From Phlyctochytrium arcticum (lineage: Eukaryota; Chytridiomycota; Chytridiomycetes; Chytridiales; Chytridiaceae): DNA of 64,000 nt. Below, in pieces: positions 1 through 64,000 of this stretch. Below the pieces are notes generated by a model. The model worked only from the letters and a program-made list of their open reading frames with translations. It was not told the origin of the DNA and made no database searches. A program made the translations under genes and the position numbers. Position 1 is the first letter of the stretch. Every line of letters starts with the position of its first letter. Location of the stretch: contig JAHLKI010000004.1 of assembly GCA_025602905.1 (NCBI GenBank), positions 1,394,905 to 1,458,904 on the forward strand, written 5' to 3'.

Positions 1-27
1 TCCAAGCATCTTGAGCTATAGTCGATA

Positions 28-2090
28 ATGTCAGAGTACAACGGTGCTGGTTTCCCGCTCAGCTATTGTCTCTTGACCACAGCAACTGCAATAGATCAAG
101 GCAAACGAACCATAGCGCTCTCGAAGTGGTGCCGTCGGGTCCGGGATGAGTATGACATCCGCCCGACCTTCGTTCACATTGACAAAGATATGGCAGAAAT
201 TGCAAGCTGCAGACAAGTTTGGCCACAGGCCAAGATAAGCTTATGCCTCTGGCATCTTAAAAGGGCAGTGCGTACCCGTTTAGCAAAAGCAAAGCTTGCT
301 ACAACAGCTTACAATGTTGAGCGCGCCCATTGTGAATTTCCTTTATCAAATGGTCATTCCAGCCATCAGGATCAAAGACCGATGTGGACGACTATGAGGG
401 CGGTATGCCCGAAGATCACCCGCCTGAGTCAGAACTGGTTCCACCATCTGACCCTCACATCTTGCGCATACGATTGCCGCCGATGCCAAGACGATCCATC
501 ACCACGGACACGTCGGCGGACGCACTCTCATCCATCAGCAGAATTACTAGCATGCAAACGCCGCAACAGCCGGAGGCGGAGGAGCAGATCGAAAACGACG
601 ATGGCGATACTAGCACACGCGACAGACGAACCTTCTGCCCAGCCGACTTCAGAGAGGATATCCTAACGATGATGGAGCATCATTATTGTGCCCATCCAAT
701 GATTCCGGGGTACAGTGCCCCAAACCCCCCTGCGATCCGAAAGTGGGCTGCTCAAAATATGTACAACTACTGCAAGGATAATGACCTCCCTGAAGTATGG
801 GCGTACCTTTGGCAGAACTGGTACCGAAAAGGACGATGGGAGCTATGGGCACGCTGTGTGCATGAGGAAATTCCTGTTCTGAGGACAACAATGATGATTG
901 AATCGCAGTGAGTATCGATGAATACAGTAGCGGCATAACACACTGACCTATTGGAACAGCTGGAGTCGTCTTAAAAGGGGCTTTCTGCACCAGTTCCACA
1001 TGCCTGGATGCGACTTGCTCGTCTGGATCTTGATCACCAAGCTAGGGCCCACGTACTCCCCTGTAGGAGTTGGATGGTTTGGGTCAGAGTTTGTGCAGGA
1101 CAGTGAAGTCAGATCTTTGGCTTCTCTGGGCAGAATCATTTAGATAGATTTGTATAGTCGTGTAACCCGACTTTTGGAGGGGATCAGAGCCGGTCGGGAG
1201 ATTCAGTGTTGGAACGGTAAGCCGATAGTATTAGACCTAGATACTTAAACTCTCTCAATACACTACTCTAAACAGTCAGTGAGCACACCTATTGAGGGAT
1301 CGTACTTTCGGCGACTACATCCCGGAAGCTGGATCGACTCTTGAGTCCAGAGCATAAGCGGAACAGGTACCGAGAGCCTCCGGTCTGGAGAAAGGCGTTT
1401 AAGAAGATGTGGAGGAAGCTGGAGACCACGGCCGTCCCGCAACCTACAAACGATAAGTACCAGCCGGATGCCCATTTGTGGAAGTGTACTTGTCCATCGT
1501 TTGTGATCAACAGGTTCCTTATATGCAAGCATCTTGTTCAAAGGGTACACCGGGTGCCAGTTGTGTTCTTCTGGGAGGTCAAGCGCCGGCGCACAGCTCC
1601 CTACTGGCAGCACCCGTCACTTCGTGTCATCTATGATGATGTTGATGACGATGACAACGACGAAGAGAACGGCGAAGGTCTCAGTGATGTGAGAGACGTG
1701 GCTGATGAAGGGGGCTGTATCCCAGAAGCAGAAGACCACGCGGACGACGAAGACGACGACCAGGACGACGACGAGGAGTCGGACTCGGCGCAAGAGGACG
1801 GTGAGCAGGATGATGGCAATGACAACCAGCAGACATTTGAAGAAGAGATGACTGAAATCTGTCGCGTTGTATCGGAATTTGCGCGGGGACTGGAGTACCA
1901 GGTCCAGATCCGGGACCACAGAATGCTAAGCGCACTCAAGCGGGAGGGTGCCTCATTTCTGAGGATGGCGAGGGGAGCATTGAAGAAGGAGAGCACCCGC
2001 GGCAGAAATGCCACTACGTGGGACTCAACTGCAACCAACGGTGTCATGTTCTATCGCGCTCGACCCTCTGTGACTGATCAAGACACTTGA
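28..2090 (+). pseudogene. MULE (Mutator-like) transposase with SWIM zinc finger, broken
   Basis: Cut-and-paste transposase. The part from 28 to about 345 carries the DDE-core signature (FVHIDKDMAEI, then VWPQAKISLCLWHLKRAV). The frame then shifts and continues at 384-907 (WAYLWQNWYRKGRWELWARC). A GT-AG intron at 908-959 joins it to a segment reading LKRGFLHQFHMPGCDLLVW. After a second apparent intron or decayed stretch (about 1050-1320), the part from 1323 to 2090 has the SWIM motif CTCPSF...CKHL at about 1486-1530, followed by an acidic Asp/Glu-rich tail. There is an in-frame stop just upstream at 19-21 and the N-terminal DNA-binding part is absent, so the copy is truncated or continues in another frame before the window. 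The order MULE core then SWIM is the normal family layout. Dead transposon copy. Confidence 0.8.
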
Positions 2091-2690
2091 TCATCTGATT
2101 GTTGTCATTCATCTTCTACAAGGCATTTTCTCTCCTCTCTCCACTCTCTCGTTTTGATTCCTTCTATTCTATTCCCTTACTTTCTTTTCCTTCGTTCATT
2201 GTTTCTCTTTCTATCTATCACTCTCTCTCTCTTTCTATCCATCTTGTTTCTATCTTTCGCGCTCGTTCTCTTCTTTTCGCCGTCGTACACTGGTTTCTTT
2301 CGGGCAGCGCACTTTCTGGCGTACCATCCTCTTATCTAAGTTGTCTTTCCTTTAGTCTGTTAGTTCACTCTGTTTTTTGTCCAACATTTTAGTCTAGTCT
2401 CCATTTATTATTCTATTTACTGGCTTCCAACTGGGCCGACCATTCAATCTTCTGATGCCCCCTGGCAACTTGCAGTCCCAGGATGCCTGTGAACTCAGCA
2501 CACTCACAATTGATTAGTCTGGCCACGCCATTTGATTAATTTACATAGCAATCAGATTCCTGATAAGTCTCCCTGTACTCAGGCTTCCTTAGAATATGCA
2601 TTGACGAGCAGATTGACGAGAGAGTCGCGCGCAGTCGGACTTGAGTCTCAGGCGTGAGTCTTAACGCGTAACCCTATCTCTTTTGGCAAT
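2091..2690. other. Intergenic, T/C-rich spacer between MULE and Helitron 1
   Basis: No gene seen. 2100-2400 is strongly pyrimidine-rich on the plus strand (long CTCTCT/TTCTTT runs). The Helitron 1 3' end should lie here, because its Rep-helicase runs on the minus strand, but I could not identify a terminal hairpin or CTRR end with confidence. Confidence 0.4.
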
Positions 2691-5600
2691 TTAACCCTTT
2701 TGGTCGATGTCCCGAGTGGGGGAGACGATCGGCACTTCAAGTTCTTCCATCATTTCCTTGCTTGGTTTGAAGTAGGCAATATCTGCGGGTGTCAGAGGTT
2801 GTAGCAGCCGTGTTGCCATTGGTCCTGATAACGACGTTCCACGCGACCACCCAACATACATAGTGGTTCTTTGCGGGTTCCTGCGGTGGGGAGTGAGCAG
2901 CGGGGCCAATATCACTCCTGGAAGGGTAAGCCCTTGACATTTATCGACTGTCATGGAGAACGCTAACACGAATGGCAGCTGTTTGATGTGGATTTTGAAT
3001 CGTCGGTGCGGCAGCTTCACGTCGACCGGGCTGGTGGTTTCGTATGGGCGAATGCCGACAACGCCCTTTGGTACATCCGGCTGCAACTGTACCGTGTCGA
3101 ACCCTTTGAGCGCTACAAACACAATGTCAGGCAGGGTATCCGATTCTAGCAACCGCGTCCCGTTCCCAAGCACCGATTCCGTAAAAGTGCTCGCATTGCT
3201 CATTTGGATCTTGACGACTGTCCCGAGGGTGCCGTTCGACAGCCGCCGCTTTTGGTCAACGTTCTTCGTCACTTGGATAGGGCATCCGACGCATACGTCT
3301 AAAGTCATAGGAAACTGGCCGGTAGCGCTATCCGGCAACTTCCGCAAGCTTGCGCGCTCTCCCGATGTGAGGTGTCCCCTTCTTGTCGTTTTGAGCACTG
3401 CGGTGAATCGATATGTGTCGTTTGGCCGCGACCGTGCGAATTTGTTCAAACATGCATTATTAAATGCGCTCCTGTGGACGTTGGCGGTAGTCAATATTGG
3501 CCGGAACAGAGGTGCACTTCCCGCAGATGGCGTTTCCCCTGGCGTCAACACTTGTCCAGTCATCGTTGCTATGTCTTGCATACGGAGCTGGCCAGTACGC
3601 ATGTGGGTCATAAGATTTGCATACGGCGTTTTCGGGCCTTGGCGCATGTTCTCGGTCCAGAAAAAAACGTTGTGTATGCCGTGGTAAACTGCATGCCTGG
3701 TTGCCACCTTCAACGTATCGGATGCTCTCAACGGGGTATACAGTTTCGCCCCCGACCATGCTGACAACTGCAACCAATCACCACAGATGAGTATGGAGAC
3801 CCCGCCCATTTCCACAAACGGCCTGTCCTTCACCAGCTTCAGCGTTTCCGATAACAAAGCCAAGTACTGCTTGCTGAGGAGCGTTGTTTCATCTACAATC
3901 AGCACTTTCAGCGGTGCAAATGTTTGGATTTCCACGGGGTTGACCTTGCAACGGCGGGTGCAATTCGTCGTCCAATTGAATAGTTTGTGTAGATGAGTTG
4001 CTCCCGCATTGACCCCTGCAATTCCCGAAAATGCTGTCGTCATCACTGCATTCGGCCGACCCCATCCTCTTGCCAAATGCAATAGTGCTTTCAGGACAAA
4101 ACTTTTGCCCGTACCCGCCTGCCCCCACATCGCTGCCGTGAATCGAAACTCCTTCCCCGTGTTGCCGTCTCTTGCCATGTCGAGGGGTACATCGTCTTCC
4201 GCAGCGAATTGGTACAGCAAGCTCGCCGCCACCATTACGAACACTCCATGCTGCTCGCGGGTCAGACCAAATTGCCGGGATACATATGCTATCGTTGGGA
4301 ACTCCGTTAGCACTGGGTTGGCGGAAACGGGTGCTGGCGCTGTCCAATCGAGCTCTCCTAGACATGCTTCGTAGTGGTCTACTTGTGTGGCCATTGTTGG
4401 AAATATTGCTGAAAACTGGGCTTCTCGGTCTGTTCCTCCCATTTCCGCAACAATGCCATATTGGGGTTGGAAAAGCTGGGCTGCCGCATCAAACTCGCTC
4501 AAATTGTCTACGTGTCTAATGTCCGTTTGCCACTGGGGTACTGAACCCAGTTGTGTTGCGAACGCCAATGCCTCTGCCGCGTGGGGTATGTGGTTGATAT
4601 CCACCAGTGGATCTTCAGCGCCTTCGGTAGGTTCCGCCCCTTCTGAACCATCATCACTTGGCAGATCGCTTGTTTCTGACGCGCTGTCCTCTTCCCAAAT
4701 CTCTTCTCCCTCTTGTTGAGTCCTCAACACTACAGGAACGTCGGGATGACTGTCACGCAGCTCCGCCTCCATATTCCGCCGGCCTTGCTCCGCTGCCTGT
4801 CTTTTTCCTAAGAAATGATCCTCCGTGTTTCGCAGGAACTGTCGCAGCGCCAGGAAGTTCGCCCTTCCATCATCAGTCTCAAGATATTCGTAGAACGTTC
4901 CTTCCCAAGTGCTGCATGTCCTCAATGATTCTAATGTGCGGTACGGCTTGAACAAGAATAACAAAATCTTGAAAGTTCGCTCTGACGCTTCCTCTGTCAA
5001 GTCATCACGGCTAAGGTCGGCCACTTGCTTCGAAACCACGTTGACAAAAACTGCCTTCTTCCGCTTTTCCAACCGGTGTGTACTGCGTTGTGGATGGCCA
5101 TCCTTGAATTGGTGTGTGCCTGATGATTTCTGAGTCTTGCGTTTCAGATACGTGCCTGTGAACAAGAACAAACACATGTCTTCGAATTTGTGTGTTTCCG
5201 GTCTACCGAGGTAGTCGCTTCCCTTATTGATGGCATAGAACTTCTTCCCGACACTGTCCCCGTCGCCGTGATCTGCCATATCATTGACGTCCTCTTGACT
5301 CGCTTCGCCGATAACGACATCAACTTCTCCTTCCAATGTGAGGGCGTTGATAATTGACTTCACGAAGAGATGTACGACTTCGTGCAATTCGTAGAAAGCC
5401 GATTTCCGGAAAAGATATAGTGCCGCCATCGTGGATGTTACTTCCATTTTGCCGCTCAAGTCAGTTACTTGTCGCTTCATTCTCCGGAATCCGCGGGTCC
5501 ATGCAGGTATCTGCTCAGTATCAGTGGCGTGGGCCTCGTCGCGGATGCTTTTGCGCAGCGCCGACACGTAAATGGTGTGCAGTTTCTCGAACTGCATTTG

Positions 5601-8225
5601 CGGCTTGAAGGTGTACTTGAGAACATACTGTTTGATATCCGCCGCTTCCCCGCCTAGCATAAGCCGTACGTCGTGATTGAATTTGAACAGGCTGGCGAAG
5701 AGTGGATTGTAGTTGTTGAGGTACAAGGAACCGTTCTGGCGCTCCAACGACACCGTCATAGCTGTCACTTGCGTGCACGGCACTGCGTTCTCCGGCTTCA
5801 TGAAACGACAATAGCACCCGCTAGGGGTTCGGACGCTTTTCTTGAAACAAGACCGTGCATGTCGCCATGAGTGCAGTTGATAGGCGAATAAGCTACTTTC
5901 GAAGTGCAACATGTCTTCCGGATTCCGTGGTTCTATGACGGTCTCCAGCGGTCGCGGCTTCCAGGAACAGTTTACCATATCTGCATCTTCCCGTGTCCAC
6001 AATTCAACACTCAAGATTCCGCTCCGGGTCGCGAAGTACTCCGCGGAGTTGGTTGCAACATCCTGATCCGTATGTCCCTCCCCACATGCCGTACATATGG
6101 CCGATACTGGTGCCGTCCAGTTGGGTCTTGCTCGCCGGAACGCCCGCAAAGGTGTCGGTTGAAATTCAAGCGGTGATCCGCATTGCGCACAAAATGGATG
6201 AAGAGGAATGGGGGATGTACTGCTGACTACGGATGCGGCATATTCGGCGACTTGCGAGAGGAAAGTATTCGGGCTAGGTTGGCTAGCCATTCGCATGAAT
6301 TGGCTGGTTGTCAATGAAAGATTGTATACCCACACAAGGAAGTGCGCGTGTAGATTTCCTGATCCTTGCGTCTCCACCGCTGCTGAAAACGCTTTCACCG
6401 CTCCCAACGCCCCCCCGCCTAGGCGCGGCTCTTGCTTTGTGGTATCCCACCCGAGAAATGTGTCTTGGATGGTGTTCATCACTCGATCGAAATTCCTGGC
6501 GACTGCCATAGGATTCTTGCCAACCTCCTCTCTGCGCTCCTCCCGCGTCATGGCTTGGATGCGCTTGTTGATGTCAGAGATTGCCATGTCTGCTCCTTCA
6601 TACTGAGTGTACTGAACTACACGGAACGAGTTCATTGAGTCCGGGGTGACGGTGAAGAAGATGTTGGGGAGACCGAGAGCGTTGGTGAAGGCGTTCATAC
6701 GGTTCCGTGCCGCCGCTCGTTCTTCGTTTGACCCCCAGTATGAACTCATTCCTGCTGCGACCCCATTCTTGGGTGCCAGCACTCCTGTGGTAACCGGTGT
6801 CCGTTCGGTTACCCGCAAAGATCGGCCTGATGCTTGGGTTCTCGCTGCTTCCTGGTTGGCGTACTGTTGAATTTCTTCTAGTGTGACGGTTGCGGCTAAT
6901 TCGGCAGATTTGGGTGCTAACCGACATCGTAGATGTACTGAAGATTGGGCCCGTTTGCGTGCTGCTATGTTGAATGCCATTAGGATGAAGGCCCCATGCT
7001 TCGCAAACCGTTGCTCCGGGAGTCTCAAGAAATATCCCATCCATTCTTCGAGGGAGACTGGATTTCTGCGGCTTTCCGATGGTCCGCCGCGGCCATACGG
7101 CAACAACTCCGGTATTCGCATGTACATAGACTCTGGGTCATCGTCTGCGACAAACGTGGTGGATCTCTTCATTAGCACCCGGTTCGGGTCTTTGCGGTGG
7201 ACGAGCAGCTGGATGGCTCGCGTTACTTGCATTGCATTGCTGTCCCCATCGCGAGTATCGATGATATGTGATGTCTCGATCTCCAGGTGCACTTGCTGAC
7301 ACATTTCGTTTTCCATTGTAGCGGCCTCTGCTGCTCGGTGCCTGCTGAGTGATCCCTGTAGAGTTGACGCGATTTCTGGGTATTCTGGATCTTCCTGGTC
7401 AATATTGATGATGGACGTAGCTTGGTCAAATGTCGCGTCAGGTAAATTGATGTCAATATCGATTTCCTCGTACAACCGGTTGTGCAGTTTGAAAAACGAC
7501 AGCAGGGTGTAAATGCTCCGCCGGTTCCCTTTGAACTCCTTTGCGACGCGTATCGTGGCCTCCTTGGTAAATGCGCCCACTGTCGTGACGAAGATGTCCC
7601 CGTTTCGTGCCATGTCTCTGGGAAGAAGAAGTGCCGGCGGGGATGGGTCGGCTAGCATCGCGTAAGAGTGCCCCTTCAGCCGGTTGAACTTTCCTCCGTG
7701 GACAACTATGATGTGGTGCGCCGACTGGACGGGTGCCGCCATACTGAAATCCACCATTGTGGCTGCGTTGTACACATTTGCCGGAAGGGAGCCAACGAAC
7801 AGTCCATTGGCAATGGCAAAACGGGGCGGCGTGTCTGCTGGGCGGCGGAGTGAATGCAGGCATGGCTGGCAGAAGTGCATTACGACGTCCGACGTTCCCG
7901 TACTTGCTGGATGTGAGAAGCCGCTGCGAGAGAGTAGAAGCCCGGAGAACCTTGCATCGAACTCGCTGGCATCATACTCTTGTGCGAGGCGCCGTGTGAA
8001 CCCCTCATCAGGGCAACCCAACCGCGTGCAGATTGCCTCCATTGGTATGTGCGGGCTGCGCACACTGAGTTTGGTCACTTGTTGCTGGATCCACAGTGTG
8101 CCACATAATGCGCAGACCTCTTCACGCATGTTCCCATCTGCAAGCGCGTCGCGTGTTTCTTGGTATACTCTTGTGATGGTGTCCTTGGCTATCGGGCCCA
8201 GTATGGGATGTTGCTCCATCTCCAC
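2691..8225 (-). CDS. Helitron Rep-helicase (HUH endonuclease + PIF1-type helicase)
   Basis: Rolling-circle transposase, intact over 1844 codons. Cys pairs near residues 38-41 and 118-121 look like the N-terminal zinc region. The Rep core has the HUH motif NLHAHFLVWV (about 624-633) and paired tyrosines in IKQYVLKYTF (about Tyr867/Tyr871). After an acidic linker (about 1185-1205) comes a PIF1/RecD-like helicase with Walker A GQAGTGKSF (about 1368-1376), Walker B VLIVDETTLL (about 1441-1450), GDWLQLS, and near the C-terminus VDKCQGLTL and YVGWSRG. The listed start is GTG; the first ATG is two codons in, at 8219. The frame stays open upstream to 8369 and encodes a basic stretch (RRTKEQRGRRNEARRRQ) typical of Helitron N-termini, preceded by a possible 3' splice site, so the true protein probably has a further upstream exon. 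It is divergent from the OB-fold gene at 9596. Likely the autonomous element of the window. Confidence 0.93.
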   Translation of the reverse strand: MEMEQHPILGPIAKDTITRVYQETRDALADGNMREEVCALCGTLWIQQQVTKLSVRSPHIPMEAICTRLGCPDEGFTRRLAQEYDASEFDARFSGLLLSRSGFSHPASTGTSDVVMHFCQPCLHSLRRPADTPPRFAIANGLFVGSLPANVYNAATMVDFSMAAPVQSAHHIIVVHGGKFNRLKGHSYAMLADPSPPALLLPRDMARNGDIFVTTVGAFTKEATIRVAKEFKGNRRSIYTLLSFFKLHNRLYEEIDIDINLPDATFDQATSIINIDQEDPEYPEIASTLQGSLSRHRAAEAATMENEMCQQVHLEIETSHIIDTRDGDSNAMQVTRAIQLLVHRKDPNRVLMKRSTTFVADDDPESMYMRIPELLPYGRGGPSESRRNPVSLEEWMGYFLRLPEQRFAKHGAFILMAFNIAARKRAQSSVHLRCRLAPKSAELAATVTLEEIQQYANQEAARTQASGRSLRVTERTPVTTGVLAPKNGVAAGMSSYWGSNEERAAARNRMNAFTNALGLPNIFFTVTPDSMNSFRVVQYTQYEGADMAISDINKRIQAMTREERREEVGKNPMAVARNFDRVMNTIQDTFLGWDTTKQEPRLGGGALGAVKAFSAAVETQGSGNLHAHFLVWVYNLSLTTSQFMRMASQPSPNTFLSQVAEYAASVVSSTSPIPLHPFCAQCGSPLEFQPTPLRAFRRARPNWTAPVSAICTACGEGHTDQDVATNSAEYFATRSGILSVELWTREDADMVNCSWKPRPLETVIEPRNPEDMLHFESSLFAYQLHSWRHARSCFKKSVRTPSGCYCRFMKPENAVPCTQVTAMTVSLERQNGSLYLNNYNPLFASLFKFNHDVRLMLGGEAADIKQYVLKYTFKPQMQFEKLHTIYVSALRKSIRDEAHATDTEQIPAWTRGFRRMKRQVTDLSGKMEVTSTMAALYLFRKSAFYELHEVVHLFVKSIINALTLEGEVDVVIGEASQEDVNDMADHGDGDSVGKKFYAINKGSDYLGRPETHKFEDMCLFLFTGTYLKRKTQKSSGTHQFKDGHPQRSTHRLEKRKKAVFVNVVSKQVADLSRDDLTEEASERTFKILLFLFKPYRTLESLRTCSTWEGTFYEYLETDDGRANFLALRQFLRNTEDHFLGKRQAAEQGRRNMEAELRDSHPDVPVVLRTQQEGEEIWEEDSASETSDLPSDDGSEGAEPTEGAEDPLVDINHIPHAAEALAFATQLGSVPQWQTDIRHVDNLSEFDAAAQLFQPQYGIVAEMGGTDREAQFSAIFPTMATQVDHYEACLGELDWTAPAPVSANPVLTEFPTIAYVSRQFGLTREQHGVFVMVAASLLYQFAAEDDVPLDMARDGNTGKEFRFTAAMWGQAGTGKSFVLKALLHLARGWGRPNAVMTTAFSGIAGVNAGATHLHKLFNWTTNCTRRCKVNPVEIQTFAPLKVLIVDETTLLSKQYLALLSETLKLVKDRPFVEMGGVSILICGDWLQLSAWSGAKLYTPLRASDTLKVATRHAVYHGIHNVFFWTENMRQGPKTPYANLMTHMRTGQLRMQDIATMTGQVLTPGETPSAGSAPLFRPILTTANVHRSAFNNACLNKFARSRPNDTYRFTAVLKTTRRGHLTSGERASLRKLPDSATGQFPMTLDVCVGCPIQVTKNVDQKRRLSNGTLGTVVKIQMSNASTFTESVLGNGTRLLESDTLPDIVFVALKGFDTVQLQPDVPKGVVGIRPYETTSPVDVKLPHRRFKIHIKQLPFVLAFSMTVDKCQGLTLPGVILAPLLTPHRRNPQRTTMYVGWSRGTSLSGPMATRLLQPLTPADIAYFKPSKEMMEELEVPIVSPTRDIDQKG

Positions 8226-8369
8226 TAATTCTGCAGCCGTGTAGAACTGCGGATGATGTCGGTCTGCTTGCGTCTGTCGTTGCCTTCTTCTGGCTTCATT
8301 TCTGCGGCCCCGTTGTTCCTTTGTCCTGCGTTCTTGCGCAGCAGTTTGTATGCTGAAACCGGCTCTGTA

Positions 8370-9595
8370 TTACATATTAATATCTCACTTAATACATATG
8401 CGTTTTCTCATACACTTACAAAGGGTTGTGACGCTGTGCACGTAGGCGTCGCATGCTTATTGCCACCGGCGTACTTGCTCGCGGTATGGTGTTGTGGTTG
8501 GTCCTGTTGCTTTGCTGTTCGTTGTTTACTGGGGTGTCGCTGGGGGTGTCGGGGGGGACGCGTGATGCGGATTTCACTGGCAAGAGTCTTGTACTTTGTG
8601 TCGTTCTTCTAGCTGGCCCCCTGATTTCAAATACGCTTGTGGGTTCTGCATTCTCTTTCCACAAAGGAGTTGATGCCGTTTTAACTTAACCTTTTGACGG
8701 CTAACCGTTTTGGACGTCATTTAAGTTTACGACTAACTTTGCCCCCGCCTAACCGAATCTGATATTTCCCTTTATTCATTTGTTTTTGTGCGAGACCTTG
8801 TTCTGGCTTTCCCGTTACATAGTACATACTCCTTCTAAATAATGGACATGTTCTCCTTTTGCTCCTTGTGTTTTTCAACTTGCTTTCCCCCTCCGCTTGC
8901 CATGTTCTGCGTTGTCGCTTTTCATTCAACTACGACTTCATGCCGTTTACGCTTAACCTTGTTCATGACTTTCCGTTCTGAGTTCATTCAGGTTTGCGGC
9001 TGAGTTGGCCGCTGCCTTGCGTTAATTTTAGAGTTACGTTAACGCTTCCCTTTCCACACATACATGCATTCCTCATCACACATATCCTTCTTACAGTACT
9101 TCCTTTCAAGTTGACTCTCGCCGTTGAAGGTTGACCGCTCTTCTTTCCACTACGGAGGCAACTAGCCGCTTTACACTTACTGTTGGACGGTGGCCGCCTG
9201 TGCTTCCGCGTCCCGTTCCATTTGAGCTTCTCTCCCCTTACGCCCCGTTTTTCGCACGCTTCTGGACGCTTGCCGCTTGCCTCTACTCCTGAGTTCAATC
9301 GAATATACGCGTATCCTTTCTCCGCTCGGCGTTCCTCAATCGTTCCTAATAGGTTGCCGCTTCTCTTTCTGCTGCCCGCTTTGTTGTGTATGAGATCTGC
9401 CCTTTCACGTAATTACGCCATATTTCTAAGTCCTTGCCCTGTCCTGCCTGCCACCTATAAAAAGGTCGCTGCCCGCCGGACAACCCACAACAACATCCCT
9501 CTGTTACACCCACTGCACATCCCTGCTTCAGCATCTTCCACTCTCTCTTGCTTCCTCCAACCACCCTTGCAACCCCCCCACCCCCCTTCTTCTCC
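8370..9595. promoter_or_regulatory. Divergent intergenic region of Helitron 1, with TATA box
   Basis: No convincing gene. It separates the minus-strand Rep-helicase from the plus-strand OB-fold gene. TATAAAAA at 9456-9463 lies 140 bp before the ATG at 9596. Helitron 2 has the same TATAAAAA string 106 bp before its homologous gene (45428-45435), which supports a real promoter. An upstream exon of the Rep-helicase may also lie in 8400-8700. Confidence 0.5.
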
Positions 9596-10470
9596 ATGCT
9601 TGTCATCACCTCTGCCGTGAAGGTGCTGTCCATCGTCAGCAACGACCACAAGAAATGGGACGTTATTCTCGCCGTACCCACCGCCGATGGGGCTTTCGTC
9701 GAGCTTCCCGCAAGCGTTTGGGTGAAGCCTAACCGGATTGTTGAACCTGAGGAGGACGGGGGGTACTTCTGCGTTGCTGCTATTATGGATGCTAAGTCGA
9801 GTGACCTTCAAGTTTACACCTTTCAACCTCTCCCAGACTGGACTGAACCCTGCCCTGCCCAAGTCTCCCTAGCAGGCATCATTTCCACTGTTCAAGAAGA
9901 CTCCGCCAAATTGGGCTACAGTGTTTATTGGGACGGCGTGGAAGCCCAGTCAGTCACCATCACCCGTCCAGGTGGATGGAAAACCCGGCGTTCCGTTCTC
10001 GTCAAAGGTGCTGTCTTGGAAGTCGTGGGTGAACTGCTCTCCCTGGACGAGGTAGAGGTTTCCACTTCTACTTGACCGGTGCTACCGCTAGACTCCCTAC
10101 CATCACTAGTGCCGCTAGCACCTCCCGTGCCCAAGTCTGGGGGCGCAAGCCGCAATCAGCAGCTGACAGCCCTGTGAGGAAACATCGTTCTGCCGGTTGT
10201 GACTCTGCAACAGCACTGGATAGCTCCGCCACGTTCTCCTCGCCCTCCTCATCCTACTCGTACCCTTCCGGATCGCCCGAACCAAGCCGCTCGCCACCAG
10301 CGAAACTGCCTGCTCTAACCGCGAACGGGAAACGTCGAGGCCGCCCACCCAAGGCCAAACCTGCGGAAGAAGCGCATCTTGCTCCCTCCAAAAAAAACTC
10401 GACTGTCGCCGCCGGCACCGCCCACCACGCGAGTGGTCGAGTTAAGCAACAACGACTCATTCTCCGATGA
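9596..10470 (+). CDS. Helitron-borne OB-fold-like protein with AT-hook tail (frame change before tail)
   Basis: The call uses ATG at 9596; an open frame begins earlier at a TTG. Frame one (9596-10075) encodes about 160 residues of alternating beta-strand character. A second module (LAGIISTVQ...YSVYWDGVE...GAVLEVVGEL) aligns by eye with the second module of the 45.5-kb gene. That pattern suggests two OB-fold (ssDNA-binding, RPA-like) domains; this is inference from pattern. The frame ends at 10075 and an overlapping frame (10072-10470) supplies a Ser/Pro-rich region and the AT-hook KRRGRPPKAKP. Helitron 2's homologue has the same order, two modules then AT-hook, so the tail belongs to this protein. 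An intron (GT near 10050) or a frameshift joins the frames. Probable partner of the Rep-helicase in transposition. Confidence 0.6.
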
Positions 10471-11196
10471 CGGCGTGCCCTATAAGAGCAAACGTTCCCT
10501 ATTGCGAACGTACTTGGAGTAGGATTATTGTCCCTGTATATAATGTAGATAGTCTTATTTTTCTTCCTGTCTTGATTTCATGAACGCTTCTTGTGTATTT
10601 TCCTTTTGAATTGATGTCGTCTGCCAATATGTCTTCTGCGGCTCTAACTATCCTGATGCGCGTGGTGTCTTCCCCTACTCCATGAGTCCAATCTGCTACT
10701 CGGACACACTAAACTGCTTTGCTTGCCCATTATATACCAGAGCTAATCCCCGCAACTTCGTCCGGGGCTACTGTTTCACCACTCTTGGATTTTAGATGTA
10801 TAAGCTTAGCAGGAGGACACATTGAATACTATATTGATACAAAAATGAAAAAAAAGCTTTTCTCACTGCGTTTCTCATGAGTTGCTGCTGCATAATTCAT
10901 ATTCATATTGACACATGCGTTGAAAGAGAATCCGAGATCCAAAATAGTCTGTTTTTAACCATTGCTGTTCCATGCGCTACTTAATTTCTCTCATTGGATT
11001 AATATGGTAGTGTTCTGCCAATAGTAGATAGAGATCAGTATCCAGATATTCTAGAACAAGCAGACCAACATGTATGGGTAAGTTATCCAAGATGTCCATT
11101 GTATATCTTGAGCTACCTTTTGTGCGTGTGTCTATGGATGCGTTTACTTAACCACTATTTTAAATATTTTGTCACGTACAAATTAGTACACGATCA
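10471..11196. other. Intergenic, no gene seen
   Basis: Contains a small inverted repeat, CCCCG...CGGGG, at about 10748-10768 and becomes AT-rich from about 10850. The transition from Helitron 1 to virus-derived DNA falls in this stretch; the exact Helitron border is not visible. Confidence 0.4.
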
Positions 11197-11625
11197 ATGA
11201 TCAAAATTTTCAGCGAAGAAGATTTTCAAAGTATCTTGGAAAGATATCTAAAAGACAAGGATGTAGAAGAAGGAAAGACTCAAGTGGAGACAGAGATGTT
11301 GGAAGGTGATTGGACACTGTACAAAGCTGAAAAGAAAACTAAACCATTTTGGACACGAAAGCGTTTAACTGATGTGGAAACTTTAGGAATCAAAAAAGAA
11401 ATGTACAATTTTCAGCATTGTCAAGTCTTTGTTAAATCATTCTCACCGTTTGTTGTAGTTTTTACAAGAGGAGCATATTTACAGAATCTTGGTATGAATG
11501 TCCGTACTCCTAAACTCAATTCACTAAAAGATATTGACAATATTATGCTCGATAACGAAATTAGTCTGGTATCATATAACCAGTATTTTGTAAAGAGACA
11601 TTTGGCAAGATATCCAGTTAGGTGA
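11197..11625 (+). CDS. Hypothetical viral protein, outward copy
   Basis: A 142-residue protein with ATG start, rich in Lys, Glu and aromatic residues and without membrane segments. Motifs: FSEEDFQSILERYLK near the start, then HCQVFVKSFSPF and RGAYLQNLGM. A decayed homologue lies at 13460-13959 in the opposite orientation; the two copies mirror each other about the palindrome centred at 12414/12415, and both are transcribed towards it. I do not recognise the family. Its position just inside a TIR-like end suggests a terminal gene of a viral element, possibly present once per genome end. This copy appears uninterrupted. Confidence 0.6.
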   Translation: MIKIFSEEDFQSILERYLKDKDVEEGKTQVETEMLEGDWTLYKAEKKTKPFWTRKRLTDVETLGIKKEMYNFQHCQVFVKSFSPFVVVFTRGAYLQNLGMNVRTPKLNSLKDIDNIMLDNEISLVSYNQYFVKRHLARYPVR

Positions 11626-12374
11626 TTGCACGCAACAGGTCCGATACACAGTAGAAATTCAGAGAGATAGAGAGAGCGTGATGAGTGGGGGTGTGGGGAT
11701 TCAGAGTGTGCCGGGGGGAGAAAGAAGTTGATGTGTGTGTGATTAAAAAAAAACACACCTTGACACAGCTAGAGACACACCTTTTCTGCTGAAAAGTCCA
11801 CAGCCATACACTGCCCCTAACGAAAATACGCACCTTACACACCTTACACACCTTTTTTCAAAGTTATTATGAAAAAAAGGATGTTATTAAAGTATGTATA
11901 TTTTACAAACTAAGCAAAATACAGATGTGTAGGTGTGTAAGCTGTGGTTTAGCTTCCCCGTAACGATTTTCTGCGAAAAAAATACACATCTTCCCCACAC
12001 GCATATAGTAAGACACTCGTATTCATCGAATATGAGAAAAGGATGCATCACAATAAAAAGTGAATCCCAATAAAACGGGCGAGATATAATTAGAGTATAG
12101 TGAGTAAGGTAATAGGAATATAAGAGTATTCATGATTTAGAGAAGAAGCGGAATACGAGTTTTTGAGAAGCGAATTAGAATCAAGAAGATGAGAAGGAGA
12201 GTATAATAGCGATAGCTGGCCTTACCACTATTGGGTCATGATAAGCGCACTTGCACTATTGGTTCTTGAATTTTCCACTATTGGGTCTTGAATTTTCCAC
12301 TGTTGGGTCTTGAATAGCGCACTTGCACTATTGGTTCTTCAACTTTCCACTATTGGTTCTTGAATAGTGACCTT
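11626..12374. repeat. Iteron-like region: ACACACCTT repeats and CACTATTGG array
   Basis: No gene. Between about 11755 and 11955 the motif ACACACCTT/TTACACACC and its complement recur. From about 12225 a second array of CACTATTGG(G)TCTTGAA-type units begins and runs into the palindrome at 12375-12454. The same 9-mer occurs in both long TIRs of element A, so this looks like the subterminal region of a second, mirrored element end. Such arrays often bind replication initiators or transposases; that role is inferred. Confidence 0.55.
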
Positions 12375-12454
12375 CCCACTGTTGGGTCTGTTATAGTGCA
12401 GACCCTATAGTGGTACCACTATAGGGTCTGCACTATAACAGACCCAATAGTGGG
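12375..12454. repeat. 80-bp near-perfect palindrome at the outer tip of the left TIR
   Basis: The central 50 bp (12390-12439, centre 12414/12415) read identically on both strands. Extending the arms to 12375 and 12454 adds only one mismatch. An equivalent, slightly decayed palindrome is centred at 36379/36380 at the right TIR. It marks a head-to-head joint between element A and a mirrored end on its left. Confidence 0.85.
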
Positions 12455-13461
12455 AAAGTACTATCCAGGAACCAATAGTGGAAAGGGCACTATTTCAGAC
12501 CCAATAGTGGGAAAGAGGAAGAACCAATAGTGCCAAATTCAAGAACCAATAGTGGGCAGCGCGAGCGGGCCTGCAAGCAAACCTATCCATAGGATCCCCG
12601 AACGGCATTCAAGCTTGCAGTACTGTTACATGGTCATACTGCTCGAAAAACTATCGATATGATTCATATGAAATGGCCTGACACTACTATCGATTCTATT
12701 GTCTCGTATTAGCTTCTCCCATGCATCGTGAATACACCTATAAGCTTACTCGTAATACTCTAATAAAGTGGCGACCGTTTTATTCTGAATCTGGCATGTT
12801 ACCTCTTGTCCCAATTTCCCACATTTACCTCTTTTATGAATTTTTGAACTTGGTGGTCAAACCACCACCAACATTTTTGACTCGTACTGCTACACATGAC
12901 ACATGGGACTTAGCTATACATGGTACTATGATCATCTCTCTACCTCTCTCTCCAATCCAATCCAATCGAGTGGGGAAACTCTGCCCCAAACTCTGCCCTA
13001 AGGTTTTGCTTCCCTTAACGAATTTTTCAAATTGGGGCAGAGTTGATGTCCAACTTTGCCCCAACTTTGCCCCAAGCCTTTTCGTGTGGGGAAGCAAAAT
13101 GCAGTTTTAGAAACGAGTGGGGAACAGTGTTTCTTTTATTTGGGGCAGAGTTGATGTTAATTTTGAATTAATCTATTGTTTTTTTTAATAGGTGGTCAGC
13201 TCGCCACCACCTCAGAATACAGGAATTCCTTATAGCACAAAATTACAGCTCAACTCTGCCCCAAATCTCTTCAATCTCTTTCCCCACTCGTTTCCAAAAC
13301 TCCATTTTCTTTCCCCACACGAAATTGTAGGGGCAAACTTGGGGCAGAGTTGCTTCTCATATTTCACAATTCTTTCACCCCACACGAAATATTGCGGTCT
13401 ACTTGAAACTTCCAACTCAGCCCCTAATCTCTATGACTTACATATCACCCTCACCTGCTTC
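12389..13461 (+). repeat. Left terminal inverted repeat of viral element A
   Basis: About 1.07 kb, matching 35335-36405 in inverted orientation with only scattered differences (pairs of positions sum to 48794-48796). Its outer part holds CACTATTGG-type units. Its inner part holds many copies of GGGGCAGAGTT/AACTCTGCCCC. Open frames inside it exist equally in both TIRs and look non-coding. Confidence 0.9.
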
Positions 13462-13959
13462 ATCTTCATTCTACCATCCATTTTTATCTCTAAAATATGC
13501 ATTGTATGCCTCCATGCCAATTTTGTTTCTGCTCATAATCTCATCAATATCTTTCAAAGAATTGAGCTTGGGAATATATACTCTCATACCGAGATTCTGT
13601 AGATAGGCTCCTCTTGTCAGTAATACAAAAAATGGTGAGAATGACTTGACAAATACTTGGCAATGCCTAATATTATACTTTTCATTTTCAACTCGTGAAG
13701 TTTCTACATCAGTTAAGCGCTTTCTCGACCAGTTTGGTTTAGAGGTTTTTTCAACTGTGTACAGTGTTCACCCCTCTCCCAAACTCTGTGTATCAACTCG
13801 AGTCTTTCCTTCTTTTCCATCCTTGCATTTTAGGTATTTTTCATGAATAATATTGTAGTCTTCTTCACTGAATTTTTTTTGATCGTTGGCATTATATACT
13901 AATTGTATATGACAAATAACTTGACGTGAGCACAGACGCGCACCAAGGAAACTTTTCAT
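13460..13959 (-). pseudogene. Decayed mirror copy of the 11197 gene
   Basis: The minus-strand N-terminal part (13959-13768) reads KKFSEEDYNIIHEKYLK, close to FSEEDFQSILERYLK in the 11197 gene. The remaining homology runs on in shifted frames down to the inner TIR edge (matches to HCQVFVKSFSPF, TRGAYLQNLGM and PKLNSLKDID). The copy carries frameshifts and is not expressible as one protein. It is transcribed towards the TIR. Confidence 0.7.
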
Positions 13960-13991
13960 TTGATACCTTCAAGATATAGTAATATTCAAAA

Positions 13992-14330
13992 ATGTGTCCA
14001 TCAGCAAAACTAATTCATCTATCGTCACCCAATGGAGAGACAGCTAAAGTGCTTCGTTTGGCTATCAATGATGAAGAGGAATTGACAAAAGTAGCTCTTG
14101 GGTTAAGAGGTAAAGACTTATATGTGTACGTGCCTCGTAGTAATTGTAATAGGAAGCTCTTTGAGAAGATAATCAGCATCTCGTCTTTGCTTCATCCCAA
14201 AAAGGATGAGAAATTAAGAAGAGATTTTTTGAGTAACGGGTGGCTGAATATCAGTGATTCAAAACTGGCAATAGGATGCGAAAGGAACACTTGCATTGAA
14301 GTCTTTGAGCTGATATGTAACGAGTTTTAA
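13992..14330 (+). CDS. Hypothetical viral protein (112 aa)
   Basis: ATG start, 112 codons, mixed alpha/beta composition, one Cys-containing C-terminal stretch and no signal peptide. It ends four bases into the end of the convergent fibre-gene remnant (stop at 14327), the tight packing usual in viral DNA. Family not recognised. Confidence 0.5.
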   Translation: MCPSAKLIHLSSPNGETAKVLRLAINDEEELTKVALGLRGKDLYVYVPRSNCNRKLFEKIISISSLLHPKKDEKLRRDFLSNGWLNISDSKLAIGCERNTCIEVFELICNEF

Positions 14331-15819
14331 TATTCAATCATCTGAAGTTCAACTCTGCAGTTACCGTCAAACGAAACATTACTACCAGACCATGTAAGAG
14401 TAAACGTATGACTTCCTGGTACAAGCCCGCTTGATATGGCATGGAGTGGAAAGCGAATGACCTGACCTTGATATCTCCAAAACAAGTAGATTGTTTTTAT
14501 CGGCTGTCCATCCACACGAAGAATAGCGTCCACACCAAATTGATCACTTCCGCACCACAGAGATACGCTTCCTGTGTACATCTGTATACTTCTAGTAGTT
14601 GTGAAAGTCTTTGAAAATTGGGCAACAACTCCAGTTGCCGGGTACGATACATTATCCCATATTGTTGTTGCGACGGGTCGAGTCAGTAATCCCTGCCCGT
14701 CCAGATATACTGTAATCCTCCAGAGGGTGCTTTGATATACATTGTATTTTGATAAGGGGGTGACGTGGCGGTATTCCCGATCCCGATAAATCCAGAGACA
14801 GTAGAATCATTGTTTTCAAATTGAATGGTTGAATAACCACCAGAATGACGGTTCTTTACTTTCAACACATTGCTTACAAAATTAGACTGGATTATGCTAG
14901 TTGTGATTGAATTGAATCCAAAGTCAATTTGTGATTCGGTGGATACTTTCCCGGCCCCACCAATTGGACAAAGACGTAAGGATAAATCGCTCGAATACCA
15001 CCCAATGAATCTATGATTCGTGATGGTATCAAAAAAGTGGAGATCTCCATTTGAGTGGGATGGCGTACATCATATATACAAATTTCCCAAGTTAATTTGT
15101 GAGAATCCAGTATTCGGGATATTCAAATACGAGCCATTTATTGTAATGTCGCCAGTTGTTGTTAGACTAGGTAACGTGGCTGTTATAGATGAAAGTGCTG
15201 TCAAATTTGGATGACTAGACTGTTTGTTACCAAGAGATGTAATTAATGAATTGCCAGCAACGAATATGTTGGTACCCACATAGAGTGATTTTACAACATG
15301 AACATTTCCATCTGGTCTTAATTGAAGAATATGAGATGATTGATTAAAATTGTAGAAGCCTATTGAACCGTTAGGCAAACCGCCCGTACCAGCTTGCCCT
15401 GCATGATATATGCCCCATTGGCAACTAGATGATGCATTATTCATGGAAATTATAGCATTTCCTGCTGTTGCTGTTGAAGGAGCATTGACGGTAATGGCAT
15501 TTGGTTGATTACCGGCTCCAAGATTCAATGTTAAAACTTTGGATGAAATTGTATCGATTACTTGCATCGCATTGGCGACTATCGTTTTAGCTACACTTAA
15601 GCCTCCGGCAATTCGAAATGAACCATTATTTGTTGTAGTAGTATCGGTCAATGAGAAAAATAACGCTGTACCGTCTCCGAGCAATTGTGATATGACTGTT
15701 GTGCCTCCATACCATTTAAATCCATTTGAATTATTATTAGCTGGTATCGAAAACCACATATTAGCACTTTCCATGCCGATTGCATAATCCACTGCATTAG
15801 AACTGACAGCAGGATACAT
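14327..15819 (-). pseudogene. Tail-fibre/receptor-binding protein, C-terminal part
   Basis: Last section of a long fibre gene that begins at 20037. ORF 15819-15070 has Gly/Asn/Ser/Thr-rich beta repeats of the kind seen in phage and giant-virus tail and surface proteins (MESANMWFSIP, FKWYGGTTVISQLLGDG, NGSIGFYNFNQSSHILQLRPDG). After at least one frameshift, fragments continue at 14868-14652. The end piece (14581-14327) is a compact beta-rich domain, possibly the receptor-binding tip. Frame changes separate the pieces, so the gene cannot make one protein. Confidence 0.6.
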
Positions 15820-15962
15820 TACAACTTTTGTACCGGGACTTGTGGTAAATGAAGGGTTAGATACGATAGTTGCAAAATTGAGATACTTGGAAAGATTGAC
15901 ACCACCAGCAACTCTTAAGGCATTTTCAGAAGTTGAATACAGATCAAGTATTCCGTCAGATG

Positions 15963-17768
15963 CTATATTGAGTATTTGCGTTTCTGTTGTACAGTAGAAT
16001 TCGCAGGTCTCGTAAAGAAAGCGAAAGCACCAGTGCCTCTCCCATCAAGGCGAAAACCTAAACCAGGATATATCGTATTCTTGTTTGAAGCGTGGAAATT
16101 GGTTTCTAAATTTATACTAGGTGTTGTTCCGCCCAATTCTGTTGTAATACCTGCCGGTGCAGTATAGTTTCCGAGATTTATAGATGATCCTAAATCTATT
16201 TTCGTTCCTAGTAAAAGTCCTGTGACATCAGTGGATGCCAAATCGACAGCATTCTTCAATGCTAATGCGGCAAACGCTGGTTTGTTGAGAATATTTGCAT
16301 ATTCTATTTGACCACTAGATGCCGATGAAGAAAGGCCTAACGTTGTTTTAATAGATGCGGCATTACCCGAGGTAATGAGTGTTTGAAGCGTACTTGTATT
16401 CACATTTGCGACAGGAAGAACACCTGTAATATCTGATGTAGATAGGTCAACAGAGTTTTTCAAAGCCAATGCTCCGAGTAATGGTTTGTTTATTATATTA
16501 GAATAATCTAATGTTCTTACAATTTTTAGATTCTTGAATTCCTCCTTCTGAGCATACGACCCCGACCACGAGCTAATTCCCAGGCACGTGTTTTGTGTAT
16601 TAACAGCAGTAATACTTTCAAGTCCCTCATTAGAGATTTTCAGAACATCATTAACATATAAGTACATGGAACCATTGTTGTAAACAATTTTAATAGAATA
16701 CCATGTATTTGCCGTCGGAAACATACTGAGATAAGATGGTCCCGCTACATTAGCATTAGGCGTTCTCAAAGTCGTCACTTGATTGAATCGGGCATATTGG
16801 AAACCGTATGAAGGAATGGCCCCATTCATAAACGTATTCGAGGTTGTTGGTTGAAAGAAGGAAATAAACGATCCATCTCCTACACCTGCCCATCTGTACT
16901 GGATAGTTAATACAAATGAATTCCCTGGATTCATTTTGTAAAGATACGTACCATTTATCTGTGATCCAATAATAGTAGTAACAATTCCAGTTGTTGAATC
17001 ATATGTGGCATTTCCGGCAAGTATTGCCGCGCTTGATAAATTTCCTCTAGTCTCTCGTTCATCTATAAGAACAATGTTATTCAAGTTTGAAAGAATTGGA
17101 GCATTCAGATCACCCGTGATTGCTAGTGAAGATATAGTTGGTGTAGATGTGGAGAGACTATTGAGGTTTGAATGAACATCTTGTTTCAATGCTAGATTCG
17201 GGGTATTTCCAATAAGTGAATAATCCAATTTTGCGGAACTTGTAATCAAAGGGTGTTTTGTTGCTAAACCTGAAGTTAGAGAACTCGTTAATGCATATGG
17301 TGAAAGATCCGGAGTTCCTGAAACGTTTGTATAAGCGATCATGTTACTTGATGAAATGACATCTTGCTTACTGTTCTGCAATCCTGTAATCAATCCTCTG
17401 ACAGCCGTATCATTGTACGCCTCAGTCTTCAACGCATATACGGCCAAATTTGGTACATTACTGAGTAATGAGTAGTCAAGTTTGTTTCCAGATGTAATGG
17501 TATTCTGTTTTGATGTCAGTCCAGTCGCGAATGCAGCGTTTGATACATATCCAGTGAGTGTGCTTGTTAAAGACGTATTCGAGACGTAATTTGCTGCAAT
17601 ATTCGAAATTGTTGCATATATGGACAAATTCGGAACTCCCTCGAGTAATGAATACGACAATTTGTTGTCAGTTGCAATTTTTGGTTGAAAATTAGCATAT
17701 AGTGTTGATTCTAAACCAGAAAGTAGGAGGTTAGTATCTTCAAGTTCATTTCCCAATGGACTCACCAA
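15963..17768 (-). pseudogene. Fibre protein central section: shaft repeats plus lectin-like domain
   Basis: A 601-residue open stretch. Residues about 25-200 are repeats built on NKLDYSLLSNVPNLAVYA, phage-tail-fibre style. Residues about 230-420 look like a concanavalin A/laminin-G-type jelly roll (NGTYLYKMNPG, FVLTIQYRWAG, WYSIKIVYNNGSMYLYVND), a fold used for carbohydrate binding. The shaft repeats then resume (LDYSNIINKPLLGALALKNSVDLS). The frame upstream of the first Met continues the preceding ORF (17777-18244) after a single shift. Attachment function is inferred from the architecture. Confidence 0.65.
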
Positions 17769-17776
17769 AGAACCAA

Positions 17777-19015
17777 CTAGAGTAATACTGTAGTTGAAGG
17801 CTGAATAACCTCAGCGTTGTACTGTCTTAGCATCTCGAGGTTGATTCCAGTTTGTGGATATTCTGATTCGATGCCTAACCACCCGCAGCTAGGAGAGGTG
17901 TCCCATAATATTCTCGTAACGTCACATCCATTCGAATCTGGTAGCGTAGCAATGACAACGTTAGAACCGTCTTGTAACTCGTAGTTTCCATTGGAATCTA
18001 GTATGGGAGCACCATTAGTATCTTCCTTTCTTTTTCTTTCACGGCCGAATATCGAAATCCAGCCTCCAGTCAATCCTGTCAAAGCTCCTTCTAACATCCC
18101 ACCGCCCAAAGCACCAACTGCGGAAGAGGCCGAGCCGATAGCGCCCCCGACCCCGAATACTGACCCAGCTAAAGGACCAAGAACACCGCTCAAACCACCT
18201 GTAATGGAGATCACATCTCCACCAGTGCCTCCCGACTTGAGCACTTGTCCTTCATTACCTTCGGTGAATTCTTCTTGTGGTGAATCTTCAGTTCTCTCTT
18301 GTTTGAAGGTATCTATAGAACTAATTGACTATCCAGAACCAGTCGGAGTCACCAAGATTCCCGTTCCACCCACCAAAGTCATAGTATTGTTGATGGATCT
18401 ACCAGCGACATTGATAAATGTGCCCCCGATATATGGTTGCTCTTCAGGTGCTTCGTATTCATATGTTGATGAGATGGTGTTGCCTGTGATCTGAATATTA
18501 TTTCCCGCTTGGTAATTCCCCCTTATGTCATTTCCTACCCGAACAATACCGTTAGACGCTGTGAGCTTTTCAGTAATGTGATTCTTACTTGAGTTCATCT
18601 CCAATGCCCCGTCAACGGTAAGGTCCAACGAAACTTCATGGCTGGAATTCTCGTGGAGCCCCTGTCCAAAGGTGCGCAAGTCTGTAAGAATGCTGCCGTC
18701 AAACTCGATATTCCCCTGCGTCTGCAAATCAAGGTATACCTCGTTCCCGTTACGAATTCCTAGCGAATTATTAGACTGGAATATCAATCCGCTCGTCAAT
18801 TTCCCCTCTGCATTCAGTCTGATGCTTGAGTTGTTCACCAAATTCGCGAGATTCACTCCTAGCATATTTGTCACATCAGTCAGCAATGAGTCATCGTGAC
18901 ACAGTGACACGATTTTTCGGCCGAACGACTCGCCGGAGATTTCAATGGAATTTCCAGCTTGATACAATTGTTCGACGTAGGCTGCTGTGGTCAAGGTACT
19001 TTTATTTGATATCAC
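17777..19015 (-). pseudogene. Fibre protein, second section with Gly-rich hydrophobic segment
   Basis: Two open stretches of the same broken gene. 19015-18329 carries beta-repeats (GNSIEISGESFG, GNEVYLDLQTQGNIEFDG) and stops at 18329. The other frame then reads without a break into 18244-17777, which has a Gly/Ala-rich hydrophobic run (about residues 8-60, LSGVLGPLAGSVFGVGGAIG) followed by a basic patch RERKRK. That run could be a membrane-inserting or fibre-trimer segment. It joins the 19042 section upstream and the 15963 section downstream through frame changes. Confidence 0.55.
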
Positions 19016-19041
19016 AAAGTCTTGCTTGCCAATAACATAGT

Positions 19042-20037
19042 CTACTTGTACTGTAGCTGTCTGAGCGTGTTGTTGAATACGAGATTCGAGGATTGATTCA
19101 TTCCGACTCCCGTTCCACCGCCGTAGTACACCAGTCCCAATCCTTCACTCTTTACACCAAGACGATTGCCCTCCTGTGTGAGATTATTGGTGTCGACCAA
19201 CAACTTGACGAGAGAAGCATCGAATGCCTCGAGTGGGTCTTTATAGACTGAAATGGCTTGACTCCCTTTCAAGTATTCCGTTGCCTCTTTGGCATTCAAC
19301 TTTCCATCTTTGATTTCCAAACGGGATCCAATCTTCAAGGAGACTTCCTCGTCTACTTCATCAAGAGGTTCATTGAATACAAGTTTATCAGGTATTTTGG
19401 CAGACAATTCATTATTGGAGATTCTCATTGTGTCGGAATCCAGATTCAACGTCATTCTATGAGAATTGAATGCATCAAATTTGAAACCCGGACCGATCTT
19501 CAACTCCAAGCCTTTCGCAAACAATGTCCCATCCTCAAAATACCCCTCGTTATCTTGGAAATGGGACGAATATTCCAGTTCTATGTTACCATCATCATTG
19601 ATGAAAAGAGGGGAATTGACATTCTGGGCACGATTCGAAAGTTTTCCGCTGTTAGTAACAAAGAGTGATGACTGCTCGTCAACCAACAATCCAACCTCGC
19701 CGTTTTCGTTCCGATGGACAGGATCTGAATACAAAGTTTCTAATACCGCCAGTTTACCATCTACCAACTCAAGTGTGTTCTCGTCGTAATTCAGTGAAAC
19801 CAAAGCGGAACCGTCTTCGACGTTTGTGGTTAAAGGTACGTCGGTCTCTATATTGTTGACCAGTAACTGACCATTCTTGTTAGAGATTGATTGAAATGCT
19901 CCCTTGTCGAAATTTTCTATATAGACGTTATTGCCAAGACCTTTGATGCTATTTGTGACTAAAGGAGAAACGAGGTTCGTCCTCTCAAGCGTTCGTAGAC
20001 CACTACTGTTGCGCCCGTTAAGGTCCTTCATGTTCAA
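19042..20037 (-). CDS. Adenovirus-fibre-like shaft protein, N-terminal section of the long fibre gene
   Basis: A 331-codon open frame starting MNMKDLNGRNSSGLRTLERT. It has serial short repeats with the adenovirus-fibre-shaft flavour (LELVDGKLAV, SPLFINDDGNIELEY, LEIKDGKLNAK, LVFNEPLDEVDEEVSLKIG): hydrophobic-x-hydrophobic strands with Gly/Asp-Gly turns about every 15 residues. A paralogue sharing these landmarks is split by the Ty3 element (48773-49465 and 55938-56191). The stop at 19042 is followed by coding-like sequence in another frame, so this is probably the N-terminal third of one approximately 5.7-kb gene (20037 to 14327). Spike/attachment role inferred from repeats and neighbours. 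Confidence 0.65.
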   Translation of the reverse strand: MNMKDLNGRNSSGLRTLERTNLVSPLVTNSIKGLGNNVYIENFDKGAFQSISNKNGQLLVNNIETDVPLTTNVEDGSALVSLNYDENTLELVDGKLAVLETLYSDPVHRNENGEVGLLVDEQSSLFVTNSGKLSNRAQNVNSPLFINDDGNIELEYSSHFQDNEGYFEDGTLFAKGLELKIGPGFKFDAFNSHRMTLNLDSDTMRISNNELSAKIPDKLVFNEPLDEVDEEVSLKIGSRLEIKDGKLNAKEATEYLKGSQAISVYKDPLEAFDASLVKLLVDTNNLTQEGNRLGVKSEGLGLVYYGGGTGVGMNQSSNLVFNNTLRQLQYK

Positions 20038-20090
20038 ATATAGCTTTTATCTTGGAAATTTATATCAAACAACCAACATCGTATTCAATC

Positions 20091-20417
20091 TTAAATTGGC
20101 GCTCTTTCAAGATGATCAAGGAATTTGTCGGTACCCTTGTGGTATTCTGTCACTCGTTTTAAACCAAGATCTGCCAACTCTTGTCCTTTTTGAGAGTAAT
20201 CGTTGACTTTGGAGTTTTTGAATAGTTCATTGCTCTGTATTCCTTTGTTCACATGGGTAAGAAGTTTGTGACCTTTAGTTGCAATATTTACAGCATTATT
20301 CAGAAAGTTTCGAGTTTGGGTGATTGGTCTACTTGAAAGAAACGTATTCAGTCCTCCTTTTGCTCTATTTAGAAAGCCAACCATGTATTCTTTTCCGTTC
20401 TTAATATAAGAATACAT
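20091..20417 (-). CDS. Small basic viral protein (108 aa), possible minor virion protein
   Basis: ATG start and complete ORF. It is basic and helical with amphipathic character (LGLKRVTEYHKGTDKFLDHLE). It sits between the fibre gene and the divergent gene at 20430, whose ATG is only 12 bp away. Position in a structural cluster suggests a virion component; family not recognised. Confidence 0.5.
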   Translation of the reverse strand: MYSYIKNGKEYMVGFLNRAKGGLNTFLSSRPITQTRNFLNNAVNIATKGHKLLTHVNKGIQSNELFKNSKVNDYSQKGQELADLGLKRVTEYHKGTDKFLDHLERAPI

Positions 20418-20429
20418 TTTATTACATAG

Positions 20430-21619
20430 ATGTCGTTGGGATATCTACCAGTGAAAACAAGACAGGGAGTATTCGCAAATGAAGATTCGATTGTTAATAT
20501 TCATGGTACACAGTATGCCTTTATCAATGGATTGAGAGGTCCCAAAAACACATATGATCGAGGATTCCACAAGCAGTTCTATGTCCCGAATATCGGAACG
20601 GTAAGGCATCAAAAGGAGCAAATATTGGAACTTGAAAACTCATCATGGACACCAGGCCCAAAAGTAACCAAAGTTTCCAGGGACGCAGTTGAGGCGATGC
20701 ATACTGTGCAAAAAGAGAAAGCAAATCAGTACTACTTTGATGAGCTCGATAAGAACAACTTGTTTCCTCGTTCTGGCCGGCCCGTTCGAATGACACGCAC
20801 TCTAGCAACTCATTCCAATGGCGACGGCACATATAACATGTTCAGTCAACCCGGCTATATTCGTGCTCAACAGAATAATGATGGTCTTGGTGATGTACCC
20901 GGTGTCGTATACAAAGAAGATTCCAAACTACCCACGAGGGCCAATGCGCCTACAGAAAAGGTCATCTTGGGTAGTCGAACCGTGATGCAGCAAACAGATA
21001 CCTTTAACAATTTATCAACTGAAACCGGGGCTATCGGAAATGTCCCTCGTACACCGTATCCTGGATTTGATCAACAACAAACATCAGTCAGTGATATTCC
21101 AGTCAAAGATTTGCGAACAATGGATACTCAGACGGAGCATGAAATCGATAGAGATGTACTCGATGCACTGTTTTCGAATGATGTCAAATTTCAGATATAT
21201 TTGATCAGTTGAAAGCGTCCAATAATATTCTGCGTGATCAACTCGGATCTCAGAATCAGCAAATCGGTTCCATGACTTTGCAGACGTACACCGTATTCCG
21301 ACATCTTCTAGAGAGTATTGGTATAAATCACGAAACGATTCCAGAACATCCAACTCCCGACTTCATGATACGAACGTTGAAAGCAGTCAAAGATGCCAGT
21401 CCGGTTGCTTTGAAAGAGACAGCGAATATGATCAGTCTCTTGCAGAATTTGCAGCGTGTAACAGAAGTTGAATCGAAAGGAACGCAAGTTCCACCTCGGA
21501 AAACAAATAAGCCATTTCCAATCGATACGAAGAATCTCTACCCCAAAGTAGAGAATGTTGACAAAGTACCCAGTCTCGCCAAACCCAGATATCCATGGTC
21601 CCTTCACTGCCCTATGTGA
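20430..21619 (+). pseudogene. Conserved viral structural-type protein, frameshifted
   Basis: ORF 20430-21212 (260 codons) opens MSLGYLPVKTRQGVF and shows no enzymatic motif. A one-base shortening of a T run near 21200 moves the frame, and the C-terminal part (about 140 residues, ending RYPWSLHCPM at 21619) continues in another frame. The duplicate of the C-terminal part at 29510-29971 keeps the T and is in frame through this point, so the break here is a recent slip. The C-terminal domain is helix-rich (DQLKASNNILRDQLGSQNQQ, possibly coiled). Role unknown; the neighbourhood is structural genes. Confidence 0.6.
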
Positions 21620-22526
21620 GCAGCTTTGCAAATGAATCTTTGTGCTGGAGTACCCGGTGAGTACAGCGAATGAGTTCTGTAAATTCCGACATTGTACAGT
21701 CGAGACTGCCGGGGAGGAGTTCATTGGCCGACTGAGCAACGCCGTTGACTCCTTTGTACAGAAACTGTCTTTCGATGATTTCCATGAGCGCAACCTGATC
21801 CGATGCATCAATTGTTTGGAGGGCTGCAATCATCGCTTCAACCGGCCCAGTCGCAGTGTTCTCCACGGCCGTGCCCGTTTTCCCGTGGTTTTTGAAAATC
21901 CCCATTGTAGATAGCTTCGACGGAACACCTGCAACCAGGACACAGTGATATGGTAGACTAGAAAAATGTAGCTGGGTGTCAAGAGGTGACCAGACTTGGA
22001 TGCAGCACATGAGACCTGCCTTCTAAACCGCTGGTTGTCCTGGAAGGTCGTGACCACTCTAGAGTTGAGGCTGTTGAGACCGAGTCCGAGTGATGAAGAT
22101 AATGGTCACCAATGACGATACTATCCGCGCTGATGGTAAAGGTGCTGCTTTTCGTGCTTTCGTTCTGCTTGCGCAGAGCAAAAGCCTCACGAGTAACGCG
22201 AAACACTTTCGATTTTTCATCTCTGTACACAAACCGCCATCTCTGCAAAGTGGTCTGGGCTTGATGCCTATTGAGACGAGGTGAAGCCACTTTTGAACGA
22301 GATCAATTTTGTGTTGAATATAGGGGATGACTTCCTGTGCCGGCAAATTATTGGCGGCGAATTCGGCCCACTTTTGATCCCAAATTCTTCGGTAGCAGAT
22401 TGTACTCTCTAAAAGGGGAGGTATGAGCAACGTGGCAAATTAACTATCTTCGATGATATCATGATAAGCGTTAGTACCTGACTCCAGTGTTTCTTAAATG
22501 CCTCCTCCCTCACCGAGTCGTCGAGA
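21160..22526. repeat. 1.37-kb viral/junction segment, copy A
   Basis: Nearly identical to 29510-30878 in direct orientation, with few substitutions and a one-base difference in a T run near 21200. It holds the 3' part of the 20430 gene, the minus-strand gene at 21612 and about 100 bp of the tandem unit's start. Left joint shares CTCGATG, right joint shares CGTCGAGA with the alternative partner. Confidence 0.9.
21612..22420 (-). pseudogene. Unknown viral minus-strand gene, copy A (frameshifted, 5' truncated)
   Basis: Convergent with the 20430 gene, ends overlapping by 8 bp. The clearest coding frame, 22010-21612, includes LHFSSLPYHCVLVAGVP and VEAMIAALQTIDASDQVALM. Upstream homology-like stretches continue in two other frames (22290-21979: LQRWRFVYRDEKSKVFRVTRE; 22430-22300: YIQHKIDLVQKWLHL). 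Tandem-unit DNA begins at 22421, so the N-terminus is probably lost. No family recognised. A second copy sits at 29964-30772 with the same frame breaks. Confidence 0.45.
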
Positions 22527-22869
22527 GCTTGAGCAAATTTCTGAGAATGTGCCATCGGCAGAGTAAGAAGTTTTTCGATAGGCAGATCATGTATCAAAGA
22601 GGTCCCTCTGAGGAATTAATCATTGGCCCATAGGCCCCGCATTGTGGTGTTGCTCGCCTGGGGCTACTTGCTCGATGGTTTGTCCCGTTGAATGGTTGGA
22701 GCACTTTCTCCCACCATCTGTCTTGAAGAGTCCCACCACTGTCGGCACTTGATTTCGGCCTTGTCGAATCGACGCGGAGTATGTCGGAATGACAATCCTC
22801 CCCCTCCGTTCCCTCCCGTATGAAAGTGGCGCGTCGGCACAGGAATTTGGGACCGACGTCCCCCCACAA
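22433..22869 (-). pseudogene. Minus-strand exon in tandem unit 1 (premature stop)
   Basis: The exon ends HWSQ followed by the 5' splice-like GTACTAACG on the minus strand. It includes LPIEKLLTLPMAHSQKFAQA. In unit 3 the same exon runs open from MRGLWANDSFLRG; in units 1 and 2 the serine codon has become TAA, breaking it. Divergent from the plus-strand gene at 23085. Function unknown. Confidence 0.35.
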
Positions 22870-23084
22870 CGTCCTTGAACGTCAAGTCTTTGACAGCTGC
22901 AACAACCAACAGTGACAGAAGTCGTTACAAAGTACCCAAACTACCTCCCTCCAACTTCCATTCCTCTATTGGGTACGGTTGGCGCCGGCAATCCTCGAAA
23001 TCCGAGTCGCGTTGCTGCTGCTCGCGTGGTCGCGTCGCAAGATTCACAACACACAGATTCAACCAAGCTCGCCACCTCCCCAAC

Positions 23085-24502
23085 ATGGTGAGTGTCTGCA
23101 AATAGTCGTTTTGTTGGGGTCTTCCTGAAGCATGCTGGGGCTGTCTGGGGGTGTCTACCAGCCATCATTGTTCTTTTGGTGATGGGGGTCATGAAACGGC
23201 GACCAATATGGTATCTACGGTGCTGAAGGACACGCTGGGGCTGTCTGGGGGTGCCTACCAGCCATCACTGTTTTATCCTGGTGATGGGGGTCATGAAACG
23301 GCAACCGAGATGGTGTCTACGGTGCTAAAGGACACGCTGGGGCTGTCTTTGGGGTGCCTACCAGCCATCATTGTTCCCTTGGTGATGGGGGTCATGAAAG
23401 GGCAACCAAGATGGTATCTACGGTGTTTTTGGAGGCTGCTGCCGGGTTGCCTTTGTTGCATCTACCAGCCATCACTGCCTTTTTGGTGATGGGGGTCATG
23501 AAACGATGGGCGAAGGTGACGTCTAGGAGGACATCGCAACTATGGGACCAGCATCACTTAGCTTTATGGCTAATATTTTTTTATAGCATTCTTCAGACTT
23601 GACTATTCCCGATGTATCTTTTGCACTGGAAGAAAGGCTTCCACCGGCAGAGGACGGCCGCTGGCGCAAAGTGGCCAAGTTCGTTGGAAAAAACCTCGAC
23701 TCCTTTGTGAACCTGAAGTCGTGCTCTTGTCCCGCCGATCATCGGGTGACCATCGACTTAAACAGGCCAGCCGAGGCTATAATCACCGCATTCTCTAAGC
23801 AAGCCACCACTGTCGAGATTGCTAATACCGGAATTCCTGTTCTCGTTGCAGCCAGGTGCGTAGTGCCAATCTTGAAATACGCACTTTCTTCCGAAACCAA
23901 CTCGTTTTCCTTTGCAGACTGTTCATCTCCGCATGGGCGCGCGTGAATGACAACGTCCCAACATGCCTAAGCCTCACGGGGCGGGCATCGAATCTCCCTG
24001 GCTCTATCAGACACAGGTGCAGTACAATTAAAACTAGCAGTTGCATCACAAGGTTGTACTTACGGTTGGCCAAAACAAGGGTTGTCCTCCACTTCCCCTC
24101 CCGTGACCGTTGCGCGGACTTCATCAAAACAACCACCCGCTCGCCAAGTTTTGGCGCGTACTGTTTTTTTTTTGGGACATCACCGTGGATGTCAGCCATC
24201 CCTCCCAAAACGCCTTTAGCCGTCCAGCCGGCAGTTTGTAGTGGCCCGGCGGAACGATTTTCCCAACTTTTGCAGGTAAGTTTGAATTTTGATTCGTCCA
24301 GTGGTTCTGCATAGCTTAATTAGACGCTTCCTTTTAGCACTACCCCGACGTGGACCAGTCAAAGGTTCTTCTCGGAATCTCGACGTTCCAGCTTTTGGGA
24401 AAAGAATTGTTGGAGCGGATTATCCAAGACATGGAAGGTGCAGTGTCTTCGATTTGTATTGCTCACACTTGTGCAATGTACTGAACTTGTTACGCAGATT
24501 GA
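23085..24502 (+). CDS. Spliced hypothetical host-type gene, tandem copy 1
   Basis: Model: ATG at 23085-23087; intron 23088-23586 (GTGAGT...TATAG); exon 23587-23855; intron 23856-23917; exon 23918-24275; intron 24276-24337; exon 24338-24437; intron 24438-24497; stop TGA at 24500. The phases fit and give 244 residues. Landmarks: DGRWRKVAKFVGKN, CSCPADHRVTIDL, LFISAWARVND, DQSKVLLGISTFQLLGKELL. The first intron holds a four-unit minisatellite. Exon 3 is rich in Cys/Phe and may hide another small intron. No family recognised. Copy 2 at 26051 is nearly identical. Confidence 0.5.
23126..23520. repeat. Four-unit minisatellite (about 100 bp) inside intron 1, copy 1
   Basis: Each unit contains ACCAGCCATCA and GGTGATGGGGGTCATGAAA. 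The units are imperfect, and the last is the most divergent. Repeated in unit 2 (26092-26486) and unit 3 (29032-29425). Open frames across it are artefacts of a unit length near a multiple of three. Confidence 0.8.
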
Positions 24503-25397
24503 TCGTTAATACTTTCGTCACATGCAATTCATTTAATTCTTTACTACCTATTATTGATTCATCCATCATTCACTATTATTTTTGATTCATCCATCATTTA
24601 GTAGCTATCATTGGTTATCTAGTGACATTGTCTTATCAATTCTCAATCTTGAACTCTCTTAATGCTCAGATTTGTCGCTCACGTCTACATGCAGGCGTGT
24701 GATGGACTGTCGGAAAAGATTGGATCAAATTGTTCACAGCGTAGCCAATGACACAGTCCATCTCAGATTTCATCAACTGCCCTTGCCTAATTTCAAAAAT
24801 CTTGGACCAAATGATACTTGACTCCCTCTCATTGTTCTAATTTCTTTCGAGGTACATTGGTATCGTAAAAAGTCAACCAGGAAACTGTTACTTTATTGAA
24901 TCATCAGAAAAAAGTATTTCGGTAGCGGTAACAATACCATCCTCCCAAAGTTGTTCCACAACAAAAAGAGTCACGGAAACACAATCATTTGTCTCTCGCC
25001 CTATCGTATCCAGTCAAACTGAACGACCACCATATTGCATATAAAAACATAATCACACGTAAACTTGCACTGGTATATATTCACCAACTTTACCAGCAAG
25101 ATCTTCCTTATACTGCAGTTCGAGCCGCTCACAGTTTCTGAGATGCTCAACTTACCACGCCATGAAATCGCAATCAATCAAAAATCTCGGTCTTGTATTC
25201 CAGATGAACTTAAGGGGACTCTTCTAGCTTCATTTATCTAACCATTCTCCATACCTGTGAGATGAGGTTTCTTACCCCACTGCATCTATACGAATGACGG
25301 ATCTGTCAAAGCGGAAAAGTCTTCTTGGCTAGAAATCCATGATGGCAAAGGTTAAATCGAAAGAAAAAGAGCTTGTTGGGCCGTGCTGCAATTTAAG

Positions 25398-28363
25398 GTA
25401 TGAGCAACGTGGCAAATTAACTATCTTCAATGATAAGCGTTAGTACCTGACTCCAGTGTTTCATAAATGCCTCCTCCCTCGCCGAGTCAAGAGCTTGAGC
25501 AAATTTCTGAGAATGTGCCATCGGCAGAGTAAGAAGTTTTTCGATAGGCAGATCATGTATCAAAGAGGTCCCTCTGAGGAATTAATCATTGGCCCATAGG
25601 CCCCGCATTGTGGTGTTGCTCGCCTGGGGCTACTTGCTCGATGGTTTGTCCCGTTGAATGGTTGGAGCACTTTCTCCCACCATCTGTCTTGAAGAGTCCC
25701 ACCACTGTCGGCACTTGATTTCGGCCTTGTCGAATCGACGCGGAGTATGTCGGAATGACAATCCTCCCCCTCCGTTCCCTCCCGTATGAAAGTGGCGCGT
25801 CGGCACAGGAATTTGGGACCGATGTCCCCCCACAACGTCCTTGAACGTCAAGTCTTTGACAGCTGCAACAACCAACAGTGACAGAAGTCGTTACAAAGTA
25901 CCCAAACTACCTCCCTCCAACTTCCATTCCTCTATTGGGTACGGTTGGCGCCGGCAATCCTCGAAATCCGAGTCGCGTTGCTGCTGCTCGCGTGGTCGCG
26001 TCGCAAGATTCACAACACACAGATTCAACCAAGCTCGCCACCTCCCCAACATGGTGAGTGTCTGCAAATAGTCGTTTTGTTGGGGTCTTCCTGAAGCATG
26101 CTGGGGCTGTCTGGGGGTGTCTACCAGCCATCATTGTTCTTTTGGTGATGGGGGTCATGAAACGGCGACCAATATGGTATCTACGGTGCTGAAGGACACG
26201 CTGGGGCTGTCTGGGGGTGCCTACCAGCCATCACTGTTTTATCCTGGTGATGGGGGTCATGAAACGGCAACCGAGATGGTGTCTACGGTGCTAAAGGACA
26301 CGCTGGGGCTGTCTTTGGGGTGCCTACCAGCCATCATTGTTCCCTTGGTGATGGGGGTCATGAAAGGGCAACCAAGATGGTATCTACGGTGTTTTTGGAG
26401 GCTGCTGCCGGGTTGCCTTTGTTGCATCTACCAGCCATCACTGCCTTTTTGGTGATGGGGGTCATGAAACGATGGGCGAAGGTGACGTCTAGGAGGACAT
26501 CGCAACTATGGGACCAGCATCACTTAGCTTTATGGCTAATATTTTTTTATAGCATTCTTCAGACTTGACTATTCCCGATGTATCTTTTGCACTGGAAGAA
26601 AGGCTTCCACCGGCAGAGGACGGCCGCTGGCGCAAAGTGGCCAAGTTCGTTGGAAAAAACCTCGACTCCTTTGTGAACCTGAAGTCGTGCTCTTGTCCCG
26701 CCGATCATCGGGTGACCATCGACTTAAACAGGCCAGCCGAGGCTATAATCACCGCATTCTCTAAGCAAGCCACCACTGTCGAGATTGCTAATACCGGAAT
26801 TCCTGTTCTCGTTGCAGCCAGGTGCGTAGTGCCAATCTTGAAATACGCACTTTCTTCCGAAACCGACTCGTTTTCCTTTGCAGACTGTTCATCTCCGCAT
26901 GGGCGCGCGTGAATGACAACGTCCCAACATGCCTAAGCCTCACGGGGCGGGCATCGAATCTCCCTGGCTCTATCAGACACAGGTGCAGTACAATTAAAAC
27001 TAGCAGTTGCATCACAAGGTTGTACTTACGGTTGGCCAAAACAGAGGTTGTCCTCCACTTCCCCTCCCGTGACCGTTGCGCGGACTTCATCAAAACAACC
27101 ACCCGCTCGCCAAGTTTTGGCGCGTACTGTTTTTTTTTTGGGACATCACCGTGGATGTCAGCCATCCCTCCCAAAACGCCTTTAGCCGTCCAGCTGGCAG
27201 TTTGTAGTGGCCCGGCGGAACGATTTTCCCAACTTTTGCAGGTAAGTTTGAATTTTGATTCGTCCAGTGGTTCTGCATAGCTTAATTAGACGCTTCCTTT
27301 TAGCACTACCCCGACGTGGACCAGTCAAAGGTTCTTCTCGGAATCTCGACGTTCCAGCTTTTGGGAAAAGAATTGTTGGAGCGGATTATCCAAGACATGG
27401 AAGGTGCAGTGTCTTCGATTTGTATTGCTCACACTTGTGCAATGTACTGAACTTGTTACGCAGATTGATCGTTAATACTTTCGTCACATGCAATTCATTT
27501 AATTCTTTACTACCTATTATCGATTCATCCATCATTCACTATTATTTTTGATTCATCCATCATTTAGTAGCTATCATTGGTTACCTAGTGACATTGTCTT
27601 ATCAATTCTCAATCTTGAACTCTCTTAATGCTCAGATTTGTCGCTCACGACTACATGCAGGCGTGTGATGGACTGTCGGAAAAGATTGGATCAAGTTGTT
27701 CACAGCGTAGCCAATGACACAGTCCATCTCAGATTTCATCAACTGCCCTTGCCTAATTTCAAAAATCTTGGACCAAATGATACTTGACTCCCTCTCATTG
27801 TTCTAATTTCTTTCGAGGTACATTGGTATCGTAAAAAGTCAACCAGGAAACTGTTACTTTATTGAATCATCAGAAAAAAGTATTTCGGTAGCGGTAACAA
27901 TACCATCCTCCCAAAGTTGTTCCACAACGAAAAGAGTCACGGAAACACAATCATTTGTCTCTCGCCCTATCGTATCCAGTCAAACTGAACGACCACCATA
28001 TTGCATATAAAAACATAATCACACGTAAACTTGCACTGGTATATATTCACCAACTTTACCAGCAAGATCTTCCTTATACTGCAGTTCGAGCCGCTCACAG
28101 TTTCTGAGATGCTCAACTTACCACGCCATGAAATCGCAATCAATCAAAAATCTCGGTCTTGTATTCCAGATGAACTTAAGGGGACTCTTCTAGCTTCATT
28201 TATCTAACCATTCTCCATACCTGTGAGATGAGGTTTCTTACCCCACTGCATCTATACGAATGACGGATCTGTCAAAGCGGAAAAGTCTTCTTGGCTAGAA
28301 ATCCATGATGGCAAAGGTTAAATCGAAAGAAAAAGAGCTTGTTGGGCCGTGCTGCAATTTAAG
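25398..28363. repeat. Tandem unit 2
   Basis: 2966 bp, nearly identical to unit 1 including the minisatellite and all splice sites. It is preceded by the full unit end (CTGCAATTTAAG), so the unit 1/unit 2 joint is a true tandem joint. About 27475-28363 shows no convincing gene. The minus-strand exon (25398-25835) is broken as in unit 1. Confidence 0.9.
26051..27468 (+). CDS. Spliced hypothetical host-type gene, tandem copy 2
   Basis: Same exon-intron structure as 23085-24502, shifted by 2966 bp, with all GT-AG sites kept. Only a few codons differ in the exons (for example an Arg to Glu change after LRLAKT), so both copies remain potentially expressible. The copies are too alike for old duplicates. 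Confidence 0.5.
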
Positions 28364-29509
28364 GTATGAGCAACGTGGCAAATTAACTATCTTCAATGAT
28401 AAGCGTTAGTACCTGACTCCAGTGTTTCATAAATGCCTCCTCCCTCGCCGAGTCGAGAGCTTGAGCAAATTTCTGAGAATGTGCCATCGGCAGAGTAACA
28501 AGTTTTTCGATAGGCAGATCATATGTCAAAGGGGTCCCTCTGAGGAATGAATCATTGGCCCATAGGCCCCGCATTGTGGTGTTGCTCGCCTGGGGCTACT
28601 TGCTCGATGGTTCGGGCTGGGCCCCAGAAGCGCATGCGTCTCGTTGAATGGTTGGATCTTGAAAAGTCCCACGACTCTCACCTGCGTACGGAGTATATCG
28701 GAATGACAGTCCTCCCTCTCCGTTCCCGCCCGTATGTAAGTGGCGCGTCGGCACGGTACCCACGGCCCCCAACGTCCTTGAACGTCAAGTCTTTGACAGC
28801 TGCAACAACCAACAGTGACAGAAGTCGTTACAAAGTACCCAAACTACCTCCCTCCAACTTCCATTCCTCTATTGGGTACGGTTGGCGCCCGCAACCCTCA
28901 AAATCCGAGTCGCGTTGCTGCTGCTCGCGTGGTCGCGTCGCAAGATTCACAACACACAGATTCAACCAAGCTCGCCACCTCCCCAACATGGTGAGTGTCT
29001 GCAAGTAGTCGTTTTGTTGGGGTCTTCCTGAAGCATGCTGGGGCTGTCTGGGGGTGTCTACCAGCCATCATTGTTCTTTTGGTGATGGGGGTCATGAAAC
29101 GGCGACCAATATGGTATCTACGGTGCTGAAGGATACGCTGGGGCTGTCTGGGGGTGCCTACCAGCCATCACTGTTTTTCCTGGTGATGGGGGTCATGAAA
29201 CGGCGACCGAGATGGTGTCTACGGTGCTAAAGGACACGCTGGGGCTGTCTTTGGGGTGCCTACCAGCCATCATTGTTCCCTTGGTGATGGGGGTCATGAA
29301 AGGGCAACCAAGATGGTATCTACGGTGTTTTTGGAGGCTGCTGCCGGGTTGCCTTTGTTGCGTCTACCAGCCATCACTGCCTTTTTGGTGATGGGGGTCA
29401 TGAAACGATGGGCGAAAGTGACGTCTAGGAGGACATTGCAACTATGGGACCAGCATCACTTAGCTTTATGGCTAATTTTTTTTTATAGCATTCTTCAGAC
29501 TTGACTATT
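28364..29509. repeat. Tandem unit 3, truncated and fused to viral DNA
   Basis: Begins like units 1 and 2. It has lost or changed about 60 bp near 28600-28780 and is visibly more divergent there. It stops a few codons into exon 2, at the CCGATG/CTCGATG microhomology, where viral copy B begins. Confidence 0.85.
28413..28574 (-). other. Open minus-strand exon in tandem unit 3
   Basis: Reads MRGLWANDSFLRG through MAHSQKFAQALDSAREEAF to HWSQ, then a GT splice-like site. This is the undamaged form of the exon broken by TAA in units 1 and 2. No downstream exon was identified, and the gene it belongs to is not recognised. Confidence 0.35.
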
Positions 29510-29971
29510 CTCGATGCACTGTTTTCGAATGATGTCAAATTTCAGATATATTTTGATCAGTTGAAAGCGTCCAATAATATTCTGCGTGATCAACTCGGAT
29601 CTCAGAATCAGCAAATCGGTTCCATGACTTTGCAGACGTACACCGTATTCCGACATCTTCTAGAGAGTATTGGTATAAATCACGAAACGATTCCAGAACA
29701 TCCAACTCCCGACTTCGTGATACGAACGTTGAAAGCAGTCAAAGATGCCAGTCCGGTTGCTTTGAAAGAGACAGCGAATATGATTAGTCTCTTGCAGAAT
29801 TTGCAGCGTGTAACAGAGGTTGAATCGAAAGGAACGCAAGTTCCACCTCGGAAAACAAATAAGCCATTTCCAATCGATACGAAGAATCTCTACCCCAAAG
29901 TAGAGAATGTTGACAAAGTACCCAGTCTCGCCAAACCCAGATATCCATGGTCCCTTCACTGCCCTATGTGA
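28988..29971 (+). CDS. Chimeric gene: host 5' end and intron fused in frame to viral C-terminal domain
   Basis: The unit-3 ATG (28988-28990) and the 5' splice site of intron 1 (28991) are intact, and the 3' splice site TTTTATAG ends at 29488. The next exon starts with the unit's own codons (HSSDLTI). At 29510 it passes without a frame change into the C-terminal domain of the viral 20430 gene, ending at 29971 (161 codons including ATG). The upstream 28547-29008 region is the unit's putative promoter/5' leader. Unlike copy A, the T run is full length, so this is the only uninterrupted copy of that viral domain here. Whether it is expressed is unknown. Confidence 0.6.
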
Positions 29972-30878
29972 GCAGCTTTGCAAATGAATCTTTGTGCTGG
30001 AGTACCCGGTGAGTACAGCGAATGAGTTCTGTAAATTCCGACATTGTACAGTCGAGACTGCCGGGGAGGAGTTCATTGGCCGACTGAGCAACGCCGTTGA
30101 CTCCTTTGTACAGAAACTGTCGTTCGATGATTTCCATGAGCGCAACCTGATCCGATGCATCAATTGTTTGGAGGGCTGCAATCATCGCTTCAACCGGCCC
30201 AGTCGCAGTGTTCTCCACGGCCGTGCCCGTTTTCCCGTGGTTTTTGAAAATCCCCATTGTAGATAGCTTCGACGGAACACCTGCAACCAGGACACAGTGA
30301 TATGGTAGACTAGAAAAATGTAGCTGGGTGTCAAGAGGTGACCAGACTTGGATGCAGCACATGAGACCTGCCTTCTAAACCGCTGGTTGTCCTGGAAGGT
30401 CGTGACCACTCTAGAGTTGAGGCTGTTGAGACCGAGTCCGAGTGATGAAGATAATGGTCACCAATGACGATACTATCCGCGCTGATGGTAAAGGTGCTGC
30501 TTTTCGTGCTTTCGTTCTGCTTGCGCAGAGCAAAAGCCTCACGAGTAACGCGAAACACTTTCGATTTTTCATCTCTGTACACAAACCGCCGTCTCTGCAA
30601 AGTGGTCTGGGCTTGATGCCTATTGAGACGAGGTGAAGCCACTTTTGAACGAGATCAATTTTGTGTTGAATATAGGGGATGACTTCCTGTGCCGGCAAAT
30701 TATTGGCCACGAATTCGGCCCACTTTTGATCCCAAACTCTTTGGTAGCAGATTGTACTCTCTAAAAGGGGAGGTATGAGCAACGTGGCAAATTAACTATC
30801 TTCGATGATATCATGATAAGCGTTAGTACCTGACTCCAGTGTTTCTTAAATGCCTCCTCCCTCACCGAGTCGTCGAGA
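29510..30878. repeat. 1.37-kb viral/junction segment, copy B
   Basis: Direct duplicate of 21160-22526. Left joint to tandem unit 3, right joint to the penton-like gene. It also carries a fourth copy of the first about 100 bp of the tandem unit (30773-30878). Confidence 0.9.
29964..30772 (-). pseudogene. Unknown viral minus-strand gene, copy B
   Basis: Same content and same frame breaks as 21612-22420, so the damage predates the duplication. Best coding frame 30362-29964. Family not recognised. Confidence 0.4.
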
Positions 30879-31588
30879 ATACCAATAGTTAGAATACTCG
30901 GTTGAGTCATTTTGATCGTATGAAACGATGTTGAATCAACTATACTGTAATTGATTGAACTTGGTGTAATTGCGTTTGGAAGAATGACAAACTTGTCCGA
31001 CGGATTAGCCCTAGTCACTATATCGGAAAAGTCGTCAGGCTGAATACAAGCTAGAATATTCTGATTGCTCTCAATACCTGCAGGGCAGAGAATGGATCCA
31101 TTGGAAGAGAATGTTCGACTCGTCAGGAGAATTGGCTGACTGGCACTGAGATTCACTGGATTCATGAATGTCACATTCTTTGCGGAAACAGTGGAATCTA
31201 TGTTCCCCAGCTGGTAGTATGATGTACTTCCTCCTTGTTTTCCAAGCACTTTGAAGTCCTTTGGGCCACTAGTACTCAGTGAGATTCTCCGACTGACTTG
31301 ATCGTACGTTACGGAATACGGCTGAGTGGCATTCGAGGTGAGCAGCTGGGACAAAGCCGTAGATATTGTAGACACATCATAGACACCATCTGGCAGCGTA
31401 ATGGTGATGGGGGAATCGTTTGCTTCCTGTATGACGAGCTTGTTGTTCAATTCATGCGAGATGCTATCGCAAGATTGTATAAACGAGAATGCCTTGATAC
31501 GAAACGCGTGGATCGTAAGAGGCGAGATTTGAAAACTAGGTGTCAACGAGCTTAGAATTGCAGTATTCAGTACTATCTGACGATACAT
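30761..31588 (-). CDS. Penton/minor capsid-like protein, C-terminus replaced by junction sequence
   Basis: ATG start. Residues about 1-241 are beta-rich. They have the pattern seen in penton proteins of Polinton-like viruses: an N-terminal strand region (HAFRIKAFSFIQSC), then ITLPDGVYDVSTISTALSQL and YSVTYDQVSRRISLSTSG. At 30878 the viral sequence ends after ILTIGIL, and the frame runs on into tandem-unit DNA for 34 codons (including REEAFKKHWSQ) before a stop. The true C-terminus is therefore missing and replaced. The gene abuts the packaging ATPase (divergent, 55 bp apart), as expected for capsid/packaging neighbours. The penton call is by motif pattern, not by search. Confidence 0.55.
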   Translation of the reverse strand: MYRQIVLNTAILSSLTPSFQISPLTIHAFRIKAFSFIQSCDSISHELNNKLVIQEANDSPITITLPDGVYDVSTISTALSQLLTSNATQPYSVTYDQVSRRISLSTSGPKDFKVLGKQGGSTSYYQLGNIDSTVSAKNVTFMNPVNLSASQPILLTSRTFSSNGSILCPAGIESNQNILACIQPDDFSDIVTRANPSDKFVILPNAITPSSINYSIVDSTSFHTIKMTQPSILTIGILDDSVREEAFKKHWSQVLTLIMISSKIVNLPRCSYLPF

Positions 31589-31642
31589 GCTTTGCTTGCC
31601 TTTTATTATACACTAGAATAGATAATAAGAAAAGCTTGCGTA

Positions 31643-32266
31643 ATGAATGTAGAGAAAGTTTCTATTCCGAAGCAATATAAGCAGAAGATTGTCGACAGTA
31701 CACCAGAAGGTTACCCCCGGAAGTTTTTCACACTCTCGTGTATCGGAAGTTCACGCTCTAGTAAGACAACATGTATCATCAACTTGATCAAGAAGGTTGC
31801 TCACACATATCGGAACATAGTAGTGTATTCACCATCCATTGATGACTTAAGCTGGACGGCGCTGAAAAAGTATGACAATGTTTACACCTCGCAAACCATC
31901 TCGAATCATATTCTGAACAATCTCTTTGAGAAGCAAAAAAAGATTTACCAAAAGGACAAGGACAAGAATCACATGTCCATCTGCGTTTCGTTCCATGATA
32001 CACTCCAATGCACCCCCTTGCAGCGAGTCAATGCAACTCATGCCATTCTTTATCGACTGAACGATGCGCAACTGGAGAAGATTGCCCCTGAGCTGAGATG
32101 CCATCTGTCGAACAAAGAGTTTGTAGAGATGGCAAATGAATATACAAAAAACCCTTACACTTTTCTCTATATAGATGTGAAAGCTCTGTGCAACGAGGAC
32201 GTATTCGTCAGAGGAAAACCCGCAACTCTAATAACACAGAACAAAGAAGAAAAAGATGATTCATAA
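31643..32266 (+). CDS. FtsK/A32-type genome-packaging ATPase, probably lacking Walker B
   Basis: 207 residues. The Walker A-like loop GSSRSSKTTCIINLI at about residues 34-48 keeps the Lys-Thr pair, but Ser replaces the usual Gly before Lys. Later motifs match the family pattern (VSFHDTLQCTPLQRVNATHAILYRLND). The hydrophobic-DD Walker B strand normally between them is not visible: the sequence goes from a Lys-rich stretch straight to the HDTLQ region, suggesting an in-frame deletion. The protein would drive DNA into capsids. It lies next to the penton-like gene and just before the integrase. Confidence 0.65.
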   Translation: MNVEKVSIPKQYKQKIVDSTPEGYPRKFFTLSCIGSSRSSKTTCIINLIKKVAHTYRNIVVYSPSIDDLSWTALKKYDNVYTSQTISNHILNNLFEKQKKIYQKDKDKNHMSICVSFHDTLQCTPLQRVNATHAILYRLNDAQLEKIAPELRCHLSNKEFVEMANEYTKNPYTFLYIDVKALCNEDVFVRGKPATLITQNKEEKDDS

Positions 32267-32277
32267 TAAGACAGAAT

Positions 32278-33550
32278 ATGGACAGCGATGAAGATGAAGT
32301 TGCCAGATACTGGAAACCAATTACGAGGCAAGATTATGATCAATTACTCGACATGTATACTAACGGAGGTGCGCTAATGGGCAGGGACAGATTGTATTTT
32401 CTTTACAAGCAGAGATTCCCTACATCGAAACTTAGCCAGAGAACATTGCTGGAAGAGTTTCTGAAGAAACAAACTGTGTATCAACGCTTCTCAAGACCTC
32501 ATACGCAACGGGGAATGGTACGGTCGATTCTATCGAAGGAGGAGGGGCATTTTCTGCTTGACTGCACCTTTATGCGGCCATTCGGAGGCAATATGGCAAT
32601 TGTTGTGGCAGTGGATATTCTGACAAAGAAGGTTTACGCCCGTCCCTTGAAACGAGTCAATAAGGGGTGTTGTGACATTGCTTAAATCTATGATCGACGA
32701 TGGCGTGACAATTAAGACGATTCAGAGCGACAATGGAAGTGAAAACATCGGTAGGGAAACTCAGGACTTTGCCGAGGAACACGGCATCGTTTGGCGTACA
32801 AGTAAGCTGCATTCCCCGTGGTCAAACGGAATAGTAGAGAAGATGAACTCTACCGTCAAACGGGCTTTGTATATGGGCACTCATTACAATAAGAATTGGG
32901 TACAACTCTTGCCGAATGTAATTCAATCTATTAACAGTACGATTTCGTTTGGTGCAGGAAAGAAACCACGAACACCTCAGTATATCAAAGACAATGCAGA
33001 AGAAATAGCAGAAGCTCAAAGAAAGGATAGAAACAAAGGTGTTTCTGGGAAATTGAAAACCTTCAAGATTGGTGACAAGGTGAGACGCTATATCACTTCA
33101 AAGGATACAGGACTTCTCAAACGGGCAAGAACAGGCTATTTTGGCTCAAAAATATACAGAATTACAGACAGAATACCAAGCAAGTTCATTCAATATCAAG
33201 ATGGATATAAATTACTCGACTTGGACACAAATGTTGAACTCAGTGGCGTATTCGCTGCCTATATGTTAAGACTTGTACCTGATGGAACGCAAGATGTAGC
33301 TGCCCCTGCCGCTGCTGCTCAAGCACAAGATGGAAATGATGATGATGATGATGATGAAGAAGACGACAATGAATATCAAGTCGAGCGAATACTAGATTCT
33401 AGAATCAAACGAGTCAATGGGCGTCGAGTGAAACAAGTACTTGTCGAATGGACAGGCTATCCCGTCTCAGAGGCAACTTGGGAAGATCGAGATCAAGTAA
33501 TCATCAATGCCAGAGAAGCAGTTGAAGAATACGAGAGAGACGTTGAATAG
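32278..33550 (+). pseudogene. DD35E retroviral-type integrase with C-terminal chromodomain, frameshifted
   Basis: The first ORF (32278-32685) has an N-terminal region and the first catalytic Asp in LDCTFM (about residue 95). The second (32672-33550) has Asp20 in IQSDNGSE and Glu56 in SNGIVEKMN, exactly 35 residues apart. An SH3-like region follows, then an acidic linker (DDDDDDEEDD) and a chromodomain (EYQVERILDSRI...VLVEWTGYPVSEATWE, roughly residues 232-280). A one-base shift at about 32670 separates the two catalytic Asp. This is a Polinton/Maverick-style rve integrase; the chromodomain would bias integration towards methylated-histone chromatin (known for chromoviruses, inferred here). 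Confidence 0.85.
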
Positions 33551-33551
33551 A

Positions 33552-33821
33552 TTAAGCCTTTGCTGTTTTGGCTCTGGTTTTCCTTGGTGCTCGGACAATC
33601 ACCTGATGCTGTTTCAACGTGTCTTTGAATGACTCTTGTAGCAGATCGATTTCTACCTGCATCTCCATATTCTTAATGGTGAATTCATCAATATGAGGAA
33701 TCTTTTTTGCCATCTCGATATATCTGAGCTTATCTTCACGTTTCTCAATATCATCAAAGAGATCTAGTATACGTCCCTTTGGGTCACCAAGCGGATCTTT
33801 ACCATCATTAAAAAATCTCAT
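33552..33821 (-). CDS. Small acidic/coiled hypothetical protein with basic tail
   Basis: 89 residues, ATG start, stop two bases from the integrase stop (convergent). Helical and charged throughout (MEMQVEIDLLQESFKDTL), with a C-terminal RAPRKTRAKTAKA tail that could bind nucleic acid. Family unknown. Confidence 0.5.
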   Translation of the reverse strand: MRFFNDGKDPLGDPKGRILDLFDDIEKREDKLRYIEMAKKIPHIDEFTIKNMEMQVEIDLLQESFKDTLKQHQVIVRAPRKTRAKTAKA

Positions 33822-33839
33822 CTTTATATTACTTGAAGC

Positions 33840-34125
33840 CTAAAAAAAACTAGTAGTTTGTGATAATTATTTCGTTGTCTTGGTTCTTTCCATGTGAAAT
33901 GAACGAGTATCTGCGATACTGATGAATATGATATGCTTCAAAAAGCTTCATGTGACGCTCACTGCTATCTAGTGTCAGGAGAAAGTTCACCCCTGCATCA
34001 TTTAGGTAATCACATACAGACAATTCTTTGAAATGTATCTACAGGATTGTCCAAAGAGGTTTCTGTTTGTATTCAAAATGCAAGAGTGGGAGCGCTTCAA
34101 AGTCGATGCCCAGTAGAGGTGCTTC
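33840..34125. other. AT-rich spacer with a 0.1-kb direct repeat
   Basis: 34020-34128 (GAAATGTATCTACA, then TTCAAAGTCGATGCCCAGTA) recurs at 35195-35318 next to the right TIR. No gene seen. Confidence 0.5.
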
Positions 34126-34575
34126 TTAGACAGAATACACGGGAGGATAAACTTCCTTTACAGAATACACGGGACTAGAAACTTCCTTAATGATATGTTT
34201 TAACATTTTCGTTTGCGCAATCGCTCTCACTTCATCGGCTGTAAACAGATCTAGTTCCATAAATCTCTGAAAGAAACTTGTCCCTGCGGACCATCCAATC
34301 CAAAGACTATTGTTGTATAAGCGCGTTATTTGACTTTTCAAGTCTTCTTCATTCAGAGAAAACTTACCATGCGAAATATCACAACGTTGAAGTTCCTTTT
34401 CTAACTCAGCAATGACTTTCTCGATTTGTTGACTCCTTGAAGGACCTGGAATCTCAATTCCAAATTCTTTTTTGATCAATTTGGAGAAATTTGTACAAGC
34501 TTCTGTGTTGCCCTCACTATTGTATTTATCATAAGTCGCCAAAATCTCATTGTAAATTGGTGTGTCAACAATCAT
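34126..34575 (-). CDS. Hypothetical viral protein (149 aa) with C-terminal repeat
   Basis: ATG start. Central helical region (QQIEKVIAELEKELQRC). The C-terminus holds a short internal repeat (SSPVYSVKEVYPPVYSV), from duplicated CAGAATACACGGGA units at 34132-34175. No recognised domain. Confidence 0.5.
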   Translation of the reverse strand: MIVDTPIYNEILATYDKYNSEGNTEACTNFSKLIKKEFGIEIPGPSRSQQIEKVIAELEKELQRCDISHGKFSLNEEDLKSQITRLYNNSLWIGWSAGTSFFQRFMELDLFTADEVRAIAQTKMLKHIIKEVSSPVYSVKEVYPPVYSV

Positions 34576-34748
34576 TCTTGTTAGTTTTACATACTATGCA
34601 GAAAATGTATTTTTTTAATATTTTACATCAAACGCACTTTGCAAAAAACCCAATTGCGTGAGGTGGAATGAAGACAACTACCCCTGGTGCGTTTGTGCTC
34701 ATGTCAAGTTTATAACAGTGTCTCAAGGGCCTGGAATACTGAGTTAGG

Positions 34749-35084
34749 TTACTTAGACCCCTTCGCTCTTTGCACCCATTCCTGTACCATCTGTTTCCAG
34801 TTATGATGCTCAGCATAATCATCTTTATCAAAATACTTGTTCTTCAAGTCAATGCAGTGTACCACCTTCCGACACGCACGGCAACCCGGTAGGTCGAGTT
34901 GAAATTGTTTTGGTGACTCTAATCTTTCCAAGTCAGGAATTTCGCCCCAGTAGCGAAAATCATTTGGCTGATATTCTTCATTACATTCTTTGCAATAATT
35001 TCTTTCACAGGCACCACACCAACCTTCACATTCAACTGCCATTACCTCAGCACATCCGCTGCAAACATAAAGATCCACACCCAT
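34749..35084 (-). CDS. Cys-rich zinc-binding protein (RING/B-box-like)
   Basis: 111 residues. Cys pattern CSGCAEVM...CEGWCGACERNYCKEC in the first 45 residues, then a CRAC pair around residue 73: enough ligands for two zinc sites, cross-brace-like. Viral RING-type proteins often act on host ubiquitin pathways; that role is inference. Last gene before the right TIR. Confidence 0.55.
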   Translation of the reverse strand: MGVDLYVCSGCAEVMAVECEGWCGACERNYCKECNEEYQPNDFRYWGEIPDLERLESPKQFQLDLPGCRACRKVVHCIDLKNKYFDKDDYAEHHNWKQMVQEWVQRAKGSK

Positions 35085-35334
35085 TGTTAATTATTAGAGG
35101 TTGAGAGAAACTTTTTAGTAGTGCATCTAGTTAAAAGAATGTTACAATTGGACACCAGTGTAGTATCGCAGTGTATCAGAAGGAAGATCGAATTCTTTGA
35201 AATGTATCTACAAGATTGTCCAAAGAGGTAACTCGATGGAAAAGAGAATATTCTGTTTCTGTTTGTATTCCAAATGCAAGAGTGGGAACGCTTCAAAGTC
35301 GATGCCCAGTAGAGGTGCTGAGGAGAAACTTCCT

Positions 35335-36405
35335 GAAGCAGGTGAGGGTGATATGTATGTCATAGAGATTAGGGGCAGAGTTGGAAGTTTCAAGTAGACC
35401 CCAATATTTTGTGTGGGGTGAAAGAATTGTGAAATATGAGAAGCAACTCTGCCCCAAGTTTGCCCCTACAATTTCGTGTGGGGAAAGAAAATGGAGTTTT
35501 GGAAACGAGTGGGGAAAGAGATTGAAGAGATTTGGGGCAGAGTTGAGCTGTAATTTTGTGCTATAAGGAATTCCTGTATTCTGAGGTGGTGGCGAGCTGA
35601 CCACCCATTAAAAAAAAATAGATTAATTCAAAATTAACATCAACTCTGTCCCAAATAAAAGAAACACTGTTCCCCACTCATTTCTAAAACTGCATTTTGC
35701 TTCCCCACACGAAAAGGCTTGGGGCAAAGTTGGGGCAAAGTTGGACATCAACTCTGCCCCAATTTGAAAAATTTGTTAAGGGAAGCAAAACCTTGGGGCA
35801 GAGTTTGGGGCAGAGTTTCCCCACTCGATTGGATTGGATTGGAGAGAGAGGTAGAGAGATGATCATAGTACAATGTATAGCTAAGTCCCATGTGTCATGT
35901 GTAGCAGTACGAGTCAAAAATGTTGGTGGTGGTTTGACCACCAAGTTCGAAAATTCATAAAAGAGGTAAATGTGGGAAATTGGGACAAGAGGTAACATGC
36001 CAGATTCAGAATAAAACGGTCGCCACTTTATTAGAGTATTACGAGTAAGCTTATAGGTGTATTCACGATGCATGGGAGAAGCTAATACGAGACAATAGAA
36101 TCGATAGTAGTGTCAGGCCATTTCATATGAATCATATCGATAGTTTTTTGAGCAGTATGACCATGTAACAGTACTGCAAGCTTGAATGCCGTTCGGGGAT
36201 CCTATGGATAGGTTTGCTTGCAGGCCCGCTCGCGCTGCCCACTATTGGTTCTTGAATTTGGCACTATTGGTTCTTCCTCTTTCCCACTATTGGGTCTGAA
36301 ATAGTGCCCTTTCCACTATTGGTTCCTGGATAGTACTTTCCCACTATTGGGTCTGTTGTAGTGTAGAACCTATAGTGGTGCCACTATAGGGTCTGCACTA
36401 TAACA
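35335..36405 (-). repeat. Right terminal inverted repeat of viral element A
   Basis: Inverted match of 12389-13461. The outer end carries CACTATTGG-type units and a decayed palindrome centred at 36379/36380 (three mismatches in the 24-bp arms). Homology stops at 36405, 26 bp before the primase ATG. Confidence 0.9.
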
Positions 36406-36430
36406 AGTAGTATCGATCAAAAACACCAAG

Positions 36431-38829
36431 ATGACAAACAGATCAATCAAGCAGTTGAGCACTATTCCATTTGAACCTCAAAAGCCAATGTTCTTCCGCA
36501 AAGACCAGTTAGGTAATGATCAAGTTTTGGAATGGAAGTTGGATGAATATCTTGCAAAACAGGGCGAATATCCGTATCTTTCTGAATTTGTTGGTAAACT
36601 TGATGAACATTCTCCTATTTGCGCCTTTGTCGATTGTGATACTGAGGTGGTGAAGGATTGTCCGACTGATGAAGAAGAAGAAGAGGTTCGACAATTTGTG
36701 ATACAGGCATTCAAGAATAGGTTGTATAATAAGGAATCTGAATATTCCCTGGTTTTCGCATTCCGTGACAAAAATGACTTGGCGGTCAAGAAGAAGAAGA
36801 GCGGCCATAAGATCTCTTGGCGCATCTTTTCTAATCTCGTCACCACTCGTGCCGAGATCACTAAGTACTTTCCAACTGAGAACTTGCCGGAATACTTGAA
36901 AGATTTCAAAGGACCTCTTTTTGATGTATCGGTTTATCAGAATATGCGCAAAATGTGTTTTGTAGACAAGCAAAAGTCTCCATCTGATTCTCGTATTCTG
37001 CAAAGAGTTGATGATGAATCACTCGACAAGTTTTTGATTCAGAATATTCAACCTGATTTCAACAAGGCGGTGTGGAATCTTGATGATCATATGCATGTTG
37101 AATCGTCTTCATCAGTCACATCTTCAGTCAAGAAGGAGGAGAAGGACGGGTATAAAGCTTTGGAAAAGAATGTGCAATTCCCAATTCTTGATGCATATTT
37201 TGATATAGAGACTACATGGGACAGTTTCCGCAATGGGGATTCTATTAAAGTCATTCCTGATTGAAAAAAGATGCCTTGTGAATCCTCGAAAGGAACACTC
37301 TGACTCGAAACATTCGTGTGTGTTTGTCAATGAGAATACGGTGACTTTGTCTTGATTCTCCTGTAAATCTAAGGCCGTTCGGGCACCAAAGAAACAGCAG
37401 ATCATCAAGGATATTCTGTCTAGATACAATATGTACACCGAAAACTATGATTCGGAAGATGATGTATCTGAAGACTTTACCTTGGTGAATATGGAAACTG
37501 AAGACAGTGAAGATGAAGAATTATTTTGTGTCAAAGCTCAGGCTATATACAGTACAAAAAGGACAAGTCTCATTTGATTCATTATTTGAACAAATACTTT
37601 GCCAAGATTACACATGAAAAGTCCGCATTATATTGCTTCAGAAGTAGCCCAAAGGACAAGTGGATCATTCGAAATTTTACCAATACTTTCAGCTCAACGA
37701 TTCATTTGACAATTAAGGCAAAATGGAAAGGTGAGAAAAAGCAGTCCCCCTTATGGAGATTTGGTCGAAAACAAAGGAACTACTCACTTTTCAGCATATT
37801 GTAATGGATCCGCGTTATGTTGGTGACAAACCCGGGCTAGAGTTGAATATGTTTCGCGGATTCAAGGCAAAACTACTTTATTCATATGATCCTGAACTCA
37901 TAGAACCATTTCGTCATCATATGTATGAAGTTCTTTTCAATAGCAAAGATGAACAAATGGAATATGGTGAGAAATGGCTAGCCTCTATATTTCAGAAACC
38001 ATATAACAAAACTGGAGTCTCGCCCGTTCATCATGGTAATCAAGGGGCAGGTAAGAATATGGTATGGGACTTTATTGGGAAACAAATCGTTGGAATGGAT
38101 CACTATTTATATGTCAATAGTGTGGACGACTTGACTGGTCATTTTACAGGTTTTTGTACTGGAAAAATCCTCACTTGTGGTGATGAAGTGTTGTGGTCGA
38201 AAGGACACAAAAACAACAACATTATGAAGTCTAAAATCACACAAGATATTCAAAAACTAGAGACTAAAGGTGTGGATGCGGTGATGATTGCTGACTTCAA
38301 CAACTATGTAAACCTCTCTAATGAAGATGATTGTGTTCGCGTGGAGGCATCGGATCGGCGGTACTGGGTGAATCGAACTTGTGATAAATATATAGGGAAT
38401 CGAGAATATTTCATAGCTGTGGGAAAAACGTTGACTGACAAAACCGCAAATCATTATTACACCTATCTCATGTCATTGGACTTGTCCAATTTTGAAATTC
38501 GCAATATTCCCTTTACACAGGCAAAACAAGATATGAAAGTCTATGCCATGACAGCACTTGAAATGTTTGCCAAGGAGTTCAAAGAGGGGTCTGTTCGTAC
38601 AGATGTTGCCGGCGAGTACTTTGAAACTGGTGGATTGTATGAGACGACAATGGATCATCTATTCAATCAGTACTTGCGATTCATTGAGGGAAGGAATGCG
38701 GGTGGTGTGCAAAGTACTTTATCAAAGATTAGATTCTCAAGAAAGATTCGGAATCTTTTGAATATCAGAAACTGTGGTAAGGATAGACATAAAGGTACCC
38801 CTATCATATTGAGTTTAGTAGATGTTTAG
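36431..38829 (+). pseudogene. Primase (AEP) - SF3 helicase replication protein, broken in the middle
   Basis: N-terminal ORF 36431-37264 (277 codons) has AEP primase features: FVDCDTE (Asp68/Asp70) and SGHKISWRIF. Then about 490 bp with several stops and frame changes. ORF 37753-38829 (358 codons) is an SF3 helicase of the DUF5906/D5 type: Walker A GNQGAGKN (about 95-102), Walker B KILTCGDEVLW (about 138-148), then VEASDRRYWV (arginine-finger region). It would prime and unwind viral DNA. ATG at 36431 lies 26 bp from the TIR edge. The order primase-SF3 is usual for Polinton-like viruses, virophages and giant viruses. Confidence 0.8.
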
Positions 38830-38869
38830 AATATTCGTGTGGGGAACATCTGTGTATTCCACAGTCGAA

Positions 38870-39115
38870 ATATTGTTAGCATGAAGCAATACACAGATTA
38901 CACAGATACACAGATACACAGATGTTTTTTGGTTACTTTGTAAAAATACTTGTTTAATTTGACACTTTTTTTTGTATTAAAGTGAAAAACATCTGTGTAA
39001 TCTGTGTAAAGTGTGTATTGTAGTGAAATATCGTTAACAGAGTGCAAAAAACGATACACAGATGAATACACAGATGCAAAAAACCAGATTCTATCTGTGT
39101 ATTCTCACACCCACA
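38870..39115. repeat. ACACAGAT/ATCTGTGT repeat cluster, possible origin
   Basis: At least ten copies of ACACAGAT or its complement in both orientations, around an AT-rich centre with runs of T. It directly follows the SF3 helicase gene. A replication origin or initiator-binding site is a reasonable inference. Confidence 0.5.
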
Positions 39116-39139
39116 CAAACAAAAACCGAAAAAGACCCG

Positions 39140-39315
39140 TATCATTGTTGAGACGGATCACCCTTAAATGACACTCAAATATTCAAATATTCTCCAAAAG
39201 TCTCGCGCGGGACATTTGAATATTTACGGGTGGCCCAATGTCCCGCGTGAGACACAGCGAAAAAGACCCGTATCATCGTTGAGACGGATCACCCGTAAAT
39301 GACCCTCAAATGCGT
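39140..39315. promoter_or_regulatory. CG-rich palindromic promoter motif upstream of the C5 methyltransferase
   Basis: Contains GTCTCGCGCGGGAC (39200-39213), framed by inverted AATATTC/GAATATT, and the variant GTCCCGCGTGAGAC (39239-39252). Two copies of CCCGTATCAT(T/C)GTTGAGACGG flank them. Related sequence occurs at 61560-61690, upstream of the adenine methyltransferase. Probably an operator shared by the two methyltransferase genes. Confidence 0.6.
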
Positions 39316-39362
39316 CCCCCATAAAAATTCAATATCCAATCTTTACAAATAAAGGACAAAAA

Positions 39363-39803
39363 ATGCTCAAAGTAGCCACGGACTGCTCCGGCCTCAATTC
39401 TCCACTAGTAGCTTTACAAAATATGGGTGTGGAATATATTCATCAATGGAGCTCTGATATAGACCAGAATTGCCTCAATATGATAGCGGCAAACCACCAC
39501 CCAAAACAGATATTCGAAGATATCACAAAACAAGAATTCTTGGATTTGCCCGAAATAGACCTGTACGTTGCGGGATTCCCTTGTCAGCCGTATTCATCCT
39601 TGCGGCACATGGGAAAGAAAGAAGAGAAAGAGGATCATAGAAAAGATGTTGCCGCACACTGTATCGCGACGATTCTTCATACAAAACCGGCAGCATTTTT
39701 GTTGGAAAAGGTCCCCCTGCTTGTATCATATGAGAAAGGACAGACCTTTGCAAATATTCTAGCAGATTTGACAAAAACGAATGAATATAATGTACAAGTC
39801 TGA
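39363..39803 (+). pseudogene. C5-cytosine DNA methyltransferase, truncated by Helitron 2
   Basis: 146 residues with ATG. Motif I-like start (VATDCSGLNSPLVALQNMG), Asp after SSDID, and the catalytic loop GFPCQPYSSL (Cys74). The usual ENV motif reads EKV (about 115-117), an Asn to Lys change likely to impair catalysis. The protein stops after NVQV at the left end of Helitron 2, losing the target-recognition domain and motifs IX-X. No C-terminal part was found at the other Helitron border. Confidence 0.85.
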
Positions 39804-39972
39804 CCCCAGCGCTTCCGCGCTGTTGTCAAAGACACAGAAAACACAAAAGAAGAAGACAGGACAAACGGAGACAGGAGAGAAAAAACATGTAGAAATGAAC
39901 AGAAGAACAGAGGTACTAATAAGCTAGAATAAGTGGTCTAACAGTAAGTTGAGTTTTCTATAAGTTGATAAG

Positions 39973-42900
39973 TTAGGTTAAGTTGTCAAGAAGTTCAGTA
40001 AAGACAACATTATGTGTAAATGGAGGAGCGTCCTTCTCGAATAAGAGTAGGATATCAGACGAGGCCCTTACGCGGGACAAAGCCGTATAGAGCTGACCGT
40101 GTGCAAAAACAGAAGTGCGAAGATCTACAACGATCCGGTTCAGCGTCAGTCCTTGGCAACTGTGGAATGTTGAAGCATATCCCAGGCGTAAAGGGAATTG
40201 TTTCCGCTTGATGGAGTAGGTGGAGCTTGTCGGTTTGAAAATGAAAACAAATCTGGGGATAGAGTATGTGGATGCCCGGTGATTGGGATTTGGATTGGGA
40301 AGGGAAACGGTGACAGTGTGGGGGAACATGGCAAGAATCTTGACTCTAGCATTTTTGACCAAGCCGAGCTCAACAGAAATGTTACGCATCAAAGTAGCTA
40401 CCATTCCCACTTTGAAAGACAAGCAGTGACTCGGAACACCAGGAAAACGGAGTGCGAAATGTAATCCGGATTACAGATGGGATGATCATCAGCCAGGTGT
40501 TCATTTTCAACGACATCATTGAAAGAATAGTAGTGTTTGGGCTCCCCGGGGAAGGCATCAAAAAGCAAATGGTTAAATTCGTCGACGTGGATGTTAAGGC
40601 AAGAAAGAAAGGAGCATTGGGAGGGAGCGGCGGAGGTGGAAACGTCGGGTGAAAGGGATGGGAAAAGGAACTGTTTACATTCCTCTATATCATCAGTGTG
40701 GGCCAAGAAGGACAGGTCCAGATATTCGGAAGGAGAAACGCCGACATGGTCCAAAAAACGATCGAATCGTTCGTCATTTGCGGCGCGAAAGGTTTGTCGA
40801 AGGTGGGAGATTTGGAAAAGGGGCCACAAATGGGAGTTCCGCACACTCAATGCAACGACCTGAGCCCTGCCGGCATTAGGTACAACAGGAGCAATCTGAC
40901 GCCAATCGCCAACCCCAGTGAATGCGCAGCCTCCAAACGGCAAATCCAAGCCCTTGATTGATCTCATGAGGTTATCGGCGCACTCGACAACGGGCCCGAA
41001 CCCATGGGAAGTTCATCCCAAGTAATGAGCGTTGCGGCCTTCAACAGAGCTGCCCGGTTCGTCCCCAGCCCAACCGAGGAACACAAATTCCCACCAGTGT
41101 CGGCCTCGAAGGGAATCTTGAACAAAGAATGAGCGGTGCGACCCTGTTCGTAGTTCGAAGCGGCCATTGCCGTGGTAGCAACGATTAGAACAATGTGCCC
41201 AGCAGCCCGCAGATGGTTGGCGATGAGATTAAGTAGGTATGTCTTCCCGGTTCCAGCTTTGCCTTGCAGGAAATGAAGATTATTTGCGGAGCTGTCGTTC
41301 ACTCCAGTGACTATCCAATCAAAAAAATCGCGCTGCTCGCCATTCAAAGTTGGAAGGGCGAGGGAAACCTCACGCAGGAGGTCAGGCTGACGTCCCTCAA
41401 AAGCGTCTCGCCTGTTTTCCAAGTCACGAGAAACAATATTGGGTAGTGGTAGGCCGAAGTCAGTGCATGTTTGGGAGCTTGCAGCGAAGTGCTTGTTAAT
41501 GTCCAGGAGAGCGAGATTGTAGCATTTTCGAACATTTCGGTGATGCAAGTCCAGATAGTCAGCCGCCAAATCATCCTTGAAACGCATCCAGAGTGATGGA
41601 GCAGGAGCACCGTTCAAAACCAACTGTCCGTAAAGGAAGCGCAGCTGAGAAGGCAAGCGCAAATCGGCAATGGTATCCTCCATGGCCACTGTGGGTTCCG
41701 AGTCGTTGCTAAAAAGATTCAGGGCGTAGGCGGCCTCTTGGAAGGTAGGATAAATGACATTGGCAACTGTGCGAAGGTTCTCATACGAACGGCCGGGCAT
41801 AACTAAAAGTTCCCCCAATTTGGCACCAATGGTCTGAATCTTGCACACATGAGGAGATTGAGATGTACGGGTAGAGATGACCCATCGAGAGCCAGGGTGT
41901 GGGGACTCTAGATACTGGTTGTTGGAAAGCGCTTCTCCAGACCAAGGCTTGTGGGTAAACCTCTCGTAATAATCCAGATAGGTGATGTTGTCGAAAAGGT
42001 CCTCTGGCGGGCGGAATAGTAGGTAGCGAGTCAGGGAGGAAAAGGTGGAAGACTCTTTGTTAGAGCCGTACTTATAGAATTTCGCACCCGCCAAATGACA
42101 GACTAAAGTTTCAACCGCCGGAATTTTTCAAGAAACAGAAAACTGAAAAATCCGCCAAGCGCCTCAGGGGCGGAAAGGTAACGGCCATTGAGGTAATCGT
42201 CAATTTCATCAGTGGGCCTTGCGCAGTCGGATGAAATGTTGTACTTGACTCTGTCCGGGCCTTTGTATAAATATATGTACAGGTACATAAACACGTGCAC
42301 TGTGGAGGCAATTTCGATATTGACGTGGCAGTCCAATTCCAACAGAAGCAGCGGTGAGTAGGGAACGACGCAAGCGTCCGCGACAGACCGGCGACGGTAC
42401 TGAACGTACCCTCGATCGTCGACCCAGGTAACCGGATTAACAGGTTTCGGATACCCGTAGATGCATTTACCATCCCTGAGGCATCTCGAAGAATGGGAGG
42501 AACTGTGGATCATGAACTGTTTGACCTTCGCCGCGAGTAGGACACAGGCAGGGTCGGTACCTGTGGGAAGCTCAGCTGAGATGACGGAGTTGATGGAGGA
42601 GGGAGGTAGTTCGGGGTTGCACTTTAAGATGATGTGTGCGTGGGGAAGACCCCGCTTTTGGAACTCGACGACCCAGACAATGTAGACGACTTGGCCAAAG
42701 ACAGTCCGCAGAAGAGAGATGCATCTGGAAAGTCTTGATTTGAAAGCACGTACCACCAATGCAGGCTGGTCGAACGCTGTTTGGCCGGGGAGCAACTTCG
42801 AAGTAATCTCCGGCCATTTGGGGTTGGCGGTCATTGTCACAAAGAAGGAGGGAGGGCCGCATTTTTGAGCCAGAGTTAAAGCGCAGGCCACCTGGTCACT

Positions 42901-44217
42901 GCACCATTTCTGAGAGCCGTGAAAGGATTTGGGAAGGAAGAGATGTGATTCTTCCTGGGGTCCACCATCTACATCATCGTTCATAGAATGGCGATTGTTG
43001 AAGATGAAATTGAGTTTTTGGTCCTCAGTCCTGGAGAACATGTCCACCAGGTATTCGCCGGCCAGACGGCCCAACAGAGAAAAGCGCGGTTCTTGCAATA
43101 GTCTGATGCGATACCAAATAATCTGAGAAACCCCGAAGGAATTGTCCATTGTCCAGCCAGGGGTGCCATGGGGGAAGAGAATCGGGTACTGCAATGGTTC
43201 GTAATGAGAGCTCAAAATTGGCACGAATGTGGGAGTGGCATCAGAGTGCATCCATACTACAATGTTGCGATCCACCATAGTAGCCGAGTCGGGAGTGCCA
43301 ATGACAGCCGCGATTTCAGAGTTGTGAGTGTCTTCATTTAAATGAATTGAGTAATCCCGCAACATGAACGGCACGCGAAAATTGGGACACGTATGGATTG
43401 ACATCGTCCAGAAGGTTTTCAAAGACCGCCACAATGTTTGAAGGCACATTGTAGTTGCTGGTGACAGAGTAGCGCTCTTCCGCATCATACAGAAACCAAT
43501 GCATTGAATGCCCCGGAGAAGCGAGCGGTAGCGTGCGGTGGTAAACCCTCCCAGATATGCACACTGAAGAAGGACCCCGGAAATTTGCGAATTTGCCCGT
43601 AACACCGATTGCCGTGAAGGAAAAGAGGTTATTAAGGCGGCGGGACATTTGTGAGACGTTGGCGGTAGTCAGTACGTTGGCGATAGGTGGAGGATAGGGA
43701 GGGAGACGTGGAAGAGTCCACCGACCAGCGTTGCAACAGAAAGCTTTCCGTTCCGAGGACAGCAGGAAGACACCGCAGAATGAGCAGGGCAACACATTCC
43801 AGACAGCGTTGTGGCGCGAAGGTAAATGAAGTACACAATGTGCGGACCACCATTGGGGAATGCGAGCTGGAGAATGACATTGGACCTGGATGAAGTATAC
43901 TTAAAATCTGGAGGTGTGCAGTGAAGAAGATGAGTAATATTTACGTGCGCAGTAGATGTGTGGGAAGGCGCATGGATCCCGGAAGAGGAAAGCGAATGAG
44001 GAGAATGGGCGGCAAAGGCCGACGGAGGCGAAACAGAGGTTTGCAAGGAAGATGTAGACTGTAACAGAGTCAGTGATGCGCTGCAGACCGTGGGGAGGAA
44101 ACAAATACATACGGACTGAAGGACAGATGAAATCATGCGTTGTTTCTTCAAACGGCGTGTTTCGGAAGCCCTACGATGGATTTCACGGCGCTTGGCAAGG
44201 TAAGTTTGGGCGTCCAT
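39973..44217 (-). pseudogene. Helitron 2 Rep-helicase, multiply frameshifted
   Basis: Begins MDAQTYLAKRREIHRRASETRR at 44217. A Cys-rich N-terminal region (CSFCGVF, FCCNAGRW) leads into the Rep domain in 43605-42103: LPKSFHGSQKW, FVTMTANPKWPE, HUH motif GLPHAHIIL, and tyrosines in FMYLYIYLYKGPDR. The helicase follows in 42094-40964 (Walker A LQGKAGTGKTYLL, then TLITWDELPMG), 40967-40398 (FTGVGDWRQIAPV) and 40422-39973 (YASTFHSCQGLTLNR, LYTALSRVRA). At least four frame changes disrupt it. It differs strongly from the Helitron 1 protein, so the two elements are separate families. Confidence 0.85.
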
Positions 44218-44429
44218 GGTGGGGGGAGGAGGGGGGGGAAGGGGGGGCTACAGATGGATGCGGGGGAAGAAGAAGGGAGTGGCCATTATAAAGGGTTCAG
44301 GGAACAGAGAGGCCGTAACTGGACAGTTAAGCATGAAAGAAAAAATAACAGAATGAACCGCAGCGCAGATAGGTACATCGGAAAGTAAACAGCCACCCAT
44401 TCAAAATGAACATGGACGTGACAGTGAAA

Positions 44430-45410
44430 CGCTCATAAAATTAACATGGAAACAACAGCGAAACGCCCATCAAATTTATGAGACATGAAAGAAATGGCGT
44501 TGAGAAAAATGCAATATAAAGAAACAAACACGAACGCCAAGTGGGTCAATGTGTTAAGTCTTCCAAAGAATGAGGAGGAAGATAGAATTGAAGAAGGTAA
44601 TCAGATACCGGCAAACACGCGTCGCACGGTTAGTGGGAAATTGACGGAAACATCCCCCAAGTGGTAGAGAAAGATATTACAAACAGAGTGGACAGAAGCA
44701 TTCAGAAAGCAGATTTGGGTAATAAGATAAACAGCAAGGAAGAAGGAAATAAGAGGAGAGGAGCGAGATAGATAATTAGGACGAATGGAAACACAACAGA
44801 TGGTATGAAGGTCTGGGAATTGGACGACAACCATATTGAAGTTTGAAAAGGAGTAAAGAGCAGAGATAAGATCGGCAATGTATAGACGTAGTGTGTTTAT
44901 GAGAATGAAATAGTTTCGGGAAAAATGCAATAGAAATAAACATGAAAGAATGAAACGCAGCGGAGATAGGATCATCGGAAAGTAAAGAGCCACAAAACCA
45001 AAGTGAATAAGGAGAGAACGCCTAAAAGAGCCACACATTCAACGTGAATATGGAGCAAACGCCCATCAAATCAAGGGGCGTGAAGGAAATGGTGTTGGGA
45101 AAAATGCAGTAGAAAGAAACATAACAGAATGAAACGCGGCGGAGATAGGTTCATCTAAAGTAAAGAGCCACACATTCAAATCAAATCAATGGGCGTGAAG
45201 TAGTGGGGAAAAATGCAATAGAAGGAATGGAACCCGAACGCCAAGTGGGTCAATGTCATCAAAAGAATGAGGAGGAAGATAGAAATGAAGAAGGTAATCA
45301 GATACCGGCTCACACGCGTGAAGGCGTTGCAGATTTGGTGGGAAATTGACCGAAACAGCCCCCAAGTGGTAAAGAAAGAAACAACAAACAGAGTCATGAA
45401 GAAATGAAGG
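44430..45410. repeat. Promoter-region repeats of Helitron 2
   Basis: Blocks around 44480-44690 and 45190-45400 repeat each other (GCCAAGTGGGTCAATGT, AATGAGGAGGAAGATAGAA, GAAGGTAATCAGATACCGGC). A second motif (AGAATGAAACGC.GCGGAGATAGG) occurs at about 44350, 44950 and 45128. No gene seen in this region. Confidence 0.7.
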
Positions 45411-45427
45411 GGAGGGACGGAAAAAGG

Positions 45428-45435
45428 TATAAAAA
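45428..45435 (+). promoter_or_regulatory. TATA box of the Helitron 2 OB-fold gene
   Basis: TATAAAAA, 99 bp before the ATG at 45534. Same octamer as in front of the Helitron 1 counterpart (9456-9463). Confidence 0.6.
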
Positions 45436-45533
45436 GAAGGCACTGTCGGGCGGCCCTCCTAGCAAAACATCTTCAACAAAAGACAGTAACAACAATCACC
45501 GCAAAGCACCACTTGAAGCACACACAACTCGGA

Positions 45534-46390
45534 ATGTACAGCATCACTAGCACATGTTTTGTCACGGACATCATCAAGATCGACCGACTCTCATACGACA
45601 TTAGTGTCATCATCCCCATCGGAAACGTGGAAACCGCCGAAGTTGTTGTCAATGTATTCGCATGGCGCCAGCTCCAGAAACCTATCATCGGGGACAACTA
45701 CTATCTGATAGCCAGCGCGGCATATGAGCCCAACACCTTCAAAGCAAGCGCGTTCAGCGGCAGCAAGATTTGTATGGATGACTACGACAGCGGCATATTA
45801 GATGCCGTGGCAGCAACCTTCAACCTCACAGGGAAAGTGTCCGGAGTACAGGGGACACAGTTGTTGTCCAGTACAACGTATGGCATGACGTGGATCGGCG
45901 GGAGATAGAGCGGCGCTGCACCATCAGCATGTCGGGAAAGTACTGGGAAAAAAGGAAGAACAAAGTGAAGGCAGGGCTGATCGTGAACGTGATTGGAACA
46001 TTGGGGGACGGAGGGGTGTTGAAATCGGAGCTGTTCTGGATCCCCACTGGGCAGTCAGATGTGGACCGGCTGATCGTGGCACCGGCGACACCAACCTCGA
46101 CGGCGGGAGAAGCGGTGGCATCTTACTTTGGAAAAAGGCTCAGTCCCAAAAGATTGAGGACGGAAGAGGAGGCCAACACGGGCATGGTGCAGGTGGAGGA
46201 CAACATGTTCGCGACAGCAACCAGCAGCCAAGCCGGCCCCAGTGCTGTCGGCGAGGACTTGGAGGAACCGGTGACACCACCTCAAAGGAAATGCGGCCGC
46301 CCTAAGGGATCGAAGAACCGGCCGAAGGGAACCGGGAAAGGCAAAGGGAAAGCCGTAGCGGAGACAGATGACAAAGACAGTGATATGTAA
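45534..46390 (+). CDS. Helitron-borne OB-fold-like protein with AT-hook (frameshifted)
   Basis: First ATG 45534 (MYSITSTCFVTDIIKIDRLS). Frame one runs to 45908, but homology leaves it near 45850. Frame two, open from about 45890 and readable back to about 45854, gives VVVQYNVWHDV and then GLIVNVIGTL, which parallels YSVYWDGVE and GAVLEVVGEL of the 9596 gene. A one-base change in the GGGG run at about 45851-45854 explains the switch. The tail carries the AT-hook KCGRPKGSKNRPKG and a Lys-rich end. Two beta-rich modules plus AT-hook suggest an ssDNA-binding accessory protein of the transposon. Confidence 0.6.
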
Positions 46391-46793
46391 ATAGTTCTGA
46401 AATATTTGAAATACATGTTCATAAGAATGAGATAGTTACAATTTCGTAGCGAAGCTTTTACAAAGTCGATACAGGTCCGTGTATACAGGCAAAGGGCAGC
46501 GGGGATGGGAATGACAGGAGCAAAGGTGCAGGTTAAGGAGCTGTGTAAGGTGAAATGCAGTGTCGAAACAGGCCAAGTCCGATAGGCCAAGTCCGATGCA
46601 GATGAAGCAAGAGGGGAAGGAAAAAGCAGAACCGAGGACACGGAATACGGGGTGAAGGTAGGGTTCCCAGTCACGGGGGTTGATTCTGAAACATTTTGAA
46701 GTTTAAATCTGGTTTTCTGATTGGCGTACAATGATAGGAGATGAGTACGCATTCATCAGCGTGATTTGAAGAATATCGTATGACAAGGTAAAG
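46391..46793. other. End of Helitron 2 and junction with viral region B
   Basis: No gene. Contains a short direct repeat, GGCCAAGTCCGAT, at about 46570-46595. Composition turns AT-rich after about 46680. Confidence 0.4.
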
Positions 46794-47234
46794 ATGAATT
46801 TACCAATTGAGCTAGTGTTACAAATAGAATCATGTAGTGACATTGATACCAAAATCAAACTGAGAAATGCTTTTAAATGGCCACCAAAGGAACTCAAGAT
46901 CCCCTTGGAACATAGAGAATTACTTGAAAGCTACATCACAAAGTTTCTACAAATCATATGGAAAAAAGTAAAAGATTATGCAGAAGTAGGTACGAATGTG
47001 AAAGAATGGTTTGCAAGAATTAAACTTGGTGATGTGATAGAAATTGAGAGATCGGTACGAATAACAGTAATAGTACATCCCGGATGGGGCCAGCCTTTTG
47101 ATAGTATTAGAATAAGGTATACTGGGAAGCACTATTTTGCGTTTTGGAATGAGGCAGACAATAAGATGTCAAGCCTCATACATGATGATTTAGAATCAGA
47201 ATATGAGGATTCAGAAGATTCAGAATATGACTAA
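46794..47234 (+). CDS. F-box-like viral protein, copy 1
   Basis: 146 residues. The start LPIELVLQIESCSDIDTK resembles the F-box-type motif found at the N-termini of many giant-virus proteins. The C-terminus is acidic (ESEYEDSEDSEYD). A paralogue lies immediately downstream (47285). If a true F-box, it would recruit host SCF ubiquitin ligase; inference. Confidence 0.5.
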   Translation: MNLPIELVLQIESCSDIDTKIKLRNAFKWPPKELKIPLEHRELLESYITKFLQIIWKKVKDYAEVGTNVKEWFARIKLGDVIEIERSVRITVIVHPGWGQPFDSIRIRYTGKHYFAFWNEADNKMSSLIHDDLESEYEDSEDSEYD

Positions 47235-47284
47235 TACTCCAGTCCGCGCCAAACCATCTGTAAATTTGCAAAGCTTTGTTAAAG

Positions 47285-47788
47285 ATGAGATTTCTAATTT
47301 AAATAGTGTTGCATATAGAATCATGTGGTGACATTGATGCCAAGATGAAACTGAGGGACGCTTTTAAATGGCAACCCAAGAAACTCGAGATTCCCGTGGA
47401 ACATAGAGAACTGCTTGACAAGTACATCACAAAGTACTTGAACATTAAATGGGAAAAATCATATCTATTTCCCCCTAACAGTATAATACTAGATCAATGG
47501 CGGGCCACAGTTACATTTGATGAGGATAAACGTATTTATAACCCAATACATACAATTTCCGATTACCAATATAATGATCCGCTTAAGGACATGCACCCTT
47601 GTGAAATTGCCATGATAATGTATACACAAGAGGTTGTTCTCAACGCTAGTTATGGACTTGGACTACGTTACCAACAATGGATAAGTCGTGGGTCATATGC
47701 AATATTTGAATTATCAAAATTCGGTCGAGAGAATATGGCGGCGATACCCAAGAAGCAGAAGGGGCAGAAGAAACGGAAGAAGCAGTAG
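47285..47788 (+). pseudogene. F-box-like viral protein, copy 2, with early stop
   Basis: Reading from ATG 47285, codon 6 is TAA (47300-47302) where copy 1 has Glu. After it the frame is open for 162 codons with the same landmarks (LHIESCGDIDAKMKLRDAFKW, EHRELLDKYITKYL). The C-terminus is basic (KKQKGQKKRKKQ), unlike the acidic tail of copy 1. A downstream non-ATG start could still allow translation. Confidence 0.5.
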
Positions 47789-47900
47789 ATTCATAAGATC
47801 CAGGCCCCTCCGTCTCATTAGGTAAAATTACCCCACACAATCCAAAATATTGCAGCGAGCATTCCTGGTCTTGTTTTCTATATTCGATACCACTTGACAC

Positions 47901-47982
47901 CATGAAAAGTTGGAAAAAACACGTATTTGTGGGAAACACTTAGATGTAATGTACAAATAGATGAAATTTCCAACTTTTCATG
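47901..47982. repeat. Inverted repeat with 14-bp perfect arms
   Basis: CATGAAAAGTTGGA (47901-47914) pairs with TCCAACTTTTCATG (47969-47982), loop 54 nt. It lies between the 47285 and 48148 genes and could be a 3'-end or regulatory structure. Confidence 0.5.
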
Positions 47983-48147
47983 TAACAAATGTAACACACT
48001 GGACAATGAACCATACATGAACCATACATGCCGCTTTTGTATCGATAGAAAGGGAAGGAATCGGAATATATAAGCAGACGTGCCCCACCCAAATCCCTCA
48101 GCTTCACCAGACCCCACAAGCTACACACAAATCACACAAGCTACAAT

Positions 48148-48489
48148 ATGGATTACCTAGAGAAGAAAATGGAACGTCTCATTGACCTAGACCAGTCACC
48201 AGAATTCAAGTCAGCGTCAAAATTGATCAAGGAGCACACAGATCTACTAGCAACAATCAAGAAGACAATGAAGTCAAAGAATATAACAACATGGCAGATC
48301 AAGAGAGGGACACTTGTGAAGAAGCTGAAGTTCAAGATTCAATTAAGTTGTCGCGTCGACACATCAGCAATGCCAGAAGAAGTGCGGGATCTATACATGA
48401 CTGAAAGTGAAATGTGGGTGAAGAATGTTGACATTATAGATATGGGGGGTGATGTTATAGCTGGAGATACTAGTACAGAGTCGTCATAA
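48148..48489 (+). CDS. Hypothetical viral protein (113 aa)
   Basis: ATG start. N-terminal helical, Lys-rich half (KLIKEHTDLLATIKKTMKSK), C-terminal acidic/Ser tail. An upstream AATATATAAG (about 48067) could be a TATA box. No recognised domain. Confidence 0.5.
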   Translation: MDYLEKKMERLIDLDQSPEFKSASKLIKEHTDLLATIKKTMKSKNITTWQIKRGTLVKKLKFKIQLSCRVDTSAMPEEVRDLYMTESEMWVKNVDIIDMGGDVIAGDTSTESS

Positions 48490-48702
48490 CAATAGATTAG
48501 TTTTGCATTCAAGTGGTTATGTATATATTGATATATCTATAATAGCAAGCTCGGCTTATGTGCAGCATTTTGTAACTTGATATAAAACATGGAGAGAACA
48601 GGTTCTCTGGTTATTGAACATGTAACTCTACATGATACAGCCACGTGCACTTATGTAGATCCCTACCACCTCAAATATGAACCTATACAGTATAAACCCC
48701 TA
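48490..48702. other. Spacer before the hairpin
   Basis: AT-rich, no gene seen. Confidence 0.3.
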
Positions 48703-48768
48703 GTGTCACAGTGCATACCCGCGAGATAGCCTCTTACAAGGCTATCTCGCGGGTATGCACTGTGACAC
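48703..48768. terminator. Perfect 29-bp stem-loop at the 3' end of the fibre paralogue
   Basis: Arms 48703-48731 and 48740-48768 are exact complements; loop TCTTACAA (48732-48739). It starts five bases past the stop of the minus-strand fibre gene (48773). Strong hairpins at transcript ends direct 3'-end formation in mimiviruses (the hairpin rule), so a comparable role is plausible. It could also be the footprint of a small palindromic mobile element. Confidence 0.6.
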
Positions 48769-48772
48769 GATG

Positions 48773-49460
48773 CTATCTTACCACTGCTATTGATTCGTAT
48801 GGTACTGTTGTCAACTCGTTATATGTGAAGTTTGAAGTACGATTCAATCCGCTCAAACCTGAATCATACGGGATTTCTCCTAAACCAGTGGAACGGAATG
48901 CCAACTTGTTTCCAGTCTGCTGAAAATTATTAAGGTCGATGTCTAGTTTTACTAATGAGCCGTCAAGATATTCTGATATATCTTTATAAACACTGATGGC
49001 ACCCGCGCCTGTTAGTGAATTTGAAACATCTTGCTTTTTTGCTTTCAACGTTCCATCATCTATTTCAAGCGAATCTTCATCGATTCTCAAATGAACTTCA
49101 TTTTCAATCTCGTCTAATGGTTCATGGAACACTAGTTTCTGAGTGATTCTAGCGGTTAGGCGGCCAGTATCTACGTCAAGCGTGTCATCATCGATTTTCA
49201 ATGATAATCTATGCAAATTTAACGCATTGAAATAAAAGGGGTCGGCTATCTTCAGCGAGAGACCTTTTTTGAACATCGATCCGTCTAAATCCCATATACC
49301 ATCATCATCAAAGAAGCATGAAGCGTATCTTAATTCGATCTTATTATCGTCATTGAAAAAAAGAGGAGAATCGAGTTCTATTGGATCTGGTTGTATGGAA
49401 GATAGTTCATTTTGGTCATTTAAGAATAATGTCGAATCATCATACAAAAGACTTAAAAAA
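48773..49460 (-). pseudogene. Second fibre-like gene, C-terminal part (split by the Ty3 element)
   Basis: About 225 codons homologous to 19042-19700 of element A (SPLFFNDDNKIELRYAS, LVFHEPLDEIENEVHL, GAISVYKDISEYLDGSLVKL). It has the same 15-residue shaft-type repeats. The open frame starts inside LTR sequence; the real N-terminus is at 55938-56191, on the other side of the retrotransposon. About 25 residues at the insertion point are missing compared with the paralogue. Confidence 0.75.
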
Positions 49461-49954
49461 CCCATCGTACTCCCCCGGTTCTCAGCTCCAATCTTTGCAT
49501 ATATGCTCTTGTAGGATAACCTTGTAGTTTGGTAGTGTCAGTAATGAGCGAGGGGACTTAGGCATTTCTCGGACATTCCTCCCAGCGCGCCCTCGAACCA
49601 ATGTGTCAGCAAGCTAAGCTGCCAGGACGCGTCGCGCGTGGCCAGAGATGCGGCCTAGCAGCTATCTCACTCCCTCCAGTAGAAAGACCGCACTAGCATA
49701 GACATTGGGCCTGGGCGAGAACACTGTGGCAGAAAAGATGCCAAGGCAAGGAAAGGAAGGTTGGCAGAAGTAGGGGCCAAGACGCCCCTTTGCAATCCCC
49801 CTCCCTTAAGTAGGAATTGTTGTAGAAACACTAAAAAAGCGAGGCTCTGCCTCATCCCCTCTGTACATAATAACCGGCCTCTGACCTTGATCAATAGTAT
49901 TACTTCTACTCAATTACACATCCCCTGAACTAGCGAGTCATCCGTCCCTGTTAC
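49461..49954 (+). repeat. 5' LTR, truncated
   Basis: Matches 55443-55936 with few differences. The first 36 bp, including the TGTAACA start, are absent. Confidence 0.9.
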
Positions 49955-50444
49955 TCTTATATGGTAGCACCACAAAACTCGATCCTGACACCCCGGCTTT
50001 GACACCTCGACCTTGACCTTGACCCCCTCGAACACCCGGCCCCCAATTTATGCCAGACCAGCAAACCCAGCTTTTTCACCCATACGCACGACCCCCACGA
50101 CCCAAGCTTATCCATCGTCACGTCCAAGCAACCATCACCCACGTATCAAAGGAGCACAGCTTCCTCGGAGCAACTCGCCGGCCTCGTCCACTCCTCCTCA
50201 AAGAAGCATTCAGCAGCCACCTCGGTAGTTTCAAGCACATCATCGAACATCTCTTTGACACCAGCATCGGGGAGACCACTCTTCAAGCCCTTTGTTTGCA
50301 GTTAGAAAGCTTCTATTTTTCTGTAACTAGTTAGTTTGTACCCAAGGAATATTTGCAAATATTTGTTGGTCTCCTTGATTCACCCAGTTTGCACCTAAAA
50401 ACTGCAATAGCCACCCACGTCGGTTCCACTGATTGCACGCCTGC

Positions 50445-51393
50445 ATGTCCACCGCTGAAGAACAAGTCGCTGAGAGCGTCAACGAGTTGAGTTTGGACGA
50501 GCTCAGACAAATGGTATTCCACGCCCGTGCGCAGCAACTCCACGCTCCAGCTCCTGCTCCACCACCGCCACCGCCTCCACCACCCGTTTCTGTTCCCGCT
50601 GCCCGAAGTGATCAGTTTGATGAAAGTCCTGCAAAGTAAACTCAAAACGTATCAAGGCACGCGCAATGTGAAAGATCTCCGCACGTGCATGAAACGTCTA
50701 GACAAATATTTTCTTGCGGCCCCACAGTTTACCGCGGCCAACCAGTTACAGGTGGCATCCATGTACTTAGAGTCGTTTGCGGAAGATTGGTGGAACGCCC
50801 ATACGCAAAACCATCCTGCCGGCTCTCCCAGCCGCATTGTCACCTGGGAACAACTGAAAGATGGTCTGCGCCACGCCTTCACACCCGTAAATGCCATACG
50901 TGCAGCGCGCAACCGCCTGTCCCAAGTGCGCCAAATCACCTCGGTTCAGGACTATGTAAACAAGTTTAACAACCTCTGCGTGGAAGTAGACAATCTCTCC
51001 GACACCAAAAGGTTGTATACCTTCATCCAAGGACTGAAGCCGCGGATCCAGGAACAACTAGCCCTGAACCCTGCCAGCGCAACGGACATTGAAACCGTTA
51101 CTGCCGTGGCTGATTCCATTGCCCAAATTCACCAAGTATTCCGGAATAAAGCCGCGTCAAACAACACCCCGCAGTACAACCCCACCAGTGCTCCGCGACA
51201 AGGCCCCCAAGGTGTCATACCCATGGAAATCGACAATGTATCCTCGCAACCCCGGCTGCAACGTCTCACCAAAACCGAGAAGATGGAATTACGCGCTACC
51301 GGAGCGTGCTTCCGGTGCCGTCAACCGGGACACGTGTCCGCCAACTGCCCCCTCCGCCGCGTCCAACAGGGAAATGGCGGAACAACTCGCTAG
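50445..51393 (+). pseudogene. Ty3/gypsy Gag with zinc knuckle (one frameshift)
   Basis: ATG 50445 (MSTAEEQVAESVNELSLDEL), proline run, then a frame change at about 50635. The second frame carries the capsid-like region (FAEDWWNAHTQ, VQDYVNKFNNLC) and the CCHC knuckle CFRCRQPGHVSANC near 51310-51350. Virus-like-particle protein that packages the element's RNA. Confidence 0.8.
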
Positions 51394-52261
51394 AGGCCGT
51401 GGGCCCTACTGAGGATTACCGACACCCCCACACCCAACGAAATCTTAACCTGGCATATAATACTGTAAATAGACAACCCGACACAATACTGGACAACAAC
51501 AACCTTACCTACATCAACGGACGCATCATGGGGCTAACGAGCACCATGCACCTCGAAAAACAAGAAAAACAAGAAAAAGAAAGCCACAACAACTACGACA
51601 ACCCAGAAAACAACGAAAACCAAGCAAACCACGACACCTCCGAGACCCCCGAACCCCACGCACCCCACGAAACCCAGGCACCCCGCGCAACCCCGGCAAC
51701 CCAAGTAACTCAAAGCACCCCAGACACCACGGAAACCAAGACTCACGACCCCGTAGGCAGAGTAGACGTAGTTCTAGCAAAGCCCAGCCCTGTAACATTG
51801 AACCAGATTAGCATAGACACTGCACCAGTACTCCCAGATTTTGAGTCCGCACCTTACTGTATCGGTTAGAGACGGTGGAAGGACCACTGCTGCCCCAGAG
51901 TAAATTATTGGTTGTAAAAGGAACTGTAAATGGACTCCCTGTAAATATTTTATTAGACAATGGCGCCGATCAAGTCTATATCAGTTCAAACTTTGTTAGG
52001 CGCGCAAATCTTACCACCAAACCACTGCCCGGCCTGGAAATCTCGATGGCAGATGCCTCGAAACAGATAGGCGCGGCCTATGTACCCTCCTTGAAATATT
52101 CTGTGGGAACCTTCACCGAACAAGCTGATTTTATAGTCGCCAATCTCAAGTACGATCTGATCTGGGCATCCCATGGTTCATGTGGCGGAACCCCAAATTC
52201 GACTATCTCCAGGGAACAATCAGCTTCGTATCAGAGCAACACCCCCGAGTCCGCTGGATGA
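51394..52261 (+). pseudogene. Linker and aspartic protease region of the Ty3 element
   Basis: 51394-51869 encodes a Pro/Thr/Glu-rich low-complexity linker. ORF 51875-52261 has the protease core ILLDNGADQVYIS, where Asn replaces the usual Ser/Thr after the catalytic Asp. Frame changes separate it from Gag and RT. Confidence 0.7.
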
Positions 52262-54919
52262 CAACACCAGCTCCCGATGCCCAACCGACCACATCTTCGC
52301 TGAACGTCATATCTGCCAAGTGCGCCGTACGCATTGCGCTAAAGAAGAAAGCGACCGCATACCTGGTCCAATGCATCGATTCGACCGCACGCAAAGCTGG
52401 TAAATTGTCCTGCCAAGTACAACGGCTTTTAGATCAGTTTACAGACGTCTTCGTTGAAGACTTACCACCAGGATTGCCCCCAGAAAGACCGGTGGATCAC
52501 CGTGTCGAACTCACGGACCCAACCCAAATGCCATGGAAACCCACCTATCATATGTCGGCGCTAGAATTGAAGGAGTTCCGACAACAGCTTGCCGCGTTGT
52601 TGGAAAGCAGATTCGACCGTCCAAGAGCCCTTTTGGTGCCCCAATTTTGTTTATTAAAAAGAAGGAAGGATCCCTACGCATGTGTGTCGATTACTGGGCA
52701 CTCAACAAGATAACTGTGAAAAACCGCTACCCACTACCCCGGATCGCCGAGTTAATGGACAGGCAGATAGGCGCCAAGGTGTTTACGAAACTGGACCTGA
52801 AATCGGGATATCATCAGATTAGAGTGCACCCAGACGATATTCCCAAAACTGCTTTTCGTACCCGATACGGCCATTTCGAATTCTTGGTCATGACATTTGG
52901 CATGACTAACTCCCCGGCAACGTTCATGACATTGATGAATAACGTCCTCCGCCCGTTTCTGGATGACTTCGTCATTGTGTACCTGGACGATATCTTGGTA
53001 TTTTCGAAAACTGAAGAGGAACACGTCGACCACCTTTGCCAAGTCCTGGAAGCCCTACGAGAGAACAAGCTGTATGCCAACAGCAGCAAGTGTGAATTCG
53101 CCACGAACAGCGTCGACTTCCTGGGCCATGTAGTGTCCGGCAAGGGAGTTAGCTTGGACCCAAAGAAAGTTGCCGCGGTCCAAGATTGGCCACCTCTGAA
53201 AAATGTCGCGGAAGTACGCCAGTTTATGGGCTTAGTTAACTATTTCCACACGTTTTTGAAGGACCTTGCCGCACCGTTGCCGCACTGTTGACCGACTTGT
53301 TGAAGGGGGAGAACGATTTGAAGTGGGACGATGCCCAGATATCGGCCTATGAAACATTGAAACAGCTAGTGACACATGCGCCAGTACTGCGCCAGTACAA
53401 CCCAGACCTCAAAAGGGTAGTTTACCCGGATGCATCAGTCTTTGCGGTCGGAGCTTGGCTCGGTCAGAAGGACGAGCATGGCTTGCGTCCTGTTGCGTTC
53501 CATTCCAGAAAACTGACACCAGCCAAAACAAGATATGATACTCGCGAACAGGAACTATTAGCTATCCACGATGCACTCCGAGTTTGGCGGCCATACTTAG
53601 AGGGAATTAAGTTTACGGTGGTGTCGGACCATGAAAGTTTGAAGTATCTGCAGAATCAGCGCTTCTTGACCAGACGACAGGCCCGTTGGGTAATGAACTT
53701 TCAGTCGTATGATTTTGACATTGGCTATGGGGCCGGCAAATTGAATACCGTTGCCGATGTACTGTCCAGAAAGCCAGATGTGGCCCCTCGATGCGTGAAA
53801 TGCCGTAATGTCCTAGAATCAGAAGTCAATGTCATAACTTTGGAACTGTTTGATACTGCCGGCTTTAAGAATGCTCTTTCGGAAGCTGCAAAACATGACG
53901 ACTACCTGGAGGAATTGATGTCCTACTTGAAAGATGATACACTGCCGGTCCCCAAACATCTTGCCCACCTCATGTTGCATTTGTCCTTGCAGGATGACAT
54001 TGTTTACCACCAAGACCGCATACACATCCCAGACAGCCCGGAGATGAAAATACAGCTCCTGGAGAAACATCATGATATTCATTATTATGGCCACTTTGGC
54101 GTAGGACGCACATTTGCAGCAATTGCCCAGTCCTATTACTGGCCCACTTTGTACAAAAATGTAACCAAGTTTGTTCTGAGTTTCGACTCGTGCCAGCAAA
54201 ATAAACCCAGTCAACACAACCCAACAGGCCTTCTGCAACCAATGCCCTTGCCTAAACGCCGCTGGGGAAGTATTGCCATAGACTTTATTCCAGACCTCCC
54301 AGTAACCCCGAACGGCTTTAACGCGATCTGCGTGGTGGTTGACCGACTTTCGAAACGAGCGCACTTCATTCCCACCACAACCACGGCTACTGCCAAAGAT
54401 ACCGCGGATCTATACCTGGCGCATATTTTTAAACATCATGGACTCCCCGATGAAATGGTTTGCGATTGCGACACAAGGTTCCGTTCCGTGTTCTGGTCCA
54501 GGTCGATGAAACTCCTCGGCTGTGATATCCAAATGGCAACTGCTCGTCACCAGAATACAAACGGATTAGCAGAACGGACCGTCCGCACAATCAAGACCTA
54601 CTTACGAGCCTTTGTGGACTATGACATGGACAATTGGGAAGGACTGTTACCGCTCGGCGAATTTGCTTATAACAACACGGCCTCCACCGCTACCACGTTC
54701 ACTCCGTTTTACCTGGAAACTGGCCAGCAACCCCGTACACCTTTGTCACCGCCACCGGAACTTCTCAACGAAATGTTCCCTCCTTCGGCCGACTTCTTCA
54801 CCCGACTTCTTCACCCGGTTACAAGATACGCTGAAGATCGGCCAGGAACACTTGATCCACGCCCAGGAGAACCAGGCCGCCTATGCCAATCGCAACCTAC
54901 GGTCAGCTCCTGTTTTTAA
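52180..54919 (+). pseudogene. Ty3/gypsy Pol: reverse transcriptase, RNase H, integrase core
   Basis: 52180-52700: RT N-terminal region (LPPGLPPERPVDH). 52533-53291: RT core, LRMCVDYWALN, KLDLKSGYHQIRV, and catalytic YLDD. 53288-54919: RNase H (PDASVFAVGAWLGQ, TREQELLAIHDALR, SDHESLKYL), then integrase with an H2C2-like zinc region (HHDIHYYGHFGVGR...CQQNKPSQH) and the core (DRLSKRAHFIPT, ARHQNTNGLAERT). The second catalytic Asp lies in DCDTRFRS. Two frame changes at about 52620 and 53280. Not autonomous as it stands. Confidence 0.9.
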
Positions 54920-55376
54920 GGTGGGGGAGAACGTGATGCTGAACCGTGCAGGCATCAAAGTCTCGGAGGAGGTGCAAGGCCCAACTCAGAAGCTACTGTC
55001 AGTATGGCTTGGGCCGTACAAGGTGCTGAGTCACGATAGCCTCCACAATTACACGTTGGACTTGCCACCGACCATGAAGATACATCCAACGTTCCATGTA
55101 CGTGTGCTGAAGGCATATATATCAAGAGCCCACCACCGACTTCCCAACACAAACTGTACCAGAAGAACCTCCGGCCGAGATCATTGACGGCGAGGAATAC
55201 CACGAGGTAGAAAAGATCTTGGACAAACGAAGAAATCTGTACCTAGTCAACTGGCAAGGATGGCCATCGTCCGCGAACACGTGGGAACCCCTGGAAACTC
55301 TGCTGCCAAGCGCCGCGGACCCCTTAGCCGAGTTCAACACCAGACCCCCAAAGCAACACCGACATAAGAAGAAATA
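54780..55376 (+). pseudogene. Ty3/gypsy integrase C-terminus and chromodomain
   Basis: Frame two continues after 54800 (LKIGQEHLIHAQENQAAYAN, VFKVGENVML, GPYKVL). A further shift near 55130 gives the chromodomain (YHEVEKILDKRRNLYLVNWQ, WPSSANTWEP) and a basic end with stop at 55376. Confidence 0.8.
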
Positions 55377-55406
55377 GGCAGGGTCCTGTTCTTTTTAGTG
55401 GGGGGG

Positions 55407-55936
55407 TGTAACAGATAGTCATCTGTTCGTCTTGTAAATAGTCCCATCGTACTCCTCCGGTTCTCAGCTCCAATCTTTGTATATATGCTCTTGTAGGATA
55501 ACCTTGTAGTTTGGTAGTGTCAGTAGTGAGCGAGGGGACTTAGGCATTTCTCGGACATTCCTCCCAGCGCGCCCTCGAACCAATGTGTCAGCAAGCTAAG
55601 CTGCCAGGACGCGTCGTGCGTGGCCAGAGATGCGGCTTAGTGGCTATCTCACTCCCTCCAGTAGAAAGACCGCACTAGCATAGATATTGGGCCTGGGCGA
55701 GAACACTGTGGCAGAAAAGATGCCAAGGCAAGGAAAGGAAGGTTGGCAGAAGTAGGGGCCAAGACGCCCCTTTGCAATCCCCCTCCCTTAAGTAGGAATT
55801 GTTGTAGAAACACTAAAAAAGCGAGGCTCTGCCTCATCCCCTCTGTACATAATAACCGGCCTCTGACCTTGATCAATAGTATTACTTCTACTCAATTACA
55901 CATCCCCTGAACTAGCGAGTCATCCGTCCCTGTTAC
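55407..55936 (+). repeat. 3' LTR
   Basis: 530 bp, starts TGTAACAGAT, ends TGTTAC; preceded by a purine tract at 55396-55406. Confidence 0.9.
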
Positions 55937-55937
55937 T

Positions 55938-56191
55938 GTTATAATATCGAGACGAGAATTATATATATTTAAAGAAATGGTTGCCTCTCCATTATCAAGA
56001 TTGGTTGAAAAAGGTAAATCGGACGTTACAGAATTTACAAGAATTTCACCATTAGCATTCGATACTTTTGCTACATTTATTGATGAATATTCATCACTGC
56101 CCCTTAATTCACCACTGATGAAACTATTCTCTAGTATAGTGTCATTTAGAGTTCGTAAACCTGATGCATTTCTCGAGTTTATACCGGACAT
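55938..56191 (-). pseudogene. Second fibre-like gene, N-terminal part
   Basis: Starts MSGINSRNASGLRTLNDT, close to MNMKDLNGRNSSGLRTLERT of the element A fibre. Reads about 84 codons to the retrotransposon (ISLNIYNSRLDII) and then into LTR sequence. With 48773-49460 it forms one interrupted gene. Confidence 0.75.
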
Positions 56192-56223
56192 TATATTTAC
56201 TTAAAGGATACATTTAAAAGATA

Positions 56224-56745
56224 CTACTCTATCTCGTATAGCTTGTACATCATGCCATATTTCTCATTCAGTTCTTTAGCCTTTTCTAGATACGCTCGAG
56301 CCGCTTCTTCCTTGGTCTCAAAGTAACCAAGGCAACACTGTTTTCCCTGGAACTGAATATTGGCACGCCATTTTTTGTCTCGTTTGCCCCATGTTACACC
56401 TTTGTACCCCGAGGTATTGTTTTGATTTTTATCACGCCACTGTAAACTCTGTTGCTGTGTAACAACCTCTAGGTTATCGATTCTACTATCCATTCAAATA
56501 TGGTTAATGTGATTAAATTGTTCCTCTGATTTAAGTTTGATTCCGTAAAATGTTTTGTAGATGTAACGATGATTCAAGATCATTTCCTTATTGTTCCAGA
56601 AACATAAATACCCTCTACTGTTAACACTCCCGATATACTCGCCGGTCTTATTAGCTCCTCCAGCCTGGAGATTCTTGATTTTTCCACGATCGGGATACAC
56701 CTCGAATCCGTCCACAGTCTTAATGGTGATTTCTGGAATATTCAT
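56224..56745 (-). pseudogene. NUMOD4-HNH-AP2 homing endonuclease with one in-frame TGA
   Basis: 56745-56497: NUMOD4-like start (GFEVYPDRGKIKNLQ), then HNH residues (LNHRYIYKTF, FNHINHI). A TGA at 56494-56496 interrupts the HNH, and the same frame continues (DSRIDNLEVVTQQQSLQWR) into an AP2 DNA-binding domain (SGYKGVTWGKRDKKWRANI, LGYFETKEEAARAYLEKAK). Family proteins usually have Arg/Lys/Asp here, and CGA to TGA is a simple C-to-T change. A selfish nuclease common in large DNA viruses. Confidence 0.8.
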
Positions 56746-56895
56746 GTCTCGAGTGACTGAATGATACTGGTGAGAAAGAGCACGAGAAATGAAAGGACTA
56801 TTATTCCAAAGAACTGGTTGAATACGAGGATGACGAATATCTGCTGCAAATGCATTTTGGGGGCAGGGAGTCGGGAACAGCTCGTTCTTTTATAT

Positions 56896-57378
56896 TCATC
56901 CATTCCTATCGAATCGCATAACCTTCGTCTCATACAATTTCTGTGAATATATCTTCTCTGAATGTTTTTTAATCATATGGACCCTTTTTCCGTGAACAGT
57001 TCGTGTTCTAAGGTAGCACTCCGGAACTACCCAATTGTTTTTGAAATACACCTTGTAATCTAGTGCTATCAGGGCAATAATCCAATCCCCTAATGAAATT
57101 GGTTTTTTTATGATGTCTATGTAAATATTCCGTGAATTTGCTAGTTTCACTTTACTATGTGTTTTTTCAAATATTTGTGGAATAATATTCATTGCCTCTT
57201 TGATGTCACATGGATTGAATAGGATGGCATTTTTATAAGTGTCAGACTTATCACATGAATAACTGATGGTCTTATCAACTTTAAAAGAATCTATTCCGTG
57301 TTCGTTGCCATATTGTGTAAGCAAGACATTTGATGGCAATTTCTCTAGTATTGCCTGAATATCGCGATATTGGATCAT
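56896..57378 (-). CDS. Hypothetical viral protein (160 aa)
   Basis: ATG start, complete. Basic C-terminal third (TVHGKRVHMIKKHSEKIYSQ) and a hydrophobic centre (LGDWIIALIALDYKVYF). No family recognised. Placed between the endonuclease and the primase-helicase gene, same strand. Confidence 0.5.
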   Translation of the reverse strand: MIQYRDIQAILEKLPSNVLLTQYGNEHGIDSFKVDKTISYSCDKSDTYKNAILFNPCDIKEAMNIIPQIFEKTHSKVKLANSRNIYIDIIKKPISLGDWIIALIALDYKVYFKNNWVVPECYLRTRTVHGKRVHMIKKHSEKIYSQKLYETKVMRFDRNG

Positions 57379-57455
57379 TTTGTTACTAATTGAAACTTAT
57401 TTTATTTTGTGGAATCATGCGGATGGGATTGTACAAAGTGTTACGGGAGAAAAGT

Positions 57456-57577
57456 GGGAAATGCATTGATTTGACTATTACGTTTAAGTGTATATCCCAA
57501 ATACATGCATTTGCCGGATTTTATGTGTGGCAATGTGTAAAGTATGTTGCAAAAAGCACAGAAAGCCCTCGCTGCGA
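57456..57577 (+). repeat. Left inverted repeat flanking the primase-helicase cassette
   Basis: Landmarks ACGTTTAAGTGTAT, GGATTTTATGTGT and TTGCAAAAAGCACAGAAAGC. Pairs in inverted orientation with 60420-60557; the right copy has about 17 additional bp in the middle. Confidence 0.8.
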
Positions 57578-60271
57578 CAAGGAGTATATTTTGTGAGGAG
57601 AATGATTTTTTGGTTGTCGAAAGTGATTAATGCACATCAGATTGGTGTTGTAATCATTTGGTGGATGATGAACCTTGAAGGCTTTTTGAATCATGAATAA
57701 TGGAATGTTTGTCCTCATATTCGGGGGAAAGTCTTCTCCTAATAGAGCCTTATTGGTATGGAGAATATCAATGATGATTTCTTGACACGGTGTTGGATTC
57801 TCTTTGCGATGAATAAGAGGTTTCAAAAGTGTAGGGAGTATCAAATAACCATTCCAAAGAGTTGATAAAACATCATTAGGAGTTTTGGGTATAAAATTGC
57901 ATCGAAAATAGTTCTTCTGAAGACCAAGTTTATCATTCAAACTGTCATTCATTAATGCAGCACAGTAGTTGATCTGAAACATCGGGAATACGGTTCCAAT
58001 CCAGTAGCAACTCACAATCTTCCATCAGTTCGTCCATAGTCTGTGCAGCCGCGCGCATAGACCATTCCTTGTCCTTTGGTGTCAACTTGATATCCAACAT
58101 TTCCATGAATAACTTGAATGTCTCCCAATTCTTCACATTCTTGTTGGCCGAAATCTCTAATTGCAAATCTTGGCGTAATCTTTCAAACACCGTACAATCG
58201 GAACGTTCATATTGTTCTCCATTGTTCCATAGAGCGACTTTTTTGTTCTAAATAATCCAATCACATTATCTTTCGGATTGCGAATACGGGTAATCGATTG
58301 GAAGAACTCCGTGTGAAAATCATGGGGGAAAAGAAAGCGTAAACCTCGTCAAAACATCGGCGGTATCGTAATTGACGCCGACAGAGATAACGGTGTTTGT
58401 CACAATACCGCAAACCTCTTCATTAGTACACAGTTTTTCAATGTAAGACAATGCCTTTTTTTCCTTTTCTTTTTCTCCAAAATAAGATAGAATCTGTGTG
58501 TTGTCTTTCCAGCCCATGTGCTTGGCAATAACGGCAGCGATGGCATCGACTCCTTTTTCACCGGATTTTGCCGGTGTAAAGACATAGTGTTTCTTTCCTT
58601 TTTTCAAATCATCGAGAATATCTTGGATCCAAACATCAAAGTCATTGTATTCCAGAAATAATCGCTTGTTTGGGTTTCTTTGATGATTTAATGACTTCAT
58701 AATCCTCAGTGTTGCGTCTGACTCCATTGATAAAATTGATGGTGAGTTGGGATGTGAAGGTATCGAGAAACATTACTTTGTTCGCGTATCGTATCTGACT
58801 CTTGAATATCTCCCAATTTGGTACCAAGTTTCCTATTGTGTGTTTTGCAATCACCAGAGAATGTTTGCATTAGAGTATCGAATTTGTCAAAGATGATGAT
58901 ATCAAAATTCTTCTTGATATAATGCAACGATTGGATACTGCAAATCAATCGCTGACATTTGTCCATAACCCCTAGTTGTTTATTCTTGGTACTGACATCC
59001 TTGTAATTGGGTACATTCCAATCCGGCATCATTTAGTCATTGAGTAAGATTAATTGCCAAGGTGATTCGTGGTAAATAAATAGAATCAATTTGTCCTTGT
59101 ACAAATGTTTAATCTTTTTGACAACCAATCCAGTCTTGTTTCCTCCCATAGGTGCGGCAAGCACGGAACATTTGATATTGTCTGAAATATCCTCATGTTG
59201 TAAAAGGGAGATTCAGTCATTCGGCTTGGAATATTGAATGATTCTTGTAACTTTCGTGTAGATAGTGAAACGGTAATCTTTGGATAGAATCAGGTCAACA
59301 ACACATCAACCAATTTGCCCGAACAGGCGTGTTTACATGTGTCCCACGTTTGTTGGTAGTTGTGGAAACGTTTGGCGCTACTATCTTTTGGTTTGCACCA
59401 AGTCCAGAATGATTCAAACTGGATCCCAACTTGTTTACACCACCTCAAAACATGGTACTGAATATCATGATCAAGATATCATCGGATCCTTTGTACGGAT
59501 TGGGTAATAGTTTGAGCTTTTCGAGAGGATGAGCTTCTAGATATTCAAAATCGTTTGGAATTGGCAAATGTTGTTGAGGCACCGACAAGAGATCCATTTT
59601 TAATAGTTGTTTCTTAGTAATTTTGGCGGTGACTTTGGTATCCTTCCGTTTACTAATCTGCAAATCAGGCAAACTTTTCCAATCCAAAGTGGTAATGTCG
59701 ATGGCATCAGGTGAGATGAGTCTTTGATGTCTGAACTACCATGGAGAATATGTTGAATCGGCGCATCTTTACCGGGTTTAGATTGACCGACGCACTTAAA
59801 GTTGCTGTTCTTGTAATAAACCAACATATCCCATTTGTGCAGTGCCGTAATGCAAATCAATAGGTTGGTAGATTCCTCATCGTTGCAAACATAGTTGCTA
59901 ATTACAACATGAATCGCGAGAAGCGGCTCAAGTCTTCCTGAGATGTGGTATTTGGCGTTGGGGAAGTACTGGTCGAGAATATTCATAACCTTGTCCATAG
60001 TAAGAGTTGACTTATCGATATCAAAATAGACTTTGCGAGGCAAGTGTTTCAATAAGACTTCAAAGATGTTGCAATTTTCCTTGAGAAGTTTCATAAATTT
60101 GTCGTCATTAGCGGATCCCCACATTTTGCCTTGGTCTTTGGACCATCTCCAAACGGGTAGTTTGTCTTCTTTCAAATTCTCAATGACGTGGTCCCGTGCT
60201 CCTCCATCTTTGCTGACATTCTTGAACCAAGTAATTCCACGATATTCTACTTTCTTGAGGGCCGCTGTCAT
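57521..60271 (-). pseudogene. Primase + herpes-type origin-binding helicase, fragmented
   Basis: 60271-59600 is an AEP primase domain (RKVYFDIDKSTLT with Asp84/Asp86; AIHVVISNYVCND). After several frame changes the helicase follows: APMGGNKTGLVVKKIKHL (Walker A region, about 59170-59110), NFDIIIFDKFDTLM (DEAD-like box), VMFLDTFTSQL, KKHYVFTPAKSGEKG, VTNTVISVGVNYD (motif V), ITRIRNPKDN. C-terminal fragments reach 57521. This is the Herpes_ori_bp (UL9-like) superfamily-2 helicase layout seen in giant viruses. It is a different replication module from 36431-38829. At least five frame breaks, so inactive. Confidence 0.75.
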
Positions 60272-60419
60272 GGCTTATACTTCTACTATTGAGAATAACA
60301 TTTTTTCTCCGGAAATAATCGAAACGCATTCGTCCTTTTATAGGGTTGGAGGCCTCGATACCATTGATATCATTGTGATGTCATTATTGTGTCACTCTCC
60401 TCACGATTTTTATGTTCGC

Positions 60420-60557
60420 AGCGAGGGCTTTCTGTGCTTTTTGCAACATACTTTACACGTTGCAATACGAATCAATATAATGCGACACATAAAATCTGGC
60501 AAATGCACGTATTTGGGAGATACACTTAAACGTAACAGTCAGATCAATGCATTTGCC
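60420..60557 (-). repeat. Right inverted repeat flanking the primase-helicase cassette
   Basis: Inverted partner of 57456-57577. The two enclose about 3 kb containing only the primase-origin-binding helicase gene. Confidence 0.8.
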
Positions 60558-60675
60558 GGATTTTGATGATACATCTATACACCACGAAACATTAGAAACA
60601 TTTGGAACATTCGGGACATCAAGTCTCCAAACGCATCAAACAAAAGAATATATCATGTACTAAGTATAAACCACA

Positions 60676-60924
60676 TTGTTTTTGTATTATACCTATCAAG
60701 TAACAGTGAATCGATTCGGCACCGAACAGCATTTTGAAGCATCATCTCTGCGTCAACTAGGCAAACTGCTTAAACTGGACAGGGCCACGGTCACCAACAT
60801 TTTGAAGGGAGGCAAGTCACACTGGTCAAATTACATTACCATAACGAAACAAGAGAGGCCAATGCGTTCAGGCCCAAACGCACCAAAAAACAGAGAAAAA
60901 GAATCTGTGATGATTGAAGTATAA
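60676..60924 (+). CDS. Small HTH protein, NUMOD1-like
   Basis: 82 residues. FEASSLRQLGKLLKLDRATVT followed by NILKGGKSHW reads as a NUMOD1-type helix-turn-helix, usually a DNA-binding part of homing endonucleases; here it stands alone. The first codon is non-standard (TTG), so the start is uncertain. Confidence 0.45.
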   Translation: MFLYYTYQVTVNRFGTEQHFEASSLRQLGKLLKLDRATVTNILKGGKSHWSNYITITKQERPMRSGPNAPKNREKESVMIEV

Positions 60925-60957
60925 GCCACGAGAATATGTTTAGTTACAAGCAAAAGC

Positions 60958-61557
60958 TTGCTCTTCTCATATTCTGAATCCGATGAATTCCAATCAGCCC
61001 TCGATGAATGGGAGGTTGTCAGCGTAACGGAAAAGGATAATCATTGTATCTGTACACACCGAATATTAGAAAACTGTCACATATGGAACAAGTTGAATAT
61101 GATGGAGCTCATAGTAGGGGATACATGTGTCAAACGCTTCATGAAAGAGGAACATATAAAACAGACTAAAGATATAAAGAAGAAGTTGAAAGACGAGAAA
61201 CGATTTAAAGAAATGTATGGTGAGAATGCAAGTATCAAAATGGGTCAACTGTGTCAAAGTGAATATGCGGGAACCAATATAAGTAAACTATGTCACCCAT
61301 GTTCAGAATGTAACAATTTGTGTCAAACATGTGACAAATTCTTTGCCGTCACGCCAACCAATCGCTGGAGAGTGAACTGTACACCGTGCTGGCAAAGAAG
61401 TAAAGGTTACAAGGTCACCTCAGAGACCAAACCAGATCTATATCCAGGCCAAACACATTTTCCGTGTAAGACCTTGGGTTGCAAAAAGACAATTCCCAAG
61501 AATGAATCATGGAGAACACTATGTACAAAATGTTACTGGGAACAGACATACGGATAG
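60958..61557 (+). CDS. Cys-rich zinc-binding viral protein
   Basis: About 199 residues. An N-terminal motif CICTHRILENCHIWNKLN...VGDTCVKRFM, a pattern I associate with giant-virus proteins, is followed by Lys-rich helix and three CxxC-type clusters (CHPCSECNNLCQTC, CTPCW, CKTLGC/CTKC). Zinc binding is likely, function unknown. The listed start is TTG; the first ATG is much further in, so the N-terminus may be truncated. Confidence 0.5.
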   Translation: MLFSYSESDEFQSALDEWEVVSVTEKDNHCICTHRILENCHIWNKLNMMELIVGDTCVKRFMKEEHIKQTKDIKKKLKDEKRFKEMYGENASIKMGQLCQSEYAGTNISKLCHPCSECNNLCQTCDKFFAVTPTNRWRVNCTPCWQRSKGYKVTSETKPDLYPGQTHFPCKTLGCKKTIPKNESWRTLCTKCYWEQTYG

Positions 61558-61744
61558 ACCCAATGTCCCGTGCGAGACAAATATTCTCCAAAAGTCTCGC
61601 GCGAGACATTTGAATATTTACGGATGGGCCCAATGTCCCGTATCATTGTTGATACGGGTACCCCCCCTTACTGTAAATGACCCTCATGACCCGTCTCAAT
61701 TGAGACACTCATCGTTTTTTCATACTTCACAACTAAAACTCATC
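61558..61744. promoter_or_regulatory. CG-rich palindromic promoter motif upstream of the adenine methyltransferase
   Basis: GTCTCGCGCGAGAC at 61594-61607 is a perfect 14-bp palindrome containing three CpG, framed by inverted AAATATTC/GAATATTT, with flanking GGCCCAATGTCCCG and CCGTATCATTGTTGA. Close relative of 39140-39315. Confidence 0.65.
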
Positions 61745-62893
61745 ATGAGCGACAAACTAGTAAACCAGGAGGCACTGATTAGCAGAGAATATCTCCAGCT
61801 CAATCCGGTGTACAAAGTAGAGTGGTTATTGTCATGCAAAGCTCTCCACACCATCATCAGTCAAAAGCTTTATTTGTCTCAGTATTCGTCGGCGGATGTG
61901 TATTTGTTTGAATGTTGGGGGCAATCAAGGGCCAACGGTTATCGTATTTCAATTGCCGGTCAAGTCTTGAAAGAACTAGAGCAAGATTTTCCACGTAATC
62001 AGTTACCCACTTCTACTCAACTATGTCTTGCAATCAAGAGGCAATCTACTAGCAGAGAATTACCGATCGAAGAGGTTTGGGAGAAGATTTTGTGCCATTT
62101 TGTATCAAGAGATAATGTGGTTCTCTCCAAATTAAACAATGTCTTTGTCGAGACAGAGTTGATTATTCTGCCTCTCCAGCAACAAATAACACCATCCGCT
62201 CTCCCATCAACACCCACATCTCCCCAGCAACAACAATATCAACCACCCCCCACAAAAAAGAGAATAGGTGCCAAGAACGAGTATAACATCCCGGCCTGGT
62301 TGCTCAATGCAATCGAGTGTTTTACTTCGCCTCATGGGATAGACTTGGACCATGCTCTAATCCCGAGACTCTTCTTGACCAAAATATTACCTTTGGAACC
62401 CAGGAAGATGGTACATTTGTCAATGCATTGACATTGGGGGATTGGGATAAATCCAATTGGGTGTATTTGAATCCGCCCGGTTCCGCCATGTTTGATAGAG
62501 AGCAAGGCCCCAAAAATTGTTCCAACCTCATCACCGCTTTCATCAACAAGACATTTTCCGAATTGGAAAAGGGAAATATTCAACGCATCATTGGGATAGT
62601 TCCGGCCGGGTCTGCGCGCAAATGGGGAAAGATAAATTTACAAGAAGACCCTGACTTGCTCAGTTAACAAGAAAGTTCTTTGGAGATGGACAGCGGCCAG
62701 TATGGAGCGAGCGACCGATGAATCGGCAACGGCGGGCGACATCTTCTCTCGCGTCATATTCTACATGGATAGTGACCCAACTTTTCCCCATTCCGCTCGT
62801 TTTGTTCAGATTTTTGGCCAGCACGGGTTCATACCCGGTTACAATACCATACAAAAGACGAGGCGCTTCTCGTGGCCGCACAAAAAGTCATAA
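61745..62893 (+). pseudogene. Phage-type N6-adenine DNA methyltransferase (Dam-like), two frameshifts
   Basis: ATG 61745 (MSDKLVNQEALISREYLQLN). The N-terminal region continues to about 62330 with a Gln/Pro-rich linker. Frame two (62317-62667) has the catalytic motif WVYLNPPGS (about 48-56) and IIGIVPAGSARKW. Frame three finishes at 62893 (FPHSARFVQIFGQHGF). The NPPG catalytic loop fits the phage N-6-adenine methyltransferase family. Inactive unless corrected. Confidence 0.7.
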
Positions 62894-62953
62894 AAGTCAG
62901 TTATACAGAGGGCCATATCACTTGAAATCTGCCAATACTACTAACATCTCATC

Positions 62954-63753
62954 ATGAAGCCAATAGTGGCGTACATCGGCTCCAAGCGTCCGCATTATGC
63001 CCCAATTAGTATCACACTTGCCCCAAGGATTTACGCGCTATTTCGAACCATTTGTTGGTGGGGCATCGATGTTATTTTGCATGGGCAATATTGTTCCTGA
63101 ACTTGAGTATCATATTAACAACCTGGAGTCATCAATCATCAACGTGTACCAAGCAGTAAAAAGCGACCACTTGAAGCTGCTCACGACCCTTGATTCACTG
63201 GACCAAAAGAAAACCAAGCAAGACTTTATCAACTTGGTGAATATATTCAATCAAAGATCACTAGTACTGAGAAAAGCGGGTATCTACATCTACCTGACCA
63301 AGTTGGCATTCAACTCGAATTTGAAGCATAGAGCCAATGCAATCAAACCGACATATTCAAAGTCAAGTTCACTCAGCCCCATTCACAATGAGGAGAATAT
63401 CCGCGAGATTCATCAGTTTATGCGGAACGTGACAATTAGCAATCAAGACTACAACATATTTATGGGCTCATTTGATTTACGGTCAACGGACTGTATATTC
63501 TTGGACCCACCATATCTCGTGCAGCAAGTGAATGAATATTACCAGTCAATCTTTCATGAAAAGAGTTCCAAGACCTCAAGAATCTATGCGATCGAATCAA
63601 TGCGGCCGGTGCCAAGTTCTATTAACGACCCACGTTGACAAATTCATAGCAGACCTATTTAAAGAGTACAATGTGACAAAATTAGAGAGACATCCATTTA
63701 TTAGTAGCGGGAAAGCCATATCATACAAGTATGTCATCAAGAACTATCTGTAA
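62954..63753 (+). pseudogene. D12-class (MboIIA/Dam type) N6-adenine methyltransferase, frameshifted
   Basis: ATG 62954, MKPIVAYIGSKR; the frame shifts almost at once (about 62995). Main frame 62997-63638: SAM-binding GFTRYFEPFVGGASMLF (about 11-27), FNQRS, and catalytic FLDPPY (about 158-163). A last shift at about 63560 gives the C-terminus to 63753 (TTHVDKFIADLFKEYNV, SYKYVIKNYL). The D12 layout is clear. Follows the Dam-like gene on the same strand. Confidence 0.85.
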
Positions 63754-63862
63754 TGTTATATCATATTGTATCAATCTGTATCAAATGCATCAATAGCTTT
63801 ATTCTTATATAACGCGGGCCAGAAAGCCTTAAATTTAACTTATTGCACATAAGTATAACCCC

Positions 63863-64000
63863 ATGGACATCTTAAAATACTTCAAGACCTTTGCCGCATC
63901 CCGATATAGTATGGGCAAAAACCTTGCGACATTATTGAGTGATGCCCCTGTTGAACCAAGGATTCTATTTGAGTTAATCTTTGCAAATGTACCGGATTTG
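63863..64000 (+). CDS. Start of an unidentified gene (runs off the window)
   Basis: ATG at 63863, 46 codons open to the window end (MDILKYFKTFAASRYSMGKN). Same strand as the methyltransferases. Too short to assign. Confidence 0.4.
   Translation, partial: MDILKYFKTFAASRYSMGKNLATLLSDAPVEPRILFELIFANVPDL

Follow-up and report, generated by a model that had tools for sequence, protein, structure and literature searches.

Evidence for a decayed polinton-like provirus in the chytrid fungus Phlyctochytrium arcticum, and the terminal palindrome it has in common with its neighbour

Introduction

What is the repeat-bounded element in this stretch of Phlyctochytrium arcticum DNA, and how did it come to share one of its ends with a neighbour? 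We analysed 64,000 nt (the window: assembly GCA_025602905.1, contig JAHLKI010000004.1, positions 1,394,905-1,458,904, forward strand), in which an earlier note had recognised a Polinton-like or adintovirus-style virus with integrase, packaging, penton and fibre genes. We conclude that this element, A, is very probably a decayed provirus of a polinton-like virus (PLV) of chytrid fungi, one among dozens in the P. arcticum genome. The central part of its genome is gone, and it would be unable to function by itself. The overall explanation that we favour on balance is that A, thus decayed, also forms a palindrome-linked joined pair with its left neighbour, N.

Table 1. Positions of features in the window
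Feature	Position	Strand	Remarks
ORF adjoining N's TIR	11164..11625	+	part matches DNA inside A
Right end (TIR) of N	11648..12440	-	N runs leftwards; inverted match to C4
Element A	12389..36405		both TIRs included
Left TIR of A	12389..13462	+	98.3% inverted match to 35334-36405; 95% at C18:135668-136771
Terminal palindrome	12389..12440	.	52 bp, perfect, TG...CA edges; common to A and N
Fibre gene	14327..20046	-	7 listed frames; adenovirus-fibre-like and laminin-G/ConA-like stretches
Small conserved gene	20090..20445	-	115-117 aa in relatives; coordinates approximate, via collinearity
Head of conserved gene	20430..21590	+	function unassigned; right limit approximate
Non-viral block	21590..30770	.	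limits approximate; duplicate around tandem units
Penton-like (minor capsid) gene, putative	30761..31612	-	C-terminus unlike relatives'
A32-type packaging ATPase	31622..32266	+	looks inactive; altered Walker A, no Walker B stretch
Integrase, D35E (rve) with C-terminal chromodomain	32260..33550	+	split across two frames
Small conserved ORF	34126..34593	-	similar ORF in L052, by inspection
Right TIR of A	35334..36405	-	inverted match to left TIR
Right terminal palindrome	36354..36405	.	imperfect; halves differ at 4 positions
Primase-helicase (DUF5906) gene	36404..38829	+	broken frames, directly outside right TIR
ACACAGAT-type iteron-like repeat	38831..39131	.	3' of primase

Results

The 1.07-kb inverted repeats reported earlier are real, with 16 mismatches over 1,074 aligned columns. 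TIRs of the same type recur at 95% identity at a second locus (C18:135668-151503), so that an assembly artefact is unlikely.

The genes between the repeats are recognisable but damaged. The integrase, read through its broken frame, scored 7e-12 for Chromo and 7.9e-6, below the cut-off, for rve (Pfam); its counterpart in a sister element has an open 430-aa frame with D35E spacing and an rve score above the cut-off (2.5e-11), which confirms the chromodomain integrase. The A32-type ATPase assignment holds for the relatives, three of three scanned passing the Pox_A32 cut-off, while the window's own copy falls short (0.0013) and has lost ~48 residues including what we take to be Walker B, with a change in the presumed Walker A. 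The fibre gene is a single 1,896-aa ORF in the sister (L071:1035-6725). Its fragments in the window matched Av_adeno_fibre above the cut-off (2.6e-5) and Laminin_G_3 below it (9.4e-5), whereas the sister's whole ORF stayed below for both (0.033 and 1.5e-4). A long multi-domain fibre does not mark a new lineage, as had been proposed: sections of PMC12220804 already describe large modular PLV fibres, the longest of 3.9 k residues, that carry Laminin_G_3 or avian-adenovirus-fibre domains and in a few cases both. PDB sequence searches with the fibre and ATPase proteins returned nothing significant, and no Rfam family reached its gathering threshold in the window. A hydrophobin profile (PF01185), tried as an indicator of the host, matched neither here nor in any of 14 controls and is therefore uninformative.

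The penton label could not be confirmed. The protein had no significant match in Pfam, PHROGs or PDB, and its structure model was unusable (mean pLDDT 38.9). It belongs to a conserved family with 71 match places in the genome, and the putative label is based on conservation beside the ATPase and MCP genes; it is the candidate for the single-jelly-roll penton (mCP) by which PLVs are also recognised. The conserved gene that begins at 20430 is broken at ~21.2 kb; its frame spans 343 aa in the sister and is longer in the C10 relative.

No MCP was found in the window, and A is not a complete virus: besides the missing MCP, ATPase and fibre are broken. In the place that the remainder of the 20430 gene, a recombinase-like gene, a primase and the MCP occupy in relatives, A has a non-viral block in which 21159-22526 equals 29510-30878 (99.3%) and flanks tandem units of ~2.97 kb that differ among themselves by several percent. 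The earlier note mentions neither the MCP's absence nor these repeats, and it is likewise silent on the terminal palindrome and on the second element that adjoins A on the left. The primase-helicase outside the right TIR probably belongs to the element in which N and A sit. Beyond it, 39021-39131 matches the left flank of N; we rejected this match as a boundary repeat, since it resembles an iteron-like repeat.

The relatives supply what A lacks. MCP or penton-like genes occur with another marker in 49 of 76 marker clusters in the genome. Among the features by which PLVs are recognised, the relatives have a double-jelly-roll MCP, its fold tested, and an A32/FtsK-type packaging ATPase, and the family has TIRs, an integrase and 5-bp target duplications (TSDs), the last at four of five insertion units examined and not at the window pair. 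In a ranking of the MCP (VIA-align), which is not a phylogeny, virophage and adenovirus capsids fell below giant-virus capsids. The relatives at C4 and C10 hold integrase, ATPase, MCP and primase inside one element, and we therefore dropped the idea that capsid and replication genes are two segments of one virus. The primase matched a PHROGs DNA-primase profile (1.3e-20) and a PDB chain named Primase (8.9e-9). The MCP, penton-like, ATPase and recombinase-like proteins had no significant match in PHROGs, nor the MCP and recombinase-like proteins in a PDB sequence search. The recombinase-like gene of the C10 and C4 relatives was found at 13 places; in all five aligned, R214, K252, R374/375, H399/400 and Y408 are invariant, a motif assigned by eye that we take to be the catalytic set of a tyrosine recombinase, an identity for which HMM and PDB searches gave no significant match.

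An undescribed lineage is plausible and unproven, judging from the proteins' sequences. A profile search with the MCP, limited to scoring the 7,984 candidates with the most words in common, returned 13 proteins, of which all ten that were named came from chytrids and none from Spizellomyces; queries of IMG/VR with MCP, MCP alignments, ATPase, integrase, penton-like protein and primase gave pattern matches or nothing, none confirmed. Against full novelty, PMC7805220 reports, in the part cited, one PLV from the chytrid Spizellomyces punctatus.

The left end of A lies in the sole perfect palindrome with arms of at least 10 in the 64 kb; perfect symmetry around it reaches 12382-12447. N extends from the other side: 11648-12443 matches C4:1370133-1370940 inverted at 96.7% identity, and 11168-11547 matches 13534-13916 inside A, also inverted, at 75.5% DNA identity. 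In the right palindrome the inner half is closer to that of sister A and the outer half to that of N; the halves may have undergone conversion, given that the inner half of A in the left palindrome is N-like.

At C18, A is joined to another element, B, through the palindrome at C18:135668-135719, and the outer flanks of the pair match (GGTGC; chance probability 0.0011). No TSD was found for the N-A pair in the window. A alone has none at either locus, and we rejected its single insertion beside N or B on that ground. A lone palindrome stands at C17 (430583-430634) without an element. C9b lacks the 52-bp palindrome and yet shows TG...CA ends and a TSD, so the palindrome is dispensable for insertion; the left end of B is a shortened, imperfect palindrome. 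Large inverted arms occur in B, C9a, C9b, C24 and C30 (98.5-100% identity over the stretches compared; 100% across 3,900 bp in B, 1.5% difference in C30), so that fold-back processes are also at work.

Discussion

The relatives' particle would consist of the double-jelly-roll MCP, a penton-like protein and a long fibre presumably serving attachment, with DNA packed by the A32-type ATPase and, by homology, copied by the primase-helicase. The retroviral-type integrase would insert this DNA by its TG...CA ends, leaving 5-bp target duplications, and the chromodomain would probably direct insertion to heterochromatin. We propose that each genome end is half a palindrome, that replication links genomes end to end through one common palindrome, and that the outer edge of every palindrome is a possible cutting site for the integrase. 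Single genomes, mixed dimers (B-A at C18) and lone palindromes (C17) would then all be insertable, and N-A would be such a joined pair. We place this terminal step just short of an even chance. The half-and-half reading is based on one base at C18 and a handful in the window, which lowers our confidence in it and in the favoured explanation; the missing TSD at N-A, B's left palindrome and C9b also speak against the step. In parvovirus rolling-hairpin and poxvirus hairpin replication, genomes are joined head to head via one palindromic terminus, an analogy only: in the P. arcticum family nothing points to hairpin ends, a nickase or a resolvase. We know of no extrachromosomal DNA or particle for these PLVs. 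A fungal lineage that replicates as palindrome-linked mixed concatemers, with the palindrome as a two-sided integrase end and singles, mixed dimers and the bare 52 bp all insertable, is a tentative and rather unlikely extension.

The same virus could have acquired its joined pairs once it was already integrated, through homologous recombination between palindromes, a possibility to be taken seriously that we nonetheless think improbable. Extrachromosomal A could have entered the right palindrome of an inserted B or N, or two insertions could have recombined with loss of the intervening DNA; the C17 palindrome would then mark, much as a solo LTR does, where a provirus has been lost. Homology between the palindromes holds in either orientation, joint palindromes are seen, the N-A pair has no TSD, and recombination of A into the end of B would preserve B's TSD and yield the same C18 structure. 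Two separate insertions, however, should have left unmatched outer flanks at C18, where the flanks do match; two different partners (N and B) would be involved, and 52 bp offers little length for homologous recombination.

Adintoviruses are defined by pPolB together with an rve integrase. A strict-sense Polinton/Maverick or adintovirus, with protein-primed polymerase and integrase, would account for the chromodomain integrase, the TIRs and the 5-bp TSD, and pPolB matches do occur at other places in the genome, close to related MCPs. Yet none of the 14 PF03175 places falls at the family's loci (C4:1370-1431k, C9:366-409k, C10:387-405k, C18:109-152k), and the C4 and C10 relatives have a primase-helicase. 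We regard this membership as very unlikely; of the earlier classification, an integrated PLV in fungal DNA is what stands. Long-read data are well known for spurious palindromes and inverted arms, the window reaches the end of a contig and the arms of B are identical, but the second copy on C18, the TSDs and the divergence between TIR arms, C30 arms and tandem units make an artefactual origin of TIRs, palindromes or repeats extremely unlikely.

Virophages (Maveriviricetes) are recognised by a virophage-type MCP and a cysteine protease. The cited parts of the literature on protist PLVs (PMC7805220, PMC10120064, PMC12220804) describe much that the P. arcticum family has: MCP with mCP and ATPase, primase-helicase, rve integrase and/or tyrosine recombinase, TIRs (accepted at 100 bp to 8 kb in PMC12220804), short TSDs and long Av_adeno_fibre/Laminin_G_3 fibres. 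What sets the family apart is its fungal host, in which it has dozens of copies, together with the 52-bp palindrome at its ends and the joins through a shared palindrome; PMC12220804 and PMC10120064 make no mention of palindromes. The Spizellomyces punctatus group, likewise PLVs in a chytrid and compared by description only, has a chitinase gene in 52% of its members (PMC7805220, in part), unlike the P. arcticum family ORFs scanned with Pfam, which had none. Mid-GC EMALEs, endogenous virophages of Cafeteria, share a long primase-helicase, the absence of pPolB, and rve integrase with tyrosine recombinase, and EMALE TSDs are mostly 3-5 bp; they differ in being virophages, and palindromes go unmentioned in the cited parts of PMC8547959. 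Polintons/Mavericks share rve integrase, TIRs and the chromodomain (PMC10799480, in part), and their TSD of 5-6 bp (PMC8547959, in part) is compatible with the 5 bp seen here, but they differ in having pPolB.

Fungal DNA viruses are hardly known; a passage in PMC10640383 states that no dsDNA virus infecting fungi is known to date. The P. arcticum genome holds at least two replication types (primase-helicase and pPolB) with related capsid proteins, so a single host is enough to study how replication modules are exchanged. Genome linkage and insertion would have left their footprint in the terminal palindrome and in the joined pair with a single 5-bp duplication, for which we found no PLV report in the literature searched. 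If mixed concatemers do form, broken viruses without capsid or replication genes would be carried into chromosomes by their fuller relatives, and solo palindromes would testify to earlier insertions.

Element A and its sister copy

The inverted repeats that the earlier note had placed around A, an integrated polinton-like virus (PLV), were confirmed: 12389-13462 and 35334-36405 are 98.3% identical. The assembly also holds another copy with these TIRs (95% identical), the sister at C18:135668-151503, whose pieces align collinearly with the window (96-99%) except in the middle. Reading from the left, A carries small-ORF remnants, fibre (-), a gene for 115-117 aa (-) and the head of an uncharacterised gene (+); a non-viral block of 9 kb follows, and then penton-like (-), ATPase (+), integrase (+) and a small ORF (-). 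A genome search with the first 3,781 bases of the block gave off-locus matches only to 556-bp and 162-bp stretches of C2.

The proposed long fibre gene is a single 1,896-aa ORF in the sister, and is listed as seven frames in the window. Av_adeno_fibre passed its cut-off in a window fragment (2.6e-5) but not in the complete sister ORF (0.033); Laminin_G_3 was below cut-off in both (9.4e-5 and 1.5e-4, respectively). The A32-type ATPase gene is present, with Walker A altered relative to its relatives and ~48 residues missing, which hold the Walker B motif in 5/5 aligned relatives. The integrase occupies two frames in the window and is open in the sister (430 aa), where the D35E spacing and chromodomain (8.3e-12) are found as described; HP1 chromodomains were among the best PDB matches (3.6e-6), the top row being a chain named Rad8 (1.2e-6).

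The window and six sister pieces were searched by tblastn with C10 proteins: the major capsid protein (MCP, 414 aa), primase (818 aa) and a recombinase-like protein (412 aa). Over the whole window, primase was the sole match (36419-38817, beyond A's right TIR), with neither MCP nor recombinase-like protein anywhere; in the sister pieces only MCP residues 1-146 matched, with no primase or recombinase-like protein. A itself is a ruin. The observation in the earlier note was mainly sound, and its interpretation half right.

Palindromes at the joints

At its left end A has a 52-bp palindrome, perfect and edged by TG...CA. With the adjoining TIR ends its symmetry reaches 66 bp (12382-12447), and no other perfect palindrome in the window has arms of at least 10. 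The right palindrome is imperfect, differing at 4 positions. The 20-bp core occurs at 11 genome places with at most 2 mismatches; the reversed control occurs at none.

The left palindrome also terminates N, a different element running leftwards. Because window 11648-12443 matches C4:1370133-1370940 in inverted orientation (96.7% identical), N probably spans C4:1370136 to 1407344; over the first 10 kb of the window it would carry Helitron and MULE-like insertions. The C18 locus has the same palindrome-joined arrangement with a different partner, B (C18:109243-135719); B carries a shortened palindrome at its left end. One base distinguishes the halves of the C18 joint, the left half matching B's inner half and the right half A's. 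Within the window, the right palindrome of A is A-like in its inner half and N-like in its outer one. The inner half at A's left end is N-like too, which makes conversion between halves possible. A truncated palindrome lies at C11:386739, and a lone perfect 52-bp one in host DNA at C17:430583-430634, with GTCGC at each side.

A 5-bp target duplication (TSD) was found in four of five insertion units readable at both ends (chance 5-mer match 0.0011); the N-A pair had none, and neither did A tested alone at either of its 2 loci. As the B-A pair has a duplication and A alone none, it looks as though B-A inserted as a single unit or A joined B's end by recombination. Neither route works without the palindrome as joint. 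At C17, either a bare junction was inserted or the lone palindrome is the scar left by a provirus since lost.

The inverted arms of B and four other loci (C9a, C9b, C24, C30) are long; TIR length therefore differs widely, and fold-back copying or conversion takes place. PMC12220804 accepts PLV TIRs up to 8 kb.

Features of the window and of other loci (arm identities are over the stretch compared)
Feature	Position	Strand	Remarks
MULE-like transposase	22-2090		by eye
Helitron, 1,892 aa	2691-8369		Helitron_like_N 3.6e-18
Non-viral block in A	21.6-30.8 kb		tandem units ~2.97 kb inside duplicated 1.37-kb flank, 99.3%
Second Helitron-like set of frames	40398-43668		by eye
Fibre-like gene, second PLV-like element	48773-49537	-	
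Primase-like ORF, second PLV-like element	59600-60274	-	by eye; no Pfam match
D12 adenine methyltransferase, second PLV-like element	62967-63638	+	4.6e-22
C9a	C9:366464-381117		TSD GAGAG; arms 99.96%
C9b	C9:387383-408646		TSD ACGAA; without 52-bp palindrome; arms 99.95%
B-A pair	C18		TSD GGTGC; arms of B 100%
Lone palindrome	C17		TSD GTCGC
C24			arms 99.88%
C30			arms 98.5%

The family in its fungal host

The window (C4 bases 1394905-1458904) ends with its contig. A second PLV-like element lies at that end (48000-64000), interrupted by an LTR retroelement (LTRs 49461-49961 and 55443-55943, 98.2%). Repeats of 250 bp with ACACAGAT-type iterons lie at 38831-39131 and 11753-12001; such repeats occur in N's TIR and flank primase on both sides in C4 and C10 relatives, and are possible replication origins.

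The host is the chytrid Phlyctochytrium arcticum (Chytridiomycota), and its genome comprises 31.48 Mb in 91 contigs. Marker searches, counting match pieces rather than genes, gave 41 integrase places (some perhaps from other elements), 45 ATPase, 24 primase, 34 MCP, 71 penton-like, 65 fibre and 13 recombinase-like; an earlier genome-wide MCP search had used an N-terminal fragment only. Merged at 12 kb, these form 76 clusters, where one cluster may hold neighbouring elements and inverted arms may split into two; 34 hold at least three marker kinds, and 49 hold MCP or penton-like with another marker. The C10 MCP is a 100% match to NCBI protein DFS34DRAFT_593022 of this species. A second PLV lineage is present on C3, C7, C25 and C54, its MCPs 34-41% identical to that of A's family, with matches to protein-primed DNA polymerase B (PF03175) 8-9 kb away. 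Related capsids here accompany different replication genes in one host.

PLV fibres with Av_adeno_fibre or Laminin_G_3 domains (PMC12220804), a PLV from S. punctatus, also a chytrid (PMC7805220), and elements with both integrase types and without the polymerase (PMC8547959) are already described. The open-licence literature, a weak test for being so restricted, yielded no published report of PLVs in P. arcticum or of palindromic PLV ends, and the stem 'palindrom' is absent from PMC12220804, PMC8547959, PMC10120064 and PMC10675990. The interest lies in A's family, in the fungus that hosts it and in the joints formed by palindromes.
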